64,000 nucleotides of DNA from Nibribacter ruber (GTDB lineage: Bacteria > Bacteroidota > Bacteroidia > Cytophagales > Hymenobacteraceae), in the NCBI RefSeq assembly GCF_009913235.1, contig NZ_CP047897.1, forward strand, positions 4,277,001 through 4,341,000, written 5' to 3'. Shown piece by piece: positions 1-64,000 of this stretch (the first letter of the stretch is position 1; every line of letters begins with the position of its first letter). The position numbers and the translations under genes were made by a program. Under the pieces are notes generated by a model, which saw nothing but the letters and a program-made list of their open reading frames with translations, was not told the origin of the DNA and ran no database searches.

Positions 1-454
1 CGACGTCCTGTTGAAGGTGAACCTGGAGTATATCCGGTCGGCGGCCCAAGCCGATGAGTACCGCACTGAGCCTCCGTTCAAACTGCAGGGATCGTACCGC
101 AACATGAACAAGCTGGCAGAGAAGATCATGCCCATCATGAATGAGGCCGAACTGCACACCCTCATCTTGTCGCATTACCAATCAGAGTCCCAGACCCTGA
201 CCACGGGCGCCGAGGCCAATATGCTCAAGTTCAAGCAGCTCATCGGGGTAGCCACGCCAGAGGAAACCCAGCGTTGGGAAGACATCAAAACCGCCTTCGT
301 CAGAAACAACAAGCTCAAAGGATTCGGGGATGGCAACCAGGTAGGGCAGGTGCTGGCGCAGATGGAGAACATCTCTGACGGCCTTTCTGGAATTAAGCAG
401 GTGCTGGGAGAGAGGCAGGTTCTGACCACTCCGCCAACCCCTCTGTCAAATTGA
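1..454 (+). CDS. DNA repair ATPase, C-terminal part (partial)
   Basis: The frame is open from the left edge (codons in phase from base 2) to a TGA at 452-454, so only about the last 150 residues of a longer protein are present. The visible part is mostly helical and contains the segments PFKLQGSYRNMNKLAEKI and SQTLTTGAEANMLKFK, which I recognise as the C-terminal end of the very large AAA-type proteins annotated DNA repair ATPase in Bacteroidota. The ATPase motifs would lie outside the window, so the assignment rests on this tail alone. The protein would be cytoplasmic. A dispersed palindrome begins 16 bases after the stop, and a separate gene on the same strand starts at 556. Confidence 0.6.
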   Translation, partial: DVLLKVNLEYIRSAAQADEYRTEPPFKLQGSYRNMNKLAEKIMPIMNEAELHTLILSHYQSESQTLTTGAEANMLKFKQLIGVATPEETQRWEDIKTAFVRNNKLKGFGDGNQVGQVLAQMENISDGLSGIKQVLGERQVLTTPPTPLSN

Positions 455-470
455 TAGCCGAATCCTAAAA

Positions 471-514
471 AGTCGTTTTTGAGCTGTTTTACCCAAAACT
501 GCCCAAAAACGACT
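471..514. repeat. Dispersed palindrome (family A)
   Basis: Arms AGTCGTTTTTG and CAAAAACGACT pair over 11 bases, then continue AGCTGTTTT/AAAACTGC around ACCC. It lies just after the ATPase stop codon. Confidence 0.9.
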
Positions 515-555
515 TTAGTCAACATTAAGCGATTATCCACCTAGTCTTAACCTGA

Positions 556-969
556 ATGGCCCAGTTTCATCATACATTTTCAGACCCGTTCAGCTCAGAG
601 GAAGTGGATTTGGGTTACGTAGACGGTGGCCAGCTCAAGCAGGTTTTCCGGGAATTTGCGTGGGAGGAGTGGCTTCAGAAGATGGAAGACTCTGCCATTG
701 ATGATTTTCATTTTTCGCCCACCTTGAATGTTTTTCAAAAAGAGCAGAAGCGGGAAATGCTGCTGTCTGCCCTAAAAGACAAGGGGAAGCTTATTTTCTA
801 TGTGTCTTACCGGCGGCCGCAAAAGGTGAAAAGGCTGTTCGGGCTCATGGAAAGGTTTGAGGAGAAATACACCACTGAGGTATTAGACCAAACCAAAGAG
901 CAAGCCGCCCAACTGCTTCAGGCATTCATAGAGGGAGACGCAGCCTACCTGAATGAAAAAGTAAAGTAA
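556..969 (+). CDS. Conserved hypothetical protein, 137 aa
   Basis: An ATG-started reading frame of 137 codons with coding-like composition, in the same orientation as the ATPase upstream and the DinB gene downstream. The product is acidic to neutral, rich in E, K, F and Q, with no signal peptide or membrane segment, so a cytoplasmic helical protein is expected. I do not recognise a domain. It contains aromatic patches (FREFAWEEWLQ, YVSYRRPQ) typical of a small folded protein. It is separated from the ATPase by a family A palindrome and probably has its own transcript. Existence is likely from its coding character and the absence of a competing frame; function unknown. Confidence 0.6.
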   Translation: MAQFHHTFSDPFSSEEVDLGYVDGGQLKQVFREFAWEEWLQKMEDSAIDDFHFSPTLNVFQKEQKREMLLSALKDKGKLIFYVSYRRPQKVKRLFGLMERFEEKYTTEVLDQTKEQAAQLLQAFIEGDAAYLNEKVK

Positions 970-1142
970 ACGCGGCACATTAGCTCCTTTGGCTATTTTT
1001 GGTGAGAATACACAGGCGGTAAGAGAAAGAGCGGTGCCCTTTCCGGGAGGGAGTCTACTTCTTGGTTAGGGGGACTTTCCAGATACCCAGCCTTTCCTTA
1101 ACTTACCCGCTCTATCGGATCATATCCTTCACCTACAAAGCC

Positions 1143-1649
1143 ATGGACTTAAATCAAATATTGTTGCAAGAGTTTACCCGCGAAGCCAAAAGCACCCGCC
1201 GAATGCTGGAACGGGTGCCGGACGAAAAGTTGGACTGGCAGCCGCACGCCAAAAGCTTTTCCCTGGGTAAACTGGCCGCCCACGTGGCAGAAATCCCCAG
1301 TATGTTCATCAGCAATGTTCTGCAAACCGAGGAGACAGACTTTGTCAAGCAGAAATTCAAGCCCTTTCACGCAAGCACCACCCAGGAACTTGTAGACTTC
1401 CATGACCAGGTGGTGGCCCAGGTCACCGAGGCCCTCACCCAAGCCTCAGCTGAGGAGTTTGGCAAGACCTGGACGTTGCGGCACGGAGAGAACGTGATCA
1501 TGGCCATGCCCAAGGCGGCCGTCATCAGATCCGTGGCCATGAACCACCTTATCCATCACCGCGGGCAGCTGTCTGTGTACTTGCGTCTGCTGGACGTTCC
1601 GGTGCCGGGCATGTACGGCCCCACCGCCGATGAGGCCTTTGCTGGCTAA
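1143..1649 (+). CDS. DinB family protein
   Basis: A 168-residue protein of the DinB/YfiT-like four-helix fold, which usually binds a divalent metal through three histidines and is linked to bacillithiol or glutathione-type thiol transfer or damage response. The sequence shows the typical N-terminal helix (LLQEFTREAKSTRRMLERVPDEKLDWQP), a first His in the LAAHVAEIP segment, and the pair near the C-terminus in MNHLIHHRGQL, which fits the family metal site. I use the ATG at 1143 because the family begins at this helix; an upstream GTG at 1062 would add 27 unlikely residues. No signal peptide. The exact substrate cannot be read from sequence. Confidence 0.85.
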   Translation: MDLNQILLQEFTREAKSTRRMLERVPDEKLDWQPHAKSFSLGKLAAHVAEIPSMFISNVLQTEETDFVKQKFKPFHASTTQELVDFHDQVVAQVTEALTQASAEEFGKTWTLRHGENVIMAMPKAAVIRSVAMNHLIHHRGQLSVYLRLLDVPVPGMYGPTADEAFAG

Positions 1650-1673
1650 CTGTTCACCCACTTTTACCAAAGT

Positions 1674-1715
1674 CCCGTTTTTAGCTTCTTTTCTGAGAAA
1701 TAGGCTAAAAACGGG
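1674..1715. repeat. Dispersed palindrome (family A)
   Basis: Arms CCCGTTTTTAGC and GCTAAAAACGGG pair over 12 bases. Here TTTTTGGC is changed to TTTTTAGC with the matching change in the other arm. It lies 25 bases after the DinB stop. Confidence 0.9.
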
Positions 1716-1857
1716 TTTTGTGTTTTCCCTCCTTGCCCCAAAGGGCCTTCATTGCGCTTAGAACAGGCAAACTTTTGTGAGACTGTTGAAAAATTTCCTC
1801 CATCCGGCAAAACCCAACCTGCTAGAAAGTCCGTATTTCTACCATGACTTAAACATG

Positions 1858-1895
1858 CGTTTTTTGCTGGTTTTAAGGGAAACAGGCTATAAACG
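1858..1895. repeat. Degenerate dispersed palindrome (family A)
   Basis: CGTTTTTTGCTGGTTTT and GGGAAACAGGCTATAAACG resemble a decayed family A copy; pairing is imperfect. It lies between DinB and the desaturase promoter. Confidence 0.5.
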
Positions 1896-1961
1896 GTAAT
1901 CTTTAGAAGGAAAAGATGCCGGAGTCTGGTCCCGGTTGAATTAAAACTCGCGTAGAAAACG

Positions 1962-1994
1962 TTACCTTTAAAGTCAGTTATAGATATAAATTTG
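1962..1994 (+). promoter_or_regulatory. Bacteroidota-type promoter for the desaturase
   Basis: TAAATTTG at 1987-1994 matches the -7 consensus TAnnTTTG; TTA at 1962-1964 is a possible weak -33 element, 22 bases upstream. Transcription would start near 2000, leaving a leader of roughly 45 bases before the ATG at 2047. Confidence 0.5.
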
Positions 1995-2046
1995 TGCCGA
2001 AGGCGTATTATTCATCTGTAGCCTTCTCATCACCTAATTGTTATTT

Positions 2047-3114
2047 ATGGCGACGCCAAGATTTTTGCAACCCACCGGCTTTCACTCTGAGCTGAAAAAT
2101 AGGATTAATCAGTATTTCAAGGACCGGGGCACCTCGCCCACCGGCAACTACAAACTATACACCAAGGCGGTCATCCTGGTGGCAAGCCTTCTGTTCCTGT
2201 ACGTGCACCTGGTGTTCTTTACGCCTGCCACCTGGCTGGCCCTGGTAGAATGCGTATTGCTGGGCGGCGTGACGGCGGCCATTGGCTTTAACATCATGCA
2301 TGACGGCGGCCACGGCAGCTTCAGCAAGAAAAAATGGTTGAATGAACTGGCCGGTCTTTCCCTGAACGTGATGGGCGCCAACATTTTCATGTGGACCACC
2401 AAGCACAACGTCATTCACCACACCTACACCAATATTGACGGCGTAGACGATGACCTGGACGCGCGCCCGTTCCTGCGCCTCTGCGAGAACCAGAAACGCC
2501 TGGGCATACATAGATACCAGCATTTCTATTTCTGGGGAGCCTATTCCATGCTCTACATCTACTGGATTTTCTTTACAGACTACGTGAAGTACTTTACCCA
2601 GAAGGTAGGCGATATTCCTCTCAAGAAAATGAAGCGCTCTGAGCACATCTCGTTCTGGGCTTTCAAAGTGCAACACTTTTTAATGTTTGTGGTGGTGCCT
2701 ATTTACATGGTGGGGTTCTTGCCTTGGCTGGTAGGTTTCTTGGTATATGGCATGTTCACGGGTCTGGTACTCAGCATTGTGTTTCAGCTGGCACACACCG
2801 TAGAAGACGCCCATTTCCCGGTGGCCTGTGAGCAGACCAACAAGATTGAAGACGAATGGGCCATTCATCAGTTGCGTACCACGGCCAACTTCGCTACTAA
2901 AAACAAAGTGGTGTCTTGGCTAACCGGCGGATTGAATTTCCAGATAGAGCACCATTTGTTCCCTAAAATCTCCCACGTACACTATCCTGAGATCAGTAAA
3001 ATCATAAAACAGACTTGTGCTGAATACAAAATTCCGTATATTGAGTACGCAAAAACAAGAACGGCCATTGCTTCGCACATTTCTCACCTGAGATATCTGG
3101 CCAAAGCTGCATAA
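2047..3114 (+). CDS. Membrane fatty acid (acyl-CoA/acyl-lipid) desaturase
   Basis: A 355-residue integral membrane desaturase that uses a di-iron centre to introduce a double bond into a fatty acyl chain, adjusting membrane fluidity. All three histidine boxes are present: HDGGH (H85 to H89), HNVIHH (H120 to H125) and QIEHH (residues 299-303). The Q in the third box is typical of the front-end/linoleoyl-CoA desaturase-like subgroup common in Bacteroidota. Hydrophobic segments lie near residues 36-75 and 205-245. The ATG at 2047 is chosen over a TTG nine bases upstream. It stands alone between a TAnnTTTG promoter and a strong terminator, so it is likely a single-gene transcript. Regiospecificity cannot be deduced. 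Confidence 0.9.
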   Translation: MATPRFLQPTGFHSELKNRINQYFKDRGTSPTGNYKLYTKAVILVASLLFLYVHLVFFTPATWLALVECVLLGGVTAAIGFNIMHDGGHGSFSKKKWLNELAGLSLNVMGANIFMWTTKHNVIHHTYTNIDGVDDDLDARPFLRLCENQKRLGIHRYQHFYFWGAYSMLYIYWIFFTDYVKYFTQKVGDIPLKKMKRSEHISFWAFKVQHFLMFVVVPIYMVGFLPWLVGFLVYGMFTGLVLSIVFQLAHTVEDAHFPVACEQTNKIEDEWAIHQLRTTANFATKNKVVSWLTGGLNFQIEHHLFPKISHVHYPEISKIIKQTCAEYKIPYIEYAKTRTAIASHISHLRYLAKAA

Positions 3115-3140
3115 GCTCCCATACTCGATCTAACAAACAA

Positions 3141-3184
3141 AACGTCAAGGCCTGAATCCACCAGATTCAGGCCTTGACGTTTTT
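3141..3184 (+). terminator. Intrinsic terminator after the desaturase
   Basis: Arms AACGTCAAGGCCTGAATC and GATTCAGGCCTTGACGTT pair over 18 bases around a 4-6 base loop and run into a T5 tract. The T tract is also the first part of a family A half-site. Confidence 0.9.
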
Positions 3185-3200
3185 AGGCTGGTTTTAAGGA
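3178..3200. repeat. Family A half-site fused to a terminator
   Basis: CGTTTTTAGGCTGGTTTT resembles one arm of the family A palindrome; the complementary arm is missing. Its T-run is the terminator T-run. Confidence 0.5.
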
Positions 3201-3407
3201 TTAATTCAGGCTGAAGGAGAGGGGTAAGGTGGTTTGGGTGTTGAACCTGGTTTTTAAGCTATCATCTTGTGCCGTTATTGATGGGGCGCGGGCCAATGGC
3301 CAAAACGGTTTTCTTCTATTGGATTTCTTTGGGGCAGGGGTTATTTGCGTGGTTTGTTCTTATGCTTTTGTGCACGCATTCCGCTATTCCTTCGTAGTCT
3401 CTTTCTT

Positions 3408-3661
3408 CCGGTGCGCACTCCCTTTCTTGTTTCATTGTGTCTGCTATGCGCTCACGGCCGCGGGGCCCCGTCCTGGCCCTTCGCGCTGCTGTTGTTTGTG
3501 GGACTTTGTCCCCTCCGCCGCTCACCGCGGCGCACAAACACCAGAGGCGCTCAGGATCAGTACTGGTAAAGGTGGGGTCTGCTAAGGTCTGATGGTTGGT
3601 AAGGCTAATTGCAGGCAATAGCCTTGGCTGCCGCTGCAGAGTCGTTCGCGCTGGCGCACGG
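3408..3661 (+). repeat. Long GC-rich intergenic repeat (family C), copy 1
   Basis: This stretch is found again inverted at 32740-32993 and in part at 49431-49513. Shared blocks include GCGCTCACGGCCGCGGGG, TTGTTTGTGGGACTTTGTCC and GCACAAACACCAGAGGCGCT. It contains nested dyads such as GTTTGTG/CACAAAC. Open frames across it are not genes. With the terminators and family A copies it accounts for the 728-base gap between the desaturase and the S9 peptidase. Confidence 0.8.
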
Positions 3662-3740
3662 TTTTTATCTGCTTACACGTGACCGGCCCGGCCTTGCGGC
3701 CGTCTGCCGATTGTAGCGTCGTTCGGTGGAACGACGCTGC

Positions 3741-3778
3741 TGTTTTTGGCCTCTTTTCCAGAAAACAAGCCAAAAACA
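3741..3778. repeat. Dispersed palindrome (family A)
   Basis: Arms TGTTTTTGGC and GCCAAAAACA with inner TTTTC/GAAAA. The outer C:G pair of the consensus is replaced by a T:A pair. It supplies the T-run of the adjacent minus-strand terminator. Confidence 0.9.
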
Positions 3779-3810
3779 ACAAGGCCCGCTCCCATGGGAA
3801 CGGCCTTGTT
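3771..3810 (-). terminator. Intrinsic terminator after the S9 peptidase
   Basis: On the minus strand AACAAGGCC and GGCCTTGTT form a stem followed directly by GTTTTTGGC, which is the edge of the family A palindrome. Confidence 0.85.
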
Positions 3811-3842
3811 GACTACACTTATTAATCACTAGTCATTAATTA

Positions 3843-6005
3843 TTACTTCAGGTAGCGTTCAAAGAACTCATAGGTGCGGAGCATTTGGTCAATGCGTTGG
3901 CGGTTGTTGCCGGTGCGGGTGATTTCATGGGTGGCCCCGGGGTGGCGGACGTATTCTACGGGCCGGTTCAGGATTTTGAGGGCCTTGTAGAGCATTTCGC
4001 TTTGGATGACGCCCGTGCGTAGGTCATTTTCGCCGTGGAAGATGATGAGCGGCGTGGTGATGTTCTGCACGTAGGTGAACGGCGACTCGCTCTGGATGAT
4101 GGCTTTGTTTTCGGTCTCCCAAGGATAGCCGCCAAAGTAGTTTGGCACCAAACGCCAAGCGTTTCCTTCGCCAAAGAAGGTGGTCAAATCATACACGCCC
4201 CGCTGTGAGCAGGCCGCCTTGAAGCGCTTGTCATGACCCAAAATCCAGGAGACCAGGTAGCCGCCGTAAGACCCGCCCGTAACGGCCAGTTTAGACGTGT
4301 CGGCCCAGCCTTGGGCCACGGTTTTGTCAAGAGCGGTTAACACGTCGCTGGCCGGGCCGGCGCCCCAGTCCTTGATGTTGGCGCGCATGAACTCTTCGCC
4401 GTACCCACCAGAGCCGCGCGGGTTGCTGTACACCACGCCATAGCCCCTGGACGCGAAGTACTGGTACTCGTGCCACATGCTGCCCTCGCCGGGTCCCCAC
4501 ATGGCGGTAGGTCCTCCGTGAATCTCCAGCAAAAGCGGATATTTCTGACCGGCCGTAAAGTTGGTGGGCTTCATGACCCAGTATTCTATCGTTTGGCCTT
4601 TGTCATTGGTGAAGGTGTGTTTCTCTGGCTGGCTCAGCTTTTTGTTTTTCACCCAGTCATAATTGAAGGAGGTGAGGCGCTTGGCGTTTTTGGCATCGGC
4701 ATTGGCCGTGTAGAGCTCATTGGGGTTGGCTACTTCGGTCTTCACAAATACCAGTTGGCCTTTCTTCAAGTCAAAGCTGCCCACGCCGGCGGTAAAGTCG
4801 GTGAGCTGGGTGATTTTTTTGCTTTTCACATCGGCGCGGTTCAGGACGAAGCCCCCGTTAGACGGTGAGACAAAGTACAGGTTCCGTTCCTTTTCATCCC
4901 AGGTGAGGTTGCTTTTGGTACGATCATAAGGCAGGGAGACTGTGTTGGCCAGGGAACCGTCTACAGGCATGACGGCCAGCACCGGGTTCGCCACCTCCAT
5001 GACCGGGCTGTACTGGAAGGCCAGCATCTTGCCCGACGGGGACACGGACACGCCGTTGTAGGAGAAGCCTTTCTTAGAGACCAGCGTTTTAAGGCCCGTG
5101 CCGTCAGCGTTGATGAGGTAGATGGAATTCTCCAAGGCGCGGGTAGGGTTTTCCTCTGCGCTGGCATCTCCCTCAAAGACGATCTGTCTGCCATTGTTCA
5201 CAAACTGCCCGTTAGAGCTGGACACGAAACCAGGCGTCAAATCTTTGGCCGTTGCGCCCGGCTTGGTGTCTATGATGAAAATGTGAGATAGGCTGATGTT
5301 TGACGAGGTGGTAGACTCTTCCTGAAACGACAGTTGGTTGATGACCTTGGCCTTGTTGTCCTTCTCGTTCTGGTCCAGATAGCTTCTGATCTCAGCGAGG
5401 GAACCGTCTGGATTGGCTTTGGCGGCGTTGGGGCGCAGGTGCTCGTTCTGGAAGAAACCCGGTTTCTCATAAGACCATTTTGGCACATCGTGGGTGGGGT
5501 TGAGCAGCGAGTCTGCCAACAGTTCCCGCAAGGCTATGCCCGAGGTGAACAGGAGTTGTTGCCCATTTGGGCTCCACTGTGGTTGGCTGGCGCCGTATTT
5601 AAATTTGGTCAGCTGCACGGGCTCGCCGCCGGCAAAGGACATCAAAAAAATCTGAGGCTTGCCGTCTGCCACGCGCACGAAGGCCAGTTGCTTACCGTCT
5701 GGGCTCCAGGTGGGTTGGGATGAGTTGCTGGTGCCGTAGGTGAGCTGCCGCGCCGGGGCGCTGCCGTTGGCGGGTTGCAGAAACAGCTGCGTCACGTACT
5801 TGTACTCGTTTTTCTGGGCGGCGTCTGGCTCAATGCTGGTGACGGTAAAGGCCACCTGTTTGCCGTCTGGCGAAAGCGCCACTGATCCCATCTGCTTGAT
5901 TTTGAGCAGGTCTGTGATCTGGATGAGGCTGTTGTCCTGCTGCGCGAAACCACAGGAAAGGCTTACCCACCAGAAAAGCAGGAAAGCGAGGCATCTTTTG
6001 TTCAT
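3843..6005 (-). CDS. Secreted S9 family peptidase (prolyl oligopeptidase-like)
   Basis: A 720-residue serine peptidase of the acylaminoacyl-peptidase/DPP-IV type. It starts with a signal peptide (MNKRCLAFLLFWWVSLSCGFAQ), so the ATG at 6005 is preferred to one 23 codons upstream. The first part holds WD40-like/TolB-like beta-propeller repeats with SPDGKQ motifs, followed by an alpha/beta hydrolase domain. The catalytic triad is visible: S579 in GGSYGGY, D661 in HGENDLRTG and H693 in GATHEI. It should release short peptides from oligopeptides in the periplasm or at the surface, fitting the other exported peptidases nearby. It appears to be transcribed alone and ends in a strong terminator. Confidence 0.93.
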   Translation of the reverse strand: MNKRCLAFLLFWWVSLSCGFAQQDNSLIQITDLLKIKQMGSVALSPDGKQVAFTVTSIEPDAAQKNEYKYVTQLFLQPANGSAPARQLTYGTSNSSQPTWSPDGKQLAFVRVADGKPQIFLMSFAGGEPVQLTKFKYGASQPQWSPNGQQLLFTSGIALRELLADSLLNPTHDVPKWSYEKPGFFQNEHLRPNAAKANPDGSLAEIRSYLDQNEKDNKAKVINQLSFQEESTTSSNISLSHIFIIDTKPGATAKDLTPGFVSSSNGQFVNNGRQIVFEGDASAEENPTRALENSIYLINADGTGLKTLVSKKGFSYNGVSVSPSGKMLAFQYSPVMEVANPVLAVMPVDGSLANTVSLPYDRTKSNLTWDEKERNLYFVSPSNGGFVLNRADVKSKKITQLTDFTAGVGSFDLKKGQLVFVKTEVANPNELYTANADAKNAKRLTSFNYDWVKNKKLSQPEKHTFTNDKGQTIEYWVMKPTNFTAGQKYPLLLEIHGGPTAMWGPGEGSMWHEYQYFASRGYGVVYSNPRGSGGYGEEFMRANIKDWGAGPASDVLTALDKTVAQGWADTSKLAVTGGSYGGYLVSWILGHDKRFKAACSQRGVYDLTTFFGEGNAWRLVPNYFGGYPWETENKAIIQSESPFTYVQNITTPLIIFHGENDLRTGVIQSEMLYKALKILNRPVEYVRHPGATHEITRTGNNRQRIDQMLRTYEFFERYLK

Positions 6006-6291
6006 GTTCGGTTGGTGTGGAGGTTTGGAAGTAAGCGCTGGTGTAAATCTATCTTTTGCAAAGCCCAATGCCATTGCCAGAACCTACCTCTGCCTTTTAC
6101 GCGCACCATAGCCTCGCTACGCTGCTCAGAAAAGGCATCTGCAGAAGTCCGCTCTGCCTGTATTCGCCCGCAAAATCAAAATTGAAACCAGTTCTAAGGC
6201 GATATAAAAAGCCCTGCCTTAAATCTAGAAAAAATCCACCAACTCCTACCTTTCACGTGCCTTACTTTTCTGGTACCAAACGCTTGTCCCT

Positions 6292-6328
6292 CGTTTTTGG
6301 CATATTTCCTGGAAAACAAGCCAAAAAC
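6292..6328. repeat. Dispersed palindrome (family A)
   Basis: GTTTTTGGC and GCCAAAAAC arms around CATATTTCCTGGAAAACAA. It joins the minus-strand terminator of the 6400 gene. The rest of the gap between 6006 and 6399 holds nothing I can identify. Confidence 0.9.
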
Positions 6329-6365
6329 AAACGGGCTCTTATGATTTGTAAATCACAAGAGCCCG
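6322..6365 (-). terminator. Intrinsic terminator after the 6400-6642 gene
   Basis: Arms CGGGCTCTT and AAGAGCCCG with an inner TGATTT/AAATCA extension; on the minus strand the stem runs into TTTGTTTTTGG, the last part being the family A arm. Confidence 0.85.
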
Positions 6366-6399
6366 GGTGCACTTAATTTCCTGTCATCCTAAGCGGCGC

Positions 6400-6642
6400 C
6401 TACCGGGCTTGCTCAATCTGCTGGACAAGGTCCTCGTCAGATAAGCTGTCTAGCCAGTCTTTGGCTACCTCCAGCCTCACCGTCTGGGCCTGTCCGCTGG
6501 GCGTGCAGACCACCGTCACCTGGCCATTGTCTGTCTCACTGAGTTCGGTGGCTTTCTCTGCCGCGTCTCCCTCTAAGCCCGCATACGCCTGCACGCACGT
6601 CCAGGTAAGATTGTCCTTGTCCGTTACTTCCCGCTGAATCAT
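6400..6642 (-). CDS. Small acidic hypothetical protein, 80 aa
   Basis: An 80-codon gene with its own strong terminator, which is the best evidence that it is real. The product is acidic (many D and E), soluble and without a signal peptide. It begins MIQREVTDKDNLTWTCVQAYAGL, looks like beta strands followed by a C-terminal helix rich in leucine and acidic residues (WLDSLSDEDLVQQI), and contains two cysteines. I do not recognise a family. The ATG at 6642 is preferred to a TTG three codons upstream. No conserved partner adjoins it, and no function is proposed. Confidence 0.65.
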   Translation of the reverse strand: MIQREVTDKDNLTWTCVQAYAGLEGDAAEKATELSETDNGQVTVVCTPSGQAQTVRLEVAKDWLDSLSDEDLVQQIEQAR

Positions 6643-6651
6643 GTCTGTCAA

Positions 6652-7148
6652 TTAGAAATTAGAAATTAAAAATTACGAATTGGGTTTAACGTGATTATGC
6701 TGGAAAAGGTAGACCGTCCTCCGTTTTTGGCCTGTTTTCTGGGAAATAACCTTAAAACGGGTTGTTGAGGAGATGTGAAGATGTGTAGATGTGAAAATTT
6801 GAGGATTTGAAAATTTGAGAAGGAGGGGATATGAAACTTATGACTCCCTCACTATTGTCATCCTGAAAGGATCTTGGGGGCAAGTTAGATAGGCCGTTGC
6901 CAAACGTCAATATCTCTGCTTCAAGTTTATAACTTGGAGCTTTGGTTGGGGCAAGTTTATAAACTTGTGAAAACCGCATTCTTCCTTCTTTCCACCAACG
7001 CAAGTTTGGAAACTTGCTCCTAGGTTACCCACAAGTTACCTCTCCGCTCAAACTTTCGGGAGGGATAATTTTACATCTCCACATCTCCAAATTCACTCAA
7101 TCACTCATTCACTCATTCACTCAATCACTCAATCACTCATTCACTCAA
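6652..7148. other. Gene-free stretch of short repeats
   Basis: About 500 bases without a credible gene. It holds AT-rich direct repeats (TTAGAAATTAGAAATTAAAA), a degenerate family A copy at 6721-6760 (CCGTTTT/AAAACGG), GATGTG-rich repeats near 6772-6815, a GTCATCCTGAAAGGATCTTG block at 6857-6876 that recurs in the 46.7 kb inverted repeat, CAAGTTTATAAACTTG dyads near 6951-6970, and a run of TCACTCAT/TCACTCAA units at 7095-7148 that recurs at 28117-28145. Confidence 0.7.
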
Positions 7149-7150
7149 CG

Positions 7151-7807
7151 TCACCCAGCAAAGTCAAAGGCATTGATGTAGCCGGCCATGTTTTCCAGAA
7201 AAAGATGAACGTGAAAGCCGTCTCCTAAGGCATGGTGGAGGGCGATGCTGAGCGGGAGGAAAACCTTCTCCTCACGGGTTTCCAGCCGTCCGAAGGCGAT
7301 TTTGGGAATGCCCGGGTCTTGTTGGTTGATCTGGAAGGCGTGTTCCATGCCTTTGAAAGGAAACCACGGCAGCGTGGTCACGTGCAGGTTGTCTGGGCCC
7401 TGGTAGCCATGGAAAAGGCCAGGGCTGGATTTTACTTCCTGAATCACCTGTTGGGCCGAAGCGCAAAAATCAGTCAGCGAGTCCTGGAACGGGAAGTGCG
7501 CGAAAGCAATGGTCTGGTTGTCTTTGAGCAGCGTGGTGGAAATGTCCAGGCCATCGTACTTGATCGGTTTTCCGTCTTCCAGGCGGTATAGGAAATTCTC
7601 AGTGGTTCTGGCGGCTTGCAGGGTCACGTACAAGTAAGCCAGAAACACCGAAGTCTGGGTGCGCTTGCAATAGGCGTAAAGCGGCGTAAGGTCTACCTCG
7701 GTGTGCACGTTAAAGAACGGCTGGTCAAAATTCTTGAAGAAGGTAAACTGCTCTTCGCGGTCCCAGCCTTGCAAAAGAATGGGTTGTTTACTGTATCTGG
7801 AAGTCAT
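7151..7807 (-). CDS. Chloramphenicol acetyltransferase-like protein (CatA type)
   Basis: A 218-residue protein, the normal length of type A chloramphenicol O-acetyltransferases, trimeric cytoplasmic enzymes that transfer acetyl from acetyl-CoA to the drug. The catalytic motif HHxxxDG is intact as HHALGDGFHV (H191-H192), and the family N-terminal pattern (YSKQPILLQGWDREEQF, FFNVHTEVDLTPLY) is present. Overall it resembles the chromosomal CatA-like proteins of Bacteroidota rather than the classic plasmid enzymes, so resistance is not certain. The start codon overlaps the end of the Crp-family gene upstream by 20 bases, so the two are translated from one mRNA and the regulator probably controls it. 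Confidence 0.88.
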   Translation of the reverse strand: MTSRYSKQPILLQGWDREEQFTFFKNFDQPFFNVHTEVDLTPLYAYCKRTQTSVFLAYLYVTLQAARTTENFLYRLEDGKPIKYDGLDISTTLLKDNQTIAFAHFPFQDSLTDFCASAQQVIQEVKSSPGLFHGYQGPDNLHVTTLPWFPFKGMEHAFQINQQDPGIPKIAFGRLETREEKVFLPLSIALHHALGDGFHVHLFLENMAGYINAFDFAG

Positions 7808-8462
7808 AGGTACTGATTCTTTTCTCTAACTGGGATGGATGAATGTGTAAAATGGTGGCGCCCTTTACCTGTACCAGCCGTTCCTCTTCCAACTGCCCAA
7901 GGAGCCGGTTCAGGTTGCGCTGCGATGTGCCCAGAAACTCAGTGAGCAGGCTCTTGGTGATGTGCAGGTCGCTTATCTGTGCAAGTTCCCGCAGTACAAT
8001 GAGCAAAGTGTAATACAGGCGGTTGGTGCTCTGGATGGACGTCTGCAAAGACGTGTTGACTAGTTTAGAAGCCATGGAAGTGTGCACCAGCAGGTTGAAG
8101 TCGGGTTCTTGGGCCAGCATCTGCAGAAACTTGTCGCGGGACAGGTAATGGAACGTGCAGTGGGTGAGGGCGTGCACGGTGCAGATGTAGGGAATGTCCA
8201 GGATAGCCTCCACGTCGCCTTCCATCTCGCCGGGGCCAAACACGCCCAACGTAAACAAAGGGCCGTTGGCGGTGGCGCGTGTGACCTTCACCAGTCCCGA
8301 AGCCAAAACATACACGCCTTTGGGTTTTTCGCCTTGTTGCAGCAACTCTGACTGCGCAGGCACGGTTACCACGGTGCTTTGGTAGCGGGCGAGCACGGCA
8401 GGGTGCGCCTGGAGAAAATGCGACACCCGGGTGCGGTATTCTGTGAAAAACTGCTCTTCCAT
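7788..8462 (-). CDS. Crp/Fnr family transcriptional regulator
   Basis: A 224-residue regulator with an N-terminal cyclic-nucleotide-binding-like beta barrel (about residues 20-135, QGEKPKGVYVLASGLVKV, FGPGEMEGD) and a C-terminal winged helix-turn-helix (about 165-215, TEFLGTSQRNLNRLLGQLEEERLV). There is no Fnr-type cysteine cluster and the arginine/serine cAMP contacts are not evident, so the ligand is unknown; many Bacteroidota members of this group act without cAMP. It overlaps the downstream CAT-like gene by 20 bases, forming a two-gene operon. The promoter places the predicted transcript start at or next to the ATG, so the mRNA may be leaderless. Confidence 0.88.
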   Translation of the reverse strand: MEEQFFTEYRTRVSHFLQAHPAVLARYQSTVVTVPAQSELLQQGEKPKGVYVLASGLVKVTRATANGPLFTLGVFGPGEMEGDVEAILDIPYICTVHALTHCTFHYLSRDKFLQMLAQEPDFNLLVHTSMASKLVNTSLQTSIQSTNRLYYTLLIVLRELAQISDLHITKSLLTEFLGTSQRNLNRLLGQLEEERLVQVKGATILHIHPSQLEKRISTYDFQIQ

Positions 8463-8466
8463 GCCA

Positions 8467-8497
8467 CAAACTTACGGCCTTGCCTCAACCCACCCAA
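8467..8497 (-). promoter_or_regulatory. Promoter of the Crp-CAT operon
   Basis: On the minus strand TTG (8495-8497), 20 bases, then TAAGTTTG (8467-8474), an exact TAnnTTTG. The ATG at 8462 lies only four bases beyond. Confidence 0.65.
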
Positions 8498-8558
8498 GGA
8501 CATTTGTCTTTCAGGCTGGCAGCAGGAGGAGAAAACTCGTTCAAGTCAGAGCTACGTC

Positions 8559-8596
8559 CGTTTTTGGCCTGTTTCCTAGGAAGTAGGCCAAAAACG
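8559..8596. repeat. Dispersed palindrome (family A)
   Basis: Arms CGTTTTTGGCC and GGCCAAAAACG, centre TGTTTCCTAGGAAGTA. It lies upstream of the Crp gene. The remainder of 8597-8790 has no recognisable feature. Confidence 0.9.
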
Positions 8597-8793
8597 CCTT
8601 CACCCCGAAAGCTTTCCTCAGCAGGTACAACCGCAGGTGTTAGCTTGTAGTTAGCCTAGAGGCAGGTTGCAAACGTGCATAGATAAGAAAAGACCAGAAG
8701 GCGGTTTGCTTCTATGGCACCACCAGAGGCTTGCCCTATGGAAGAAAGCCTTGCCTTTCAGCTTAGAAACTCAGAAAAGCCTTTTGTAGGGAA

Positions 8794-8823
8794 TAGAAAA
8801 AGCCACGCAATGTGGGCGTGGCT
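8794..8823 (-). terminator. Intrinsic terminator after the 8860-9117 gene
   Basis: On the minus strand AGCCACGC and GCGTGGCT form a stem followed by TTTTTC. Confidence 0.8.
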
Positions 8824-8859
8824 CTCGTGAGGTTGGGAGGTCTGTTTGAAAAGGCTATT

Positions 8860-9117
8860 CTATTGTGTAAACCACTCCGGCATTTCTAATCCGCCTAGGT
8901 ACGGCTCTACCACGTGCAGGGCGTTGGCGGGCTCATAGAACGTACTCACAACTTGCAGGGGGCCTCGGTTCCAGACTTCCACAAACCGCTGGTCAATGTA
9001 GAACAGTTGGACGGTCCAATCCTTGTGCTGCCGGTTGGCCAGATAGGCGCCTTTCTGGGCCAGTTCCTGGGCCTGTAACCACGGCGGAAGCTTTCTGAAG
9101 ATGGAATATTCTAGCAT
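8860..9117 (-). CDS. Conserved hypothetical protein, 85 aa
   Basis: An 85-codon ATG-started gene followed by an intrinsic terminator. The product is soluble, aromatic-rich (WLQAQELAQKGAYLA, WTVQLFYIDQRFVEVW) and looks like a helix followed by an antiparallel beta sheet, reminiscent of a small alpha/beta domain. No signal peptide or membrane segment is present. I do not recognise the family. It is divergent from the M28 peptidase gene, whose coding region starts 166 bases away on the other strand. Function unknown. Confidence 0.7.
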   Translation of the reverse strand: MLEYSIFRKLPPWLQAQELAQKGAYLANRQHKDWTVQLFYIDQRFVEVWNRGPLQVVSTFYEPANALHVVEPYLGGLEMPEWFTQ

Positions 9118-9248
9118 GGTTTCTTAAAAGGTGGGGGTCACTTCAAAAGCAAAAATAAGGCAAATAAGTTTCCGGGAGAAGCCCCAGCGGTTCTGGGTAA
9201 ACCCACAGTTCTGGCGTACGGGAAACGGAGAAAGAAAAGAATAAAGCC

Positions 9249-9278
9249 TTGACGGCCAGCATTCCTTTCCTAAATTAG
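9249..9278 (+). promoter_or_regulatory. Promoter of the M28 peptidase gene
   Basis: TTG (9249-9251), 19 bases, TAAATTAG (9271-9278): one mismatch from TTG-N19-TAnnTTTG. The ATG at 9284 begins five bases later, so the transcript may be leaderless, or the second ATG at 9293 may be used. Confidence 0.5.
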
Positions 9279-9283
9279 CAACC

Positions 9284-10903
9284 ATGAAAACTATGAAGAC
9301 TACACTTGGTCTGGGAAAGTCCTCCCAACTACCTAAGGCCCTTTTGGTCGCTTTGCTTTTGTCATCACCGGCGGTGGTACAGGCGCAAAACGCCAACCAG
9401 ACGCAAACCCAACCGGCAAAGAACCCAGTGGTGGAAGCCATTGTGAAAGAAGCCACCCAAAATTCTCAGCTAGAGTCCTTGGCCCATGAGCTGCTGGACG
9501 TGATTGGTCCGCGTCTGGTGGGTTCTCCTGAGATGAAGCAGGCCAACGACTGGGCCGTGGAGAAGTACAAAGGCTGGGGCATCATGGCCCGCAATGAGAA
9601 GTGGGGCGAATGGCGCGGCTGGCAAAGGGGCACCTCGCAGATAGAAATGGTGTCGCCCAGAGTAAGGTCTCTGGAGGGCACGCAACTGGCCTGGAGCCCT
9701 GCCACCAAAGGCAAAGGCGTTACAGCTGAGTTGATGGTACTGCCAGACGTCCAAGACTCCGTTTCCTTCCAGAAGTGGCTGCCCAACGTGAAAGGCAAAC
9801 TGGTCATGGTCTCTATGTACCAACCCACCGGCCGCCCCGACTACAACTGGCAGGAATTTGCCACCAAAGAGTCTTTTGAGAAAATGAAGGCCCAGCGCAC
9901 GGCCCAGACCGAAGCCTGGCGTGATAAATTCACCAAAATGGGGTATACCTCCCGCACGCTTCCGGTGGCCCTGGAGAAAGCGGGAGCCGCCGGCGTGGTC
10001 ATGTCTAACTGGTCTGCCGGTTTTGGCGTGAACAAGATTTTCAATGCCTATACCAAGAAGATTCCTACGGTAGACCTTTCCCTGGAAGACTATGGCATGC
10101 TGTACCGCATGGTAGAAGCCGGCGACAAGCCCAGAATCAACATCAAAGCCAATTCTAAGGAGTTGGGCGTGCAGCCTACCTTCAACACCATCGCAGAAAT
10201 CAAGGGCTCAGAAAAACCAAATGAATACGTGATCCTGTCGGCGCACTTTGACTCTTGGGACGGTGGCACCGGCGCCACAGACAACGGCACCGGTACCATT
10301 GTCATGATGGAGGCCATGCGCATCTTAAAGAAAATCTACCCCAACCCGAAGCGTACCATTTTGGTAGGCCACTGGGGCAGCGAAGAACAGGGTTTGAACG
10401 GCTCGCGTTCTTTTGTAGAGGATCATCCTGAGATTGTGCAGAACATTCAGGCGGTCTTCAACCAGGACAACGGCACGGGCCGCGTGGTGAACATCTCGGG
10501 GCAGGGCTTCCTGCATGCCTATGACTACATTGGCCGTTGGTTGTCTGCGGTGCCGGCCTCTATCCGGCAGCCCATTGAAACCAACTTTCCGGGCATGCCG
10601 GGCGGCGGCGGTTCTGACCACGCTTCCTTTGTGGCTGCGGGTGCTCCAGCTTTCTCTTTGAGTTCTTTGAGCTGGTCATATGGCACCTACACCTGGCACA
10701 CCAACCGCGACACGTATGACAAGATTGTGTTTGATGATGTGCGCAGCAACGCCATCTTAACGGCCATCTTAGCCTACATGGCCAGTGAGGACCCAGTTAA
10801 AACTTCCAGAGAGCGCATTGTGCTGCCGGTCAACCCAAGAACGGGCCAACCTAGCACCTGGCCTGCCCAAAGTAAGCCTACCCGTAAAGGCGGCCTGGAA
10901 TAA
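9284..10903 (+). CDS. Secreted M28 family zinc aminopeptidase
   Basis: A 539-residue exported metallopeptidase. It has a signal peptide ending near VVQAQ, a protease-associated (PA) type insert around residues 130-270, and an M28 catalytic domain. Zinc ligands and catalytic residues are visible: H321 and D323 in SAHFDSWDGGTGATDNG, the second Asp in ATDNG, the EE pair in GSEEQGL, an Asp in NQDNGTG and the final His in WHTNRDTYDK. It probably removes N-terminal residues from peptides in the periplasm or outside the cell. It is a single-gene transcript with a terminator beginning about 50 bases after the stop. Two ATGs (9284, 9293) are possible starts. Confidence 0.92.
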   Translation: MKTMKTTLGLGKSSQLPKALLVALLLSSPAVVQAQNANQTQTQPAKNPVVEAIVKEATQNSQLESLAHELLDVIGPRLVGSPEMKQANDWAVEKYKGWGIMARNEKWGEWRGWQRGTSQIEMVSPRVRSLEGTQLAWSPATKGKGVTAELMVLPDVQDSVSFQKWLPNVKGKLVMVSMYQPTGRPDYNWQEFATKESFEKMKAQRTAQTEAWRDKFTKMGYTSRTLPVALEKAGAAGVVMSNWSAGFGVNKIFNAYTKKIPTVDLSLEDYGMLYRMVEAGDKPRINIKANSKELGVQPTFNTIAEIKGSEKPNEYVILSAHFDSWDGGTGATDNGTGTIVMMEAMRILKKIYPNPKRTILVGHWGSEEQGLNGSRSFVEDHPEIVQNIQAVFNQDNGTGRVVNISGQGFLHAYDYIGRWLSAVPASIRQPIETNFPGMPGGGGSDHASFVAAGAPAFSLSSLSWSYGTYTWHTNRDTYDKIVFDDVRSNAILTAILAYMASEDPVKTSRERIVLPVNPRTGQPSTWPAQSKPTRKGGLE

Positions 10904-10953
10904 AGTTGGCAAGGAAAGCTAACTGGTTGGCTTCAAACCTACACCTGCATTAA

Positions 10954-11009
10954 AATAAAAGCGCCTTCCTTTAAGCAAAATAAAGCTTGAAGGAAGGCGC
11001 TTTTATTAT
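10954..11009 (+). terminator. Intrinsic terminator after the M28 peptidase
   Basis: A stem of about 19 bases, AAAAGCGCCTTCCTTT pairing with its complement, ends in TTTTATTATT; an inner AAGC/GCTT adds to it. It could work in both directions. Confidence 0.9.
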
Positions 11010-11243
11010 TCAAGGCAAGTGGGCAATAACTAGATTCTGTTTGAATATAATAATTTCGATAAATATTATAATAGTTAAATTTGCGCGCTTGGTTTGTTTG
11101 CATGGTTTAAATTCAAATAATGGTGGAAGAGTACGGAAGGGGTCAGATAATGAAAGTAATAGAGTAGGTTTAAAGCTGAAATGGAGGATGTTTAATGTAA
11201 CTACATTCTTTGTATAGTTCAATTATACTAATCATTTCCTTTG

Positions 11244-11251
11244 TATCTTTG
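11244..11251 (+). promoter_or_regulatory. -7 element of the histidine kinase promoter
   Basis: TATCTTTG matches TAnnTTTG exactly. It overlaps a possible TTG start at 11241, which argues for translation starting at the GTG 26 bases downstream. No clear -33 TTG is seen at 19-21 bases. The gap 11010-11243 is AT-rich with no gene. Confidence 0.5.
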
Positions 11252-11276
11252 CCCCGATTTGCAGAGTTGGATACAC

Positions 11277-12629
11277 GTGAGCGAAAAGACACAAGGATTG
11301 CGTAGTTTTTTAAAAAGTAAATGGGTGCATTTGGTGGGCTCTGCTGCTGAATTTCCCATGGAACAGCGCGTGTACAACACCTTTTGCCTGATTACCATTC
11401 TGGGGGTGGCCTACAACATTCCCTTTAATATTATCACGGGCTTATACGGTCCTTTCTTTGTCACTATCTTTTTGTTGGGATTGGTGACGTTCGCGTTTTA
11501 CCTGTCTCGGTTTAAAGGAAGATACATCCTCAGTTTTGCCATCTTGTCCATATCTATACATGCGGGGCTAGGCATCAACTATTTTTTCAATGATGGCATC
11601 ACCGGGCCTACGCTGGTGTTGTTGGCGCTTTTCTTTTTCCCTATTCTGGTGGTGGCCACCAAGAAATACTACTGGCTCTGGACCACAATGAATGTAGGTT
11701 TGATTTTAAGTCTGGCCCTGGCAGAGTATTACTTCCCAAATCTGATTGTTGGCCGTTACCTCACCCGCGAGACGCGTTTCATTGACATGATCACTACTTA
11801 CCTGATTGTGATTCTGCTCATACGGGTGTGTACCGTCTTTCTTTTAAACCACTACAACCGCGCCCGCCTAGCCACCGAAGAAGCCAACAAAGCCTTGCAG
11901 AAGCTCAACCAGGAGAAAACCAAGCTGTTGTCCATCATCTCGCATGACCTGCGCGCACCGCTGGCCAATATTCAAGGGTATTTGCAGATTTTGTCCCAGG
12001 CAGAGATTCCTCAGGAGCAGCGCCTTCAAATAAATAACCAACTCCTGCAGAACACCCAAACCACGCTGGACATGCTCACCAACGTTCTGGCCTGGTCTAA
12101 AAGCCACATGGACGGCGGGCAGAAGTCCCTGGATTCAGTGAACGTGCGCCAGGCACTTTCTTCTACCCTGGAACTCTTCAAGGACATTGCGCACCGCAAA
12201 GATATTGCCCTGGCGTATACCCTGGAGGAAGATGTTCAGATCATGAGCGAAGTGGGATTGTTGCAGTTGGTGGTGCGCAATCTGGTCAACAACGCCATCA
12301 AGTTCACTAACCCAGGCGGGGCTATTTCCGTCAGCGCCGTGAAAAACGGTGACAACTTGTTGCTACAGGTCAAAGACAGCGGCAATGGCCAACCAGCCCT
12401 GCTCTCGCCAGACATCTTCTTGCTGAACAGTGGCACATCGTACGGCACCCACCAAGAGAAAGGCGTAGGTCTGGGCCTGGTGCTCTGCCGCGAGTTTGTC
12501 GCGTTTCAGAAAGGCCGCATCTGGTTTGAAAGCCACCCGGTGTCTGGCGTGAGTTTCTTTGTGGAGGTGCCTCTGGTTCCGGCAGAAAGAACGGCAGTTG
12601 CTTCTGCCGCTTTCGCGGAAGTGGCTTGA
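11277..12629 (+). CDS. Membrane sensor histidine kinase
   Basis: A 450-residue two-component sensor kinase. The N-terminal half (about residues 28-205) has six hydrophobic segments and no large periplasmic domain, so the signal is probably sensed within or near the membrane. A short coiled coil leads to the HisKA domain with phosphoacceptor H223 in IISHDLRAPLANIQ, then an HATPase domain with N box (RNLVNNAIKFTNPGG), G1 (VKDSGNG) and G2 (KGVGLGLVLCREF). No response regulator is adjacent, so it is an orphan and its partner is unknown. GTG at 11277 is chosen because it follows the promoter; the ATG at 11358 is the alternative. Confidence 0.88.
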   Translation: MSEKTQGLRSFLKSKWVHLVGSAAEFPMEQRVYNTFCLITILGVAYNIPFNIITGLYGPFFVTIFLLGLVTFAFYLSRFKGRYILSFAILSISIHAGLGINYFFNDGITGPTLVLLALFFFPILVVATKKYYWLWTTMNVGLILSLALAEYYFPNLIVGRYLTRETRFIDMITTYLIVILLIRVCTVFLLNHYNRARLATEEANKALQKLNQEKTKLLSIISHDLRAPLANIQGYLQILSQAEIPQEQRLQINNQLLQNTQTTLDMLTNVLAWSKSHMDGGQKSLDSVNVRQALSSTLELFKDIAHRKDIALAYTLEEDVQIMSEVGLLQLVVRNLVNNAIKFTNPGGAISVSAVKNGDNLLLQVKDSGNGQPALLSPDIFLLNSGTSYGTHQEKGVGLGLVLCREFVAFQKGRIWFESHPVSGVSFFVEVPLVPAERTAVASAAFAEVA

Positions 12630-12633
12630 TATG

Positions 12634-12671
12634 CGTTTTTAGGCTGTTTTTCAGAAAATAGCCTAAAAACG
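12634..12671. repeat. Dispersed palindrome (family A)
   Basis: Arms CGTTTTTAGGCT and AGCCTAAAAACG pair over 12 bases (GG to AG change matched in the other arm). It begins four bases after the kinase stop codon, so it may act as its 3' hairpin. Confidence 0.9.
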
Positions 12672-12776
12672 GAGTAGCTTTTTAATACGATTGCGGCTAG
12701 GCCTTGCGCCGATAATGGTGTTGCATTGGGCTAATGACCAGAACCGCCTTTCAAATGCTCTGTTCTTTTACCCAAC

Positions 12777-12850
12777 GCAGATTCTCCCCTTGAGGATTGC
12801 CCAAACGCGAGTTTGAGGCAGCGCGCGCAGCTCAATAGAGGGGTGTTTAC
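12777..12850 (+). repeat. MITE-like repeat (family E), copy 1
   Basis: The block TTCTCCCCTTGAGGATTGCC, then AGTTTGAGGCA and GCGCAGCTCA, closing with TAGAGGGG, recurs with few differences at 25700-25773 and in part at 15148-15190 (inverted). The ends CTCCCCT and AGAGGGG are inverted relative to each other. Confidence 0.75.
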
Positions 12851-12957
12851 ACTGGCAGATGAAATGCTCGCCTCACCCTTGGAGACGAGGGACTAACTCG
12901 CGACTCAGGACTGGCACAGACCTCGTAGTGTGTGCAGTTCCTACGAGTGTCTTCAAC

Positions 12958-12994
12958 CGTTTTCCGCCTATTTCCCAGAAAATAGGCCGAAAAC
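12958..12994. repeat. Dispersed palindrome (family A)
   Basis: CGTTTTCCGCCTATTT and AAATAGGCCGAAAAC, one mismatch. It abuts the minus-strand terminator of the M1 peptidase. Confidence 0.85.
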
Positions 12995-13038
12995 AAAGGA
13001 GCCTTGCCAGAAGTATGCCGGCAAGGCTCCTTTGTTTT
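12990..13038 (-). terminator. Intrinsic terminator after the M1 peptidase
   Basis: A 19-base stem (AAAACAAAGGAGCCTTGCC with its complement) around an 11-base loop. On the minus strand it ends in GTTTTCGGCC, shared with the family A palindrome. Confidence 0.9.
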
Positions 13039-13057
13039 GGTAAAGGGAAAAATAGGG

Positions 13058-14719
13058 CTATTCTACTCGCTTGCTGGTCACGTAGAAATTAGGGTCTACG
13101 GTGATTTCGGCGGGCTTTCTGGTGACGGAAGCGTTCTTCCAGGTGGTGGCGGTGGGTTTAATCCATTGGGCTTTGCCGTTGACCAGGACTTTAACGGGCA
13201 TGGAGAAGGTGTCTAAGCAGTTGGTCCAGCGGTAGGAGAGTTGGTTGCCGTTGAGCTTGTATTCCAGCACCGGTATGCGCGTGTCACGCAGGTACTGGTC
13301 AAAGAAGCCAGTCAGGTTCTGGCCGCTTTTCTGTGCCAGGTACTGTTCAATTTGGGCGCCGGTGACGGTCTGGTGGTAGAAGTCCTGGTTGAGGCCGCGT
13401 AGGATTTTACGCCATTTCAGGTCATTGCCTACTAGCTGCCGGACCATGTGCAGCATGTTGGCGCCTTTGGAGTACATGTCTCCTGAACCGGCGTAGTTCA
13501 CTCCGTATTTGCCCACAATGGGACGGTCATTCCGGATGCCTTTGCGGGTGCCAATGACGTAGGCGCTGCTGGCCTCTTTGCCGTAATGGTAGTCTACAAA
13601 GATGTTTTCTGAGTAGGCCGTGAACGCCTCGTGCACCCACATATCGGCAATGTCCTGATAGGTGATGTTGTTGGCAAACCACTCATGCCCGCTCTCATGA
13701 ATGATGATGAAGTCAAACTTGAGGCCCCAGCCGGTGCCGCTCAAATCTCTGCCCAGATAGCCGTTCTGGTACTTGTTGCCGTACGTCACCGAGCTTTGGT
13801 GCTCCATGCCCAGATACGGCACCTCCACCAATTTGTAGCTGTCTTCATAGAACGGGTACGGGCCGAACCAATGCTCAAACGCCTGCAACATGCGGGGCAC
13901 GTCTTTGAACTGGACTTTGGCTTTCTCCAGGTTCTCAGGCAATACATAATAGATGCAATCCAAAGGGCCTTTCTCGCCGGGATATACTTCAGAAAAAGAC
14001 ACATAATTGCCCACGTTCACATTCACGCCGTAGTTGTTGATGGGATTGGTGACCGCCCAATGGAAGGTTCTGGTACTGTCTGCGTGGGTTTCTACGTTGC
14101 GGAGCCTTCCGTTGGAGACGTCCACCAAGGGCATGGGCACGTTCACGCGGATCAGCATGCTGTCGGGCTCGTCATACATGTGGTCTTTGTTGGGCCAAAA
14201 GAGGCTGGCGCCGCCGCCCTGCACCGAGGTGGCGATGAAGGGATTGCCCTGCGCGTCGTGTTTCCAGGTGACGCCGCCGCTCCAGGGCGGGTTCACGCTC
14301 ACCTGCGGCCAGCCACTGAAATACACGTCAAGGGAATACGTGGCCCCCACGGTCTGCGGCTGTTGCAGTTGAATAAACCAGGCGTTGCTGTCCTGGCGCA
14401 CTACCAGGTCCTGGCCGTTCTGGGTGACGCGCTCAATGCGCATGGGGGCCTGCAAGTCTATCTGAAGCGTCTGGTGCGGCTGCAGCACTTTGTAGGTGAC
14501 CTTGTTCATGCCGGCAAAGGTGCTGTCCTGGGGATTTACTTTTATGGAGAGGTCATAGTGCGTCAAGTCCCACCAGGCGCGTTCTGGCGTGATGGAACCG
14601 CGCAAAGTGTCTTGCCGGGTAAACGTGGGGGACGTGGTTTGGGCCAGGGCGAAAGACGCGGTCACTGCCCAAAGACAGGCGGTAGCCACACATAGACTTC
14701 TGATAAAGGAGGTTTCCAT
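13058..14719 (-). CDS. Secreted M1 family zinc aminopeptidase
   Basis: A 553-residue exported peptidase of the M1 (aminopeptidase N-like) clan. The ATG at 14719 gives a clean signal peptide (ending SFALAQ), whereas the longer frame from 14791 does not. A beta-sandwich N-terminal domain (about residues 30-230) is followed by the thermolysin-like domain with H341-E-S-G-H345 and the third zinc ligand E364 in WVHEAF, the normal 18-residue spacing. The exopeptidase motif appears as MEHQ (usual GAMEN is replaced by YLGMEHQ), which is seen in the Bacteroidota subgroup. It trims N-terminal residues from peptides outside the cytoplasm. Single-gene transcript. Confidence 0.92.
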   Translation of the reverse strand: METSFIRSLCVATACLWAVTASFALAQTTSPTFTRQDTLRGSITPERAWWDLTHYDLSIKVNPQDSTFAGMNKVTYKVLQPHQTLQIDLQAPMRIERVTQNGQDLVVRQDSNAWFIQLQQPQTVGATYSLDVYFSGWPQVSVNPPWSGGVTWKHDAQGNPFIATSVQGGGASLFWPNKDHMYDEPDSMLIRVNVPMPLVDVSNGRLRNVETHADSTRTFHWAVTNPINNYGVNVNVGNYVSFSEVYPGEKGPLDCIYYVLPENLEKAKVQFKDVPRMLQAFEHWFGPYPFYEDSYKLVEVPYLGMEHQSSVTYGNKYQNGYLGRDLSGTGWGLKFDFIIIHESGHEWFANNITYQDIADMWVHEAFTAYSENIFVDYHYGKEASSAYVIGTRKGIRNDRPIVGKYGVNYAGSGDMYSKGANMLHMVRQLVGNDLKWRKILRGLNQDFYHQTVTGAQIEQYLAQKSGQNLTGFFDQYLRDTRIPVLEYKLNGNQLSYRWTNCLDTFSMPVKVLVNGKAQWIKPTATTWKNASVTRKPAEITVDPNFYVTSKRVE

Positions 14720-15520
14720 AGAAAAACATTTGCCAAAAACGGGAGATACTAAGGTACGTCGCAAATTGAAATTTACACATCCTAATGCCAAGAAGAAGAT
14801 AGACCACTACCTATCACCAACCGCCTCCTCCTCATGGCCCTTTCAGAAAAACGCATCAGGCGATAAATACCAGTAGGAGAGGGCTAGACCTGTCCACCTG
14901 TGCATTGCCCGCTTCTTTTTTTTCCTATGCATGCGAAGTCATCCCCCTACCCCCTTAAAAGGGGGACGGCATACGTGTTTTTTGTAGAGACCAGTCATTG
15001 CCTTGTCTCCCACGCATTGCCTTCTTTTGCTGGGTTTTACCAACTCTGCCTTTTCTTTCATAGGAAGGGAGGTTTTGTATCTGTTGATGTAGACACCCCC
15101 CTTCGCCCCCCTCAAGGGGGGAATCTGCAACTTGAACCGTCCATAGCGCTGATGCTCGTCTGGGCAACCCTCAAGGGGGAATCTGCAGTTAGCCTCCGTT
15201 ATAGGTTGCTGGAAATTACCATCATCAACCAACAACCAGCAACCAAGCATCAGCAAATAACAATTAGCAACCAGCAACCAACAACCAGCAATCAACAATT
15301 AACAATCAGCAATCAGTAACAACCTTCGTTTTTGGCAGGTTTTCTGGGAAATAGCCCAAAAACGGAGCCAGAGCAGAGAAAAGCGTTCTACTATTTTACG
15401 ACGGGCGTTTACGTTTTAGTTTGACTGGGTACTAACAGGCGTGAACCAAGGCTTCTAAAACGGCCGCGGTTCCTGCTTTTTTCTGTAGTTTTAAAGCCAT
15501 TCCATCGTCCTGCGTCCTGT
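14720..15520. other. Gene-free repeat-rich stretch
   Basis: An 800-base gap. In order it holds a family A half-site (GCCAAAAACGGG, 14732-14743), a family D block (14942-14967), a family H block with TTTTTTGTAGAGAC...TTGTCTC (14977-15033, again at 26164-26219), family D CACCCCCCTTCGCCCCCCTC (15093-15127), an inverted partial family E copy (15148-15190), a run of CAACCAGCAACCA-type units (15215-15319) and a full family A copy. Open frames through it follow the repeats and are not genes. Confidence 0.7.
15327..15364. repeat. Dispersed palindrome (family A)
   Basis: CGTTTTTGGCAGGTTTTC and AATAGCCCAAAAACG. It lies 157 bases upstream of the restriction-modification gene. Confidence 0.85.
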
Positions 15521-18500
15521 ATGAATTTGTCTGTCCTTACCATCAAACAAAGCCTCAACAAAGCCTACCGCCTGCTCAAGTCCAAACGCACTCACATGGA
15601 GGCGTTTAAGCAGAACCTTATTACGCTACTGGGGCAGATAGACGAAAAAGAAACCGAGGAGAACGTGAAGATCCACCTCATGGACTTCCTCAAGAACACC
15701 TGGTACAGCCCAGACTTTCTGGTGGCCACCAAAGGCAAGACAGACTTTGTGCTGCACACGGGCAAAGACGCCAAAAGCCCCAGCGGGGTGTTGGTTGAGG
15801 TAAAGCGGCCCAGCAACAAAGGGGACATGGTCACCCAGAAAGACCTCAACAAAAAGGCCCTGCAGGAACTGGTGCTGTATTACCTGCGCGAGCGGCATGA
15901 CGGCCACAACACAGACCTGAGGCACCTGGTCATCACCAACATTTATGAGTGGTTTGTCTTTGACGCCGCCGAGTTTGAACGCGTGTTTGGCAAGAGCACG
16001 CAACTCAAGAAAAGCTATGAGTCCTGGAAAGCCGGGCAGAAGGTAAGCACCAACACAGACCTGTTCTACAAAGAGATTGCCAAGCCGTTCATAGACCAGC
16101 TCACCGAGCCGCTAACGTTCACGTACTTTGACATACGCGAGTTTGAGAAGCCTTTGCGCAGCCAGAGCCTGAAGGATGACAACAGCCTCATTGGTTTGTT
16201 CAAGATTCTGAGCCCCACGCATTTGCTCAAGCTACCCTTCACCAATGACAGCAACAGCCTGGACCGCGGCTTTTACGCCGAGCTCCTGCACCTCATTGGC
16301 CTGGAAGAAGTAAAGGAAGGCAACAAGAAGCTGATCAGGCGCAAACCGGTGGGCAAACGGCAAGCGGGCTCTTTGCTGGAGAACGCCATCATCAACATTG
16401 AGTCTGAAGACCTGCTCAGCAACCTGTCCAGTCCCGGCCAGTACGGCGCCACGCAAGAAGAACGGCTCTACAACGTGGCCCTGGAATTGTGCATTACCTG
16501 GATTAACCGCGTGTTGTTCTTGAAGCTGCTGGAAGCCCAATTGATCAAATACCACCGCCAGGACCACCAGTTTAAGTTTTTGAACTACGCCACCATTCCG
16601 CAGTATGATGAATTGAACAAGCTGTTCTTTCAGGTGCTGGCCAAACGGCCCCAGGAACGCTCTGCGCCGGTGCAGCAGAAATACGGCAAGGTGCCCTACC
16701 TTAACAGCTCCCTGTTTGAGACCACAGAGATGGAGCGCGACATTATAAGAATGAGTTCTCTGGATGACCTGGTGACTTTGGATTTGTACCCCGGCACCGT
16801 CTTGCGCAACGCCCAGAACAAACCGCTCACCGGCCACCTGAACTGGCTGGAATACCTGCTTCGGTTTTTAGATGCTTATGACTTTGCCTCTGAGGGCCGC
16901 GAAGAAATACAGGAAGAAAGCAAGACGCTCATCAACGCGGCCGTGTTGGGGCTCATCTTTGAGAAGATCAACGGCTACAAAGACGGCTCCATTTACACGC
17001 CCGGTTTCATAACCATGTACATGTGCCGGCAGGCCATCAGGCTGGCGGTGGTACAGAAGTTCAAAGACGCGTACGGCTGGCAACTGGACAGCTTTGACGA
17101 CCTCAAGAATTACCTCGCAGACCACAAAGGCACGGCCAAAGTACTGGAGTTCAACCAGCTGCTCAACGGTCTGCACCTCTGCGATCCTGCCGTGGGTTCT
17201 GGCCACTTTCTGGTGAGCGCGCTCAATGAGCTCATTGCCTGCAAGGCAGAACTGGGTTTGCTGGCAGATGCCAAAGGCGTGCGCCTAAGCGATTACCAGG
17301 TCACGGTAGAAAACGATGAACTGCTCATAACCCACCGCGCCACCGACGATCTTTTTGAATACACCGTGCAACCTGCCCCGCACGGCAAGGGCTTTAAGAT
17401 AGACTCAGAAACCCAGCGCGTGCAGCAGACGCTCTTCCATGAAAAGCAGACCATCATTGAGAACTGCCTGTTTGGTGTAGACATCAACCCCAACTCGGTG
17501 AAGATCTGCCGGTTGCGGCTCTGGATTGAACTGCTCAAGAACGCCTATTACGCGCCGCTTTCTGCTACAGAAGATGGAGCGGGGCTGGCCAGTGCGGTGT
17601 GCTACGCCCAGGAACCCGGCTTACGTGATGGGTTTGCCCAAGCCTCTGCGCCCACAGAACTGCACCTGCAAACCCTGCCCAACATTGACATCAACATCAA
17701 ACAGGGCAACTCCTTGATTAGCCGCTATGCATTGGACGCAGATTTGGGCAAGGCGCTCAAGGGTGTGAAGTACAGCGTAGAAGAGTACCGAAACTACGTG
17801 CAGACCTACAAAAATACGCACAACAAAGACCACAAGCGCGAACTGGAGCAGATCATTGGTCGCATTAAGGCAGATTTCAGGACGGAGATCACCAAGACGG
17901 ACCCCAAGCAGCTTCGGCTGAACCGCCTGAACGGCGAACTGGTCAACCTCACCACGCAGTTGGGCGTCTTTGAACCCAGCGCCAAAGAAAAGAAAACCCG
18001 CAAACTGCAACAGCAGAAACTGGAAACCGAGACGGCCAAACTACGGCAGGAGATTGAGGACATCAAGAGCAACGCCATCTACAGAAACGCCTTTGAATGG
18101 CGCTTTGAGTTCCCCGAGGTGCTGGACAACGATGGCAACTTTGAAGGCTTTGACGTGGTTATTGGCAACCCGCCGTACATTGATATTAAATCAATTGATT
18201 CTCCAGAATTAATTAAGGCCTATTTTGAAAAGTTCAAGGTGGCCGAAAATAGAATCAATTTGTATCCACTTTTCATTGAGCTGAGCTATGGAATATTGAA
18301 AAATAAAGGGGTGTTTTATTTTATAAACCCTAATTCAATGTTAATGAATTCTTCATATGATAAAACTAGAAACTTATTATATGATAATGTTAGAGAAATA
18401 ATAAAGCTTCCAGATAATATTTTTTCTGATTCTGATGTGATAGTTGAAACTATTATATTGTCCTTTCAGAAAGAACTTTATTTTGATAAAGCAAAAATTG

Positions 18501-19324
18501 TTACTTTTAAAAGCAGCGACAAGATATCTTCATTACAAGATTTAATATTTAATTATGTAGATAAAGATTCTTGGAATTCCTCGGATGGAATAAAATTTAA
18601 TTTGTACGCTTCTTTTGAAATTCAATCAATTTTAAATAAATCTTTTATTTTTACTAAGCCATTAGGTAGTATTTCAGACTTCTCCTTAGGTATCACACCT
18701 TATGATAAATATAGGGGGCATTCTCCATCAGTAATTAAAAATAGGGAATTCCACAGCATTACTAAGATTTCAGATGATTACGAACCTTTGATAACGGGTG
18801 AGAATATAAAGAGATTTATTGTAGACCCAACGCCCAAAGAATTTATAAAATATGGAAGTTGGCTTGGTGCACAAAGGGAAAAAAGATTTTTTACCGAGCC
18901 AAGGATTATTGTGCGGCAAATTGTTTCAGGAAATCCGTTAAGAATTTATGCCGGTTATACAGATTTGCCACTTTTCTTTACTCAAATTGGATTTTCAATA
19001 ATTCCAAAAGAAGGCTTCGGTCCAAAGTATATTACAGCATTGTTGAATTCTAGCCTTATTAATTTTATTCATAAGTATTTGTATCTGGACGTTGAAAAGG
19101 ATTTGTTTCAAAAAATTTTGATAGAGAATTGTAAAAAATTGCCAATTAAAGAGGCAACAATTGATAAACAAATTGCATTAGAAAGTCTCGTCAACCAAAT
19201 CCTCGCCGCGAAGCAGGAAGATGCGCAGGCAGACACCTCGGCGTGGGAGCGGGAGATAGACCAGCGGGTGTACCAACTCTATGACCTCAGCCCCGAGGAG
19301 ATTGCCCTGGTAGAGCAAGGCTAA
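15521..19324 (+). CDS. Type IIG restriction enzyme / N6-adenine methyltransferase
   Basis: A 1267-residue protein that joins nuclease, methyltransferase and target-recognition parts. The N-terminal region has a PD-(D/E)XK-like pattern (TDFVLH ... GVLVEVKRP, residues about 65-95). The methyltransferase core has motif I D555-PAVGSGHF and the catalytic motif N883-PPY886 of N6-adenine enzymes. A coiled-coil, charged segment (about 770-860) separates them. Residues about 887-1223 form the target-recognition domain, and the last 45 residues are again of the host composition. Such enzymes methylate one recognition site and cut at a fixed distance. It stands alone with family A copies on both sides. 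The recognition segment is strikingly AT-rich, suggesting a swapped domain. Confidence 0.88.
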   Translation: MNLSVLTIKQSLNKAYRLLKSKRTHMEAFKQNLITLLGQIDEKETEENVKIHLMDFLKNTWYSPDFLVATKGKTDFVLHTGKDAKSPSGVLVEVKRPSNKGDMVTQKDLNKKALQELVLYYLRERHDGHNTDLRHLVITNIYEWFVFDAAEFERVFGKSTQLKKSYESWKAGQKVSTNTDLFYKEIAKPFIDQLTEPLTFTYFDIREFEKPLRSQSLKDDNSLIGLFKILSPTHLLKLPFTNDSNSLDRGFYAELLHLIGLEEVKEGNKKLIRRKPVGKRQAGSLLENAIINIESEDLLSNLSSPGQYGATQEERLYNVALELCITWINRVLFLKLLEAQLIKYHRQDHQFKFLNYATIPQYDELNKLFFQVLAKRPQERSAPVQQKYGKVPYLNSSLFETTEMERDIIRMSSLDDLVTLDLYPGTVLRNAQNKPLTGHLNWLEYLLRFLDAYDFASEGREEIQEESKTLINAAVLGLIFEKINGYKDGSIYTPGFITMYMCRQAIRLAVVQKFKDAYGWQLDSFDDLKNYLADHKGTAKVLEFNQLLNGLHLCDPAVGSGHFLVSALNELIACKAELGLLADAKGVRLSDYQVTVENDELLITHRATDDLFEYTVQPAPHGKGFKIDSETQRVQQTLFHEKQTIIENCLFGVDINPNSVKICRLRLWIELLKNAYYAPLSATEDGAGLASAVCYAQEPGLRDGFAQASAPTELHLQTLPNIDINIKQGNSLISRYALDADLGKALKGVKYSVEEYRNYVQTYKNTHNKDHKRELEQIIGRIKADFRTEITKTDPKQLRLNRLNGELVNLTTQLGVFEPSAKEKKTRKLQQQKLETETAKLRQEIEDIKSNAIYRNAFEWRFEFPEVLDNDGNFEGFDVVIGNPPYIDIKSIDSPELIKAYFEKFKVAENRINLYPLFIELSYGILKNKGVFYFINPNSMLMNSSYDKTRNLLYDNVREIIKLPDNIFSDSDVIVETIILSFQKELYFDKAKIVTFKSSDKISSLQDLIFNYVDKDSWNSSDGIKFNLYASFEIQSILNKSFIFTKPLGSISDFSLGITPYDKYRGHSPSVIKNREFHSITKISDDYEPLITGENIKRFIVDPTPKEFIKYGSWLGAQREKRFFTEPRIIVRQIVSGNPLRIYAGYTDLPLFFTQIGFSIIPKEGFGPKYITALLNSSLINFIHKYLYLDVEKDLFQKILIENCKKLPIKEATIDKQIALESLVNQILAAKQEDAQADTSAWEREIDQRVYQLYDLSPEEIALVEQG

Positions 19325-19365
19325 GGCCCTGCACCAACCCAAGAGTAAGGAGAGAGATATACAGA

Positions 19366-19407
19366 TGCGTTTTTGGCTTGTTTTCCAGGAAACAGGCTAA
19401 AAACGCA
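19366..19407. repeat. Dispersed palindrome (family A)
   Basis: TGCGTTTTTGGCTTGTTTTC and the near-complement ending GGCTAAAAACGCA; the outer TGCG/CGCA pairs extend the stem. It lies between the R-M gene and the reductase. Confidence 0.9.
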
Positions 19408-19530
19408 TTTTCTGTTTCGGGGCGCGGCGGGCGGGCTTGGCGGGGACCGGGCCGGCGCGGGGCGGTGGCTTATCCTTCTGGCCAGAAACCTCGTTCAATA
19501 CAGCAATCACCTTTTCCTATCCTTACTACC

Positions 19531-20571
19531 ATGAACTACAATCTTTTCAGTGATACGGGCGTGCTGGTGTCTGAGCTGTGCCTGGGCGCCATGACCTTTG
19601 GCGGCGGCGAGAACGCGGGCATCTGGGCCCAGATTGGCCAACTGCCACAACAAGACGTCAACCGCCTGCTCACCACCTCCCTAGACGCCGGCATTAATTT
19701 CATAGACACCGCCAACGTGTACAGCTTCGGGCAGAGTGAGCAACTGCTGGGCGCGGGCCTCAAGCAACTGGGCCTCAAACGTGATGAGCTGTTCATAGCC
19801 ACCAAAGTGCGCGGCAAAATGGGCGAAGGCGTGAACCAGCAGGGCCTGTCCAGGTACCACATCTATAAGAGCGTAGAAGACAGCCTCAAGCGCCTGCAAC
19901 TTGACCACATAGATTTGCTGTACGTGCACGGCGTAGACCCTGCCACCTCTGTAGAGCAGATTGTACACACCCTGCATGACGTGGTCATGACCGGCAAGGT
20001 GCGCTACGTGGGCGTCTGCAACTGGCCCGCCTGGATGGTCATGAAAGCCTTGGGCATTGCCCAACAGCGCGGCTGGCATGCGTTTAAAGCCATGCAGTAC
20101 TTCTACACCCCCGCCAACCGAGATTCTGAATTAGACCTGCTGCCCCTGGCCCTGGACCAGAACCTGGCCTTCATGCCCTGGAGCCCGCTGGCCGGCGGTT
20201 TCTTATCCGGTAAGTTCACCAGAGACCAAACCAGCACCGGCGGCCAGAGTAGGAGAGACACCTTTGACTTTCCTATCATTGACAAAGAGAAGGCCTATGA
20301 CATCATTGACGTGCTCCAGACCATAGGAGAGAGCTACAGCGTCTCGGCCGCCGAAATCACCCTGGCCTGGGTACGCCAACAGCGCGGCGTCACCAGCACC
20401 ATCATAGGCGCCAAGAAACCAGAGCAGCTCACCTCCAACATTCACTCCACCACTATTGAACTGACCGTAGACGAACTAGCCCAAATCAATGAAGCCAGCC
20501 AGTTCCAACCAGGCTACCCCCATTGGATGGTAGAACGCCAAACTGCCGGCAGAATGCCGGAAAAGTCCTGA
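19531..20571 (+). CDS. Aldo/keto reductase
   Basis: A 346-residue NADPH-dependent oxidoreductase with the (beta/alpha)8 barrel of the aldo/keto reductase superfamily. It shows the N-terminal LCLGAMTFG motif, catalytic Asp and Tyr in NFIDTANVYSFGQSE, the Lys in ELFIATKVRG, the His in LLYVHGVD, and the C-terminal cofactor segment around TSTIIGAKKPEQL. It is close to the YajO/YhdN-type reductases acting on aldehydes and ketones; the physiological substrate is unknown. ATG at 19531 is preferred because the longer open frame to 19378 starts inside a family A repeat and includes a GC-rich, non-coding-like run. Confidence 0.88.
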   Translation: MNYNLFSDTGVLVSELCLGAMTFGGGENAGIWAQIGQLPQQDVNRLLTTSLDAGINFIDTANVYSFGQSEQLLGAGLKQLGLKRDELFIATKVRGKMGEGVNQQGLSRYHIYKSVEDSLKRLQLDHIDLLYVHGVDPATSVEQIVHTLHDVVMTGKVRYVGVCNWPAWMVMKALGIAQQRGWHAFKAMQYFYTPANRDSELDLLPLALDQNLAFMPWSPLAGGFLSGKFTRDQTSTGGQSRRDTFDFPIIDKEKAYDIIDVLQTIGESYSVSAAEITLAWVRQQRGVTSTIIGAKKPEQLTSNIHSTTIELTVDELAQINEASQFQPGYPHWMVERQTAGRMPEKS

Positions 20572-20628
20572 GTTTTGAGTTGCGGGTTTTGAGTCGCGAG
20601 TCAGTGAACACTAGCAAAGACCGTTTTT

Positions 20629-20753
20629 CCCTCGCTCGCCTCTGGCGAGTGTGAGTTTGTTGGTGGCCTCTGGCCGCTGTTTTAAAATGTAGCTACCTGC
20701 CCCAGCGGCGGGACGCCGTTTACAAGCCCACACTCGCCAGAGGCGAGCGAGGG
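20629..20753. repeat. RAYT-associated repeat pair (family B), left copy
   Basis: Outer arms CCCTCGCTCGCCTCTGGCGA and its complement TCGCCAGAGGCGAGCGAGGG enclose a second inverted pair (GGTGGCCTCTGGCCGCTG; CAGCGGCGGGACGCCG). Each outer arm also contains its own small dyad. The same unit lies on the other side of the RAYT gene and, alone, at 30704-30871. Confidence 0.9.
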
Positions 20754-20806
20754 ATACGTTTTCTATAGCAAATGAAGTAGGTAACCACCCCCAGCAGTAC
20801 TTGCCC

Positions 20807-21337
20807 ATGAGTGAATTTAGGCGTACCTCTCCAGATGAAACCTATTTTATCACCTTGACGGTGACCGGCTGGATAGACGTGTTTACAAGAGCCGTGTACA
20901 AGGATTTTCTCATAGAAAACCTTGCCTATTGCCAGAAAAAAGAACACCTGGACATCTTTGCGTATGTGCTCATGAGCAACCACCTTCACCTGGTAGCCCG
21001 CCGTCCCGAAAAAGATTTAACTGAATTGCTGGGAAGGTTCAAGAGCTATACGGCAAAAAAGGTGTTGGCTGCCATAGAAGCGCATCCTCAAGAAAGCAGA
21101 AAAGAGTGGCTGTTGCACCAGTTTCAATTTTATGCCCGGCAGAAAGAACAATATAGCCAATACCATTTCTGGCAGACCACCCACCACCCTGTTCTGCTGC
21201 ATACGCCAGCGCTCTTACAACAAAAAGTAGACTACATCCATCAAAACCCGGTAAAGGCCAGCATTGTCACAGAACCAGAATACTACGTGTACAGCTCAGC
21301 TTGTCCAGATAGTCCGCTAAAAGTGGCAGACCTTTAA
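20807..21337 (+). CDS. REP-associated tyrosine transposase (RAYT, IS200-like Y1 family)
   Basis: A 176-residue protein of the Y1 HUH transposase superfamily. It has the HUH motif H59-L-H61 in MSNHLHLVARRP, the following helix GRFKSYTAKKV, and the C-terminal signature DYIHQNPVKASIV with YYVYSSA typical of the solitary RAYT group. The catalytic tyrosine is not certain; candidates are Y81 and those near residues 110-120. RAYTs are single-copy, domesticated-like enzymes that nick single-stranded REP hairpins. The gene sits between two nearly identical family B repeat pairs in the same orientation, as expected for a RAYT and its own repeats. ATG at 20807 is preferred to a TTG two codons earlier. 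Confidence 0.92.
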   Translation: MSEFRRTSPDETYFITLTVTGWIDVFTRAVYKDFLIENLAYCQKKEHLDIFAYVLMSNHLHLVARRPEKDLTELLGRFKSYTAKKVLAAIEAHPQESRKEWLLHQFQFYARQKEQYSQYHFWQTTHHPVLLHTPALLQQKVDYIHQNPVKASIVTEPEYYVYSSACPDSPLKVADL

Positions 21338-21362
21338 CGTGCCTTGCTTCCTTTCCCTCCTT

Positions 21363-21486
21363 CCCTCGCTCGCCTCTGGCGAGCGTGCGCTTGTTGGTGG
21401 CCTCTGGCCGCTGGGTGGGAGTAGCTACATTTTCTACCAGCGGCGGGACGCCGCTTACAAGCACACACTCGCCAGAGGCGAGCGAA
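21363..21486. repeat. RAYT-associated repeat pair (family B), right copy
   Basis: Same architecture and order as the left copy: CCCTCGCTCGCCTCTGGCGA, then GGTGGCCTCTGGCCGCTG, a 25-base spacer, CAGCGGCGGGACGCCG and ACTCGCCAGAGGCGAGCG. Confidence 0.9.
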
Positions 21487-21540
21487 GTGTTCACAGCAGG
21501 CAACGCCGCTCTCTGGACATGCTCGTACGTCTATAGCGCT

Positions 21541-21580
21541 TCGTTTTTAGGCTATTTTCCAGAAAACAAGCCAAAAACGA
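21541..21580. repeat. Dispersed palindrome (family A)
   Basis: TCGTTTTTAGGCTATTTTC and GAAAACAAGCCAAAAACGA. It ends 16 bases upstream of the -7 element of the ArsC-like gene. Confidence 0.9.
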
Positions 21581-21596
21581 AAATCAGAACAATCCT

Positions 21597-21604
21597 TATC
21601 TTTG
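21597..21604 (+). promoter_or_regulatory. -7 element of the ArsC-like gene
   Basis: TATCTTTG, an exact TAnnTTTG, 30 bases before the ATG at 21635. The -33 region would fall in the end of the family A repeat. Confidence 0.5.
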
Positions 21605-21634
21605 AATCAAGCCAAACCACAACCATCCAACACC

Positions 21635-21976
21635 ATGATCACCATTTACCACAACAACAGATGCTCTAAAAGCCGAGGCGCGCTGGAACTGCTGCAAGAA
21701 GCGGGCAAAGAAGTAGAAGTGAAATCTTACCTTACCCAGCCGCCCACGGTGCAGGAATTGCAAGAGGTGTTAGCCAAGCTGGGGCTGGGGCCAGAAGACA
21801 TCATCCGGAAAACCGAGTCGCTCTACAAAGAACAGTACGCCGGCAAACACCTCACGCAGCAAGAGTGGCTGCAAGTGCTGGTAGAAAACCCCATTTTGAT
21901 AGAGCGGCCCATAGTAGTCAACGGCGACAAAGCGGTGATTGCCCGCCCACCCGAAAACGTGTTTTCTATTCTCTAA
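21635..21976 (+). CDS. arsC: ArsC family reductase (arsenate reductase-like)
   Basis: A 113-residue thioredoxin-fold protein of the glutaredoxin-dependent arsenate reductase (ArsC/Spx/YffB) family. The N-terminal active-site loop is [11 protein letters not shown], with the catalytic cysteine near residue 9, and the C-terminal oxyanion-binding region [20 protein letters not shown] carries the expected arginines. Members reduce arsenate or act as thiol-redox proteins, so true arsenate reduction is inferred. There is no arsenite pump nearby. It ends overlapping by 11 bases the end of the convergent MFS gene. The ATG at 21635 is used because a longer frame begins in the promoter. Confidence 0.85.
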
Positions 21977-23267
21977 AACCGGCCCCCATAGAAGGAGCCT
22001 CGTCTGGTGACGGCAAAGCCTCTGCGTCTGTGGGTGCCAGAGCAGGCTGTACCTGCAAATCATGCCGGGAGAGAGAACGCACCGCCAACACTACGCTCAG
22101 GACGGTAAGTACAGACCCCAGCAAGAAAGGCGCCCCCGGGAAATACAAGGGTGCCTGGTCATGCGTGAAATAGGCAAACATATACGTCATGAGCGGAGGG
22201 CCTACAATAGAAGTGGCGCTCACCAAGCCCGTGAGGCCGCCCTGTAGTTCTCCTTGCTCATTGGCGGGTACCTGCGTAGAGATAATGCCCTGGATGGCCG
22301 GTCCGGCAATGCCGCCCAGGCAGTAGGGCACCAGAAAGGCAAACATCATCCAGCCCTTGGTGGCAAACGCGAACAGCAGAAAACCCAGGGCGTACAGCGC
22401 CAGTCCCAGGTACACAGAGCGTTTAGGACCCAGCCACGGGTTAATCACCCGTATGAGGCCGCCCTGCACAATGGCTACAAACAGTCCCACCGCGCCCAGA
22501 GAATAGCCCACCCACGCCTCGTTCCATTGAAACTTCTCCATGACGTAATACGCCCAGGTGCTTTGGGTGGAATGAGCGGCTATGTACACAAAAATGAGCG
22601 AGCCTACCAAGCCCGCAATCACCGGGTAGCGCTTTAACTGCAGCAGGGAACCTACCGGGTTGGCCCGTTTCCAGTGGAACGGCCGGCGGTTTTCTGGGGC
22701 CAATGACTCTGGTAAAATGAAATAGCCGTACAGCCAGTTGAGCAAGGTAATGCCGGCCGCAGCGTAGAACGGAACACGGGCGCCAAACTGTCCCAGCAAC
22801 CCGCCAATCACGGGCCCAATGATAAAGCCCAACCCGAAGGCCGCGCCCACCATCCCAAAATTCTGCGCCCGTTTCTCTGGCGTGCTGATGTCTGCAATAT
22901 ACGCCGTGGCCGTGGTCATGCTGGCGCCGGTTATGCCGGCAATGATGCGGCCAATGAACAACCAGCCAATGTTAGGCGCCAGGGCCAGCAGAATATAGTC
23001 AATCCCAAACCCGAAGAGGGAGAAGAGCAGCACCGGCCGTCTGCCAAACCGGTCAGACAGGTTGCCCAACACCGGCGAAAACAGGAACTGTGACACAGAG
23101 AAGGCAAACATGAGCCAGCCCCCGTACAAAGAGGCCTGGCTTAAGTCACCGTTTATGAGTTCTGCAATGAGTTTGGGCAACACCGGAATGATAATGCCAA
23201 ACCCTATCACGTCTATAAGCAAGGTGACAAAAATGAAACCCAGCGCTGCTTTCCTGTTGCCCAACAT
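21966..23267 (-). CDS. MFS exporter of the TetA (TCR/Tet) type
   Basis: A 433-residue, 12-segment major facilitator protein. It has the drug/proton antiporter signature motif A in the first cytoplasmic loop ([14 protein letters not shown]), motif C-like glycine-rich helix 5 ([19 protein letters not shown]) and the N-terminal [13 protein letters not shown] helix of the TetA group. The family exchanges cytoplasmic drugs, often tetracyclines, for protons. Chromosomal relatives in environmental Bacteroidota are usually not proven resistance genes, and no TetR-type regulator adjoins it here. It faces the ArsC-like gene with overlapping 3' ends. The C-terminal tail after about residue 405 is a short cytoplasmic extension rich in P, A and E. 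Confidence 0.88.
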
Positions 23268-23475
23268 AGTATTCTTCTTTCCTGCAAAAATAGGAGTTCT
23301 GCCAGCGCTATGCTATAGGTAGGATTAGAAATAGCACTCAGTTTATAAAAGCATTGCATTTAACGGCAGTTTGGTAGGGTTTGACCGGAGAAAAGCCCCG
23401 TTCGCCTAATAAATAGACGTTCTGCTATATAAAGCAACATCTTTACATCACTTACACAAACAACCAGACCTTCAC

Positions 23476-23832
23476 ATGAAAAAGTTAGCACTCGCCTTTG
23501 TACTTTTATTGACTGTTGCCTCAACGTCTAACGCAGGCACGGTTGCTTCTGCCACCTCTGTGACCGCCGGTACGCTGGCCCGTGAACTGGCCAACTTTCT
23601 TCAGTTGAATGAGTTGCAGTACCTTAAGATAAAAGGATTTGAGTCTGTAAAGCTAGAAGCCATCAAAACCGCCGAAACCTCTTTGACGGGTGATGCCCTG
23701 GCTAAGCAGTTGGTGGCCATTGAGTCTACGTTTGCCGCCTCTGTGTTAGAAATCCTGACGCCCGCTCAGCAAAAAGCCTTTGTAGGGATGAAGTCCATGC
23801 TGGCCACTGCGCAAGAGACCGCCGTTAAATAA
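23476..23832 (+). CDS. Small secreted protein, 118 aa
   Basis: A short gene between a clear start (ATG after CTTCAC) and a strong terminator. The first 20 residues form a signal peptide (MKKLALAFVLLLTVASTSNA). The mature part is helical and alanine-rich, with the segments ELANFLQLNELQYLKIKG and SVLEILTPAQQKAFVGM, which recall the helical hairpins of Spy/CpxP-like or LTXXQ-type periplasmic proteins (LTPAQQ). I would not go beyond that resemblance. It should be periplasmic. Single-gene transcript. Confidence 0.7.
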   Translation: MKKLALAFVLLLTVASTSNAGTVASATSVTAGTLARELANFLQLNELQYLKIKGFESVKLEAIKTAETSLTGDALAKQLVAIESTFAASVLEILTPAQQKAFVGMKSMLATAQETAVK

Positions 23833-23855
23833 ATTCTAAGCGCTCCACATCATAA

Positions 23856-23897
23856 AAAAAGGAAAGCTCCTCTTGGTAAAGAGGAGCTTTCCTTTTT
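23856..23897 (+). terminator. Intrinsic terminator after the secreted 118-aa protein
   Basis: AAAGGAAAGCTCCTCTT and its complement around GGTAAA, ending in T5. Confidence 0.93.
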
Positions 23898-24043
23898 GGG
23901 TACTCTGCAAAAGGTATGACGCTTTTGCCAACTGCAATCTAAGGTGTGAGGGTCGCGGGCATGTATAGCACCGCCACCAACCTAAGAAAATCCCCCCTCT
24001 ACCGGACAGGCCAAGCGGAGGATCTGCTAAGAGACTTGACTGT

Positions 24044-24235
24044 CTACAGAGAATCTATCCAGGATTTCACTTCGTGTTTTCCCTTGCCAATTTTCTGCTG
24101 CAACTTCCCGATCCATTCGTCTTCCTGACCTTCGTCATAAGCTAGATCGTCATCAGACAAGTCTCCGTACGCTTGCTTCATTTTGCCCTTAATCTCATTC
24201 CAGTTACCGCGGGCTCTATATTCTTGTTCGTGCAT
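24044..24235 (-). CDS. CsbD family stress protein
   Basis: A 63-residue, very hydrophilic protein. The pattern NWNEIKGKMKQAYGDLSDDDLAYDEGQEDEWIGKLQQKIGKG is the CsbD signature: an amphipathic helix with WNEIKGKMKQ and a second helix with the GKLQ motif. CsbD proteins are small general-stress proteins in many bacteria, cytoplasmic, of unknown biochemical role. It is monocistronic, flanked by a gap of 167 bases before the J-domain gene. The start at 24235 fits the family length. Confidence 0.85.
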   Translation of the reverse strand: MHEQEYRARGNWNEIKGKMKQAYGDLSDDDLAYDEGQEDEWIGKLQQKIGKGKHEVKSWIDSL

Positions 24236-24402
24236 GGCTTTTCTATTTATAAGGTTACATATAGATATGTAATAATATACGCAAGCACGGTGGTAGAAGT
24301 TGGCCTTTTGGGCAAGAACAAACTCGGTAATTTACACGGTTTGTACGCTAGGTGAAACCTCCTTTACGTAAGGAGCCAGCGTGGTAGTGAGAACAGGTTG
24401 CC

Positions 24403-25434
24403 TTATTGAAAGTTACGCATTTTTTTCAAGAATTCCCGCAGGTGCAGGGGCTCTTCCAAGACCCGTATTTCCAGGTCCAGCTGGCTTAGTTCGTCCTTCA
24501 GCTCTTTCTTCACTTTCCTGAATTTGAGGTCCATCTGGCGCTCTGTGCCGGCAAACCGCTGGTAAAAGTTGGCCTGCGGCCCCGTCTGGAAATGCTGCAG
24601 TTCCCGCTCCAGTTCCTGAATTTGGTCATGGAGCAGTTTTAGGTAATACTGCAGCTGGTCTTCAGGTACTTGGTCTAAGTGGGCTTCTTCCAGGTGCAGG
24701 AACTCCATCTGTAGCCGTAGCAGCTCAAAAAAGTCATCCTGGTTGTAGGCGATGGTCACGCGCTTCATGGCTTCTTCTTTCCAGAGGCGCGTCTGTTCAT
24801 CCCGTTCCTTATCTGGGTGCAGGAGTTTGACCAGCGTGGTGTAAATCTTGCGGCTGGCTTTGGTGAGCGAGGTCAGCTCCAACTTCAGCTCTGTGGCCTG
24901 GGCTTTCTTCTTCTTGGCCTGCTGACGGGCTTTTTGCTGCGCTTCGCGGCGCTGCTGCTCCTGAACTTGCCATGCGTCATAGTCGTCTGGGTCAGGGGCC
25001 TGTTCTGGAGCATCGGGTACTTCATCCTCTGCTGTAGACACGGCGCTGGCCGCCTCTGGATTATACTGCGCATACAGGTCTTTCAAGTCATGGGCACCAT
25101 AGGTGTCTATGAGGTCGAAGGCCAGTTTCTCAATCAGGTAGGCAATTTTCTCTTTTTCCTGCTTCTGGAAGAACTCCAGATGGTACGCCCGGTCCAGCAG
25201 CCGCACAAAAGCCGTTCTTTTCTCCACCAGTTGCCGTATGAGCGGCTGCACTTCTTTCTGCACCCGCACCTGCGCCGCCGCCAAAGAAGCCCGCTGCTGC
25301 GCCAGCTGCTCTTTGAGGAAGTTGATTTTGGCTACGTGCTGGTTGAACTCCTGCTGCTGCGGAGTAGTCCCCGAGGTGCTTAAACCCGTGACGGTAGGGA
25401 AGTTCTCTTTCGCAGAGGGTTTGCGTTTGGCCAT
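24403..25434 (-). CDS. Coiled-coil protein with J domain-like (HPD) segment
   Basis: A 343-residue soluble protein dominated by predicted coiled coils rich in E, K, Q and R (about 30-80, 155-190 and 245-340). Around residues 200-250 lies a J-domain-like hairpin: SRKIYTTLVKLLHPDKERDE, with the HPD tripeptide that contacts DnaK, followed by a helix and IAYNQDDFFELL. An acidic, proline-rich linker (EDEVPDAPEQAPDPDDYD) precedes it. This suggests a DnaJ-like co-chaperone that could recruit Hsp70 to an unknown client, but the full four-helix J domain is not clearly seen. Cytoplasmic and apparently monocistronic. Confidence 0.75.
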   Translation of the reverse strand: MAKRKPSAKENFPTVTGLSTSGTTPQQQEFNQHVAKINFLKEQLAQQRASLAAAQVRVQKEVQPLIRQLVEKRTAFVRLLDRAYHLEFFQKQEKEKIAYLIEKLAFDLIDTYGAHDLKDLYAQYNPEAASAVSTAEDEVPDAPEQAPDPDDYDAWQVQEQQRREAQQKARQQAKKKKAQATELKLELTSLTKASRKIYTTLVKLLHPDKERDEQTRLWKEEAMKRVTIAYNQDDFFELLRLQMEFLHLEEAHLDQVPEDQLQYYLKLLHDQIQELERELQHFQTGPQANFYQRFAGTERQMDLKFRKVKKELKDELSQLDLEIRVLEEPLHLREFLKKMRNFQ

Positions 25435-25509
25435 GGAGCAAGGGAGGTTAGAAAGGTTCTTGGTTTACTGAGGTGTAAAGGTACTGGATTGCGGTTTGTT
25501 TTGGCTTTT

Positions 25510-25547
25510 CGTTTTTAGGCTGTTTTCTGGTAATTGGGCTGAAAACG
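25510..25547. repeat. Dispersed palindrome (family A)
   Basis: CGTTTTTAGGCTGTTTTC and TTGGGCTGAAAACG. It lies 76 bases upstream of the J-domain gene start. Confidence 0.85.
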
Positions 25548-25699
25548 GAGTTTCTATTCCTAAGAATTTTCTTTGAAAAAGGAGCGTATTCGTCTCCCTT
25601 TGAAGGGGGTAGGGGGATGATATGCGAGTCCTGAGTCTATAGCTCTATCCTAACATGGACTCTCCCCTTGATGATTGCCCACACGTGAGTCTGAAGCAG

Positions 25700-25773
25700 T
25701 GAGGATTCTCCCCTTGAGGATTGCCCAAACGAGAGTTTGAGGCACCGTGCGCAGCTCAGTAGAGGGGAGTTCA
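25700..25773 (+). repeat. MITE-like repeat (family E), copy 2
   Basis: Closely matches 12777-12850 (GATTCTCCCCTTGAGGATTG, AGTTTGAGGCA, GCGCAGCTCA, TAGAGGGG). A shorter related block (CTCTCCCCTTGATGATTGCC) precedes it at 25662. The gap 25435-26395 also holds a family D block (25591-25620) and the second family H copy (26164-26219); I see no gene in it. Confidence 0.75.
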
Positions 25774-26293
25774 CCCATGCTGGTCAAAACCCAAGCCGTT
25801 GTTGGTGTTTACACCAAAAAACAAGTTACCTCCTAACACCTTTTACTACCATCTTCTTCTTTCATACTTCCTGCCCAGGTTTGTCACTTTTCTCCTTGAT
25901 GAGAAAAGTAACCAAAAGAATCAAGAGCCCCCGAACTCGCTGCCGCTCAGACAGGCGGGGTCTCATCTTTCTGCACTTGGCTGATGTGATTCGTTTTATA
26001 GCTGGCTTATGACTTTGCCATTTGAAAAGACACTACTTGCTCCCTGCCCATGCTCCGGGCGCACAGCCAGGGCTGCCCTTCGCAAGGTCGGTCGGCTGAC
26101 GGATTGATGTTGGAGACGCTGTAATGCGTTTATGCGCTGGCGCGGTGTGTAAATTGCCATTGATTTTTTGTAGAGACAACGGCACCGCCTTGTCTCTGGC
26201 GCATTGCCCTCTTCTGCCAGCCTCCTAACCTTCTGCTGTTGCTCAAAGGACCTCGTAGCGTCCGGCAGGACTTGCGAGCGTCTGTGCCATGAA

Positions 26294-26333
26294 CCGTTTT
26301 TGGCTTGTTTTCTGGAAAATAGGCCAAAAACGG
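26294..26333. repeat. Dispersed palindrome (family A)
   Basis: CCGTTTTTGGCTTGTTTTC and GGAAAATAGGCCAAAAACGG. It provides the T-run of the PepD terminator. Confidence 0.9.
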
Positions 26334-26373
26334 CAAGGCCAGCGTCCAACTACTTGTCAAACACTGGCCTTGC
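26325..26373 (-). terminator. Intrinsic terminator after pepD
   Basis: On the minus strand GCAAGGCCAG and CTGGCCTTGC form the stem, followed at once by CGTTTTTGG from the family A copy. Confidence 0.85.
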
Positions 26374-26395
26374 TGTTATTGGGCTATCCATTAGC

Positions 26396-27865
26396 TTATG
26401 CTACCGCTGCTTTAGGCAGTCGTTGCAGGGTCTCTAGCAAAAAGCCCCAGAATTTCTGGACAGAGCTGATCTGTACTTTCTCATCAGGGGAGTGGGCGCC
26501 GGTGATGTTGGGCCCGAAGGAAATCATCTCCATGTCTGGGTAGTTGGTGCCCAGAATGCCGCACTCAAGTCCGGCGTGGCAGGCATTTACATGCGGCGCG
26601 CTTTGGAAGAGTTCCTGGTACAGGCCGCTCATTAGCTTAACAATGGTGGCGTCTGGTGCAGGTGCCCAGCCCGGGTACGCGCCTTTAAAGGTCACATTGG
26701 CGCCCGCCAGCTCAAAAGTAGATTTAATGGCATCAGCCAGGTCCAGCTTTTCACTGTCTACGGAGCTGCGGGTCAAGCACTGCAGGGAGTATTCGCCGTC
26801 TTTCACCAGCACGCGGGCCAGGTTGTTGGAGGTTTGCACCAGGCCTTCAATGGCCGGACTCATGCGATGAATGCCGTTGGGGCACGCATACACCACGCGC
26901 AACAACAGGTTCTGAAACTCCTGCGAAATGGCCAAGGAGGGCAAGTCAATGTGTTCGGCTTTAATCTCCAGGTTGGCATCAGTGAGGGCGTATTCTGCCT
27001 TCAGGACTTCGGCTTGTTTTTGGAGGAACTGCTCAAAGGCCTCGGCTTTCTCTTCGGGTACGGCCACTTCGGCAAAAGACTCTCTGGGGATGGCGTTGCG
27101 CAGGCTTCCGCCGTCAATGCTGTATACGCGCACGTTAAACTTGTCAGTGGCCTGGTACAACAGACGGTTCATGAGCTTGTTGGCGTTGCCGCGGCCTAGG
27201 TGAATGTCCATGCCCGAGTGCCCTCCGGTCAAGCCGGTTATGCTTAGTTTAAAGCCTACAAAGTCAAACGGAATGCTTTCAGAATTATACGTGCCCGTTG
27301 CCGTTACGTCAATGCCGCCGGCGCAGCCAATAGTAAGTTCCTGGTCGTTCTCGGTGTCCAGGTTCAACAGGATGGTGCCGTCCAGCAAGCCGCCTTTCAA
27401 GCCCATGGCGCCGGTCATGCCGGTTTCTTCGTCAATGGTGAACAGGGCTTCTAAGGCTGGGTGCGCAATGTCTGTAGAAGACAGCAACGCCATGATGGTG
27501 GCCACGCCAATGCCGTTGTCGGCGCCCAGGGTGGTGCCTTTGGCGCGTACCCAGTCACCGTCTACTTCCATCTGAATGCCTTGGGTGTTGAAATCGAAAT
27601 CAGTATCAGCGTTTTTCTGGTGCACCATGTCCAGGTGGCTTTGCAACACCAGGGTAGGACGGTCTTCCATGCCGGCGGTGGCGGGCTTCTTGATGATGAC
27701 GTTGCCCACCTCGTCGGTGAGGGTTTCCAGGTTCAGGCGCTTCCCGAAGTCCTGCATGAATGCAATCACGCGCTCTTCTTTCTTAGACGGTCTTGGTACC
27801 GCGTTCAAGGCTGCAAAATGTTGCCACAGGGCTTTGGGTTCTAAAGATTCTATCTGACTGCTCAT
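26396..27865 (-). CDS. pepD: Aminoacyl-histidine dipeptidase (PepD, M20 family)
   Basis: A 489-residue cytoplasmic zinc dipeptidase, also called beta-alanyl-histidine dipeptidase or peptidase D, that splits Xaa-His and other dipeptides. Length and motifs fit the family: zinc ligands in LQSHLDMVHQKN, the bridging Asp in LGADNGIGVA, the catalytic Glu pair in FTIDEETGMTGA, further ligands in GGHSGMDIHLGRGN (lid domain) and a C-terminal His in GITGAHSPDEKV. It follows the exported peptidases functionally by finishing imported dipeptides. No neighbour is cotranscribed. The start at 27865 agrees with the usual N-terminus (LEPKALWQHFAALNAVPRPS). Confidence 0.95.
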   Translation of the reverse strand: MSSQIESLEPKALWQHFAALNAVPRPSKKEERVIAFMQDFGKRLNLETLTDEVGNVIIKKPATAGMEDRPTLVLQSHLDMVHQKNADTDFDFNTQGIQMEVDGDWVRAKGTTLGADNGIGVATIMALLSSTDIAHPALEALFTIDEETGMTGAMGLKGGLLDGTILLNLDTENDQELTIGCAGGIDVTATGTYNSESIPFDFVGFKLSITGLTGGHSGMDIHLGRGNANKLMNRLLYQATDKFNVRVYSIDGGSLRNAIPRESFAEVAVPEEKAEAFEQFLQKQAEVLKAEYALTDANLEIKAEHIDLPSLAISQEFQNLLLRVVYACPNGIHRMSPAIEGLVQTSNNLARVLVKDGEYSLQCLTRSSVDSEKLDLADAIKSTFELAGANVTFKGAYPGWAPAPDATIVKLMSGLYQELFQSAPHVNACHAGLECGILGTNYPDMEMISFGPNITGAHSPDEKVQISSVQKFWGFLLETLQRLPKAAVA

Positions 27866-27990
27866 ACTGTTTCTTTTGGTTAGCCCTGCCGCCCAGAGAC
27901 AAATTCTTCTGGAAGAAGGGATTCTGTTTCGGAGGTAAAGGTAGCAAACGGTTTTGACTCAGAAAGCCAGAGTTGCCTATAAACAGCCTT

Positions 27991-28028
27991 CGTTTTTGGC
28001 CTATTTTCCAGAAAACAAGCCAAAAACG
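27991..28028. repeat. Dispersed palindrome (family A)
   Basis: CGTTTTTGGCCTATTTTC and GAAAACAAGCCAAAAACG, between divergent genes, so it cannot be a 3' terminator here. A TCACTCATTCACTCATTCAC run follows at 28124-28145, ending eight bases before the next start codon. Confidence 0.9.
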
Positions 28029-28152
28029 GTATGCTCCCAGATACTACCTTCAAGGATCCTCAACAAAACCCTGCTTCCCAAAAAAGGTAAAAGAAGAGTA
28101 AAAACCATACATATTCATTCAATCACTCATTCACTCATTCACTCAATAAAAT

Positions 28153-29103
28153 ATGAGCAAGAAAAACAAAGCGGCGTTTTATGAAGCCTACGGCGATGCC
28201 GGTCAGATAAAAATAGGGGAACTGGACCTGCCCGAAGTAAAAGAAGGCGAAGTGCTGGTGCGCGTGAAAGCCGCCGGAGTAAACCCGGTAGACTCTGCCG
28301 TGCGCGAAGGCTGGCTCAAAGACTTTCTGCCCCTGAACTTCCCGGCCATACCGGGCTGGGACGTAGCCGGCGTGGTGGAAGAAGTGGGCTTTAGTGCCCG
28401 CCGTTTCAAACCCGGCGACGAGGTCTACGCCTATGCCCGCCGGCCCACGGTCCAGCACGGCACCTTTGCCCAGTACCTAGTCATTCCGGAAAGTTATCTG
28501 GCCCACAAACCCCAAAACCTGAGTTTTGAAGAAGCAGCTGGCATTCCGTTGGTAGGTTTGACGGCGTATCAGTCTTTGTTTGATGCAGGCAGTTTGCAGG
28601 CAGGGCAAACGGTCTTGATTCTGGGGGCCTCTGGGGGCGTGGGCAGTCTGGGCATTCAACTGGCCAAAGAAAAAGGAGCGACCGTGATTGGCGTGGCCAG
28701 CCAAAAAAACCACCAATTCATGAAGAACCTGGGCGCGGACCATACCGTGGACTACAAAGACACCCATGTAGGCCAGGCAGTGAAAGCTTTGGCGCCAGAG
28801 GGTGTTGACCTGATCTTTGACGCGGCCAGCGGCGAAACCCTCACTCAAAGCCTGGAAGCACTCAAGCCCAACGGCAAACTAGTCTCCATCTTAAACCAAG
28901 GGCAGGACCTGGACAAGAGCATCAACTTCCAATACGTCTTTGTAGAACCCAACTCCACGCAACTGGAGCACCTGCGTGCATTGGCAGAGGCCGGTAAACT
29001 AAAAGTGCACGTGAGCGGCACCTACTCCTTAAACGAGACGGCAGAAGCCATGCGCCAGATAGAAACTCATCATACCACCGGCAAGATTGTGATCCTTCCG
29101 TGA
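28153..29103 (+). CDS. NADP-dependent oxidoreductase (zinc-free MDR, quinone reductase-like)
   Basis: A 316-residue medium-chain dehydrogenase/reductase without structural or catalytic zinc ligands, matching the quinone oxidoreductase group. It has the N-terminal GroES-like domain (LVRVKAAGVNPVDSAVREG, IPGWDVAGVVEEVG) and a Rossmann domain with the NADPH motif LILGASGGVGSLGIQLAK around residues 150-170. It probably reduces quinones or reactive carbonyls in the cytoplasm. A run of TCACTCAT repeats lies directly before the ATG, leaving little room for a normal ribosome binding site. No terminator follows, only GGACTGTCCCCTGACAGTCC dyads. Confidence 0.9.
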   Translation: MSKKNKAAFYEAYGDAGQIKIGELDLPEVKEGEVLVRVKAAGVNPVDSAVREGWLKDFLPLNFPAIPGWDVAGVVEEVGFSARRFKPGDEVYAYARRPTVQHGTFAQYLVIPESYLAHKPQNLSFEEAAGIPLVGLTAYQSLFDAGSLQAGQTVLILGASGGVGSLGIQLAKEKGATVIGVASQKNHQFMKNLGADHTVDYKDTHVGQAVKALAPEGVDLIFDAASGETLTQSLEALKPNGKLVSILNQGQDLDKSINFQYVFVEPNSTQLEHLRALAEAGKLKVHVSGTYSLNETAEAMRQIETHHTTGKIVILP

Positions 29104-29121
29104 TTAAGAATTTTCCCTCTC

Positions 29122-29208
29122 CTTGGACTGTCCCCTGACAGTCCAACCCGGTTTCCCTAGCCTCCACTATTCATTCTAGTGCCGGTCTGTCAGGGGACAG
29201 TCTGGGGC
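29122..29208. repeat. Two related CTGTCAGGGGACAGT-type dyads
   Basis: TTGGACTGTCCCCTGACAGT (29123-29142, completed by CCAA) and CTGTCAGGGGACAGTC (29187-29202) are copies in opposite orientation. They lack a T-run and are probably not terminators. Confidence 0.6.
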
Positions 29209-29236
29209 GATAGGGCATCAAGGAGGGATCTCCCTG

Positions 29237-29276
29237 GCGATTTTGGCCTCATTTCCAGGAAACAGGCCAAAATCGC
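29237..29276. repeat. Dispersed palindrome (family A), variant
   Basis: GCGATTTTGGCCTC and CAGGCCAAAATCGC. The consensus CGTTTTTGG is CGATTTTGG here, with the matching change CCAAAATCG. Confidence 0.85.
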
Positions 29277-29505
29277 TTTGCCCTTTCCCTGCTTCAGGCA
29301 GGCAGCTTGGAACAGGGAAAGGGCAAGTTTATACACTGTGTTTCTTACTTCGGCCAGGTAGCGCAAGCTGAAAGCTTACCTCTTAGGTGCCTACAAGCTG
29401 GCGGGAGGCATATGCATTATTTAAGTTCCACATCTTCACATCTCCAAATTTCCAAAACTCCTGCAAGAATCCTGCGGACTAGGTAGGCAGAGGCTACTTG
29501 CAGAA

Positions 29506-29549
29506 ATTCGGTTTTAGCCTCTTTTCCCGGAATCAGGCCAAAAATGAAT
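29506..29549. repeat. Degenerate dispersed palindrome (family A)
   Basis: ATTCGGTTTTAGCCTC and CAGGCCAAAAATGAAT; pairing is imperfect but the outer ATTC/GAAT is kept. Confidence 0.7.
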
Positions 29550-29563
29550 TCAACCTCAGCAAT

Positions 29564-29608
29564 AAAAACAAAGCCGCCACGGTCCTCAGAACCGCGGCGG
29601 CTTTGTTT
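29564..29608 (-). terminator. Intrinsic terminator after the 29627 aldo/keto reductase
   Basis: On the minus strand CAAAGCCGCC and GGCGGCTTTG form the stem, followed by TTTTT. Confidence 0.88.
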
Positions 29609-29626
29609 CAGGCGGCAGGAAACGGT

Positions 29627-30610
29627 TTACTTGTCTACCAACTTGTACTGTTCTGGATTGTAGCGCTCGCCTACGTTAGGGTACTGGTTTACTAAATCTT
29701 GCAGGCCTTGCAGGTCAGAAGAGGTGAGTTGTACGTCTACGGCGGCGGCGTTTTCTTCTAAGTACTTCCGGCGTTTGGTGCCAGGTATGGGAATGATGTG
29801 CTCGCCTTGCGCCAAGACCCAAGCTAAGGCCAACTGGGCGGGAGTGCATTGTTTGTCAGCCGCGAAACGGGAGAAGGCTTGCGCTAGCTTCTGGTTGTTG
29901 TCCCAGTTGTCCTGGTTCTGGAACCGGGGAAGCGACTTGCGCATGTCATGGTCGGGGAGGTTCTGCATTTCAACAGTATTCGTCACCAAACCCCGCACCA
30001 GCGGACTGAACGGCACAAACGCGATGCCCAGCTCTTTGCAAACGGGTATAACCTGTTCCTCTGCGTCACGGGTCAGTAAAGAAAACTCTGACTGCACGGC
30101 TGCAATGGGATGGACGACGTGCGCTTTCCTGATGGAAGCCGGTGAGGCTTCTGACAAACCCAAATACCGCACCTTGCCTTCCTGCACTAATTGCGCCATG
30201 GCTCCCACCATTTCCTCCACGGGTACCTTGGGGTCTATGCGATGAGCGTAGTATAAGTCAATCACGTCTACCTTCAGGCGTTTCAGGCTGCCTTCAATAG
30301 CGGTGCGCAGGTACGCCGGGGAGCCGTCAAACTCCATCTTGCCGCCAGCGCCCTGCTTAAACCCGAACTTGGTGGCAATGAAAATCTTGTCGCGGTGAGG
30401 AGCCAGCACTTTTGAGATGAGTTCTTCGTTGTGGTGCGGACCGTACACATCGGCGGTGTCCCAGAAGTTGATGCCCAGTTCCAGTGCCCTATGCAGGGTG
30501 GCGATGGATTCTTCATCGTTTCTGGTGCCGTAGGCCTGGCTCATGCCCATGCAACCTAAGCCAATGGCAGATACTTTTTCTCCGGTATTCCCTAGTTGTC
30601 TGTATTTCAT
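29627..30610 (-). CDS. Aldo/keto reductase
   Basis: A 327-residue aldo/keto reductase of the AKR13-like group. It shows [14 protein letters not shown], the catalytic Asp and Tyr in [15 protein letters not shown], Lys in [10 protein letters not shown], His in DLYYAHRID and the cofactor-binding [16 protein letters not shown] near the C-terminus. The substrate is not predictable; relatives reduce a range of aldehydes, including methylglyoxal. It differs clearly from the other two reductases in this window (19531 and 44901). It has its own terminator; the RAYT-type repeat and then the permease gene lie upstream. Confidence 0.9.
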
Positions 30611-30703
30611 GATGCTTCTTTTTATCCTCAGTTTAGAACTTCTTTTTACGAGAGGGTCAACAAACAGGCTCAGTCAAGTGTTTATGCACATGAAACTGCA
30701 ATA

Positions 30704-30871
30704 CTCGCTCGCCTCTGGCAAGTGTGGGTTACCTGCGGCGTCCTGCCGCTATAGATTTATGGCAGGGGCTCCACGTTTTTAATGAAACGCGGCCGCATTA
30801 AACTTATTCGGTGAAATATAGTTCCAACGGCCAGAGGCCGCAGGGAACCCACACTCGCCAGAGGCGAGCGA
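30704..30871. repeat. Solitary RAYT-type repeat pair (family B)
   Basis: CTCGCTCGCCTCTGGCAAGT at one end and CACTCGCCAGAGGCGAGCGA at the other, with inner CCTGCGGCGTCCTGCCGCT and GGCCAGAGGCCGCAGG. It is larger and more diverged than the two copies flanking the transposase 10 kb away. Confidence 0.85.
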
Positions 30872-30878
30872 GAAACCT

Positions 30879-32249
30879 TTAAGAATTCTTTTGAGGGCTT
30901 GATAAAGGCGCATCTGCCCGGAACGGCCATTCTTGCTGCACCTTGGCTTTTATCATATACACCACAGCGCCCAAGGTGATGACCACCAAACCAGACAAGA
31001 CCATGTTCCAGCCGGTGGATAGCAGGATGCCGGCCCACATGAGCAGGGCCAGTAGTACGGGCAGCGGGTACAAGGGCATCTTGTACGGGAAATCTTGGAT
31101 TGACCTTTTCTTGTGCAGCAAAAGCAGCCCCACGGCCTGGCCCATGAACTGGATGAGAATGCGCATGGCCAGAATGGCACTAATTACGTCTGCCAACCTG
31201 AACAGCAAACTAAACACAAAGGCCACCGCCCCCAGAAACAGTAGAGAGATGTGAGGGAAATGTTTGGTAGGGTGCAACCGGGCGAAGACCTTAAAGAATG
31301 CGCCGTCCACGGCCGCCGCGTACGGTATTCTGCTATACCCCAACGTTGCCGAAAACACAGACGCAAAGGCCACCCATAAAATCAAGACGGTGGCAATGGT
31401 GGCTGCGGTCTGGCCCATTAAGCGTTGCACAAACACACTCACCACAAACTCATACTCCTTGGCCTCCTGCCACGGCACCACGCTCACCACGCTCACGTTC
31501 ATCATGAGGTACAGTACCGCAATACCCGCAATGGAGATGAACATGCTGCGCGGAATGTTTCTGGACGGATCCTTGATTTCGGCTCCCAGATGGCAGACGT
31601 TGTAGTAGCCCAGATAACTGTACACCGTTTTCACGCTGGCAAACCCGATGGCGGCCACAAAGGCATAATTCACCGTGAGGCCCTGGTTCATGTCTTTTAT
31701 TGGTTGCAGGAAGTTTCCGTGTACCAGGCCGCCCCCAATAATCCAGCCCATGGTGAGCAAAACGCCTCCCCAGAGCAGCACGCTGATCTTGCCAATGGCT
31801 TCAATCTTGCGGTACAGCATGATTACAATCAGAATCACCAATGCCCCGCTTACCAGTTTAGAAGTGACGGTGGTCAAGGGCACCAGATAGGAGAAGTAGG
31901 AGGCAAAGCCAATCGCCGCCGAGGCAATGACCAAAGGGGCCTGAATCATGGTTTGCCACACAAACAGGAAGCTCATAAAACGGCCCATGCCTTTCTCGCC
32001 GTAGGCCTCCTTTAGGAAATTATAACTGCCACCGGCCCTCGGGAAGGCGGCCCCCAGCTCGCTCCACACCATGGCATCTACAATGGACAAAGCCGCCCCT
32101 GCCAACCAGGCATACAGGAAGTAGGGTCCGTTCATCATGCCAATGACCATGGGCAGCGTGATGAACGGACCAATGCCTACCATGTCAATCATGTTGATGG
32201 CCGTGGCTTGCGCCAGCTCCAGGCGTCTTTCTAAGTTAGGTGCAGACAT
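30879..32249 (-). CDS. APC family amino acid permease
   Basis: A 456-residue integral membrane transporter of the amino acid-polyamine-organocation superfamily with about 12 hydrophobic segments. The first helix carries the family's unwound glycine motif (INMIDMVGIGPFITLPMVIG), and ARAGGSYNFLKEAYG-like sequence (FPRAGGSYNFLKEAYGEKG) after helix 2-3 is typical. It most resembles LAT-type or basic amino acid exchangers; the substrate is undetermined. The gene ends eight bases from a family B repeat and has a family A copy 118 bases upstream of its start. No terminator separate from these repeats is seen. Confidence 0.88.
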   Translation of the reverse strand: MSAPNLERRLELAQATAINMIDMVGIGPFITLPMVIGMMNGPYFLYAWLAGAALSIVDAMVWSELGAAFPRAGGSYNFLKEAYGEKGMGRFMSFLFVWQTMIQAPLVIASAAIGFASYFSYLVPLTTVTSKLVSGALVILIVIMLYRKIEAIGKISVLLWGGVLLTMGWIIGGGLVHGNFLQPIKDMNQGLTVNYAFVAAIGFASVKTVYSYLGYYNVCHLGAEIKDPSRNIPRSMFISIAGIAVLYLMMNVSVVSVVPWQEAKEYEFVVSVFVQRLMGQTAATIATVLILWVAFASVFSATLGYSRIPYAAAVDGAFFKVFARLHPTKHFPHISLLFLGAVAFVFSLLFRLADVISAILAMRILIQFMGQAVGLLLLHKKRSIQDFPYKMPLYPLPVLLALLMWAGILLSTGWNMVLSGLVVITLGAVVYMIKAKVQQEWPFRADAPLSSPQKNS

Positions 32250-32367
32250 GTAGAAGTTTCGTCAAATAAGTAGGGATGGTTCCGTATCCTAAAGATGCAA
32301 AAATTACCGAATCAGCTTCATGCAAAGCCAGTATCCCTCGGTAAATCTGGGAATATCGGTTAGTTGT

Positions 32368-32405
32368 CGTTTTTGGGTTGTTTTCTGGGAAATGGGCTAA
32401 AAATG
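32368..32405. repeat. Degenerate dispersed palindrome (family A)
   Basis: CGTTTTTGGGTTGTTTTC and GGGAAATGGGCTAAAAATG upstream of the permease. Confidence 0.75.
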
Positions 32406-32739
32406 ATGCCCCACCCCAACCCCTCCCCGTGGAGAGGGGCTTTTGATCTGCTAGGGTGAACACCCGTCTAAAGCGCTACCTTCAAAGGGGAATCTGCGTT
32501 TAGCAATGGTCCTTGGCACAGACGCTCGCAGGAGCTGCACACGGCTATTTTTTAGTACTTAGTTCTGAGTCTAGCGTTCTAGGTCTGAAAGGACCTCTTC
32601 TTCCTTTCTCCTCTCCAAGGGTACCTTACCAACAAGCGTAGGTTGAGGCCACTCACTTCCTCAGGGCAGTCTCAGACTGCCCGCCATGGTGGGTCCAAGT
32701 TATAAACTTGAACCAGGCATGGGAAAGGGAATAAAGCAA

Positions 32740-32993
32740 CCGTGCGCAGCACGCGTGACTCTGCATCGACAGGAACCGCAATTGCCTGCAACCAGCTAAT
32801 AAATAAACCAGCCTTAACAGAATTGGGACCGAAACCAGTCCTGGTCCTGAGCGCCTCTGGTGTTTGTGCGCCGCGGTGAGCGGCGGCAGGGACAAAGTCC
32901 CACAAACAACAGCAGTGCGAAGGGACAGGACGGGGCCCCGCGGCCGTGAGCGCTTAGCGGAAGAAATGAAACAAGACAGTGGGTTCGCACCGG
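32740..32993 (-). repeat. Long GC-rich intergenic repeat (family C), copy 2
   Basis: Inverted relative to 3408-3661 with long identical blocks. The surrounding gap (32250-33324) is gene-free and also holds a GGGCAGTCTCAGACTGCCC dyad (32664-32682), and family D blocks at 32454-32500 and 33137-33175 (AAACACCCCCTTGCCCCCTC). Confidence 0.8.
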
Positions 32994-33204
32994 AACAGGC
33001 GGCACTGCCAAGGGAAAGGCCAACGGAATTGCAAAAGACCAGTAGCAAAAGGATAACTGGTGGAAAAGTCTAAAGTCTGGTACGGCAATCAGAAAATGCG
33101 ATAGGTTTTACCCTAGAACAGAGAAAGAATCAACTGGTGTAAACACCCCCTTGCCCCCTCAAAGGGGGAATCCCCCAGCAAAGAAGCTTAAAAAGAAAAC
33201 CCTC

Positions 33205-33242
33205 GTTTTTGGCTTGTTTCCTAAGAAACAAGCCAAAAACGC
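33205..33242. repeat. Dispersed palindrome (family A), perfect stem
   Basis: CGTTTTTGGCTTGTTTC and GAAACAAGCCAAAAACG pair over all 17 bases around CTAA. CTTG/CAAG replaces the commoner CCTG/CAGG, a matched change. It lies 30 bases upstream of a -7 element. Confidence 0.95.
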
Positions 33243-33251
33243 CACTACTTC

Positions 33252-33280
33252 TTAAACTTTGCAAATCTCCCTTATCTTTG
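33252..33280 (+). promoter_or_regulatory. Promoter of the first GH92 gene
   Basis: TATCTTTG (33273-33280) matches TAnnTTTG; TTA (33252-33254) is a possible -33. The ATG follows 44 bases later. Confidence 0.5.
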
Positions 33281-33324
33281 AAAACCATCAGACCAGCTCT
33301 TCATATAAGCCTTACACCATTCTC

Positions 33325-35619
33325 ATGAGAAAACTTCTCCTTCCTGTTTTCCTGCTTTTTGCAATGACTGCCTTCGCCCAGAAACCACCCTTTGACTTGG
33401 TGCGCTGGGTGAATCCTATGATTGGGACCGCCAAAATGGGCCACACGTATCCCGGGGCTACGGCACCCTTCGGCATGGTGCAGCTGTCTCCAGACACCGA
33501 TACCATTCCATATGAGATGGGCGGCAAGTACAACAAAGACGTGTACAAGTACTGCGCCGGCTACCAATATGATGATCCTACCATTGTAGGCTTCAGCCAT
33601 ACACACTTCTCGGGCACCGGCCACTCAGATCTAGGTGATTTCCTGATCATGCCCACTACTGGCAAACTCCAACTGAACCCCGGTACCGAAGACAAGCCAG
33701 AAACCGGCTATCGCAGCAAATTCTCGCATAACAATGAGCGCGCTGAGGCGGCTTATTACAGCGTGCAGCTAGACGATCATAACATCAAAGCAGAACTGAC
33801 GGCCACTAACCGCGTGGGCATGCATCAGTACACTTTTCCAAAATCAGATGAGGCCCACATCATCCTGGACCTGATGCACGGCATCTACAACTATGAGGAC
33901 AAGAACACCTGGACGTTTGTGCGTATTGAGAACGACACGCTCATTACCGGCTACCGCATGACCAACGGCTGGGCCAGAACGCGCACCGTGTATTTTGCCA
34001 TGTCTTTCTCCAAACCGTTCACCAGTTACGGCAACAAAGACTACAGCAAAGCGCAAGTGTACAAAGGCTTCTGGCGCAAGTTTGACCAAACCAGGAACTT
34101 CCCCGAAATGGCCGGCAAACAGCTACGCGCCTACTTTGATTTCAAGACCGAAGAAGGGGAGAAAATCAAAATAAAATTTGCACTGTCACCGGTGAGTACG
34201 GCCGGGGCTTTGGCGAACATTCGTGCCGAGATTCCGCATTGGGATTTTGAGAAAGTGAAATATGAAAGCCAGGCCCAATGGAACAAAGAACTGGGTAAAG
34301 TGCGCGCCGTGCTGCCCACCAAGGATGACTACATCAACTTCTACACCGCGCTGTACCATACGTTCCTGGGACCCACCACTTACATGGACGTTGACAACCA
34401 GTACCGAGGCCTGGACCAGAACAACCACGTGGCCCAGGGCTTCACCAACTACACCACCTTCTCACTTTGGGACACGTACCGCGCCCTGCACCCCTGGTTT
34501 AACATTGTACAGCCCAAACGCAACGCCGACATGGTCAGCTCCATGCTGGCACACTATGACCAGAGCGTGCACAACATGTTGCCGGTCTGGTCGCACCACG
34601 CCAATGAGAACTGGTGCATGATTGGCTACCACAGCGTGTCGGTGATTGCAGATGCGATTATAAAAGGTACGTACACCGGCGATGCCAACCGCGCTCTGGA
34701 TGCCTGCGTGGCCACCGCCCGCCAAGGCTATTACGACGGCCTTCAATACTACATGCAACTAGGCTACGTCCCCGAAGACAAGAACGGTTCCTCTGTCTCC
34801 AAGACGCTGGAGTACGCTTATGATGACTGGTGCATTGCCCAGATAGCGCAAAAGTTAAATCGTCAGGACGTGTACCAGGAGTTCAGCAAACGCGCCCAGA
34901 ACTGGAAAAATGTGTATGACAAGAACATCGGGTATATGCGTCCTAAACTGAGCGACGGAACGTTCAAGAACGAGTTTGACGTCTTGAGCACCCACAACCA
35001 GGGCTTCATAGAAGGCAACGCCTGGAACTACAGTCTCTACGTACCGCATGCCCCAACAGAGATGATACAAGTGATGGGCGGCAACAAGAAATTTGTACCG
35101 CACCTGGACTCACTCTTCACCATGCACCTCCCAGATGAGTTTTTTGCGGATACCGAGGACATCACCCGCGAAGGCATCATTGGCAACTACGTACACGGCA
35201 ACGAGCCTGCGCACCACGTAGCCTACCTCTACAACTGGACCAATCAGCCCTGGAAAACGCAGGAACGCGTGCGCATGATTTTGAAAAAGCAGTACCACCC
35301 CACCGTTGACGGCCTTGGCGGAAACGATGACTGCGGCCAGATGAGCGCGTGGTATTTGTTCAGCTCCCTCGGGTTCTATCCCGTAGCTCCCGGTTCTGAG
35401 CAATATGCCTTGGGTAGCCCCGCCGTGAAAGAGGCGACGGTGCAATTGGAGAACGGCAAGACCTTCACCATTGAGGCCAAAAACCAAAGCGATAAGAACG
35501 TGTACGTGCAGAAAGTGGAGCTCAACGGCAAAACCCTCACGCAGCCATTCCTGAACCACGCAGACCTGGCCAACGGCGGGAAGTTGACGTTCTACATGAG
35601 CAGTAAGGCGAAGAAGTAA
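33325..35619 (+). CDS. GH92 alpha-mannosidase, secreted
   Basis: A 764-residue exported glycoside hydrolase of family 92, calcium-dependent exo-acting alpha-mannosidases that attack N-glycan or yeast mannan side chains. A signal peptide (MRKLLLPVFLLFAMTAFAQ) leads to the beta-sandwich domain (PMIGTAKMGHTYPGATAPFG) and an (alpha/alpha)6 barrel with SLWDTYRALHPWF, HGNEPAHHVAYLYNW and GQMSAWYLFSSLGFYP. The presumed general acid is E627 in HGNEP, present here and replaced by Gln in the second GH92 of the window. No SusC/SusD pair adjoins it, so it is not in a classic polysaccharide utilisation locus. ATG at 33325 follows the promoter. Confidence 0.93.
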   Translation: MRKLLLPVFLLFAMTAFAQKPPFDLVRWVNPMIGTAKMGHTYPGATAPFGMVQLSPDTDTIPYEMGGKYNKDVYKYCAGYQYDDPTIVGFSHTHFSGTGHSDLGDFLIMPTTGKLQLNPGTEDKPETGYRSKFSHNNERAEAAYYSVQLDDHNIKAELTATNRVGMHQYTFPKSDEAHIILDLMHGIYNYEDKNTWTFVRIENDTLITGYRMTNGWARTRTVYFAMSFSKPFTSYGNKDYSKAQVYKGFWRKFDQTRNFPEMAGKQLRAYFDFKTEEGEKIKIKFALSPVSTAGALANIRAEIPHWDFEKVKYESQAQWNKELGKVRAVLPTKDDYINFYTALYHTFLGPTTYMDVDNQYRGLDQNNHVAQGFTNYTTFSLWDTYRALHPWFNIVQPKRNADMVSSMLAHYDQSVHNMLPVWSHHANENWCMIGYHSVSVIADAIIKGTYTGDANRALDACVATARQGYYDGLQYYMQLGYVPEDKNGSSVSKTLEYAYDDWCIAQIAQKLNRQDVYQEFSKRAQNWKNVYDKNIGYMRPKLSDGTFKNEFDVLSTHNQGFIEGNAWNYSLYVPHAPTEMIQVMGGNKKFVPHLDSLFTMHLPDEFFADTEDITREGIIGNYVHGNEPAHHVAYLYNWTNQPWKTQERVRMILKKQYHPTVDGLGGNDDCGQMSAWYLFSSLGFYPVAPGSEQYALGSPAVKEATVQLENGKTFTIEAKNQSDKNVYVQKVELNGKTLTQPFLNHADLANGGKLTFYMSSKAKK

Positions 35620-35638
35620 ACAAATCATAGCAAGAGAA

Positions 35639-35689
35639 AAAGCCCGTTCACGCCATTTGCCAAGGTGGTGCGAACGGGCTCTTTTTTTC
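35639..35689 (+). terminator. Bidirectional terminator between GH92 and the 35719 gene
   Basis: AGCCCGTTC and GAACGGGCT stem with inner CGCCA/TGGTG pairing, followed by a T7 tract; A-rich on the other side, so it may serve both convergent genes. Confidence 0.9.
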
Positions 35690-35718
35690 TTGGGTATGAA
35701 CCGATGATGACTTCCCGG

Positions 35719-36204
35719 TTAGAACTTCAGATGAAAGCCTAACCCATTACCCATAAAGCCTAGTTTCATATCCAGCTTCGGGAGGGATGATTCTAACTGC
35801 CCACTATTGTAAAGATGCACGGCTTTGGTGGCATGCTTCGCGTAGGAAGAAGAAAACTTAAACCCTACCGCCACAATTCCCACGCCCGTACCTGCCATTG
35901 CCCATCTTTTCCCTCCGTCCATGGATGTGGCCAATAGAGGCCAGGCTATCAATAGACCGCCCACAGTGCTGAAAAAGACAGTGCCCGTTCCTCCTTTTTT
36001 ATAAGCCAGTTGCATCTGCTCATGCGCCGCCGGGTTTGATTGTGTAATTTCTAGCAATTCCTTTGGACTTAGGCTCTTGCCATTCTGAAGAAAGACCGTA
36101 GAAAAACCTTTCTTAATCTGAATACTATCCACAGGCGCTTGAGTCTGCGCAAACAATTGGCAGGTGAATAGCAAAGAAATACAAAGTATGAAAAGTGTTT
36201 TCAT
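35719..36204 (-). CDS. Hypothetical exported membrane protein, 161 aa
   Basis: A 161-residue protein with a signal peptide (MKTLFILCISLLFTCQLFAQ). The mature part has a helical segment with KELLEITQSNPAAHEQMQLAYKKG, then two hydrophobic glycine-rich stretches (GTVFFSTVGGLLIAWPLLAT and WAMAGTGVGIVAVGFKFSSS), and a beta-like tail ending in F (LKLGFMGNGLGFHLKF). The pattern is common among small envelope proteins of Cytophagales, but I cannot name a family. It converges on the GH92 gene through a shared terminator and is divergent from apbE. Function unknown. Confidence 0.7.
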   Translation of the reverse strand: MKTLFILCISLLFTCQLFAQTQAPVDSIQIKKGFSTVFLQNGKSLSPKELLEITQSNPAAHEQMQLAYKKGGTGTVFFSTVGGLLIAWPLLATSMDGGKRWAMAGTGVGIVAVGFKFSSSYAKHATKAVHLYNSGQLESSLPKLDMKLGFMGNGLGFHLKF

Positions 36205-36342
36205 TCAGGAATCAGGGTTAAGGAAATGGAGAAAGCCTTGCTTGAAATGGGTATGTCTAAGGTATATTTTTATTCGCTGAAATAAGGATTGTCATCACTT
36301 CCTGCTTGATAATTCCTTCATTAATCCATAAAAAGAAGAGTA

Positions 36343-36384
36343 TTCGTTTTTGGCGTGTTTTCTAAGAAATAGCCCAAAAACGAA
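36343..36384. repeat. Dispersed palindrome (family A)
   Basis: TTCGTTTTTGGCGTG and AGCCCAAAAACGAA, with TTTTCTAAGAAAT at the centre. It sits between divergent genes. Confidence 0.88.
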
Positions 36385-36475
36385 GGATGTTGTATGCTTT
36401 ATAGGTAAAAACCGCTTATCAACGTTAGGGGCGTGTAGGCAATAGAGACTCACTAAAATTGCCGAAATTTGTAGC

Positions 36476-37468
36476 ATGAAAAGAGTTGCCCTTCTTGTTC
36501 TGATATTGTTCAATTTCACTGCCAACGCCCAGGTGCTCCGGAAACGCCCGGTCACCTTGATGGGCAGCCGGTTTGACATCACCATCGTGGCGAAGGATTC
36601 TCTGACGGCCGAAAAGAGCATTGACGCCGTAATTGCAGAAGTGACCCGCATTGAATACTTAATCTCGGACTGGAAACCAGAGACGCAGATTTCTGAGGTG
36701 AACCGCATGGCCGGCATTGCCCCCGTGAAAGTAACCCCTGAGGTGTTTGCCTTAACCGAGCGCGCTCTCTGCTTATCCAAAATAACCAAAGGCGCCTTTG
36801 ACATCAGCTTCGCGGCTATGGACCGCATCTGGAAATTTGACGGCTCCATGGAAGAAATGCCTAGCCCAGAGGCAGTCAAGAAATCGGTGGAGAAGGTAGG
36901 CTATCAAAACATCGTCCTAGACAAAAAGAACTCCACCATTTATCTCAGGAAGAAGGGCATGAAGATTGGCTTCGGGGCGCTGGGCGAAGGCTACGCCACT
37001 GACCGTTGCCGCGACCTCATGCTGGCCCGCGGCATTCCTGCCGGCATTGTGAACGGCTCCGGCGACATGAGTACCTGGGGCCAGCAACCCGATGGCTCTG
37101 ACTGGATGATTGGCATCACCAACCCGGTGGACAGAGACAGCCTGTTTGCCGTGGTTCCGCTTAAGCAAAGCGCCGTAGTCACCTCTGGTAGTTATGAAAA
37201 GTTTGTAGAATTCAACGGCAAGCGCTATTCTCATATCATCAACCCGGCCACCGGTTATCCATCCACCGGCCTCACCAGCGTCACCGTTTTTGGCCCCAGC
37301 GCCGAGGTAGCCAACGGCTTCAGTACCTCCATCATGGTACTAGGCAAAATGAAGGGTCTGAAACTTTTGAAGAAATACCCTGCCTATAGCTGCATCATGA
37401 TCACTGATGACGGGGAAGTGGTGGCGTCTCCTAATTTGGATATGAGTCAGTTTGTACCAGAGCAGTAG
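36476..37468 (+). CDS. apbE: FAD:protein FMN transferase (ApbE)
   Basis: A 330-residue exported enzyme that attaches FMN from FAD to a Ser or Thr of extracytosolic redox proteins. A signal peptide ends near NFTANAQ; the mature protein has MGSRFDITIVAKD, the DISFAAMDRIWKF segment, GFGALGEGYATDRC, NGSGDMSTWG and the highly conserved HIINPATGYPSTGL, and a metal-site region that reads VANGFSTSIMVLG where DALST-like sequence is usual. It converges on the operon for a PepSY flavoreductase and a DUF2271 protein that carries an SAITGAS motif, its likely substrate. A GAAATTTG hexamer-like -7 element (36464-36471) ends four bases before the ATG. Confidence 0.92.
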   Translation: MKRVALLVLILFNFTANAQVLRKRPVTLMGSRFDITIVAKDSLTAEKSIDAVIAEVTRIEYLISDWKPETQISEVNRMAGIAPVKVTPEVFALTERALCLSKITKGAFDISFAAMDRIWKFDGSMEEMPSPEAVKKSVEKVGYQNIVLDKKNSTIYLRKKGMKIGFGALGEGYATDRCRDLMLARGIPAGIVNGSGDMSTWGQQPDGSDWMIGITNPVDRDSLFAVVPLKQSAVVTSGSYEKFVEFNGKRYSHIINPATGYPSTGLTSVTVFGPSAEVANGFSTSIMVLGKMKGLKLLKKYPAYSCIMITDDGEVVASPNLDMSQFVPEQ

Positions 37469-37605
37469 GAACCATCTATTTAGTGTCTTTGCCGCGAGTC
37501 TTCAGACTCGCGACAGAATTAACGCATCTGAAGCCAAGCTCACCTGTTTCCATCCACTGCAAGAATCATTCAGTAATAGCCAGTAGGTAATTAACTCAAA
37601 CAATC

Positions 37606-37659
37606 GTGCATTCCGTTTTTGGCCTGTTTCCTAGAAAACAGGCCAAAAACGGAATGCAC
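37606..37659. repeat. Dispersed palindrome (family A), extended 24-base stem
   Basis: Perfect pairing from GTGCATTCCGTTTTTGG inwards through CCTGTTT, and the full complement ending CCAAAAACGGAATGCAC; the loop is about CCTAGA. It is the only strong hairpin between the convergent apbE and flavoreductase genes, so it may terminate both. Confidence 0.95.
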
Positions 37660-37668
37660 TGATGCCTT

Positions 37669-39864
37669 TTAATAGCAATCAGTGAGAAGTTGGCCCCTGG
37701 ATTGGTAATGGCTGAGGCTTTGCCCTAGTTTGGTTTGGCAGATGGTTTCCAGAAGGGCCGTCACGTCTTTTTGCATGGCCAGAGAGCCACAGATCATCAG
37801 GACGCCGCCGGTAGAAAGCATGTTGGCAATAAAGGTGGCATCGCGGTCAATCAAGTCACTTACATATTGTTTAGCTCCTTCGCGGGAGAAAGCTACTTGT
37901 AAGTAGGTGAGTCTTTGGGCTGACTGTTGCTCTTCTAAATAGCCTTGGTAGGTGCTGAAAGAGGCGCTGCTTCTAAAACCGCAATACAAATGAATAGCCG
38001 TTTTTGGGCTGTTTTGGCCAATCATGCCCAAAAACGGACCAATGCCAGTGCCGTTGGCAATCATAACCACTGCCGGCGCTTTCTTAGGGAAGTGGAAGTG
38101 CGGATTAGGCACCAGCTTGGCCTGAAGGGTTTGGCCGGGCGTGAGCCGGTGCAGGAAGCCAGAACCCAGGCCATTGGGGTGCAGGCGCACGCTCACTTGC
38201 AAGGCATTGTCCACCAAACCCACAGAATAGAGGCGTTCGCGGTGGTCGTTTTCTGGGTATACGGCCAGCAAATCTCCCGAGGTTACTTTAAGGCGTTTGG
38301 CCGGTTTTAACCGGACCAGGAAGGTGCCCTCCTCATGTTGCTGGGCCGTGGTGGCAGTCACGGTGAAGGTCTCCAGTTTTTGGGCGGGTACCTGTCTTAA
38401 TTCTGGCAATACCATGAGGGGCAGGCCCGCTTGGGAAGACCAGGCCTCGGCCCACAAGGAGAATTCCTGCGGCGACCGGTCATTGACGGTATGCACGTCT
38501 ACCAGCGCCGTGGCCCAGGGCTGCTGAGACAGGGCTTGGTGCACCTCAAAGGCGAACTGACAGAAATCTGGATAAGCCTTTGAACCGAAGCCCACTACCG
38601 AGAACTGAACCGGCTGCGCTTGCGGTACCGATTGCACTAACGTGGCAAACTTTTTAGCGTTGGTGGGCGCATCGCCTAGGCCATAGGTAGCGGTAAAAAC
38701 TAGGATATGTTCTGCCTTGGGGTAAGTGGTGTACTGGTTAAGCTCGGCTAAGAATGGTTTCTTTCCTTGTTTTAATAGCTGCCGGTAAACTGCCTGGGCG
38801 AAGTGAAACGTGCTGCCGTTCTCTGAGCCTACCAGCAAAATGAAGCGGGCCTCTTTGGCCGGGTACTTGTTCTTGATTCGGTTGGCTCTGCGTTTGAACG
38901 TGATGGCAAAACCCGAGTAGATAAAGAAGAGAATGTTGCCAGACGCTACCAGCAGAATAATAGCCCAAACAATAGACGTTCTACCGGTGTGCAGATCTAG
39001 GCTCAGCGTGGTGAGTTTTTGGGTGGTTGGGTAGCGTACCTCGCTTAAAATATCTCCTGTGATTTGGTTGACCGCCACTTCGCGGTCTTTTAGTTGGAGG
39101 GTGAAGTAATCCTCGGGGTCTTCAGAGAAAGGAAATTCAATAGACTCCACCTCCGCCATGGAAATATCCTGGAAGACAGCCATCTCGGCAAGAGGCTTGG
39201 CCGGACCTGTTTTAATGGCGTCAAAGTCCACCTGGGTAGAGACTTGTTCGCTTTTGATGAGTTCAAACCGCTCCAGTGACAGATAGGTGCCGGTCAAGGC
39301 TAGGATGAAAATAGGAATAAGAGACAATCTGCCCAGCACCACGTGGTAATACTGCGCGAAGCTGTCTTTGACAATGCTGGTGAAGAATCGTTTAATGCCT
39401 CGCTGCCGCTGGATGATGAGAATGGTGCCGGAAATGGTGATGAGCAGGAGCAGGAAAGCAGTGAGCCCTACGAAAAAGCGACCCATTCCTTTCAGGAAGA
39501 GGGAGCGGTGCAGGTCGGTGACCCACAAGAAGAATTCGCTTTGTTTTTGGGGAGTGCCCAGAATTTCGCCGGTCTTGGGGTTGACGTAGGCTTCTACGGT
39601 TTCGCCTGAGGCATCGCTTCCTTTTAACAAAACAAACTGGTGCGCGTCTACGCTAATCTCCGTGATTTCTGGGTACCGCTTTTGCAGGACTGGCAGGGAT
39701 TGTGCCAGGGTGAGTTGTTCAACGCCGTCTACGCGGTAGGGCTGCGTTTTTTTAGCAATGGGCTCAAAGGCCAGAAGAATGCCCGTGACCGAGGCTAAGG
39801 TCAATAAAAGAAAAGAAGATACAGCCAGGGCTAAGTGGCTGTATCTCCAGATGGATATGGTCAT
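37669..39864 (-). CDS. PepSY-flavodoxin-reductase fusion (membrane NADPH flavoreductase)
   Basis: A 731-residue membrane protein. The N-terminal PepSY/PepSY_TM part has hydrophobic segments near residues 10-33, 130-155, 185-205 and 300-330. A flavodoxin domain follows (about 345-490, LVGSENGSTFHFAQAVY, FTATYGLGDAPTNAKKF), then a sulfite-reductase-like FAD domain (ERLYSVGLV) and an NADPH domain (VMIANGTGIGPFLGMIG) ending in a Tyr. It should move electrons from cytosolic NADPH through FAD and FMN across the membrane, probably to a flavinylated or haem partner outside. It is third in an operon with DUF2271 (14-base gap) and ankyrin genes. Residues 610-622 are encoded by a family A-like palindrome. 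Confidence 0.9.
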   Translation of the reverse strand: MTISIWRYSHLALAVSSFLLLTLASVTGILLAFEPIAKKTQPYRVDGVEQLTLAQSLPVLQKRYPEITEISVDAHQFVLLKGSDASGETVEAYVNPKTGEILGTPQKQSEFFLWVTDLHRSLFLKGMGRFFVGLTAFLLLLITISGTILIIQRQRGIKRFFTSIVKDSFAQYYHVVLGRLSLIPIFILALTGTYLSLERFELIKSEQVSTQVDFDAIKTGPAKPLAEMAVFQDISMAEVESIEFPFSEDPEDYFTLQLKDREVAVNQITGDILSEVRYPTTQKLTTLSLDLHTGRTSIVWAIILLVASGNILFFIYSGFAITFKRRANRIKNKYPAKEARFILLVGSENGSTFHFAQAVYRQLLKQGKKPFLAELNQYTTYPKAEHILVFTATYGLGDAPTNAKKFATLVQSVPQAQPVQFSVVGFGSKAYPDFCQFAFEVHQALSQQPWATALVDVHTVNDRSPQEFSLWAEAWSSQAGLPLMVLPELRQVPAQKLETFTVTATTAQQHEEGTFLVRLKPAKRLKVTSGDLLAVYPENDHRERLYSVGLVDNALQVSVRLHPNGLGSGFLHRLTPGQTLQAKLVPNPHFHFPKKAPAVVMIANGTGIGPFLGMIGQNSPKTAIHLYCGFRSSASFSTYQGYLEEQQSAQRLTYLQVAFSREGAKQYVSDLIDRDATFIANMLSTGGVLMICGSLAMQKDVTALLETICQTKLGQSLSHYQSRGQLLTDCY
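37998..38037. repeat. Family A palindrome inside a coding region
   Basis: CCGTTTTTGGGCTGTTTTGG and its near-complement ending ATGCCCAAAAACGG lie within the flavoreductase gene and encode PFLGMIGQNSPKTA in the sense frame. Confidence 0.75.
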
Positions 39865-39878
39865 GGAAACGGGTTAGA

Positions 39879-40361
39879 TCAATTGCCGCTGAAACGCACG
39901 TACCGGATAAAGCCGGTACCTTCATTCTTAGCCGACAGGCTAGCGGTGGTCAAGGGAATCTCCAGGTCTTTCACGTAGTATTCCTTGTCTTCTACGGCGG
40001 TCTCAAAACGGAGCTTGTAACCGGCATTTACCTTAGAGTCTTCCAAGTCAAAGGTGGTAATGCTTCGGTCGCCGCCGGCCACAGACGCGCCGGTGATGGC
40101 ACTAATGTTGGCCTTCTTTTTAGCCTGAAACTTGTGCCACTCTTTTAAGCTGGTGTACCATTTCTTGTCGGGGCCCATCACGTACAGGGTTTTCTCGTAC
40201 TGGCCCTTCGGGTTGATGAGGGAGACCACTATGTAAGCACCTTCGCCCACGTAGTTAGACATCTGCAACATACACTTGTACTTGGTGGTTTGCGCCGGTG
40301 CCTGGAACGAAAAAAGACCCAGCACCATGGCTACCAGACACACTCTCAAAATCAACTTCAT
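39879..40361 (-). CDS. DUF2271 protein, probable flavinylation target
   Basis: A 160-residue exported protein. A signal peptide (ending FQAPAQ) precedes a beta-rich DUF2271 domain, with YIVVSLINPKGQYEKTLYVMG and the C-terminal FIRYVRFSGN. Residues 87-93 read SAITGAS, close to the [ST]GA[TS] sites to which ApbE links FMN; S93 would be the modified residue. DUF2271 proteins commonly occur beside ApbE and PepSY reductases, which fits this operon: ankyrin gene 4 bases upstream, flavoreductase 14 bases downstream, apbE facing. The likely role is a periplasmic electron carrier. FMN attachment is inferred, not shown. Confidence 0.85.
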   Translation of the reverse strand: MKLILRVCLVAMVLGLFSFQAPAQTTKYKCMLQMSNYVGEGAYIVVSLINPKGQYEKTLYVMGPDKKWYTSLKEWHKFQAKKKANISAITGASVAGGDRSITTFDLEDSKVNAGYKLRFETAVEDKEYYVKDLEIPLTTASLSAKNEGTGFIRYVRFSGN

Positions 40362-40365
40362 CTTC

Positions 40366-41871
40366 TTATTTTAAGAAATCAACAGATACTTTATTCTTGG
40401 TGAGAAGCTCGTTCTCCTTGGCCAGTGAATAGGCCGTCTCGTCAAACTCAGTGGCTATGCTTTTCTGCGCGCCAAGGGAGAGAAGGTACTTTAACAGAAC
40501 ATCGTCTTTAGACAACATGGCCGCTTTGTGTAAGGCCGTCATGCCTTCTTTGTTCTTAGCGTTCACGTCAATCTTAAGAGGCTCTAATCGCTTCAATAAA
40601 GCCAAATCATTTTTGGTCACTGCGGCGTGGTACAAGGTGCTTCCATCTTTCTGAGGAGCGGCAAAGTTCAAGCCTTTGGCCTGTAGGGAGGCCATTTTCG
40701 TGCCAAAGTCGTCCTGGGCTGAAGTAGGAGTGGCAGGCGCCGCGCCTGGTCTGGCAGGAGTGTAGGACTGAATAAGGTAATAGGCCAGGTTATTGCCGTC
40801 TTTGTCCAGCACGTTCACGTTGGCGCCTTTGGCCAGAAGCATGTTCACTACTTCTTGGGAGCTGGATTTTACCGCTAGCGTAAGGGCAGATTCGCCTTTG
40901 GCATTCACAGCGTTGATGTTCTGTACCTTGGGTAGCAACAATTCCAGCAAGGCCGCATCTTTGCCCGCAGCGGCGTATAGGAAGGCCGTGCTGCCCTCTT
41001 TGTCTGCTTTGTTCGCGTCTACGCCTTTGGCCAGGAAGTATTTAACCAGTTCGGTTTGGTTGGGTCTGCGCACCAGGGCGTGTAAGACGGTTTCGCCGTT
41101 GCTGTCTGTAAAGGTGGGGTTCAGCTTCAAATCCTCTACCAGATACTGGAAGACCTCCAGAGTGTTGGAACCTCGGCGGGAGCCCTGTGCGGCCATAATG
41201 AGGGCATTGTCATTGTACTTCACGCCTTTTTGCAACAATGACTTTAAGAAGGCCACGTCGGCCGTCTTGGCGGCGTAGTTGAAGGCTGTGTTGCCATTGG
41301 CGTCTACGTCTTTTAGAGATAGTCCTTTGGTGCCGAAGTAGTTGGAAAGCGCCAGGTCTTTGTCATTGGCAATGCCCAGCAAGAGTAGGTTGGCGCCGTC
41401 TTTGTATTTTTTCTTGGGGTCTAGACCCGCCTTGAAGAAAGCCTCATATACGCTTGGGTTGGTTTGTCCGCCGTTGGCCGCGAAGGCGATGGGCGAGTTG
41501 CCGTTGCTGTCCTGGGCATTGACATCGGCACCCTTGGCCAATAAGTACTGCACCAGTTCTACGTTTCCGCGGTTGGCGGCCCAGTGCAGGTAAATGCGGC
41601 CGTCATGGGTGAGCTTGTTCACACTGTTGCCCGGCTGCTCCACCAGAAACTTGATGGTAGGCACCGGCGCGTCATTGTTAATGGCCAGAGTGGCTGGGTC
41701 AAAATTACCCGCGTTTGGCGTGCTGGCGCTGTTGCCTTTGGCTATTTCTGCTTGCACGGTGGCTACGTCTGGGTTAGACTTCCAGAAAGACTGCTCTAAA
41801 AGGGTGTTCTTTTGCTGTGCCTGTACGCTGAAGCACGCCAGAAAAAGAGGAACTAGCAATAGTTTTTTCAT
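40366..41871 (-). CDS. Secreted ankyrin-repeat protein
   Basis: A 501-residue protein with a signal peptide (MKKLLLVPLFLACFSVQAQQ) and about ten ankyrin repeats spanning roughly residues 70-490, for example DGRIYLHWAANRGNVELVQY, GETVLHALVRRPNQTELVKY and GMTALHKAAMLSKDDVLLKY. Ankyrin repeats mediate protein contacts; an exported one may scaffold or protect periplasmic redox proteins. It is the first gene of an operon with the DUF2271 protein and the flavoreductase. ATG at 41871 is chosen for the signal peptide; the longer frame from 41922 is not credible. A TATATTTG -7 element lies about 120 bases upstream. Confidence 0.88.
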   Translation of the reverse strand: MKKLLLVPLFLACFSVQAQQKNTLLEQSFWKSNPDVATVQAEIAKGNSASTPNAGNFDPATLAINNDAPVPTIKFLVEQPGNSVNKLTHDGRIYLHWAANRGNVELVQYLLAKGADVNAQDSNGNSPIAFAANGGQTNPSVYEAFFKAGLDPKKKYKDGANLLLLGIANDKDLALSNYFGTKGLSLKDVDANGNTAFNYAAKTADVAFLKSLLQKGVKYNDNALIMAAQGSRRGSNTLEVFQYLVEDLKLNPTFTDSNGETVLHALVRRPNQTELVKYFLAKGVDANKADKEGSTAFLYAAAGKDAALLELLLPKVQNINAVNAKGESALTLAVKSSSQEVVNMLLAKGANVNVLDKDGNNLAYYLIQSYTPARPGAAPATPTSAQDDFGTKMASLQAKGLNFAAPQKDGSTLYHAAVTKNDLALLKRLEPLKIDVNAKNKEGMTALHKAAMLSKDDVLLKYLLSLGAQKSIATEFDETAYSLAKENELLTKNKVSVDFLK

Positions 41872-41988
41872 GAGCCTGTTGTAAAGACGAATATATAATC
41901 TGTGGCTGTCGCTATCATGCAATGGCTAATGCCCTGAGAGGAAAACGCCAGCTTGGATTTATTATTTAGACTAATTTAAAATAATGCA

Positions 41989-41996
41989 CAAATATA
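41989..41996 (-). promoter_or_regulatory. -7 element for the ankyrin-DUF2271-flavoreductase operon
   Basis: On the minus strand TATATTTG, matching TAnnTTTG. It implies a leader of about 110 bases. No good TTG is seen 19-21 bases further upstream. The rest of 41997-42202 has no recognisable feature. Confidence 0.45.
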
Positions 41997-42202
41997 CTAG
42001 TTGACCGCAGATAACCATGTTCCTCCCTGAAATTTTAACAAGGATATGTGTAGAAGTTGAAAGGTTAGAGAGGATCGGAGAATGCAATGGTAAGAGCACG
42101 TATCATTGCATTAAATAGACAAAAGTATCTGCTCTTTAGTAAGTTGCATGAATCTGGCTTTGTAAGGGATTCTTGAAGTAGCAGCAGCAGAAAGGATAGC
42201 TA

Positions 42203-42249
42203 AGGTCGTTTTTGGGCTCTTTTTGAGAAAAAGAGCCCAAAAACGACCT
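42203..42249. repeat. Dispersed palindrome (family A), perfect 22-base stem
   Basis: AGGTCGTTTTTGGGCTCTTT begins the left arm and AAAGAGCCCAAAAACGACCT ends the right arm; loop about GAG. GGCTC/GAGCC replaces GCCTG/CAGGC in both arms. It lies between divergent genes. Confidence 0.95.
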
Positions 42250-42369
42250 GCTTAAATTCACCAATTACTCTGGTTTAAGAATGGAAGCTGGAAAACTTAT
42301 ACTTGGTCTGCTGGTTGGTGGTGGAGAAGTGTAGACTCTTTTTTACCTTAAGGCAAACAAGACACGACT

Positions 42370-43221
42370 ATGGATCAGCGCATTATCAACCTTTTTGACG
42401 AATACACCCACGCGCCGCTCACACGCAAGGAGTTCCTCACCAGACTGGCCAAACTAACAGGCAGCCTTACGCTGGCCATGTCTTTGTTGCCTCTGTTGGA
42501 GAACAACTACGCCCAGGCGGCCACGGTGGTAGACAAAGACATCAAAGCCGAAGACATCACCTACCCAGGAGCCGAGGGCGTGACCATGAAAGCGTTCCAG
42601 GCCCGGCCCGAAGGCAAGAAGTTGGGCACCGTACTGGTGATTCATGAAAACCGAGGCTTGAATCCGCACATCAAAGACGTGACCATGCGGGTGGCGCAGG
42701 CCGGTTACCTGGCCATTGCGCCAGATGCTCTGTCCCCGTTTGGAGGAACGCCAGCCAATGAAGATGAGGCCCGCGCCCTTTTCGCCAAACTAGACGCTCA
42801 GCAGAACCTCACCAACTTCTTGAAAGGCCTGGAGTATCTGCAGAAGCATAAGTATGGCAACAGGAAAACGGGTTGCGTAGGCTTTTGCTGGGGCGGTGCC
42901 TTGGCTTCTCAACTGGCCGTCCACTCCCCAGACCTTGATGCCGCGGTGGCGTATTACGGCCGCCAGCCTGATGCTGCCGACGTGCCCAAAATCAAAGCCG
43001 AACTGCTCCTGCATTACGGTGGTCTGGATGAGCGCGTAAATGCTGGCATTCCGGCCTTTGAGCAAGCCTTGAAAGCGTCTAATGTCAAGTATCAGCTGTT
43101 TGTGTATGAAGGTGCCAATCACGCCTTTAACAACAACACCTCGCCGGCCCGTTACAATGAAGCCGCAGCCAATCTAGCCTGGGAAAGAACATTGGATTTG
43201 TTCAAGCGCAAGTTGAAATAG
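42370..43221 (+). CDS. Dienelactone hydrolase family protein
   Basis: A 283-residue alpha/beta hydrolase. The catalytic cysteine C173 is in GFCWGG, Asp in GGLDERV and His in GANHAFNN, the Cys-Asp-His triad of dienelactone hydrolases (carboxymethylenebutenolidase group); EN in IHENRGLNPHIKD is also typical. The N-terminus has a Tat-like start (LTRKEFLTRLAKLTGS followed by a hydrophobic stretch and AQA), so it may be exported folded, as in the related YghX-type proteins. The substrate is probably not dienelactone. A TATACTTG -7-like element lies about 65 bases upstream, and a terminator follows. Confidence 0.88.
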   Translation: MDQRIINLFDEYTHAPLTRKEFLTRLAKLTGSLTLAMSLLPLLENNYAQAATVVDKDIKAEDITYPGAEGVTMKAFQARPEGKKLGTVLVIHENRGLNPHIKDVTMRVAQAGYLAIAPDALSPFGGTPANEDEARALFAKLDAQQNLTNFLKGLEYLQKHKYGNRKTGCVGFCWGGALASQLAVHSPDLDAAVAYYGRQPDAADVPKIKAELLLHYGGLDERVNAGIPAFEQALKASNVKYQLFVYEGANHAFNNNTSPARYNEAAANLAWERTLDLFKRKLK

Positions 43222-43245
43222 AAAGTAAATCCAGTCTTAAATAAA

Positions 43246-43279
43246 GAAAGGGAGCCCATTAAAATTGGACTCCCTTTTT
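43246..43279. terminator. Bidirectional terminator between two convergent genes
   Basis: AAAGGGAG and CTCCCTTT with inner CCCA/TGG pairing, T-rich at both ends, between the dienelactone hydrolase and DUF6056 genes. Confidence 0.8.
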
Positions 43280-43281
43280 GT

Positions 43282-44763
43282 TTAGTTGGAAAGCAAAGTC
43301 TTGCCCCATTCTACCAGGCTATTTTTATTTTCTTGAAGGGGCGGATTGGGTTGGGACAGGTAAACGCTGTCTTTCTTCCAGTATGCCGCAGTGCCTACGT
43401 TCACCCAGCCATGGACGGTATCGTCTTTAGGAGCAATATCAATAAAGGTGATGGAAGCAGGTACTTTGGTTAAAGGAGGGAGAGCGCAGGTCTTACATCT
43501 GGAGGTGGTAAGCAGCTCATACCGCGCCTGCATCTGTGCGTGATAACCAGCAGCTTTACCGGTAACTATATCTGAGAAGGCCGTGGTGAAAGGGTTTTGC
43601 TGGGTAAGTAAGGTACCTGCAAAAAGCAAAAGCACTAGGGCCGGGACCAGCCTAGGGAAAGCCAACGGTAAGGCGCTAGTACTTGCCTGATATCGTACCA
43701 ACAGCAAATGCAACAAGTAGAACCAACCTAAGAACAGGTAAAAGTATATCACGTTCTCCAGCCGGGGCGTGGGACGCTCACCCGTGGACCAGACAAAGAG
43801 GAAATGCATGGCAAACAGCGTGGCAACATACACTAGCACAATCCACCGGGTGTCTACTGCAAAAAGTTTGGAGGTAGGGCCGGCAGACTTCTTAGGGAAG
43901 ATATATAGTATGTAAACCAGTGAGCCCACTATCAAGGGAATGGCCCATTTGACGAAGGCAATGACCGTCAGCCCGGTACTGTACAGAACCGACCAAAGCA
44001 AGTTCTGAGCCTTGGCCTCTTCCCCCATCCTTTGATAATTGCCGGGCGCTAATACCATCACAAGGGCTGCAAAAAGACAGATCAAGAAAACGAGCATTAG
44101 GTGAAACCTGGAGGGTGTTTTCTGCTGCCAGTGATACGCTAGAATGACCAGGAGCGTGCTCATGAGCATAATCAAGGAAATTTCATTGGAGCCGATGATC
44201 ATAACGCCCAACGCACTTGCCACCACCCAATAGCCCGTTTTTATACCAGTGATATCAGAAAGGATAAGTTGCCTTAGCAAGACCAATACTAACAGAAACA
44301 GGACACAAGAAACCGTGTAGGTCAGAAAGCCCGTGAGCCAGAAAAACGCTTCGGGCAGGCTGGGGCATTGCACCAGATACAACAGGAATAACAAAGCCGC
44401 CAAGGCGCGTCTATTGCTGGCAGGCCAGGTAGTTTTGAACAGGTGTTCTACCAATAGATACAACCCCGCCGCAAACCCAAGAATCATGCAAAAAGAAACG
44501 ATCCTGTAACCCGTGAAAGAGCCATACTGCAACGGATTCAACTGAAGAATAGCCGTCCCGAAATAGCGTCCCGACCAATGCAGATACGTTTCTTTCTGGA
44601 TGGCCCAGAAACTTTGCTGGCTGTCACGTAAAGCATAGCCATAGTCATCGGCGGCGGGATGGATGAATTGCGTAAGACACAGCAAGGCCGCCAACGCCAG
44701 AAACGCTAGTAGCAGGATGGTGCGGTGAGCCCATTTTTCTTTGAAGAAAGCAGAAATCCTCAT
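43282..44763 (-). CDS. Polytopic membrane protein, DUF6056-like
   Basis: A 493-residue protein with about 11-12 hydrophobic segments. The first loop after helix 1 contains HPAADDYGYALRDSQQSFW and HWSGRYFGTAIL, the pattern of DUF6056 proteins, which resemble GT-C type glycosyltransferases or O-antigen/teichoic acid polymerase-like membrane proteins with a DD motif after the first helix. The C-terminal 85 residues are soluble and extracytoplasmic (FTTAFSDIVTGKAAGYHAQM onward), with a cysteine pair (CKTC). A role in surface glycan assembly is inferred. No sugar-related gene adjoins it. Confidence 0.75.
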   Translation of the reverse strand: MRISAFFKEKWAHRTILLLAFLALAALLCLTQFIHPAADDYGYALRDSQQSFWAIQKETYLHWSGRYFGTAILQLNPLQYGSFTGYRIVSFCMILGFAAGLYLLVEHLFKTTWPASNRRALAALLFLLYLVQCPSLPEAFFWLTGFLTYTVSCVLFLLVLVLLRQLILSDITGIKTGYWVVASALGVMIIGSNEISLIMLMSTLLVILAYHWQQKTPSRFHLMLVFLICLFAALVMVLAPGNYQRMGEEAKAQNLLWSVLYSTGLTVIAFVKWAIPLIVGSLVYILYIFPKKSAGPTSKLFAVDTRWIVLVYVATLFAMHFLFVWSTGERPTPRLENVIYFYLFLGWFYLLHLLLVRYQASTSALPLAFPRLVPALVLLLFAGTLLTQQNPFTTAFSDIVTGKAAGYHAQMQARYELLTTSRCKTCALPPLTKVPASITFIDIAPKDDTVHGWVNVGTAAYWKKDSVYLSQPNPPLQENKNSLVEWGKTLLSN

Positions 44764-44900
44764 GCTAGGTTTTGCGGATTACCAGGCTGTTTCTAGTCTT
44801 CCGGAAGCGTCAAATATAGCCTTTCCTGTTTTAAACCGAGTAGCCTTTTGGCCGTTCCGCGTAGATAAAGCAAATTACAACTTCAACTGACTTTACGCTT

Positions 44901-45896
44901 ATGGCTTATACTCCCTCGCCGGCGCGCTACAGCGCCATGGAATACCGCCGCTGCGGTACCAGCGGATTAAAATTACCGGCTCTTTCTCTGGGGCTGTGGC
45001 ACAACTTCGGGCATGTGGACGTGCTGGAGAATTCCCGCCAGATTCTGCATGATGCCTTTGATGCCGGTGTCACCCACTTTGATTTGGCTAACAACTATGG
45101 TCCGCCGCCCGGCTCTGCCGAGGAGAACTTCGGGAAGATTCTGCACGAGGATTTCAGGAATCACCGCGATGAGCTCATCATCTCCACCAAGGCCGGCTAC
45201 CGCATGTGGGAGGGACCCTATGGCGAATGGGGTTCTAGAAAATACCTTATCTCCAGCCTGGACCAAAGCCTGAAGCGCATGAACCTGGACTACGTGGATA
45301 TTTTTTACAGCCACCGCCCAGACCCAGACACGCCCTTGGAGGAAACCATGGGCGCCCTGGATTCCATTGTGCGCCAGGGCAAAGCTTTATACGTGGGCAT
45401 TTCTAATTATGAAACTGCAGAGGCTAAGCGCGCCATTGAAATTTTAAAGGAACTGGGTACGCCCTGTCTCATCCATCAGCCCAAGTATTCCATGTTCGTG
45501 CGCTGGGTAGAAGAGAGCCTTCTGGATTTATTAGAGGACAAAGGAGTGGGTTGCATTCCGTTCTCACCGCTGGCGCAGGGCCTGCTCACCAACAAATACT
45601 TGAAAGGCATTCCGGTGAACTCACGCGCCGCCAAGCCTCATGGTTTCTTGCAGGAAGAAGACATCACCGAGCAACGAATCCAGCAGATTCAGAAACTGAA
45701 TAATCTGGCCCAAGAGCGCGGTCAATCTCTGGCGCAGATGGCCTTGGCCTGGCTTTTGAAGGACCCGCGCGTGACGTCTGTCTTGATTGGGGCCAGCACA
45801 CCGGCTCAACTGGCAGACTCTCTCAAGTGTATGCAAAACACCCAATTCAGCACAGACGAATTGGCGCAGATAGAAACCATTCTACAGACCAAATAG
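44901..45896 (+). CDS. L-glyceraldehyde 3-phosphate reductase-like aldo/keto reductase (YghZ/MgrA group)
   Basis: A 331-residue aldo/keto reductase. The YghZ subgroup is marked by LSLGLWHNFGHVD, HFDLANNYGPPPGSAEENFG, KAGYRMWEGPYGEWGSRKY and FYSHRPDPDTP. Relatives reduce L-glyceraldehyde 3-phosphate and methylglyoxal, so detoxification of reactive aldehydes is the probable role. The start ATG (44901) follows a gap of 137 bases from the divergent DUF6056 gene. A perfect, probably bidirectional terminator lies 44 bases after the stop. The beta-barrel catalytic residues (Asp, Tyr, Lys, His) are all in place. Confidence 0.93.
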   Translation: MAYTPSPARYSAMEYRRCGTSGLKLPALSLGLWHNFGHVDVLENSRQILHDAFDAGVTHFDLANNYGPPPGSAEENFGKILHEDFRNHRDELIISTKAGYRMWEGPYGEWGSRKYLISSLDQSLKRMNLDYVDIFYSHRPDPDTPLEETMGALDSIVRQGKALYVGISNYETAEAKRAIEILKELGTPCLIHQPKYSMFVRWVEESLLDLLEDKGVGCIPFSPLAQGLLTNKYLKGIPVNSRAAKPHGFLQEEDITEQRIQQIQKLNNLAQERGQSLAQMALAWLLKDPRVTSVLIGASTPAQLADSLKCMQNTQFSTDELAQIETILQTK

Positions 45897-45907
45897 GCGG
45901 TCAAAAG

Positions 45908-45946
45908 CCGTTTTTGGCCTCTTTTCCAGGAAATACCCCAAAAGCG
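45908..45946. repeat. Degenerate dispersed palindrome (family A)
   Basis: CCGTTTTTGGCCTCTTTTCC then AAATACCCCAAAAGCG; fused to the following terminator. Confidence 0.75.
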
Positions 45947-45981
45947 AAGAGCTCCGCTGTTACAGCGGAGCTCTTCGCTTT
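45941..45981. terminator. Bidirectional terminator between convergent genes
   Basis: An 18-base perfect stem (AAAGCGAAGAGCTCCGCT with its complement) and a five-base loop. The minus-strand T-run continues into the family A copy. Confidence 0.93.
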
Positions 45982-45994
45982 ATTGAGTCAAAAG

Positions 45995-46663
45995 TTAAAT
46001 AGCCGGATTGGCTTTGTATGCCTCCCAGAGCTCATCAACGGTTTTTCCAGTCAAGGCTTTCCAGAGGACTGGGGTGTAGGTCTGGTTGCGCATGTGAACA
46101 TCTAGTTTGTCTACCAGCTTCTTATTGAAATTCTTTTCAACCCAGAGTAGAAAGCGGGCTGTGATGCGGTAGCTGTTGGTGTAATGGTGTTTGTCGGTGA
46201 GATCTGGTAAGGACCAGTTGGCACCCGCGTTGTCTACTCCGTACACGTGGCGCACATAGTCGGCAATGCCTTCGGTAAGCCAGCCAGGACCGCTGTCCGG
46301 CGGATACGCTTGCACCAGGTGCATGGCCTCATGGGTAATCACGTCAATGTCATTGGGGCGTTTATGCAACCACTGGGAGGCAATAGTGATTTTGCCGTCA
46401 TGCGCGTATGCCACTCCGGTGTAGGCAGTGTCAATGGTGACCGTCACGTTTTTAACGGTGTTCTTGTTAAAGCGCTTCGCCTCTTTGGGATAGACCTTGA
46501 AAAAGGCATTCACCAACTTGTCTTGGATGGCCGGATCCAACTTCGGGTCTTGGTTGATGAAGGTGAGCGTGTATTTTCCTTTCTTGATAGTAGTAGTTTG
46601 GGCGTTTGCCTTCACAGAAAATAAACAGCTGAAGGCCAGCAATAGGGTAATGGTAAGTTTCAT
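45995..46663 (-). CDS. Basic secretory protein family peptidase
   Basis: A 222-residue exported protein of the basic secretory protein (BSP) family, putative zinc peptidases first known from plant defence proteins and common in Bacteroidota. It has a signal peptide (ending VKANAQ), the HExxH motif in VITHEAMHLVQAYP near residue 110, and a downstream segment PGWLTEGIADYVRHVYG in which the Glu/Asp and His could complete a zinc site of the gluzincin kind. Length and motifs fit the family. It follows the GH92 gene on the same strand after a large inverted repeat, and is convergent with the reductase. Confidence 0.9.
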   Translation of the reverse strand: MKLTITLLLAFSCLFSVKANAQTTTIKKGKYTLTFINQDPKLDPAIQDKLVNAFFKVYPKEAKRFNKNTVKNVTVTIDTAYTGVAYAHDGKITIASQWLHKRPNDIDVITHEAMHLVQAYPPDSGPGWLTEGIADYVRHVYGVDNAGANWSLPDLTDKHHYTNSYRITARFLLWVEKNFNKKLVDKLDVHMRNQTYTPVLWKALTGKTVDELWEAYKANPAI

Positions 46664-46704
46664 GGTTTAGTTATACAAAAACTGGCTGTACTTTAATTAC
46701 TTAT

Positions 46705-46856
46705 GTCATCCTGAAAGGACCTTGTGAGCGAGTTAGAAAGCAGAGGTTAAATATCTTACCCGTTTTTGGTCCATTTCCTGGGAATGAGGTCAAAAACGGA
46801 TTTTTACATTTAGCAGTCGTCTTTCTAGTTCGCTCACAAGGTCCTTTCAGGATGAC
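46705..46856. repeat. Large inverted repeat with a family A copy inside (family F)
   Basis: Arms of 36 bases (46705-46740 and 46821-46856), beginning GTCATCCTGAAAGGACCTTG, with two mismatches. The family A palindrome (CCGTTTTTGG...TCAAAAACGG, 46760-46799) lies near the middle. A lone GTCATCCTGAAAGGATCTTG occurs at 6857. Confidence 0.88.
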
Positions 46857-46899
46857 AAAAGAGTGATGGTCGTTAATGAGAAATGGGTTGTTCTGTCAA

Positions 46900-49200
46900 T
46901 TATTGCTTAGATGAAAACGAAAAAGGGAAGGCGCTTTCCTGGGTGCCTCGTTTGGTGTTGGGCTGGTTGGTCATGTCAAACTTAAGAGAGCCTCCTTTCA
47001 TCAGGTCAAAGTGGTCCACCCAGTTCTTGTCATAGCTTTTGCCATTCACCTTTAGCTCCTGTACATAGCGGTTTTCATCACTGTTTTTTGGGGCTTCAAT
47101 CTCTACCTTCTTGCCATTCTCCAGTGTTAAGGTCATCTTCTGGAAGAGCGGCGCACCTAGCACGTATTGAGTGGTGCCGGGGCAGACGGGATAGAAACCC
47201 ATAGCGCTGAAAACGTACCATGCGCTGGTCTGGCCGTTGTCCTCATCGCCGCAGTAACCGTCTGGCGTGGGTTTGTACATGCGGTTCATGGTTTCGCGGG
47301 CCCAGTACTGGGTTTTCCAGGGCGCTCCCCCAAAGTTGTACAGGTAAATCATGTGCTGAATGGGCTGGTTGCCGTGCGCGTACTGGCCCATGTTGGCAAT
47401 CTGCATCTCCTTAATTTCATGAATCACACTTCCGTAATAGGTATCATCAAACACTGGAGGCAAAGTGAAAACGGAGTCCAGCTTCTTTACGAAGTTCTCT
47501 TTTCCGCCCATCAGGTTCACCAGACCCTGCACGTCATGAAACACGCTCCAGCTGTAGTGCCAGCTGTTACCCTCTGTGAACGCGTCTCCCCATTTAAAGG
47601 GGTTAAACGGCGACTGGAACGTGCCGTCCTGGTTTTTACCACGCATCAAACCGGTGCTCGGGTCAAACAGGTTTCTATAGTTCTGGCTACGCTTGGCGTA
47701 CAAGTCAATCTCGGCCTGTGGTTTCTTCAAGGCTTTGGCCAGTTGGTAAATGGCGAAGTCGTCATAGGCATACTCCAGCGTACGGGCGGCATTCTCATTG
47801 ATTTTGACGTCATACGGCACGTAGCCCAGCTTTTTGTAATACTCGACGCCCTTCCGGCCGATGGCGGAGATAGGACCTTCATTGTTGGCGCCGTGAATGA
47901 GCGCCTCGTACAGTTTTTCAATGTCATAGCCGCGCAGGCCTTTCATGTAAGCGTCTGCCACCACTGAGGCCGAGTTGTTGCCCACCATAATATCGGCGTA
48001 GCCGGGGCTGGACCATTCCGGCAACCAACCACCTTCCAGGAAATCATTCACCAGACCGGCTTGCATTTCCTGGTTAATACTGGGGTACATGAGGTTTAGG
48101 AAAGGGTAGAGCGCCCTAAACGTGTCCCAGAAACCAGTGCCGGCAAAACGGTAACCGTCGTGCACTTGGCCGGTGTAGGGGCTGTAGTGCATGGTTTTAC
48201 CGGCGGCATTCACCTCATACATCTTGTGCGGGAAGAACAGCGTGCGGTACAGGCAGGAATAGAAGGTGCGTAGTTGTTCCTCAGAACCGCCTTCCACCTC
48301 AATACGGCTTAAGGTTTTGTTCCAGATGTTGCGGGCCTTCTCTTTGGTCTGGTCAAAGTTGTCCTGGGCTAATTCGCGTTGTAGGTTGAGCTCTGCCTGC
48401 TCAAAACTGATGAACGACGAAGCCACTTTCAGATTCACTTTCTCGCCTTTGGTAGTTCTGAACCCAATGACTGCACCCGAGTGATTTGAAGTCATTTCCA
48501 GGGAGTCTTTTACCAACGTGTTACCTCTGAAGGTGCGGGAGAAAGTGAAGGCCTTGTCCAGGTAGATTACGAAGTAGTTCCGGAAGTTCTTCGGGTTGCT
48601 ACGGGCGGCGCGGGTGGTGTACCCAATAATTTTCTTCTGCGCCGGCAGCACTTTAATGTAAGAGCCTTTGTCTAGAGCGTCAATCACCAAAAAGGAACTA
48701 TCAGCTTTGGGATATGTGAACCGGAATTGGGCGGCGCGCTCTGTGGGCGTAATCTCCGTGGTCACGTCATGATCCGCCAAGTAGACGCTGTAGTAGTAGG
48801 GTTTGGCGACTTCGGCCTTGTGCGAGAACCAGCTGGCACGGCCGTCCTGGTCAAACTTCATTTTGCCAGTCACGGGCATAATCACAAACTGGCCGTAGTC
48901 ATTCATCCAGGGGCTAGGTTGGTGCGTCTGCTTGAACCCTCTGATTTTGTCGGCGGCGTAGGTGTAGGCCCAGCCGTTGCCCGTGGTGCCGGTCTGCGGC
49001 GTCCAGAAGTTCATGCCCCACGGCACGGCAATAGCCGGGTAGGTGTTGCCGTTGGAGAGGCTGGGTTTGGAGTCGGTGCCCATGAGCGGGTTGACGAGCT
49101 CGGCGGGTTCAAATGGCGTTTTTTTCTTCTGGCTGAAGGAAGAAGAAATGGTGCAGGACAGCGCCAGAAGGAGCAGGGGGAATCTAAGGAGACGGTTCAT
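46900..49200 (-). CDS. Second GH92 family enzyme, with Gln at the acid position
   Basis: A 766-residue exported GH92 protein. A signal peptide (MNRLLRFPLLLLALSCTISS) precedes LVNPLMGTDSKPSLSNGNTY, WDTFRALYPFLNLM, HGNQPIQHMIYLYNFGG and GQTSAWYVFSAMGFYPVCPG. Where the other GH92 has HGNEP, this one has HGNQP with Q612, so the usual general acid is absent. From memory, some GH92 enzymes acting on mannose-1-phospho-6-mannose use Gln here because the phosphate leaving group needs no acid; this subgroup is widespread in Bacteroidota and mostly untested. Substrate is therefore uncertain. ATG at 49200 gives the signal peptide; a longer frame from 49251 reads through a family A copy. Confidence 0.9.
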   Translation of the reverse strand: MNRLLRFPLLLLALSCTISSSFSQKKKTPFEPAELVNPLMGTDSKPSLSNGNTYPAIAVPWGMNFWTPQTGTTGNGWAYTYAADKIRGFKQTHQPSPWMNDYGQFVIMPVTGKMKFDQDGRASWFSHKAEVAKPYYYSVYLADHDVTTEITPTERAAQFRFTYPKADSSFLVIDALDKGSYIKVLPAQKKIIGYTTRAARSNPKNFRNYFVIYLDKAFTFSRTFRGNTLVKDSLEMTSNHSGAVIGFRTTKGEKVNLKVASSFISFEQAELNLQRELAQDNFDQTKEKARNIWNKTLSRIEVEGGSEEQLRTFYSCLYRTLFFPHKMYEVNAAGKTMHYSPYTGQVHDGYRFAGTGFWDTFRALYPFLNLMYPSINQEMQAGLVNDFLEGGWLPEWSSPGYADIMVGNNSASVVADAYMKGLRGYDIEKLYEALIHGANNEGPISAIGRKGVEYYKKLGYVPYDVKINENAARTLEYAYDDFAIYQLAKALKKPQAEIDLYAKRSQNYRNLFDPSTGLMRGKNQDGTFQSPFNPFKWGDAFTEGNSWHYSWSVFHDVQGLVNLMGGKENFVKKLDSVFTLPPVFDDTYYGSVIHEIKEMQIANMGQYAHGNQPIQHMIYLYNFGGAPWKTQYWARETMNRMYKPTPDGYCGDEDNGQTSAWYVFSAMGFYPVCPGTTQYVLGAPLFQKMTLTLENGKKVEIEAPKNSDENRYVQELKVNGKSYDKNWVDHFDLMKGGSLKFDMTNQPNTKRGTQESAFPFSFSSKQ

Positions 49201-49201
49201 G

Positions 49202-49240
49202 CGTTTTTGGGCAGTTTTCGGAAAAATAAGCGGAAAACGG
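49202..49240. repeat. Dispersed palindrome (family A), next to a start codon
   Basis: CGTTTTTGGGCAGTTTTCGG and AAATAAGCGGAAAACGG, imperfect. It directly adjoins the ATG of the second GH92 gene (49200), in its 5' untranslated region. Confidence 0.75.
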
Positions 49241-49430
49241 GAGAATACCATGTTTTGATTTTAGGCAGGTTTCAAGCTGGTTAAAATGTAGTGACCTTCT
49301 AATCTCCACATCTCCTTCCTTCGCTGTTGTTGGCGTTATCACCCACAACTTGAATTACTCTTCAAGCTCTTTTGCCAATTGTAATACATTGTGCGCTTCC
49401 GTTGGCTATTCTTGAGCAATGCTGCTTCAC

Positions 49431-49513
49431 CCGGTGCCCTTGTGCTGCCTTGTTTCATTGTGTCTGCTAAGCGCTCACGGCCGCGAGGCCCCGTCTTCCC
49501 GCCTCGCGCTGTA
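49431..49513 (+). repeat. Partial family C repeat, copy 3
   Basis: Shares CTTGTTTCATTGTGTCTGCT and GCGCTCACGGCCGCG with the copy at 3408. The gap 49241-49824 is otherwise non-coding: a family D block (TTCCCCCTTTGAGGGGGGCG, 49669-49705) and a family A copy. Confidence 0.75.
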
Positions 49514-49780
49514 CCAGCTTGCCTCTTTTGCATGGTTCCTTCCTTATTGTAAACACCTACCACACTTCGTTTCAATTGCAGACCTATCAGAGGTGGCAAC
49601 CTGCTTAGGCGACTCGTCAGAAAGACTGGATTAGGTGCATGTAGCCTAGGTCTTTACCAAACACTTATTCCCCCTTTGAGGGGGGCGAAGGGGGGTGTTT
49701 ACACTTGAAGATTAAACAATAAACAAATAACCTGAGCTTTAACCCCCATATCCTAACTCCACCAAGTAGAAAAGACTGCT

Positions 49781-49818
49781 CGTTTTTGGCTTATTTTCCT
49801 GAAAACAGCCCAAAAACG
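49781..49818. repeat. Dispersed palindrome (family A)
   Basis: CGTTTTTGGCTTATTTTC and GAAAACAGCCCAAAAACG, seven bases from the ACP terminator. Confidence 0.9.
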
Positions 49819-49821
49819 GAG

Positions 49822-49853
49822 CCAAAGAAAAAGGCAGGAGAAGCTCCTGCCTT
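49822..49853 (-). terminator. Intrinsic terminator after the ACP-like gene
   Basis: On the minus strand AAGGCAGGAG and CTCCTGCCTT form a short-loop stem followed by TTTCTTTGG. Confidence 0.85.
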
Positions 49854-49882
49854 ATGTGGGAATATGAATGTGCTGGTTTGGC

Positions 49883-50128
49883 TTATTTCTTAGTAGTTTC
49901 CAGGAATTGGATGAAATCCCCAACGGTTTGCAGGGGAACATTGTCCGGAATCTCTACCCGAAACCGTTTTTCCAGGTCCCAGATAATCTCTACCACTTGC
50001 AGCGTGTCCAGGCCCAGGTCCTGGTACAGGTGCGCGGCGGGCTTCAATTTAGAGAGAGGAAGCCGGGTGCGTTGTTGGATGTGGTAGACTACCTGCTCTT
50101 GCAGAGAAGGCGCTAGTAAGATACTCAT
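49883..50128 (-). CDS. Acyl carrier protein-like, with Thr in place of the attachment Ser
   Basis: An 81-residue protein with the four-helix acyl carrier protein pattern. ACPs carry acyl groups on a phosphopantetheine linked to the Ser of a DSL motif; here the motif is LGLDTLQVVEI, with D41-T42-L43 (codon ACG). Flanking residues (YQDLGLDTLQVVEIIWDLEK, VEIPDNVPLQTVGDFIQFLE) are otherwise normal, but it is less acidic than fatty-acid-synthesis ACPs. It may be unmodified, a carrier for a specialised synthase elsewhere, or a structural partner. It lies on the same strand 105 bases after the RND gene, separated by a weak terminator, and has its own terminator. Confidence 0.85.
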   Translation of the reverse strand: MSILLAPSLQEQVVYHIQQRTRLPLSKLKPAAHLYQDLGLDTLQVVEIIWDLEKRFRVEIPDNVPLQTVGDFIQFLETTKK

Positions 50129-50172
50129 AACAGAAACAGAGTTTTTTAAAGGATTGAGTTTGAAAGAGAAGA

Positions 50173-50199
50173 GAGAAAAGCGGGCGCAAGGTGCGCCCG
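50173..50199 (-). terminator. Likely terminator after the RND gene
   Basis: On the minus strand CGGGCGCA and TGCGCCCG stem followed by CTTTTCTC; the T-run is interrupted, so read-through into the ACP gene is possible. Confidence 0.6.
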
Positions 50200-50233
50200 T
50201 CTTTCATGTATCATTCATTCAGGTAGTATAGGC

Positions 50234-53200
50234 TTAGGCAATGGCCGGGTGTCCGGCGTGTTGTTCTTTCTTGGCTTCCAGCTCAGCGGTTTCACGCTCC
50301 AGCTCTTCGGCGGTCTTGTCAATCAAAACAATCTCGGTGGTCTTGTCCCAGCCAAACTTGGCCAGAATGCGGTCAAAACCATAATAGATGATGGGTACCA
50401 CAATCAGGGTCAGGAACATGGAAGAACTCAGACCGCCAATCAGGGCCCAGGCCAGACCGTTCTTGGTTGCGGCTACGGAGCCACCGGCTAAGGCAATCGG
50501 TAGCATACCAATCACCATGGCCAGGGTGGTCATCAGGATCGGGCGGAAACGGATGCGCACGGCCTCCAACAAAGCGTCTTTCACGTGGTGTCCTTCCTTC
50601 TTCATCTGGTTGGTAAAGTCTACCACCATAATGGCGTTCTTGGCTACCAGACCAATCATCATGATAATTCCCAGGATGGAGAAAATACTCAATGACTGCG
50701 CGGCCAAAGCCAGGGCCAGCAAGGCCCCAATAATGGCCAGCGGAATAGAGAACAATACCACCAATGGGTACACATAGGAGTCATACAAGGCCACCATGAT
50801 CAGGTACACGAAAATGATAGACGCCAGCAAGGCAATTCCCAGCGTACCAAAGCCTTCGCTCTGGTTCTTTAAGTCACCGGCGTAGTCAATGGTCACCCCG
50901 TTGGGTACTTTCACCTCGGCCATCTTGGCTTGAATGTCAGCACCTACAGAACCAGACGGACGCCCGATTACTTGCGAGTTCACGTTCAAAGACGTTACGC
51001 GGTTAGTACGCTCCAACTGAGAAGGACCGGTAGACTGCTTAATCTCCGCGAACTGACCCAAGCGCACCAATTTGCCTTGGTTGTTCACAAAAGACAGGTT
51101 GGCGATGTCGGTTACGTTGCGGCGGTCAAACTCATCCAGACGAATGTTAATGTCATAGTCCTCGGTACCGGAGCGGAAGGTAGCGTCTGTGTTTCCAGAG
51201 AAGGCCATCTGCATACCGGCACCCACGCTTTCCAGAGACATGCCTACGCTGGCCATCTTGTCGCGGTCTACAATCACTTCAATCTCAGGGTTACCGCCTT
51301 CTACAGAGACTTCCACGTCCACAGTTCCCGGCACGCTTTCCACTACCTGGGTCACGCGCTTGGAGAAGGCAATGAGGGTGTCAATGTTGGACCCAGACAA
51401 TACTACCTGAATAGGTGCCTGCGCGTTTCCTACCAGACCTACCGGCACCGGAGAAACTTCTACGTTGGGTAGTTTGCTTTCAATGTCTGCCTTGGCTTGA
51501 CGGCTGAACTGCTGCGTACTGAAGGTGCGCTCTTTCACGTCTACCAGGGCCACAGAAAGCTCAGACTGGTACGCCGAGGTTTGACCCTGCTGCGAAGAAG
51601 CCGTTGTACCCACCGTGGTGAACACCCGCTTCACTTCTGGGATGGTGCGTAGGTATTCTTCTACCTGTTTGGTGGCAAAGTTGGTTTGTTCTACGGTAGA
51701 GTTCTTGGGTAACTCCAGCTGCAAGCTCACCTCACCACGGTCACCCGCCGGAATAAACTCAGACCCTATAAAGCCAAACGGCACCAGCATAAACGAACCG
51801 ATCAGGAGCAAGAAGGTCACGCCCAGCGTAATGAACTTGTGGTTGAACGCCCACTTCAAAGTAGAGGTGAAGCCTTCAATGATTCTATCCAGTAAACGCT
51901 CAAACGCCAAGATAAAGCGCCCAAAGATGTTCTTGTCAGACACGTGCTCTAGTTTAGAGAAGCGGCTGGCCAGCAACGGAATGAGGGTAAACGCTACGAA
52001 GAGCGAGATCATGGTGGCAATGGCCACTACCACGGCAAACTGGCGCAAAATGTCAGATACCAGACCAGTAGACAAGGCAATCGGTACGAACACTACCACA
52101 ATTACCAGGGTAATGGAAGTAACGGTGGCCATGATTTCCTTGATACCATCATACGCCGCCTGAGCCGGGTTCTTGCCCATCTCCATGTGCCGGTAAATGT
52201 TCTCAATTACCACAATGGCATCATCTACCAGAATACCCACCACCAGCGAGAGAGCCAGCAAGGACATCAGGTTCAAAGAGTAGCCCAACAGGTACATGGC
52301 AATGAACGTGGCTACCAAAGAGGCCGGGATGGAAATCATTACAATCACTGCGTTGCGCAGGGAGTGCAGGAACAAGAGCATTACCACGGCCACCAAAATA
52401 ACGGCAATGATCAAGTCATGGATCACAGAGTCAGCGGCTTCCAGGGTAAAGTCAGAGCTGTCTGAGGCAATGTTGAATTTAAGACCTTGGTTGGCATAGA
52501 TCTTTTCCAGGTTGGCCAAAGCGGCCTTGGTCTGAGCACTCACCTCTACGGCGTTGGCATCTGACTGCTTCTGGATGGTAATACCCACGGACGGCTTAGA
52601 GTTGATACGGCTCAACACATCAGTGTCTTTCTGGGTATCCTGCACCTCAGCTAGATCAGACAAACGCACCACGCCATTTTGATCATCTTTGATGACCAGG
52701 TTGCGCAGTTGGTCCAGGTTCTGGTATTTACCGGCCAAACGCAGCTGGGTCTGACCGTTCTCGTTCTTAATTCTACCAGTAGGGAAGTCCAGGTTAGAGT
52801 TTTTGATCTTCTGCTGTACCTGCAGGATGGAAATGCCATAGGCTTCCAGTTTATCTGCTTGTATGTTCACCTTGATCTCACGCTCAGAACCACCCAGGAT
52901 CTTAATCTGGGCCATGCCGGGCACGCGGGAAAGCTCTGGCTTAATCTTGTTCTCAATCAGGTCAAAGAATTGGGTGGCGGGCATGTTAGCCGTGGCTCCC
53001 ATTTTGATGATAGGCAAGTCGTCAAAGTCAAACTTGTTCAGCGTGGGCGGATCTGCGTCTTCGGGCAAACGGGCCAGAATGGCGTTGATCTTGCGCTGGG
53101 CGTCCTGCAAGCTCAAGTCTACGTTGGTGCCTTGGTTCAGCTGAATGGTGATGATGGAGAAACTCTCCAGAGAGGTGCCTTTCATCTCCTTCACGTTCTC

Positions 53201-53422
53201 CAGGGCAGAAAGCGCGTCTTCAATCTCTTTGGTCACTGAGTTCTCCACCTCGTTCGGCGAAGCCCCGGGGTACAGGGTGGTAATGGTCAACACGGGCGGG
53301 CTGAACTTGGGCAGCAACTCGTAGTTGAGGGAATTGTAGGAGACAACGCCTAGCAGGGTAAGGACCGTAAAGACCACCACTACCAGGGTTGACCGCTGAA
53401 TGGATAATTTGGTTATGTTCAT
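50234..53422 (-). CDS. RND efflux pump, inner-membrane transporter (HAE1 type)
   Basis: A 1062-residue resistance-nodulation-division transporter with the full two-fold repeat: 12 membrane helices and two large periplasmic loops (about residues 35-335 and 560-870). The proton-relay aspartates of helix 4 are present in VVGILVDDAIVVIENIYRHM. The N-terminal helix (IQRSTLVVVVFTVLTLLGVV) and the KNAIMVVDFTNQ segment of helix 11 are typical of the HAE1/AcrB-like branch rather than metal exporters. It takes hydrophobic compounds from periplasm or membrane and passes them to the MFP and TolC partners encoded directly upstream (37-base gap to the adaptor). Specific substrates are unknown. Confidence 0.95.
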   Translation of the reverse strand: MNITKLSIQRSTLVVVVFTVLTLLGVVSYNSLNYELLPKFSPPVLTITTLYPGASPNEVENSVTKEIEDALSALENVKEMKGTSLESFSIITIQLNQGTNVDLSLQDAQRKINAILARLPEDADPPTLNKFDFDDLPIIKMGATANMPATQFFDLIENKIKPELSRVPGMAQIKILGGSEREIKVNIQADKLEAYGISILQVQQKIKNSNLDFPTGRIKNENGQTQLRLAGKYQNLDQLRNLVIKDDQNGVVRLSDLAEVQDTQKDTDVLSRINSKPSVGITIQKQSDANAVEVSAQTKAALANLEKIYANQGLKFNIASDSSDFTLEAADSVIHDLIIAVILVAVVMLLFLHSLRNAVIVMISIPASLVATFIAMYLLGYSLNLMSLLALSLVVGILVDDAIVVIENIYRHMEMGKNPAQAAYDGIKEIMATVTSITLVIVVVFVPIALSTGLVSDILRQFAVVVAIATMISLFVAFTLIPLLASRFSKLEHVSDKNIFGRFILAFERLLDRIIEGFTSTLKWAFNHKFITLGVTFLLLIGSFMLVPFGFIGSEFIPAGDRGEVSLQLELPKNSTVEQTNFATKQVEEYLRTIPEVKRVFTTVGTTASSQQGQTSAYQSELSVALVDVKERTFSTQQFSRQAKADIESKLPNVEVSPVPVGLVGNAQAPIQVVLSGSNIDTLIAFSKRVTQVVESVPGTVDVEVSVEGGNPEIEVIVDRDKMASVGMSLESVGAGMQMAFSGNTDATFRSGTEDYDINIRLDEFDRRNVTDIANLSFVNNQGKLVRLGQFAEIKQSTGPSQLERTNRVTSLNVNSQVIGRPSGSVGADIQAKMAEVKVPNGVTIDYAGDLKNQSEGFGTLGIALLASIIFVYLIMVALYDSYVYPLVVLFSIPLAIIGALLALALAAQSLSIFSILGIIMMIGLVAKNAIMVVDFTNQMKKEGHHVKDALLEAVRIRFRPILMTTLAMVIGMLPIALAGGSVAATKNGLAWALIGGLSSSMFLTLIVVPIIYYGFDRILAKFGWDKTTEIVLIDKTAEELERETAELEAKKEQHAGHPAIA

Positions 53423-53459
53423 TTTCTAAACGTCTACTGTAATTAGAAAAGCTAAGCAA

Positions 53460-54521
53460 TTACTTAAGGGTGGTCACCTGAATGCCTTCGCGCAGGTTGA
53501 TCTGTCCTGTCCGGACAATGTTCTCGCCGGGCTGTACGCCGTCCAGAATCTCTACCTGGTCCTGGGTCACAATCCCCACTTTCACTTTGCGCAGGCTGGC
53601 TTTGTCATTGCTCACCACCCAAACGCTAGGATCCTGGATGCTCCCTACAATGGCCTCACGCGGCAACAAAAGCGCATCACGCTGGGCGTTTACCGGGAAG
53701 AAGGCCGTGCCGTACATACCGGCGCGCAGGTTGTTGTTAGCGGTGTTCTTTACTTCAATCTCCACGTCATACTTGAGGCTGGCGTCTGCGGCGGCGCCAA
53801 TGGCGGTGACCGTGCCTTCGTACTCCTGAGCACCACCGGCATTAGCGGTCACTTTCACCTTCTGGCCACGGTTGATGAGCAGTACCTCAGACTCAGATAC
53901 CTTCACGTTCAGCTTCAGGCGGTCTACGTTCACAATGTCATACAGCCTGGTGCCAGCGTTGGCGTTCAGGTAAGAACCTACTTCAATGTACATGGCGTTG
54001 ATCTGGCCGTTGATGGGAGCCGTCACGCGGGTGTTGGCCTGGTTCTGACGGGCGGCTACCAACTGAGCGCGGGTGGCATTCACGTTGATTTGGGCCTCTT
54101 CTAATTGGCGTTTGGTCACGGCATCGCCGGCAATCAGGTTTTTCATGCGCTCCAGGTCTTTCAAGGCTTTCTGGTAGTTGGCGTTGGCGGTGGCCAGGTT
54201 GGCAGCAGACGTATTGTCTTCTACCTGCAACAGCAGCTCACCGGCACGTACCTTGTCGCCTTTGCGCTTGTATACCTTCTGGATCTGGCCAGAAATCTCA
54301 GAAACTAAGGTAAGGCTCTGGATGGGCTCAAAATTTCCCTGCGCCGTGAACGACTTGTCCAGCTTGGCATTCTCCACCTGGGTTAGGGTAACCGGAATGG
54401 CTTCACTCTTGATCTCAGCAACGGCGGCTTTGGCCGTCATTTCCTTTTTGTTCTTGTTCAAGGTATAGGCTACTGCGCCTATCAATACAACAGCAACCAG
54501 GATATAGAGTAGTTTTTTCAT
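53460..54521 (-). CDS. RND efflux periplasmic adaptor (MFP)
   Basis: A 353-residue membrane fusion protein. It begins with an uncleaved-type or signal-anchor helix (MKKLLYILVAVVLIGAVAYT), then has a lipoyl/barrel-sandwich domain (SLVSEISGQIQKVYKRKGDKVRAGELLLQVED), a coiled-coil hairpin (about 100-160, ANANYQKALKDLERMKNLIA), a second lipoyl half (TRVTAPINGQINAMYIEVG) and a beta-barrel with the C-terminal membrane-proximal domain. It links the RND transporter to the TolC channel. The gene is central in the operon: 25 bases after tolC-like, 37 before RND. It lacks an N-terminal lipobox cysteine. Confidence 0.94.
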   Translation of the reverse strand: MKKLLYILVAVVLIGAVAYTLNKNKKEMTAKAAVAEIKSEAIPVTLTQVENAKLDKSFTAQGNFEPIQSLTLVSEISGQIQKVYKRKGDKVRAGELLLQVEDNTSAANLATANANYQKALKDLERMKNLIAGDAVTKRQLEEAQINVNATRAQLVAARQNQANTRVTAPINGQINAMYIEVGSYLNANAGTRLYDIVNVDRLKLNVKVSESEVLLINRGQKVKVTANAGGAQEYEGTVTAIGAAADASLKYDVEIEVKNTANNNLRAGMYGTAFFPVNAQRDALLLPREAIVGSIQDPSVWVVSNDKASLRKVKVGIVTQDQVEILDGVQPGENIVRTGQINLREGIQVTTLK

Positions 54522-54546
54522 TGTATGTGGGTGTTCCCGAAAAGTG

Positions 54547-55902
54547 TTATTGGATGAGATTGTTTAATTCGCCGCGCGCCTTGATGTAGTTGAGCTGCGC
54601 GATTTTGTGTTTCAAGCGTTCATTGTTCAGGTTGGTCTGTGCCTCGCGCAGGGACACCTCAGACTCCAGCAAATCTGTCAAAGGAGAAAGTCCTTCTTTG
54701 TAGAGGCGGTTGGTGGTGTCATACACTTCCTGTGCCAGGCGTACGTTCCGCTCCTGGTTCTCCAAGGCCAGCTCACTGGTACTAATCTGCTTCAAGGCGT
54801 TGTCTAAGCCCATCTGGGTGCTCAGGGCCAGGTTCTGCATGGTCAGGTCCGTTTTCTTTACCTCCAGTTCTGCCTGTCTGGTTTGGTATTTGCGCTGGAA
54901 ACCGTCAAAAATGGGCACGTTCAATTTCACGCCCAGTACAAAGGTCTTAAACCAAGGCTTGCTGGTATCAAAGAAGTTGAATTCCTGGCGCTGGGCATTG
55001 TAAGTGTATTGACCAAAACCAGCCAAGCTTGGATAAGACCTGCCTTTGATGTTTTCCACGTTCAAGCCATACAGTTTCTTCTGCGTTTGCAAAGCCTGGT
55101 AATCTGTGCGCTGCGCGATGATCTCCTGGGCATTGACGGTAAGCGGCAGAGCGGTGTTGGTTAAAGACTCTGTGTCTGACAGCTCAAACTGTTGGTCCAT
55201 GGGCATGCCCATGAAGAACTTGAGCGCGTTTTTCTGCTGCTCATAGGCAGAGGCCAAAGCCTGGCGCTGATTCTCCAGGTTGGTTTTGTTCACCGTAATG
55301 CGGTTCACGTCTACCTTCTTGGCAAAGTCATTCTTGTACTGCAGCGTCAGGATTTTCTCTAGTTGCACCAGACGGTTGTAGTTGGCCTCAATGGTGTTGA
55401 ACTGCTCCTTGGTTTGCAGCGCCTGCAGGTAGGCAGAACTCACGTTGTAGATCACGTCCTCTTTGCTCATCTGCGTGCGCAGACGATAAAGATCACGCGT
55501 GGTGGCGGCAGCCTCCAGGCCCACGAAATAAGACTTGCTGAAAATCAACTGAGACAGCTCCAACCCGCCTGAGGCATTGTACTTCTGCCCAAACTTTACT
55601 GGCACGTAGGTGCCAGGCTGACCAATGATCTCACCGGGCAACAGCTGGGTGGGAATGGAAGGCGTCACGGTCAATTGGCCGGTGCCATTGATCTGCGGAA
55701 AGCCAGAACCTTTGGTTTCTTTGATGCGGTATTCGGCGCCCTCCTCATCCAGTTGCGCCTGTTGAATGGCAATGTTGTTGTTGGTAGCAAAACTCAGGGC
55801 CTCTTTCAGAGAGATGACCCTTTCCTGGGCCTGGTTTTGCGCATAACCAAATCCAGTTGCCAAAGAAAGGCACAGACTCAGGGCTAATTGCTTTTTATTC
55901 AC
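54547..55902 (-). CDS. TolC family outer membrane efflux protein
   Basis: A 451-residue outer membrane channel protein. A signal peptide (ending ATGFGYAQ) leads to two OEP repeats, each with long amphipathic helices and a short beta segment: about 30-240 (ISLKEALSFATNNNIAIQQA) and 245-450 (RNVRLAQEVYDTTNRLYKEG, LTDLLESEVSLREAQTNLNN). The protein forms the trimeric exit duct of the tripartite pump. It is the first structural gene after the regulator, with a GTG start; the spacing to GbsR is 71 bases. The N-terminal signal and the operon order decide this start. Confidence 0.94.
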   Translation of the reverse strand: MNKKQLALSLCLSLATGFGYAQNQAQERVISLKEALSFATNNNIAIQQAQLDEEGAEYRIKETKGSGFPQINGTGQLTVTPSIPTQLLPGEIIGQPGTYVPVKFGQKYNASGGLELSQLIFSKSYFVGLEAAATTRDLYRLRTQMSKEDVIYNVSSAYLQALQTKEQFNTIEANYNRLVQLEKILTLQYKNDFAKKVDVNRITVNKTNLENQRQALASAYEQQKNALKFFMGMPMDQQFELSDTESLTNTALPLTVNAQEIIAQRTDYQALQTQKKLYGLNVENIKGRSYPSLAGFGQYTYNAQRQEFNFFDTSKPWFKTFVLGVKLNVPIFDGFQRKYQTRQAELEVKKTDLTMQNLALSTQMGLDNALKQISTSELALENQERNVRLAQEVYDTTNRLYKEGLSPLTDLLESEVSLREAQTNLNNERLKHKIAQLNYIKARGELNNLIQ

Positions 55903-55973
55903 GGTTTATTCAGGTAATTGGTTTGTATATATGTAGTTAGTTCAGTTTAACGAGAACCAAATCGTCAAAAAAA

Positions 55974-56441
55974 TTACTTTTTCCTCTGCTGCAGCCAGTT
56001 CTCCATTAGTTTAGGAACCTGCTGCGAAAGGTATTCCATAAAGTCCACGCGCTCTTCCATGAGTTTATTCATGCTTGGGTTGGCGTTGCCTCTGAGCTCA
56101 TTGGCCTGCCTTACCAGCTTACTGAAAGACAAAACCTGCTCCATTTTGTTTACCACTTCCTGGTGCCAGTTTTCTAGCAGGGCCCCAAAGTACCGTTTGC
56201 GGTCGCCGGGGTAGGTAGTATATTCAATGAGGTGCATTTGCAGGAGCATGTTCAATGAATTGCTGGTGGCACTCTTGCTGATGTTGAGCGTGTCAATGAT
56301 TTCTTCAAAGGATAGATGCGACCTGTCTGTCACGTACAGCAAGCCCATGATGCGCCCGGTAGCCGGCGGAAAGCCCTGCTGCTCGTGGAATACCCCTATT
56401 TTCTCTATCAGCTGTTTTTGTTCTGTTGTTAGTTGTGGCAC
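55974..56441 (-). CDS. GbsR/MarR family regulator of the efflux operon
   Basis: A 155-residue winged-helix regulator of the GbsR type (MarR-like). The DNA-binding part is around residues 25-85: FPPATGRIMGLLYVTDRSHL, then FEEIIDTLNISKSATSNSLNML with the recognition helix, and the wing with GDRKRYFG. The rest is a helical dimerisation region. As first gene of the GbsR-TolC-MFP-RND operon it probably represses it and itself; an 8-base inverted repeat next to its promoter is a candidate operator. GTG start at 56441. The inducing ligand is unknown. Confidence 0.9.
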   Translation of the reverse strand: MPQLTTEQKQLIEKIGVFHEQQGFPPATGRIMGLLYVTDRSHLSFEEIIDTLNISKSATSNSLNMLLQMHLIEYTTYPGDRKRYFGALLENWHQEVVNKMEQVLSFSKLVRQANELRGNANPSMNKLMEERVDFMEYLSQQVPKLMENWLQQRKK

Positions 56442-56473
56442 GGTATTTTTCTTTCTTTAGAGGAAGAACGCTG

Positions 56474-56519
56474 CAAAGGTAGAGATTGGTTTCTTTAGTT
56501 CATAATTTTGAGAACTAAA
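56474..56519 (-). promoter_or_regulatory. Promoter and candidate operator of the efflux operon
   Basis: On the minus strand TACCTTTG (56474-56481) matches the -7 consensus. Just upstream, TTTAGTTC (56494-56501) and GAACTAAA (56512-56519) form an inverted repeat with a 10-base spacer, covering the -33 region. This is a plausible site for GbsR autoregulation. Confidence 0.55.
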
Positions 56520-56640
56520 ATTTCGTATATTTTTTACCCGGCTGTTCTTTAGGCTGAACTTGGCCTTTGCTGGGAAGAAGGGCCATTTTTTTTGTGCTTT
56601 CCTAGTACAAAATGGAGAGGAGAGGAGCCTGCAGGTAGAT

Positions 56641-56682
56641 GCCGTTTTTGGCGTGTTTCTTAGAAAAAGGGCCAAAAACGGC
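56641..56682. repeat. Dispersed palindrome (family A)
   Basis: GCCGTTTTTGGC and GCCAAAAACGGC pair over 12 bases; centre GTGTTTCTTAGAAAAAGG. No other feature is seen in 56520-56782. Confidence 0.92.
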
Positions 56683-56782
56683 TGCGTGGTAAATGTGGGT
56701 TACTTATGACTTGTATCTGGTAGCGGGCATGCAGAGTTGGAGCGTTCGCGCAGGGTGGAATATGCCTTGAAAGGGGGAAGAG

Positions 56783-57136
56783 CTATTCTTCCTGTTTTTG
56801 AATTACCCATTTACTAGTTGCACTTACTCTATACGCGTAGTACCCAGCAGGCATATCCGCCAACTCAAGTATAGACTTATCCATTTGTATGATTTCGCCT
56901 AGCCCAACTACCTTGGCTACACTTTCAAAATCTTCAAACTCATCATCGCTGAAAAACTGCCAAGCCCCGTCATCTACATCATGCGTAATGTACGTGATGG
57001 GTTTATTTTCTTCCATTACAAATTTGGTGGTAAACACTGCTGTGGTTAAAGGCTCTTTAAATTTTTTTACTGACTGGGCCTTCGTGTTCCCGAATCCAAA
57101 AAGTGCCATAGCAAGGGTAAAGAAAATTATTTTCAT
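56783..57136 (-). CDS. Small exported protein, 117 aa
   Basis: A short gene with a signal peptide (MKIIFFTLAMALFGFGNTKA). The mature part has an alternating beta-like pattern with KPITYITHDVDDGAWQFFSD and ends GYYAYRVSATSKWVIQKQEE; the DVDDGAWQFF segment followed by a short acidic loop recalls immunity-type or uncharacterised DUF proteins, but I cannot assign one. ATG at 57136 is chosen for the signal peptide. It lies 48 bases downstream of the CarboxypepD_reg gene on the same strand and probably shares its transcript. Base composition is more AT-rich than neighbouring genes. Confidence 0.7.
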   Translation of the reverse strand: MKIIFFTLAMALFGFGNTKAQSVKKFKEPLTTAVFTTKFVMEENKPITYITHDVDDGAWQFFSDDEFEDFESVAKVVGLGEIIQMDKSILELADMPAGYYAYRVSATSKWVIQKQEE

Positions 57137-57184
57137 TGATTTTAAAGATTCCGCAACGGCCTTATGCACTTTGTTGTGCTGCGT

Positions 57185-58102
57185 TTATTTTTTCTGCTTT
57201 TTCACTTTATAGCCAAGGCCAGTGCCTATACCCAAACTTATCTCATGGAACGAGTTTAGTTTATAAAAATTCAGAAAACAAAGAAACCGCTTATACCCAC
57301 CCTGAACAGATGCTTGATATTCAATTTTGTCTCTGTACAAAGAAACCTTAGCAATTGCAGTCGGATGTAAAGGGAGATTAAAGTAGGAGCCAAATCCGAG
57401 TAGTACACCAGATGACCTATCCCAATCCACTGCCTTGTTAAAGTTCAGATGAGTATAACCTGCAATTAACTTAATGTCTCCAATGTTCACGTCTGTCTCG
57501 AATGAGTTGGCTTTGGAATTTAGTCTGTCTATGAGAGTAACTTGCCGATGGCTCCACCTGAAGTCAATGTCAAAGTCACAATTGGAAATGTAATGTGCCA
57601 GCTCAACTTGGGCGTTCTGAAATACATTTCCACCTGCATTTGTTTGGTAGCTGTAGGCACCCTTGATCACGCCACCTAAGAACCATGGCGATGCGATGCC
57701 AATTTTTCCACCTATAGGGGTGTTTATAAATCCGCTACTTGCATAAATATCTATCTGTTGGGAATCAAAGAAGTCCTTTTTGCAGTCCCACTTTGTTTCG
57801 ACCAGTATTTGGCGCTGTCCATTCAGTGTTACTTCTTTCGTCCTCATTCCAATGAACGAGAAAACTAATGTGGAATTGGGATCACTAACTTCTATAGAAA
57901 ACGTCCCGTCCATTTTTGTTGATGTTCCGTTCTCACTTCTCTTTTCTATGATAGCGACTCCTGGTAGAGGCGACTTGTCGTCTTTTGATATAACTGTACC
58001 TGTAATAATAACTTGGCTCCAACTTGTAGTTGCAGAAGCTATTATTATAATTATTATGGTTAGTCTTTTTACCAAGCTAAAATCATCATTCTTTAAAAGC
58101 AC
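57185..58102 (-). CDS. Exported protein with CarboxypepD_reg-like domain
   Basis: A 305-residue protein. A hydrophobic leader rich in isoleucine (RLTIIIIIIASATTSWSQ) is followed by a carboxypeptidase-regulatory-like beta sandwich (about residues 30-100, ITGTVISKDDKSPLPGVAII, FSFIGMRTKEVTLNG), the domain usually found at the N-terminus of SusC/TonB receptors. The remaining 200 residues are beta-rich with aromatic turns and repeated Y/F-G patterns, perhaps a small outer-membrane barrel. No TonB plug or SusC barrel is present. Start uncertain: GTG at 58102 or TTG near the VKRL segment. AT-richer than its surroundings. Confidence 0.7.
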   Translation of the reverse strand: MLLKNDDFSLVKRLTIIIIIIASATTSWSQVIITGTVISKDDKSPLPGVAIIEKRSENGTSTKMDGTFSIEVSDPNSTLVFSFIGMRTKEVTLNGQRQILVETKWDCKKDFFDSQQIDIYASSGFINTPIGGKIGIASPWFLGGVIKGAYSYQTNAGGNVFQNAQVELAHYISNCDFDIDFRWSHRQVTLIDRLNSKANSFETDVNIGDIKLIAGYTHLNFNKAVDWDRSSGVLLGFGSYFNLPLHPTAIAKVSLYRDKIEYQASVQGGYKRFLCFLNFYKLNSFHEISLGIGTGLGYKVKKQKK

Positions 58103-58187
58103 CTCAACTACCAGATAAACGCTAACATACGCTTACCTGCGCTAAAAGCGAAGTTCCCGGCATGATGCCCATTTCCTCAAAGCTTAT

Positions 58188-58250
58188 AAAAGCTTGGGCG
58201 AAGGAATATACTACTTTAGTGGGTAGTGTATTCCTTCGCCCAAACTTTTT
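58188..58250 (-). terminator. Long hairpin terminator after the second M28 peptidase
   Basis: Stem of about 26 pairs (GCTTGGGCGAAGGAATA and near-complement TATTCCTTCGCCCAAAC), with CTAC/GTAG inside. On the minus strand it ends in GCTTTTATA. Confidence 0.88.
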
Positions 58251-58321
58251 ACAACAGGGAAGCCTCCCGTGGCGTAGGAGCTTTTTGGTATTTCTCCCGT
58301 TGCAGAGCAGGATAGGTAATG

Positions 58322-59977
58322 CTATTTCTGCCCAAAGCGGGTCCCAAAGAAATCACCTTTCTTCCAGGTGGGGCGTGCTGGGGTATTGGCGACCTGGTAA
58401 CTGATCAGGAAGTTCAACTGCACATACTTTCTGCCAGCGTCAAAGTCAAAGGTGTCATTGAGTTCATCCTGCGGCTTATGATAATGAACGGCGCGCCATT
58501 CTGCCACTTTCTTGTTGAGGTTGTTGAGGCCGTCGGCGGTTTTGTTGCCGTACTTGATGTGCAAGGCCGGAACGCCCTGCGTGACGAAGCTGTACTGATC
58601 GCTCCGGATGAAACGGTTCTCATTGGGCTCTGGGTCAGCCTCAACGGTCATGCCCAGGTAAGCGGCCGCGTTGGCCACCGGCGTTTCCAGGGTAGAATGC
58701 TGTGATCCTAATCCTACCACCGACAATAACGGCGCAATGATGGTGGGCATGTCTGTGTTGATGTCGGCTACAATGCTGCTCTTAGGCACGGTGGGGTATT
58801 TGGCGAAGTAGGCAGAACCCAGCAGTCCCATTTCCTCGGCGGTCACCATCACAATCAGGATGGAGCGCTTCGGCTTTTCTTTGAGGCGGGAGTAGGTGCG
58901 GGCAATTTCCAGTAGGCTGGCCACGCCAGAGGCATTGTCATGGGCGCCGTTGTTGATGGAGTCGCCGTTCACGGGCGCCGTGATGCCCACGTGGTCCAGA
59001 TGCGCGCTGTGCACCACGTATTCGTTTTTCAGTTGCGGGTCTGCGCCGGTAATCTTGCCAATCACGTTCCAGGAGTCAAAGTCTTTGTTGCTGGAGGTGT
59101 AGCTGGCTTTTACGGTCTGCTTCAGGTCTGCGGAAGCTGGTTTGCCGCTCCGGAGGGTGGTAAACACCTGGGCAGTGTCCAAGCCGGCTTTGCTGAACAT
59201 GTGTTGCGTACTCACGGCTGAAAGATTGGCCAACAACTTAATCTGCGGCGACACGAAGTTGCGGGAGGTGGCTACTTTCCCGTTGGCGTCTGCCACACTG
59301 TTCACACCCCTGGACAGGTTAGGAACCGTAGCTTTTGGGTTTTGGGTGTTGGCGCCAATGATGACGCCTACGGCACCATGATCGGCGGCATTTTTGAGGA
59401 TGGTGGTCACGTCAATGCTGTAGGAAGCCACGGTAGATGGGAAGCTCTTGGGTGCCCCGCGCATCACCAGCACAATTTTGCCTTTCACGTTCTGGCCGGC
59501 GTAGTCATCATAGCCTAGGTCTGGAGCGGTAATGCCGTGTCCTACAAACACCACCGGCGCGCTCACGCTGGTCTGGTTTTCTTCGGGGTGCGGGTAAATG
59601 GCCACGTCCTGCCCAACGGTGAAGCTTTGGGCCTCGCCGCCTTGCGTGGGTTGTCTGCTAAAGGTGGCATCAGGCCCCAGGAACGACTGGCGCAGACGCA
59701 CTAACTGCAGGTAGGAGTTGTTTTCGCCGCCTGGTTCCACGCCCAGCTTTTTGTATTGGTTCACTACATAGTCCACGGCCATCTGGTAGCCTTCGGTGCC
59801 GGGTTTGCGGCCTTTGAGTTTATCGTCGGCTAGGTAGGCAATGTGCTTTTTGATGTCAGCGGGCTTGGTCTTGTGCAAGGCCTTGGCCACTTTCCTGGGT
59901 ACCTCCAACGTCTGGGAGAAAGCCGTGCCGGTGCTTAAAAGCGCACTCAGGCAAAGCAAGAGGGAAGATCGTTTCAT
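58322..59977 (-). CDS. Secreted M28 family peptidase with PA domain
   Basis: A 551-residue exported zinc peptidase. A signal peptide (ending TGTAFSQ) precedes a helical pro-region-like part (KPADIKKHIAYLADDKLKGRKPGT), a protease-associated domain (about residues 130-240, VVFVGHGITAPDLGYDDYAG, GKIVLVMRGAP) and the M28 domain with zinc ligands in VVHSAHLDHVG, GAHDNASGVASLLE, TAEEMGLLGS and DINTDMP, and a final His in HIKYG or YHKPQDE. It differs from the M28 protein at 9284 in the PA domain and motifs, so they are separate subfamilies. Probably aminopeptidase activity outside the cytoplasm. Confidence 0.92.
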   Translation of the reverse strand: MKRSSLLLCLSALLSTGTAFSQTLEVPRKVAKALHKTKPADIKKHIAYLADDKLKGRKPGTEGYQMAVDYVVNQYKKLGVEPGGENNSYLQLVRLRQSFLGPDATFSRQPTQGGEAQSFTVGQDVAIYPHPEENQTSVSAPVVFVGHGITAPDLGYDDYAGQNVKGKIVLVMRGAPKSFPSTVASYSIDVTTILKNAADHGAVGVIIGANTQNPKATVPNLSRGVNSVADANGKVATSRNFVSPQIKLLANLSAVSTQHMFSKAGLDTAQVFTTLRSGKPASADLKQTVKASYTSSNKDFDSWNVIGKITGADPQLKNEYVVHSAHLDHVGITAPVNGDSINNGAHDNASGVASLLEIARTYSRLKEKPKRSILIVMVTAEEMGLLGSAYFAKYPTVPKSSIVADINTDMPTIIAPLLSVVGLGSQHSTLETPVANAAAYLGMTVEADPEPNENRFIRSDQYSFVTQGVPALHIKYGNKTADGLNNLNKKVAEWRAVHYHKPQDELNDTFDFDAGRKYVQLNFLISYQVANTPARPTWKKGDFFGTRFGQK

Positions 59978-60055
59978 TGGTTGTCTGTTGATTGTGTTTG
60001 GAACCTGAAATTACTAATTAAATAAGAAGTCCTTCAAGCGTTGAATGTCAGAAGG

Positions 60056-60099
60056 CTTCGTTTTTGGCCTGTTTTCCAGAAAATAAGCCAAAAACGAAG
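60056..60099. repeat. Dispersed palindrome (family A)
   Basis: CTTCGTTTTTGGC and GCCAAAAACGAAG pair over 13 bases, then TTTTC/GAAAA at the centre. Confidence 0.93.
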
Positions 60100-60133
60100 T
60101 AGTCCATCGGCAGAAGCACTTGTAATGCCTCCA

Positions 60134-60168
60134 TAAAAAAATCCCTGCAACGTGGGCGGCAGGGATTT
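60134..60168 (-). terminator. Intrinsic terminator after the 41-residue gene
   Basis: On the minus strand AAATCCCTGC and GCAGGGATTT form the stem, loop CGCCCACGTT, followed by TTTT. Confidence 0.88.
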
Positions 60169-60203
60169 CTCATGAATAGGCAGATCTAATTACTGGCTGG
60201 GGC

Positions 60204-60329
60204 TTAGCGGCGCTGGTTGCGGACCGGAACTGGGATGGGTTGCAGGGTAGGACCAGCTAAGCGGGTAAGTAACTTCTTCAGTAACGAAGCGATGGAAAAA
60301 ACAGTGTTGCTTGTCATGGGTTCAGTCAT
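60204..60329 (-). CDS. Putative 41-residue protein
   Basis: An ATG-started 42-codon frame (start 60329, stop TAA at 60204-60206) too short for usual gene finders. The product starts MTEPMTSNTVFSIASLLKK, contains an amphipathic/hydrophobic helix LLKKLLTRLAG, and ends with a proline- and arginine-rich tail QPIPVPVRNQRR. It is basic and may bind membrane or nucleic acid. The main support is the intrinsic terminator 36 bases after its stop on the same strand, which no other gene explains, and the lack of repeats in this stretch. A second ATG at codon 5 is possible. No family recognised; a regulatory RNA ending at the same terminator is the alternative. Confidence 0.5.
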   Translation of the reverse strand: MTEPMTSNTVFSIASLLKKLLTRLAGPTLQPIPVPVRNQRR

Positions 60330-60894
60330 AAAGGGTTAAACCAGGTTAGGCGTTTTTCAAAACACCCGAAGTTCACAGAGCCTGACTCTCCCTTCCTCAA
60401 TCATACCAACGAAGTTTAAGGTACTACATTTTACCGTAGGTTCTACTTTTCTGGAGAAACTTCTTTCCAGAGGCTTCGTGGTTTCTATGTAGGTACAACA
60501 ATCATACCGCCCTAAGTGTTCACAGCCGTTGAATCCTTTCGCTCATGCTCTCTTCTTTTTTGGCTTTCCAGCCTGGTACTTATCGTTTTTTGCCTGTTTT
60601 ATGGAAAATAGCCCAAAAACGCAAGTCGCTCTTGTTTAGCGGGTTGTGAAGTGTAGCAGGGTAGAAATTTTAGAGAATTAGAACTAACCTATATTTTAGG
60701 CAAGGTGTTTGCATGATAAAGAACAAGGTGAGATAAGAAGGGAAGAAGGACCGTTTCAGCCTGCTGTTTCACTGGGATGATTGACTTTGAGCGAGGGTTT
60801 GTTCTGGCTTTGATGCTGCCTGCTGGCAGCAAGTGAGGTTCCAGAATGTAGTTAAGCTCCACTACCAAATTTCACCTTTATTAACAGACAAAAC
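60330..60894. other. Gene-free stretch before the DUF6600 gene
   Basis: About 565 bases with one family A copy (CGTTTTTTGCCTGTTTT and AAAATAGCCCAAAAACG, 60584-60621). No other gene, promoter consensus or repeat was identified. Confidence 0.7.
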
Positions 60895-62214
60895 ATGAAG
60901 ATTTTTAAACACGCGTGGGTGCTAGGGGTGATAGCCCTTTTGGCATTCCAACTTGGAGGCGCTACCGCTGCACAGGCTCAGCCTGGCGGACGGGTGTCTT
61001 TCCAGACCTTCTATGACGAACTGGAGCCCTACGGCCGCTGGATCAATGACCCAGAGTATGGGTACGTTTGGTCGCCAGACGTTGACCAGGGATTTCAGCC
61101 GTACGCCAGCCGCGGGCACTGGGTCATGACCGAGTACGGCAACACCTGGGTGTCTGACTATGACTGGGGCTGGGCACCATTCCACTACGGCCGCTGGGCC
61201 TATGACGACTATTACGGTTGGCTCTGGGTACCCGGCAACGAGTGGGGACCAGCCTGGGTAGACTGGAGACGCAGTGACGGCTATTATGGCTGGGCGCCCA
61301 TGGGTCCAAGGATTACCTACGTGATGCCGGCCAGCCGCTGGTGCTTCGTGCCGGTTATGTATATTTCCAGCCCAAGAATCTACCACTATTACGTGCCGCA
61401 GACCCGCGTGGTGAACATCTACCACAACACCACCATCATCAACAACTATTATGAGCGCGACCACCGCAAGTACGTGTATGGCCCCCGTACCCAGGACATT
61501 GAGCGCGCCACCAATAGAAAAGTGAACGTGTATCGGGTAGACAATGACAGCCGCCCCGGCAGAAACCAGATTGCAGACAACACGGTACGCATTTATCGGC
61601 CGGAGGTGAGCAACCGAAGAAGCGAGGCGCCTGCCAGGGTAGAAGCCAGAGACAACCAAAGCCAGGTGAGAACCTCCCGGGAGAGTAACGCTGCCGCTAC
61701 CACCACCAGAACCGAAAGAAGCACTGCCGGCAGCAGAGCGGCGACTGAGGCGCCTGCCACCCGCAGAAGAGTGAGTACCACAGAGCGCTCTGAGCAACGT
61801 ACTTCTGAGGCCAGCGGCCCGGAAAGAACCGAGCCTCGGGCGGGAACCGTCAGAGAGCAGCGTTCTTCCAGGGGGCAGACTGCGCCTGACAACACCCAGG
61901 CTCCCGTGCGGACCGAGCGCTCACAACCTGCCACCAGAACCAGGGAACAAGCAGCGCCCAGCCCGCGCCAGCGTAGTTCAAACCTGACTCCGGCCCCGGA
62001 AGCCGAGCGTAGAACAGAATATGCTCCGCGTAGAACAGAAGCAAGCAGCCAGGCCACGTATGCGCCACCACGCGCACAATCAGCGCCTCAGCCCCAGCCA
62101 ATTCAGGAGCGGAGCAGGGCCACCTCGGCTCCGCAAAGCAGCCAACCCGTGCAGGGGGCTGCGCAAGAACGTCCGGCTGGTGGGCGTGAAAGAACTTCGT
62201 CCCGAAGAAATTAA
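60895..62214 (+). CDS. DUF6600 protein with aromatic repeats and an arginine-rich tail
   Basis: A 439-residue exported protein. A signal peptide (ending AAQAQ) is followed by a Trp/Tyr-rich region (about residues 35-165) with repeated G-R/H-W and YGW-x-P elements such as EPYGRWINDPEYGYVWSPDV, YDWGWAPFHYGRWAYDDYYG and GYYGWAPMGP, the DUF6600 pattern of short WD-like strands. After a basic middle part (150-230, NIYHNTTIINNYYERDHRKY) the last 220 residues are disordered, built of R, S, T, A, P, E and Q, with no lysine at all. It is probably a cell-envelope protein of unknown role. Its terminator leads into a family A copy. Confidence 0.85.
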   Translation: MKIFKHAWVLGVIALLAFQLGGATAAQAQPGGRVSFQTFYDELEPYGRWINDPEYGYVWSPDVDQGFQPYASRGHWVMTEYGNTWVSDYDWGWAPFHYGRWAYDDYYGWLWVPGNEWGPAWVDWRRSDGYYGWAPMGPRITYVMPASRWCFVPVMYISSPRIYHYYVPQTRVVNIYHNTTIINNYYERDHRKYVYGPRTQDIERATNRKVNVYRVDNDSRPGRNQIADNTVRIYRPEVSNRRSEAPARVEARDNQSQVRTSRESNAAATTTRTERSTAGSRAATEAPATRRRVSTTERSEQRTSEASGPERTEPRAGTVREQRSSRGQTAPDNTQAPVRTERSQPATRTREQAAPSPRQRSSNLTPAPEAERRTEYAPRRTEASSQATYAPPRAQSAPQPQPIQERSRATSAPQSSQPVQGAAQERPAGGRERTSSRRN

Positions 62215-62236
62215 GGGAGAAGATTGAATGATGATT

Positions 62237-62274
62237 GAAGAGCCGTCCTTGCAAAGGGATGGCTCTTCGTTTTT
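62237..62274 (+). terminator. Intrinsic terminator after the DUF6600 gene
   Basis: GAAGAGCC and GGCTCTTC with inner TCC/GGA pairing, followed by GTTTTT, the first bases of the family A copy at 62268-62302. Confidence 0.88.
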
Positions 62275-62302
62275 AGGCTGATTTCTGGGAAATACGCCAA
62301 AA
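62268..62302. repeat. Dispersed palindrome (family A), imperfect
   Basis: CGTTTTTAGGCTGATTTC and GAAATACGCCAAAAAAG; shares its T-run with the terminator. Confidence 0.75.
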
Positions 62303-62465
62303 AAGAGCATATTTGAAAAGTAGAGGAATTCAGCTCTTAGCAAATCTTGTATCCACTCTGAAATGATAAAGACTCCGGATTTATAAGAAAACGATCTGTC
62401 ATGTTGTCTTTACACTACAAGTAGGAAATGGTAGGAGCCGCATCTGAAGGGAAAACAAAACCAAT

Positions 62466-63179
62466 ATGAACATAGGCAAGGCCGTCCTTTTTCACCTACT
62501 TCCCGGGCTTATTACCATAGTCATCGTGGTTCTGTTGGCCCCGCTGCTCCAGCAACATGGCTGGCATACAGGGCTCTCATTTTTAGCGGCGCTGGTTTTC
62601 ATCACCATTCCTTTGCATGTGTATTTGCTGCTGAGAGAAGGAAGAAGGATTCATGGGTTTTATACGCTCAGGGGTGTGAACCTGTACCACCAACCCATGC
62701 CGGCATGGCAGTACTTTCTGTTCTTTATGGCCTTGGTTGCCTGGGCCTTCGGGCTGTTGTTTCTGTTGGCGCCTGTAAAGGAGTTTCTGCTGGAGCAGGT
62801 GTTTTATTGGCTTCCGGCATACCTGAAAGGCAGTGATCAGGTGGCATCTCTCAGCTACAGGGCCATGCTGTTGTTTCTGGTGTTGCAGATTTTGGTAGAT
62901 GGTCTACTTATACCGGTGGTAGAAGAGTACTACTTTAAAGGCTACCTGCTGGCCAGAATGACTTCTTTGGGAATAGTTGCGCCGTTATTATCTGCGGCGC
63001 TGTTTGCCTTCGCGCATTTTTGGCAGCCCTACAATTACCCGCTTATCTTCCTGATTCAGCTCCCGCTCACGTATCTGGTCTGGTACAAGAAGAACCTGTA
63101 TTTGGGAGTGTACCTGCATGTTTTCGGGAACCTGTTCGGAGCCCTTTTAAGCTTGATAGGATTTCTAAGTGCTTCTTAA
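62466..63179 (+). CDS. CPBP family intramembrane glutamic protease
   Basis: A 237-residue membrane protein of the CAAX prenyl protease 2/bacteriocin-processing (CPBP, Abi) family. Hydrophobic segments lie near residues 7-28, 35-55, 78-100, 135-152, 165-185 and 200-235. The active-site motifs are present: E153-E154-YYFKG, the FAFAHFWQP segment with its His, and the last-helix HVFGNLFGA with His and Asn. Members cleave membrane substrates, sometimes linked to bacteriocin immunity; the target here is unknown. It appears to be transcribed alone. Confidence 0.88.
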   Translation: MNIGKAVLFHLLPGLITIVIVVLLAPLLQQHGWHTGLSFLAALVFITIPLHVYLLLREGRRIHGFYTLRGVNLYHQPMPAWQYFLFFMALVAWAFGLLFLLAPVKEFLLEQVFYWLPAYLKGSDQVASLSYRAMLLFLVLQILVDGLLIPVVEEYYFKGYLLARMTSLGIVAPLLSAALFAFAHFWQPYNYPLIFLIQLPLTYLVWYKKNLYLGVYLHVFGNLFGALLSLIGFLSAS

Positions 63180-63344
63180 CCATTTTGTTGTCAAGAATAC
63201 ACTGGCTGCATTTTACCCTTCTTCAAGCCTTGGCAAGCTAGGCTCATAAGATAGCCCCGTCAAGAACTCAACCTGCCATTGCTTCTCTTGCTAAAATACA
63301 TTTACCTTAGAGAACCTTAATAAGCAGACAACAAATCCAAAGCC

Positions 63345-63710
63345 ATGAAGACAACCCCAGCGCATGATGCTAAAATAGCCAACATGACCTTTGCCTCGGT
63401 GTACCCGCACTACGTGACCAAGGTAGAACGCAAAGGCAGGACCAAAGAAGAACTGCACCAGGTACTTGCGTGGCTGACGGGTTTTGATGAAAACAAACTG
63501 CAGGAGCTAATCACAGAAAAAGTGACCTTTGAGGCTTTCTTCCAACAAGCAGCCATTCCTCCCAACGCAACGCTCATTACAGGAACCATTTGCGGCTATA
63601 GGATAGAAGAGATCGAAAACCCATTGACCCGGCAGGTGCGGTACCTAGACAAGCTGGTAGATGAACTGGCGAAGGGCAAAAAGTTGGAGAAAATCATACG
63701 GCAGTCGTAA
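63345..63710 (+). CDS. DUF2200 domain-containing protein
   Basis: A 121-residue soluble protein covering the complete DUF2200 domain, marked by ASVYPHYVTKVERKGRTKEE, LHQVLAWLTGFDE, TLITGTICGYRIEEIENPL and VRYLDKLVDELAKGKKLEKI. The family is widespread, small and uncharacterised; the fold has been described as related to helical DNA-binding-like or YdhG-type proteins, but no function is established. It is cytoplasmic and appears to be monocistronic. ATG at 63345 fits the family start. Confidence 0.88.
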   Translation: MKTTPAHDAKIANMTFASVYPHYVTKVERKGRTKEELHQVLAWLTGFDENKLQELITEKVTFEAFFQQAAIPPNATLITGTICGYRIEEIENPLTRQVRYLDKLVDELAKGKKLEKIIRQS

Positions 63711-63782
63711 GGCATTTCCACTAAACAATGTAAGTATCGTTCCTCCTCAGGATTGTACCTAAGTCTTGAGCTAGGCAACGCT

Positions 63783-63820
63783 CGTTTTTGGTCTGTTTTC
63801 CAGAAAAGAGGCCAAAAACA
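63783..63820. repeat. Dispersed palindrome (family A)
   Basis: CGTTTTTGGTCTGTTTTC and GAAAAGAGGCCAAAAACA, between the convergent DUF2200 and the partial gene at the right edge. Confidence 0.88.
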
Positions 63821-63889
63821 AACGTCGGCATCCTTTGCAGAAGTCCGGCGTTTGCGGGGTTGGGGGATATGTTTGGGGAGTATAAAATG

Positions 63890-64000
63890 CTACAGTAAAC
63901 TCACCAGGGTGAGCATGGTGCCCGCCAGAAAAAGAAGCAGGTAAAAGGCCGTGACCTCGCCGGTGGTAAACTCAGAAGGCGAAGACCGTAAAAGCAGGCT
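63890..64000 (-). CDS. C-terminal end of a membrane protein (partial)
   Basis: The last 36 codons of a minus-strand gene that continues beyond the window. The visible tail ends with a hydrophobic helix (FYLLLFLAGTMLTLVSLL) immediately before a TAG stop at 63890-63892, preceded by the polar segment RSSPSEFTTGEV. This is typical for an integral membrane protein whose last helix is at the C-terminus. The family cannot be named from this fragment. Confidence 0.6.
   Translation of the reverse strand, partial: SLLLRSSPSEFTTGEVTAFYLLLFLAGTMLTLVSLL

Follow-up and report, generated by a model that had tools for sequence, protein, structure and literature searches.

Among the genes of the window, the stretch of 64,000 nucleotides of the Nibribacter ruber genome analyzed here, are a Y1 transposase gene, an M20 peptidase and an alcohol dehydrogenase gene in divergent orientation, and GH92, ApbE and PepSY/flavodoxin genes. 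Scattered through it are 32 copies of a palindrome, found with a symmetric 36-bp weight matrix (Table 1); 31 lie between called genes and one (38000) within an ORF, where its sharing with the nearest relative probably reflects protein-coding conservation. A sequence-only reading had counted about 33 copies of a single high-copy family, in good agreement with this, but gave it a length of 36 to 54 bp and a loop of 0 to 6, which has to be corrected: the palindrome is a fixed 36-bp dyad, GTTTTTGGCCTGTTTTC-YR-GAAAACAGGCCAAAAAC, or 38 bp with an outer C...G, and longer-looking copies owe their excess to extra inverted repeats in the flanks (for example, 37606-37659). A pattern permitting 24 to 40 bp gave 310 exact matches, and the roughly 100 of these that were listed all measured 38 bp except two, of 37 or 39 bp. 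Each 18-bp arm contains two blocks 11 bp, or one helical turn, apart. The site reads T-run, stem, A-run, and its central dinucleotide is CA or TG in 112 of 177 copies. The earlier reading did not pick up that the length is fixed, that each half-site is bipartite or that terminators are coupled to the palindrome, and conservation across the genus was beyond its view. Within the window, no Rfam family reached its gathering score.

Table 1. Palindrome copies in the window, with no strand assigned; the last column gives the state in G007, the nearest relative.
Feature	Coordinates	Context	In G007
site	475..510	20 nt after stop of 2-454 gene	
site	1677..1712	27 nt after stop	kept
site	1859..1894	second in gap of 1677..1712	kept
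site	3742..3777	convergent gap, adjoins terminator hairpin	kept
site	6293..6328	hairpin-abutted, 71 nt after stop	site in same gap, not aligning
site	6723..6758	upstream of 6400-6642 gene	
site	8560..8595	upstream of 7788-8462 gene	
site	12635..12670	convergent gap, 5 nt after stop	kept
site	12959..12994	second in convergent gap of 12635, abuts terminator hairpin 12990-13038	
site	15328..15363	divergent gap	
site	19369..19404	tandem gap, start codon 126 nt on	
site	21543..21578	tandem gap, downstream of Y1 transposase gene	
site	25511..25546	upstream of 24403-25434 gene	kept
site	26296..26331	second in gap of 25511, adjoins M20 peptidase gene terminator	one site, shorter gap
site	27992..28027	middle (126/125 bp) of divergent gap, M20 peptidase gene to alcohol dehydrogenase gene	
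site	29239..29274	convergent gap	
site	29510..29545	second in convergent gap, after terminator	
site	32369..32404	divergent gap	
site	33205..33240	GH92 gene start 123 bp on	
site	36346..36381	ApbE gene start 124 bp on	kept
site	37615..37650	convergent gap, within longer inverted repeat 37606-37659	kept
match	38000..38035	inside PepSY/flavodoxin gene	present
site	42208..42243	divergent gap, variant with 37-bp spacing, start codon 126 bp on	kept
site	45910..45945	convergent gap, abuts hairpin 45941-45981	kept
site	46762..46797	tandem gap	absent (gaps of 236 and 223 bp, insertion not clean)
site	49203..49238	upstream of 46900-49200 gene	kept
site	49782..49817	second in gap of 49203, after terminator	kept
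site	56644..56679	tandem gap	
site	60060..60095	divergent gap	kept
site	60585..60620	second in divergent gap of 60060	kept
site	62269..62304	tandem gap, abuts terminator	kept
site	63784..63819	convergent gap	

A sample made of the window and twenty 20-kb stretches of the genome contained 177 matrix copies. Scores in it were bimodal, with 181 sites above 6 bits and 168 above 30 bits; the sites are near-uniform, with almost no intermediate class, and both a second-order Markov null and the reversed sequence yielded none. Across the whole genome, a pattern that retrieves 172 of the 177 matrix sites had 1,671 matches. The earlier reading had named two outcomes that would speak against it, a background-level count and equal scattering inside genes; the reversed control gave 0 matches, and only 3 of the 177 copies lie inside genes. 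The corresponding figure in relatives, obtained with a poorer gene caller, was 25 of 352.

Gene boundaries were taken from our own gene calls (82% coding). A stop codon lies within 100 nt of 116 of 167 copies, and within 30 nt of 61; others are upstream of promoters. Sites occupy 89 of 149 tandem gaps of at least 100 bp, 33 of 47 convergent gaps of at least 50 bp and 16 of 46 divergent gaps of at least 150 bp, but only 1 of 49 tandem gaps shorter than 50 bp, which bears out the claim that tight operons are spared. The further claim that nearly every boundary carries a copy holds as far as high occupancy goes, but occupancy is incomplete: among 291 gaps of at least 40 bp, 147 have a site and 144 have none. 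No gap in this set has three or more, and two sites sharing a gap are at least 172 bp apart. Random placement by length would occupy about 106 gaps and put three or more sites in 14, and the observed occupancy was reached in 0 of 2,000 simulations. Gaps holding tRNA genes have a site in two of eight cases, and three short convergent gaps (43 to 58 bp) consist almost wholly of the site. A separate terminator does not predict a site, which is present in 19 of 34 tandem gaps of 120 to 400 bp with one and in 44 of 68 without; at 60 to 120 bp the counts are 1 of 7 and 9 of 39.

Eighteen of the 177 copies are between divergent genes, in agreement with the earlier argument against a pure terminator role. 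Of the three positions on which that argument was based, 27991 and 42203 are divergent in our gene calls, and 36343 is so only if the ORF at 35719-36204 is a gene. The palindrome could instead serve a global transcription regulator or a general nucleoid protein in a role other than boundary insulation, since some copies lie about 70 to 135 bp upstream of start codons, beside conserved promoter-like blocks. We consider this quite improbable, given the concentration of copies behind stop codons and the roughly 1,700 near-uniform sites without the weaker tail of a regulon.

Terminators are found docked on the palindrome. On sides facing a gene 3' end, a hairpin ends within 8 nt of the site in 23 of 68 cases, and within 3 nt in 22, against 0.2 in shuffled sequence; on sides facing a gene 5' end this occurs in 0 of 53. 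The site itself is no intrinsic terminator as usually defined, namely a G+C-rich hairpin with a U-tract, only downstream of genes: an A-run follows the stem, so that the palindrome lacks a U-tract of the usual polarity. Its two arms, moreover, drift separately: at the seven pairs that vary (7, 9, 10, 12, 13, 16 and 17), pairing over 167 sites was 0.559, where 0.586 was expected (z -2.7). Covariation at pairs 7, 8, 10-13, 16 and 17 was absent both from the source genome and from the pooled relatives, the exception among inner pairs being pair 12 in the relative G013 (z 5.4). On the sense strand of tandem copies, A-C mismatches (169) are no less frequent than G-U (138).

Other pairs do covary: 1 and 6 in the source genome (z 4.3 and 3.4); 2, 5 and 6 in G007 (z 4.4, 5.7 and 3.3); 5, 6 and 9 in G005 (z 2.3, 4.3 and 3.0); and 6 in G006 and in G013 (z 3.6 in the latter). 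In 327 sites pooled from 13 relatives, z was 3.7, 7.1 and 2.7 for pairs 5, 6 and 9, and 1.8 and 2.2 for pairs 1 and 2; pair 6 was strongest near stops (z 6.2, against 3.7 away from them). Hairpin pairing is therefore under some selection or mutation, outermost recognised bases included. Applied to the flanks, a test of this kind does pick up pairing in copies no more than 30 nt from a stop (0.64, 0.56 and 0.43 versus 0.37, 0.31 and 0.27; n = 61), and little in divergent copies (n = 18). Together with docking, the many copies close behind stops and the convergent gaps that are almost all site, the flanking stems, the covariation of pairs 5, 6 and 9 near stops in relatives and that of outer pairs 1, 2, 5 and 6 in some species are what an RNA-level element would offer, that is, a transcribed hairpin acting as a terminator or as a stabiliser of mRNA 3' ends. 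We nevertheless find such an element fairly unlikely, because of the inner pairs, the missing G-U preference, the A-run and the copies between divergent promoters, one of which (27992..28027) still matches the pattern in 11 of the 15 relatives and is degenerate in four. The 3' stabiliser proposed earlier thus suits the copies at gene 3' ends but neither the other copies nor the inner arms. Symmetric half-sites, fixed spacing and independent arm drift are instead those of a protein operator, with the outer and spacer pairs as a partial exception.

Sites are maintained in place between species. Among 26 adjacent orthologous gaps of the source genome and G007, 13 have a site in both, one in the source only, none in G007 only and 12 in neither, so that 13 of 14 site-bearing gaps keep it; four of the 12 site-less pairs are shorter than 40 bp, and without those four p = 3e-5. 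Alignments contain 2 gap events per 540 site bp versus 93 per 1,548 flank bp. Across 15 relatives the counts are 40 in both, 11 source only, 3 relative only and 16 in neither (Fisher p 2.7e-6), and one divergent gap aligned over 16 species shows the site as a footprint between two conserved promoter-like blocks.

Such upkeep bears on the possibility of a domesticated REP-like mobile palindrome, spread in the genus ancestor by an element-encoded enzyme and later kept as terminator or boundary material. The family has the broad traits of REPs, being high-copy, extragenic and dyad-symmetric, and its preference for tandem and convergent gaps near stops is as reported for REPs in passages of PMC3733652. 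Y1 transposases (PF01797) are present in all genus members but one (15 of 16), and in two gaps a single G007 site corresponds to two in the source genome around inserted repeats. However, PF01797 has no match in G007 despite its dense sites, and is present in 18 of 23 genomes outside the genus, the exact palindrome pattern being found in 0 of those 23. The inverted repeats on either side of the window's Y1 gene are different ones, particular to that gene, although the palindrome also lies downstream, at 21543. There is no one-sided GTAG or CGTC tag: in the flanks, taken together, A (-2) and G (-1) have frequencies of 0.02 each, and C (-4, 0.24) and G (-3, 0.29) stay near background, where about 0.6 would be expected from a CGTC at one end; both ends share C at -1 (0.88) and C/T at -2 (0.84). 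A REP recognised in folded, single-stranded form should have pairing arms, and on this point the evidence is mixed, the inner positions lacking covariation and pairs 1, 2, 5, 6 and 9 (outer and spacer) showing it in some species. Considering also the conserved positions, the limit of two copies per gap and the fact that the one source-only site of the orthologous gaps compared with G007 is not a clean insertion, the mobile-element origin suggested earlier fits poorly, and we regard it as unlikely.

The palindrome was found in all 16 genus members, with 290 to 2,059 copies each, and in 7 of 134 other genomes of the family, with one or two matches. All named organisms among the matches are Rufibacter, which is, as far as can be told, the carrier genus. 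The consensus differs from species to species, forming dialects: G12 and T13 are favoured in the source genome, G007, G001 and G006, and the inner block of G013, which carries about 1,600 sites, is CTCATTT (C12 0.92, A13 0.71; 64 sites). Sites of G009 and G015 are weak and sparse, and G009 keeps one in 0 of 2 gaps that bear one in the source genome. Genus limits, dialects and the terminator link recall DUS, as described in passages of PMC3630211, and could suggest a DNA-uptake-type signal raised to high copy by biased uptake. Solitary half-sites are indeed about twice the null (28 above 12 bits, versus 12 in the Markov null and 8 in reversed sequence), but they are few (12 above 14 bits, versus 6 and 3), and 334 of 354 arms occur paired at fixed spacing. 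As the copies are also nearly absent from genes, where the same passages call DUS common, and as uptake drive would not be expected to stop at two per gap, the uptake signal listed by the sequence-only reading is a poor fit and, to us, very improbable.

Of the four candidates in that list, a nucleoid or topology-type DNA site fits best. Our preferred reading, which we consider nearly an even bet, is that the palindrome is an operator: a putative protein with two-fold symmetry would bind there, marking the boundaries of transcription units and insulating them, at a site on which intrinsic terminators have docked. This reading fits better than those of a REP/RAYT element, an uptake signal or a pure RNA hairpin. 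We infer both protein binding and the insulating function: the double-stranded site would be bound in a sequence-specific manner, by a protein that probably has two DNA-binding elements per arm, given the two contact blocks 11 bp apart. It would mark boundaries of three kinds, namely behind a stop codon or its terminator, in the stretch separating a terminator from the promoter that follows, and in the space shared by two divergent promoters, and the bound protein would insulate neighbouring units both ways, limiting the spread of supercoiling, read-through or both. At gene 3' ends, intrinsic terminator hairpins often stand right up against the site, whose T-run they would reuse as U-tract; simple roadblock termination is a bad geometric fit, since a site-bound protein should halt polymerase before the docked hairpin completes. 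No binding protein was found, which counts against the operator. We advance more tentatively, as possible though on balance doubtful, that one genus has a dedicated punctuation protein with about 300 to 2,000 sites per genome, isolating units both ways, with co-evolving site and protein dialects and terminators built on the sites.

If true, this would be a bacterial insulator system with genome-wide site and protein dialects. The nature of supercoil-diffusion barriers in bacterial chromosomes is called an open question in passages of a 2019 review (PMC6907758), and boundary elements are directly testable here, with a signal at about half of sampled gaps, rarely more than one per gap and kept between species. 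It would also make transcription-unit ends readable from sequence across the genus, and G013 would exemplify a joint change of dialect at about 1,600 sites.

The palindrome looks like a protein-bound boundary marker of which we have seen no described counterpart. The sites of MatP (matS), Noc and SlmA are sequence-specific palindromes spread over the chromosome, in tens of copies and with a regional distribution; here about 1,700 sites stand at transcription-unit boundaries. Reb1, TTF-I and CTCF, eukaryotic boundary and roadblock factors bound to DNA between transcription units, are a working analogy only, without implied homology, the present system being bacterial and palindromic. The site centre, TTTTC-YR-GAAAA, resembles the CodY box (consensus AATTTTCWGAAAATT), but has one more central base and long outer arms; it is a resemblance only, and we know of no CodY in Bacteroidota. 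The copy number of Neisseriaceae DUS is roughly similar to that of the palindrome; DUS, however, are short single sites, often in genes, whereas the arms here are paired at fixed spacing and almost only intergenic. Alike are the dialects and the use within terminators (passages of PMC3630211, which also report overlapping dyad arrangements of two DUS dialects for Simonsiella muelleri). REP/BIME elements, including the GTAG- and CGTC-tagged families, are likewise extragenic palindromes in high copy, found near gene 3' ends and in convergent gaps (passages of PMC3733652); for them, passages of PMC6907758 speak of a division of the E. coli chromosome into domains. Unlike them, the palindrome is symmetric, untagged and of fixed length, occurs without a RAYT-type gene in one site-rich species (G007), has inner arms that do not covary, stands well apart when two copies share a gap, keeps its positions across the genus, and is found between divergent promoters too.

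A position matrix was refined on a sample of the source genome, G000, consisting of the window and twenty 20-kb stretches; the placement and arm statistics refer to this sample (about 10% of the genome) and the total count to the whole genome. The 464 kb examined contain 177 palindrome sites, 32 of them within the window, at a density of about one per 2.6 kb. Matrix scores exceeded 6 bits at 181 sites and 30 bits at 168, and neither a Markov-2 null nor the reversed sequence gave any match. The genome-wide scan proposed by an earlier, sequence-only reading of the window returned 1,671 matches with a three-mismatch pattern, and none in the reversed control. The site is 36 bp long and reads G TTTTT GGC CTG TTTTC, a central YR step, then the mirror image; CA or TG occupies the centre in 112/177 sites, and an outer C precedes the site in 0.88 of half-sites. 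Direct repeats, (C)CGTTTT and CTGTTTT, offset by 11 bp, can be read within each arm.

To place the sites relative to genes, we used a fifth-order Markov caller made for this analysis, which called 364 genes (82% coding, small genes being missed) and superseded a first caller that reached 71%; the same better model gave 76% on the relatives. Sites fell in tandem (106), convergent (43) and divergent (18) gaps, at contig edges (7) and, in only 3 of 177 cases, inside genes, so that the intergenic placement claimed by the sequence-only reading holds. Its claim that tight operons are free of the palindrome was likewise confirmed: a single one of 49 tandem gaps shorter than 50 bp is occupied, and operons are therefore avoided. 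The idea that nearly every boundary carries a copy was too strong, although boundaries are indeed the place of the site: of the 291 gaps measuring 40 bp or longer, 144 are empty, 128 hold a single site and 19 hold two, with no gap holding three or more, compared to about 185, 68, 24 and 14 expected from length-proportional random placement. Sites sharing a gap are at least 172 bp apart. A stop codon lies within 30 nt of 61, and within 100 nt of 116, of the 167 classed copies, with a peak of stop-to-site distances at 0 to 30 nt and a second mode at about 50 to 85; for start codons, the commonest distances are about 70 to 135 nt, and few are below 50. Among the 18 divergent copies, 7 are within twofold of the gap middle. 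Flanking of tRNA genes is not a rule (2 of 8 gaps with a tRNA hold a site), and no promoter element was found at a fixed distance: TANNTTTG boxes, which we take to be the -7-like Bacteroidota promoter motif, are present in 30 of 131 outward regions, at a variable 15 to 162 nt from the site. Individual features of the window are collected in the table.

Coordinates of individual palindromes and of other features in the window
Position	Feature	Observation
10954-11007	Strong intergenic inverted repeat unrelated to the palindrome	Probably a standard terminator
58188-58249	Strong intergenic inverted repeat unrelated to the palindrome	Probably a standard terminator
12635/12959 and 25511/26296	Two-site gaps (two examples read)	Each site near its own gene; other dispersed repeats between the sites
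12780-12850 and 25658-25775	Dispersed intergenic repeat TTCTCCCCTTGAGGATTGCCCAAAC..., flanked by two palindromes	G007 counterparts: one palindrome, shorter gap (428 vs 106 bp; 961 vs 180 bp)
20807-21337	Y1/RAYT-like transposase gene (PF01797)	Own, different inverted repeats (CCTCGCTCGCCTCTGGCGAG type) on both sides
27992	Divergent site near the gap middle	126/125 bp
38000-38035	Palindrome match inside PepSY/flavodoxin gene	Also in G007 orthologue; probably protein-coding conservation
46710-46850	Two copies of another repeat (GTCATCCTGAAAGGACCTTGTGA-type), inverted relative to each other, surrounding one palindrome	Similar sequence in the G007 gap

The palindrome is present in all 16 members of the genus analyzed, with 290 to 2,059 matches per genome (control 0 to 2). 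Elsewhere in the family, 7 of 134 genomes have one or two matches and 2 of these 134 have matches in the reversed control; at a stricter one-mismatch setting, 1 of 394 other Bacteroidota genomes has a single match, as does 1 of 394 in the control. On these near-control counts, the same palindrome was rejected for the other genera covered. De novo searches for fixed-spacing palindromes in five other genera saw none in the little sequence covered (20 kb each). The genus is probably Rufibacter (Hymenobacteraceae), because near-exact consensus matches among named genomes belong to Rufibacter alone (XAAS-G3-1, R. ruber and R. sediminis); the placement of G000 in it has the same basis. Within it, the site has dialects. 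The relative G013 has the inner block CTCATTT, and in another, G005, about half of the outer blocks carry GTTTA; at a shared divergent position, G005 has GTTTAG on one arm and a GTTTAG-like sequence on the other. Sites are few and degenerate in G009 and G015 (290 and 501 matches), perhaps through decay after a change in the putative binding factor. In G013, a second contig of 155 kb, perhaps a plasmid, has about one sixth of the large contig's site density (7 in 100 kb, stretches L038 and L076-L079, or 0.7 per 10 kb, versus 54 in 120 kb, or 4.5 per 10 kb); the values for G009 are 0.2 and 0.7.

Sites are kept in place between species. Among 26 strictly adjacent orthologous gaps shared with the nearest relative, G007, 13 have a site in both genomes, 1 in G000 alone, 0 in G007 alone, and 12 in neither, 4 of the latter being shorter than 40 bp. 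Presence at orthologous boundaries, a comparison that the sequence-only reading had suggested, is thus established for 13 of the 14 site-bearing G000 gaps. Global alignment of the 13 shared gaps made 15 of 16 G007 sites coincide with one of 18 G000 sites. In these 15 pairs, identity is 79% in the site and 38% in ungapped flanks (70% by gapped alignment, which flatters the flanks), with 2 gap events in 540 bp of site versus 93 in 1,548 bp of flank. Extending the comparison to all 15 relatives, and to adjacent orthologous gaps of 60 bp or more, gave 40 with a site in both, 11 in G000 alone, 3 in the relative alone and 16 in neither (Fisher p 2.7e-6; 0.002 without G007), counts that are not all independent, as one gap may count once per relative, and that come from partly non-random stretches, some picked around orthologues or near known matches. 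In the divergent gap between an M20 peptidase and an alcohol dehydrogenase gene, 11 of 15 relatives have a pattern-passing site, and the other four (G004, G006, G009 and G014) have degenerate T- and A-runs in the same position; two conserved promoter-like blocks enclose this position, and the remainder is scrambled.

Two candidates of the sequence-only reading fared poorly. As a REP-like mobile element, the palindrome fails both the tag test and the RAYT test for tagged REPs. Dispersal by RAYT is rejected by the presence/absence data and by the window's own Y1 copy, whose own flanking repeats make up a separate REP-like family of the same genome. A DNA-uptake signal was judged unlikely from the half-site count. 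No known RNA family reached its gathering score within the window; miRNA-like matches far below that score, in a 261-base piece, are probably chance matches to a palindrome. We saw no earlier description of the element in the open-access literature searched.

The relation to terminators depends on the side considered. On 68 sides facing a gene 3' end 30 to 110 nt away, a strong hairpin ends within 8 nt of the site in 23 cases and within 3 nt in 22 (shuffled expectation 0.2); on the 53 sides facing a gene 5' end, there are none. The T-run of the site then acts as the U-tract of the docked hairpin. A looser detector found a hairpin with a T-rich tail at 30/46 gene ends whose site is 50 to 90 nt away (shuffled 2), at 18/65 whose site is no more than 30 nt away (shuffled 4), and at 25/78 that have no site and a gap of 100 bp or more (shuffled 5). 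Where a copy lies no more than 30 nt from a stop, its immediate outer flanks show mutual pairing well beyond that expected, and the site is therefore the apex of a longer hairpin there: an outer stem of 3 bp or more is present in 25 of these 61 copies, 12 of which also have an immediate U-tract. Flank pairing is weaker in copies 31 to 100 nt from a stop, and there is little in divergent or other copies. Three convergent gaps are 43 to 58 bp long, and there the site fills most of the distance from one stop codon to the other. In tandem gaps, site presence showed no dependence on a terminator outside the site. Of the candidates put forward by the sequence-only reading, a DNA site of the nucleoid or topology type fits best, and its exclusion of a pure terminator role holds.

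An RNA-level element, in which the transcribed hairpin ends transcription or stabilises mRNA 3' ends, predicts pairing between arms. In G000, the variable pairs (positions facing each other across the dyad) 7, 9, 10, 12, 13, 16 and 17 match in 0.559 of cases versus 0.586 expected for independent arms (z -2.7, 167 sites), and on the sense strand of tandem copies A-C mismatches are as common as G-U (169 vs 138). Pairs 1 and 6 do covary (z 4.3 and 3.4). By species, excess pairing occurs at pairs 2, 5 and 6 in G007, 5, 6 and 9 in G005, 6 in G006, and 6 and 12 in G013. Pooling 327 sites of score 20 or more from 13 species, after removal of G009 and G015, of 25 of 352 copies that fell within called genes and of all copies at contig edges, gave excess pairing at pairs 5, 6 and 9 (z 3.7, 7.1 and 2.7), strongest near stops, and none at pairs 7, 8, 10-13, 16 and 17. 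These results exclude hairpin formation in RNA as the only property under selection in the inner arms, and we consider the RNA-level explanation as a whole unlikely; selection on the hairpin is retained for the flanks, the spacers and the outer pairs of copies at gene 3' ends. Covariation of the outer pairs, and of pair 12 in G013, speaks slightly for the RNA-level explanation and slightly against the operator reading and its extension to a genus-wide insulator system. We read the data as two layers, in which a protein would recognise both arms everywhere and, at transcribed gene ends, hairpin selection would act on outer and spacer positions, which are freer. Quasipalindrome-correcting mutation could also contribute to pairing.

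A putative sequence-specific DNA-binding protein is indicated by the fixed dyad with its independently varying inner positions and bipartite arms, by the sharp score threshold, and by the conserved positions and the dialects. We thus favor, with confidence just short of even, the prediction that the palindrome is the operator of such a protein and insulates transcription units. This protein would recognise both arms, each with two distinct binding elements, as suggested by G013, where the inner block changed and the outer one was kept. Since sites lie between all kinds of transcription-unit neighbours, a two-way boundary function is suggested, in which the bound protein would insulate units on either side. 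The geometry of the docked hairpins disfavours simple roadblock termination, and we therefore favor insulation, with terminators docked on the site's T-run. That a dedicated punctuation protein serves a genus-wide bidirectional insulator system, site and protein dialects co-evolving, is a rather doubtful, if conceivable, extension. REPs, as described in PMC3733652, share the palindrome's preference for gene 3' ends. The closest functional precedent for the proposed boundary role is the BIME, one of which was shown to impede supercoil diffusion (PMC6907758).
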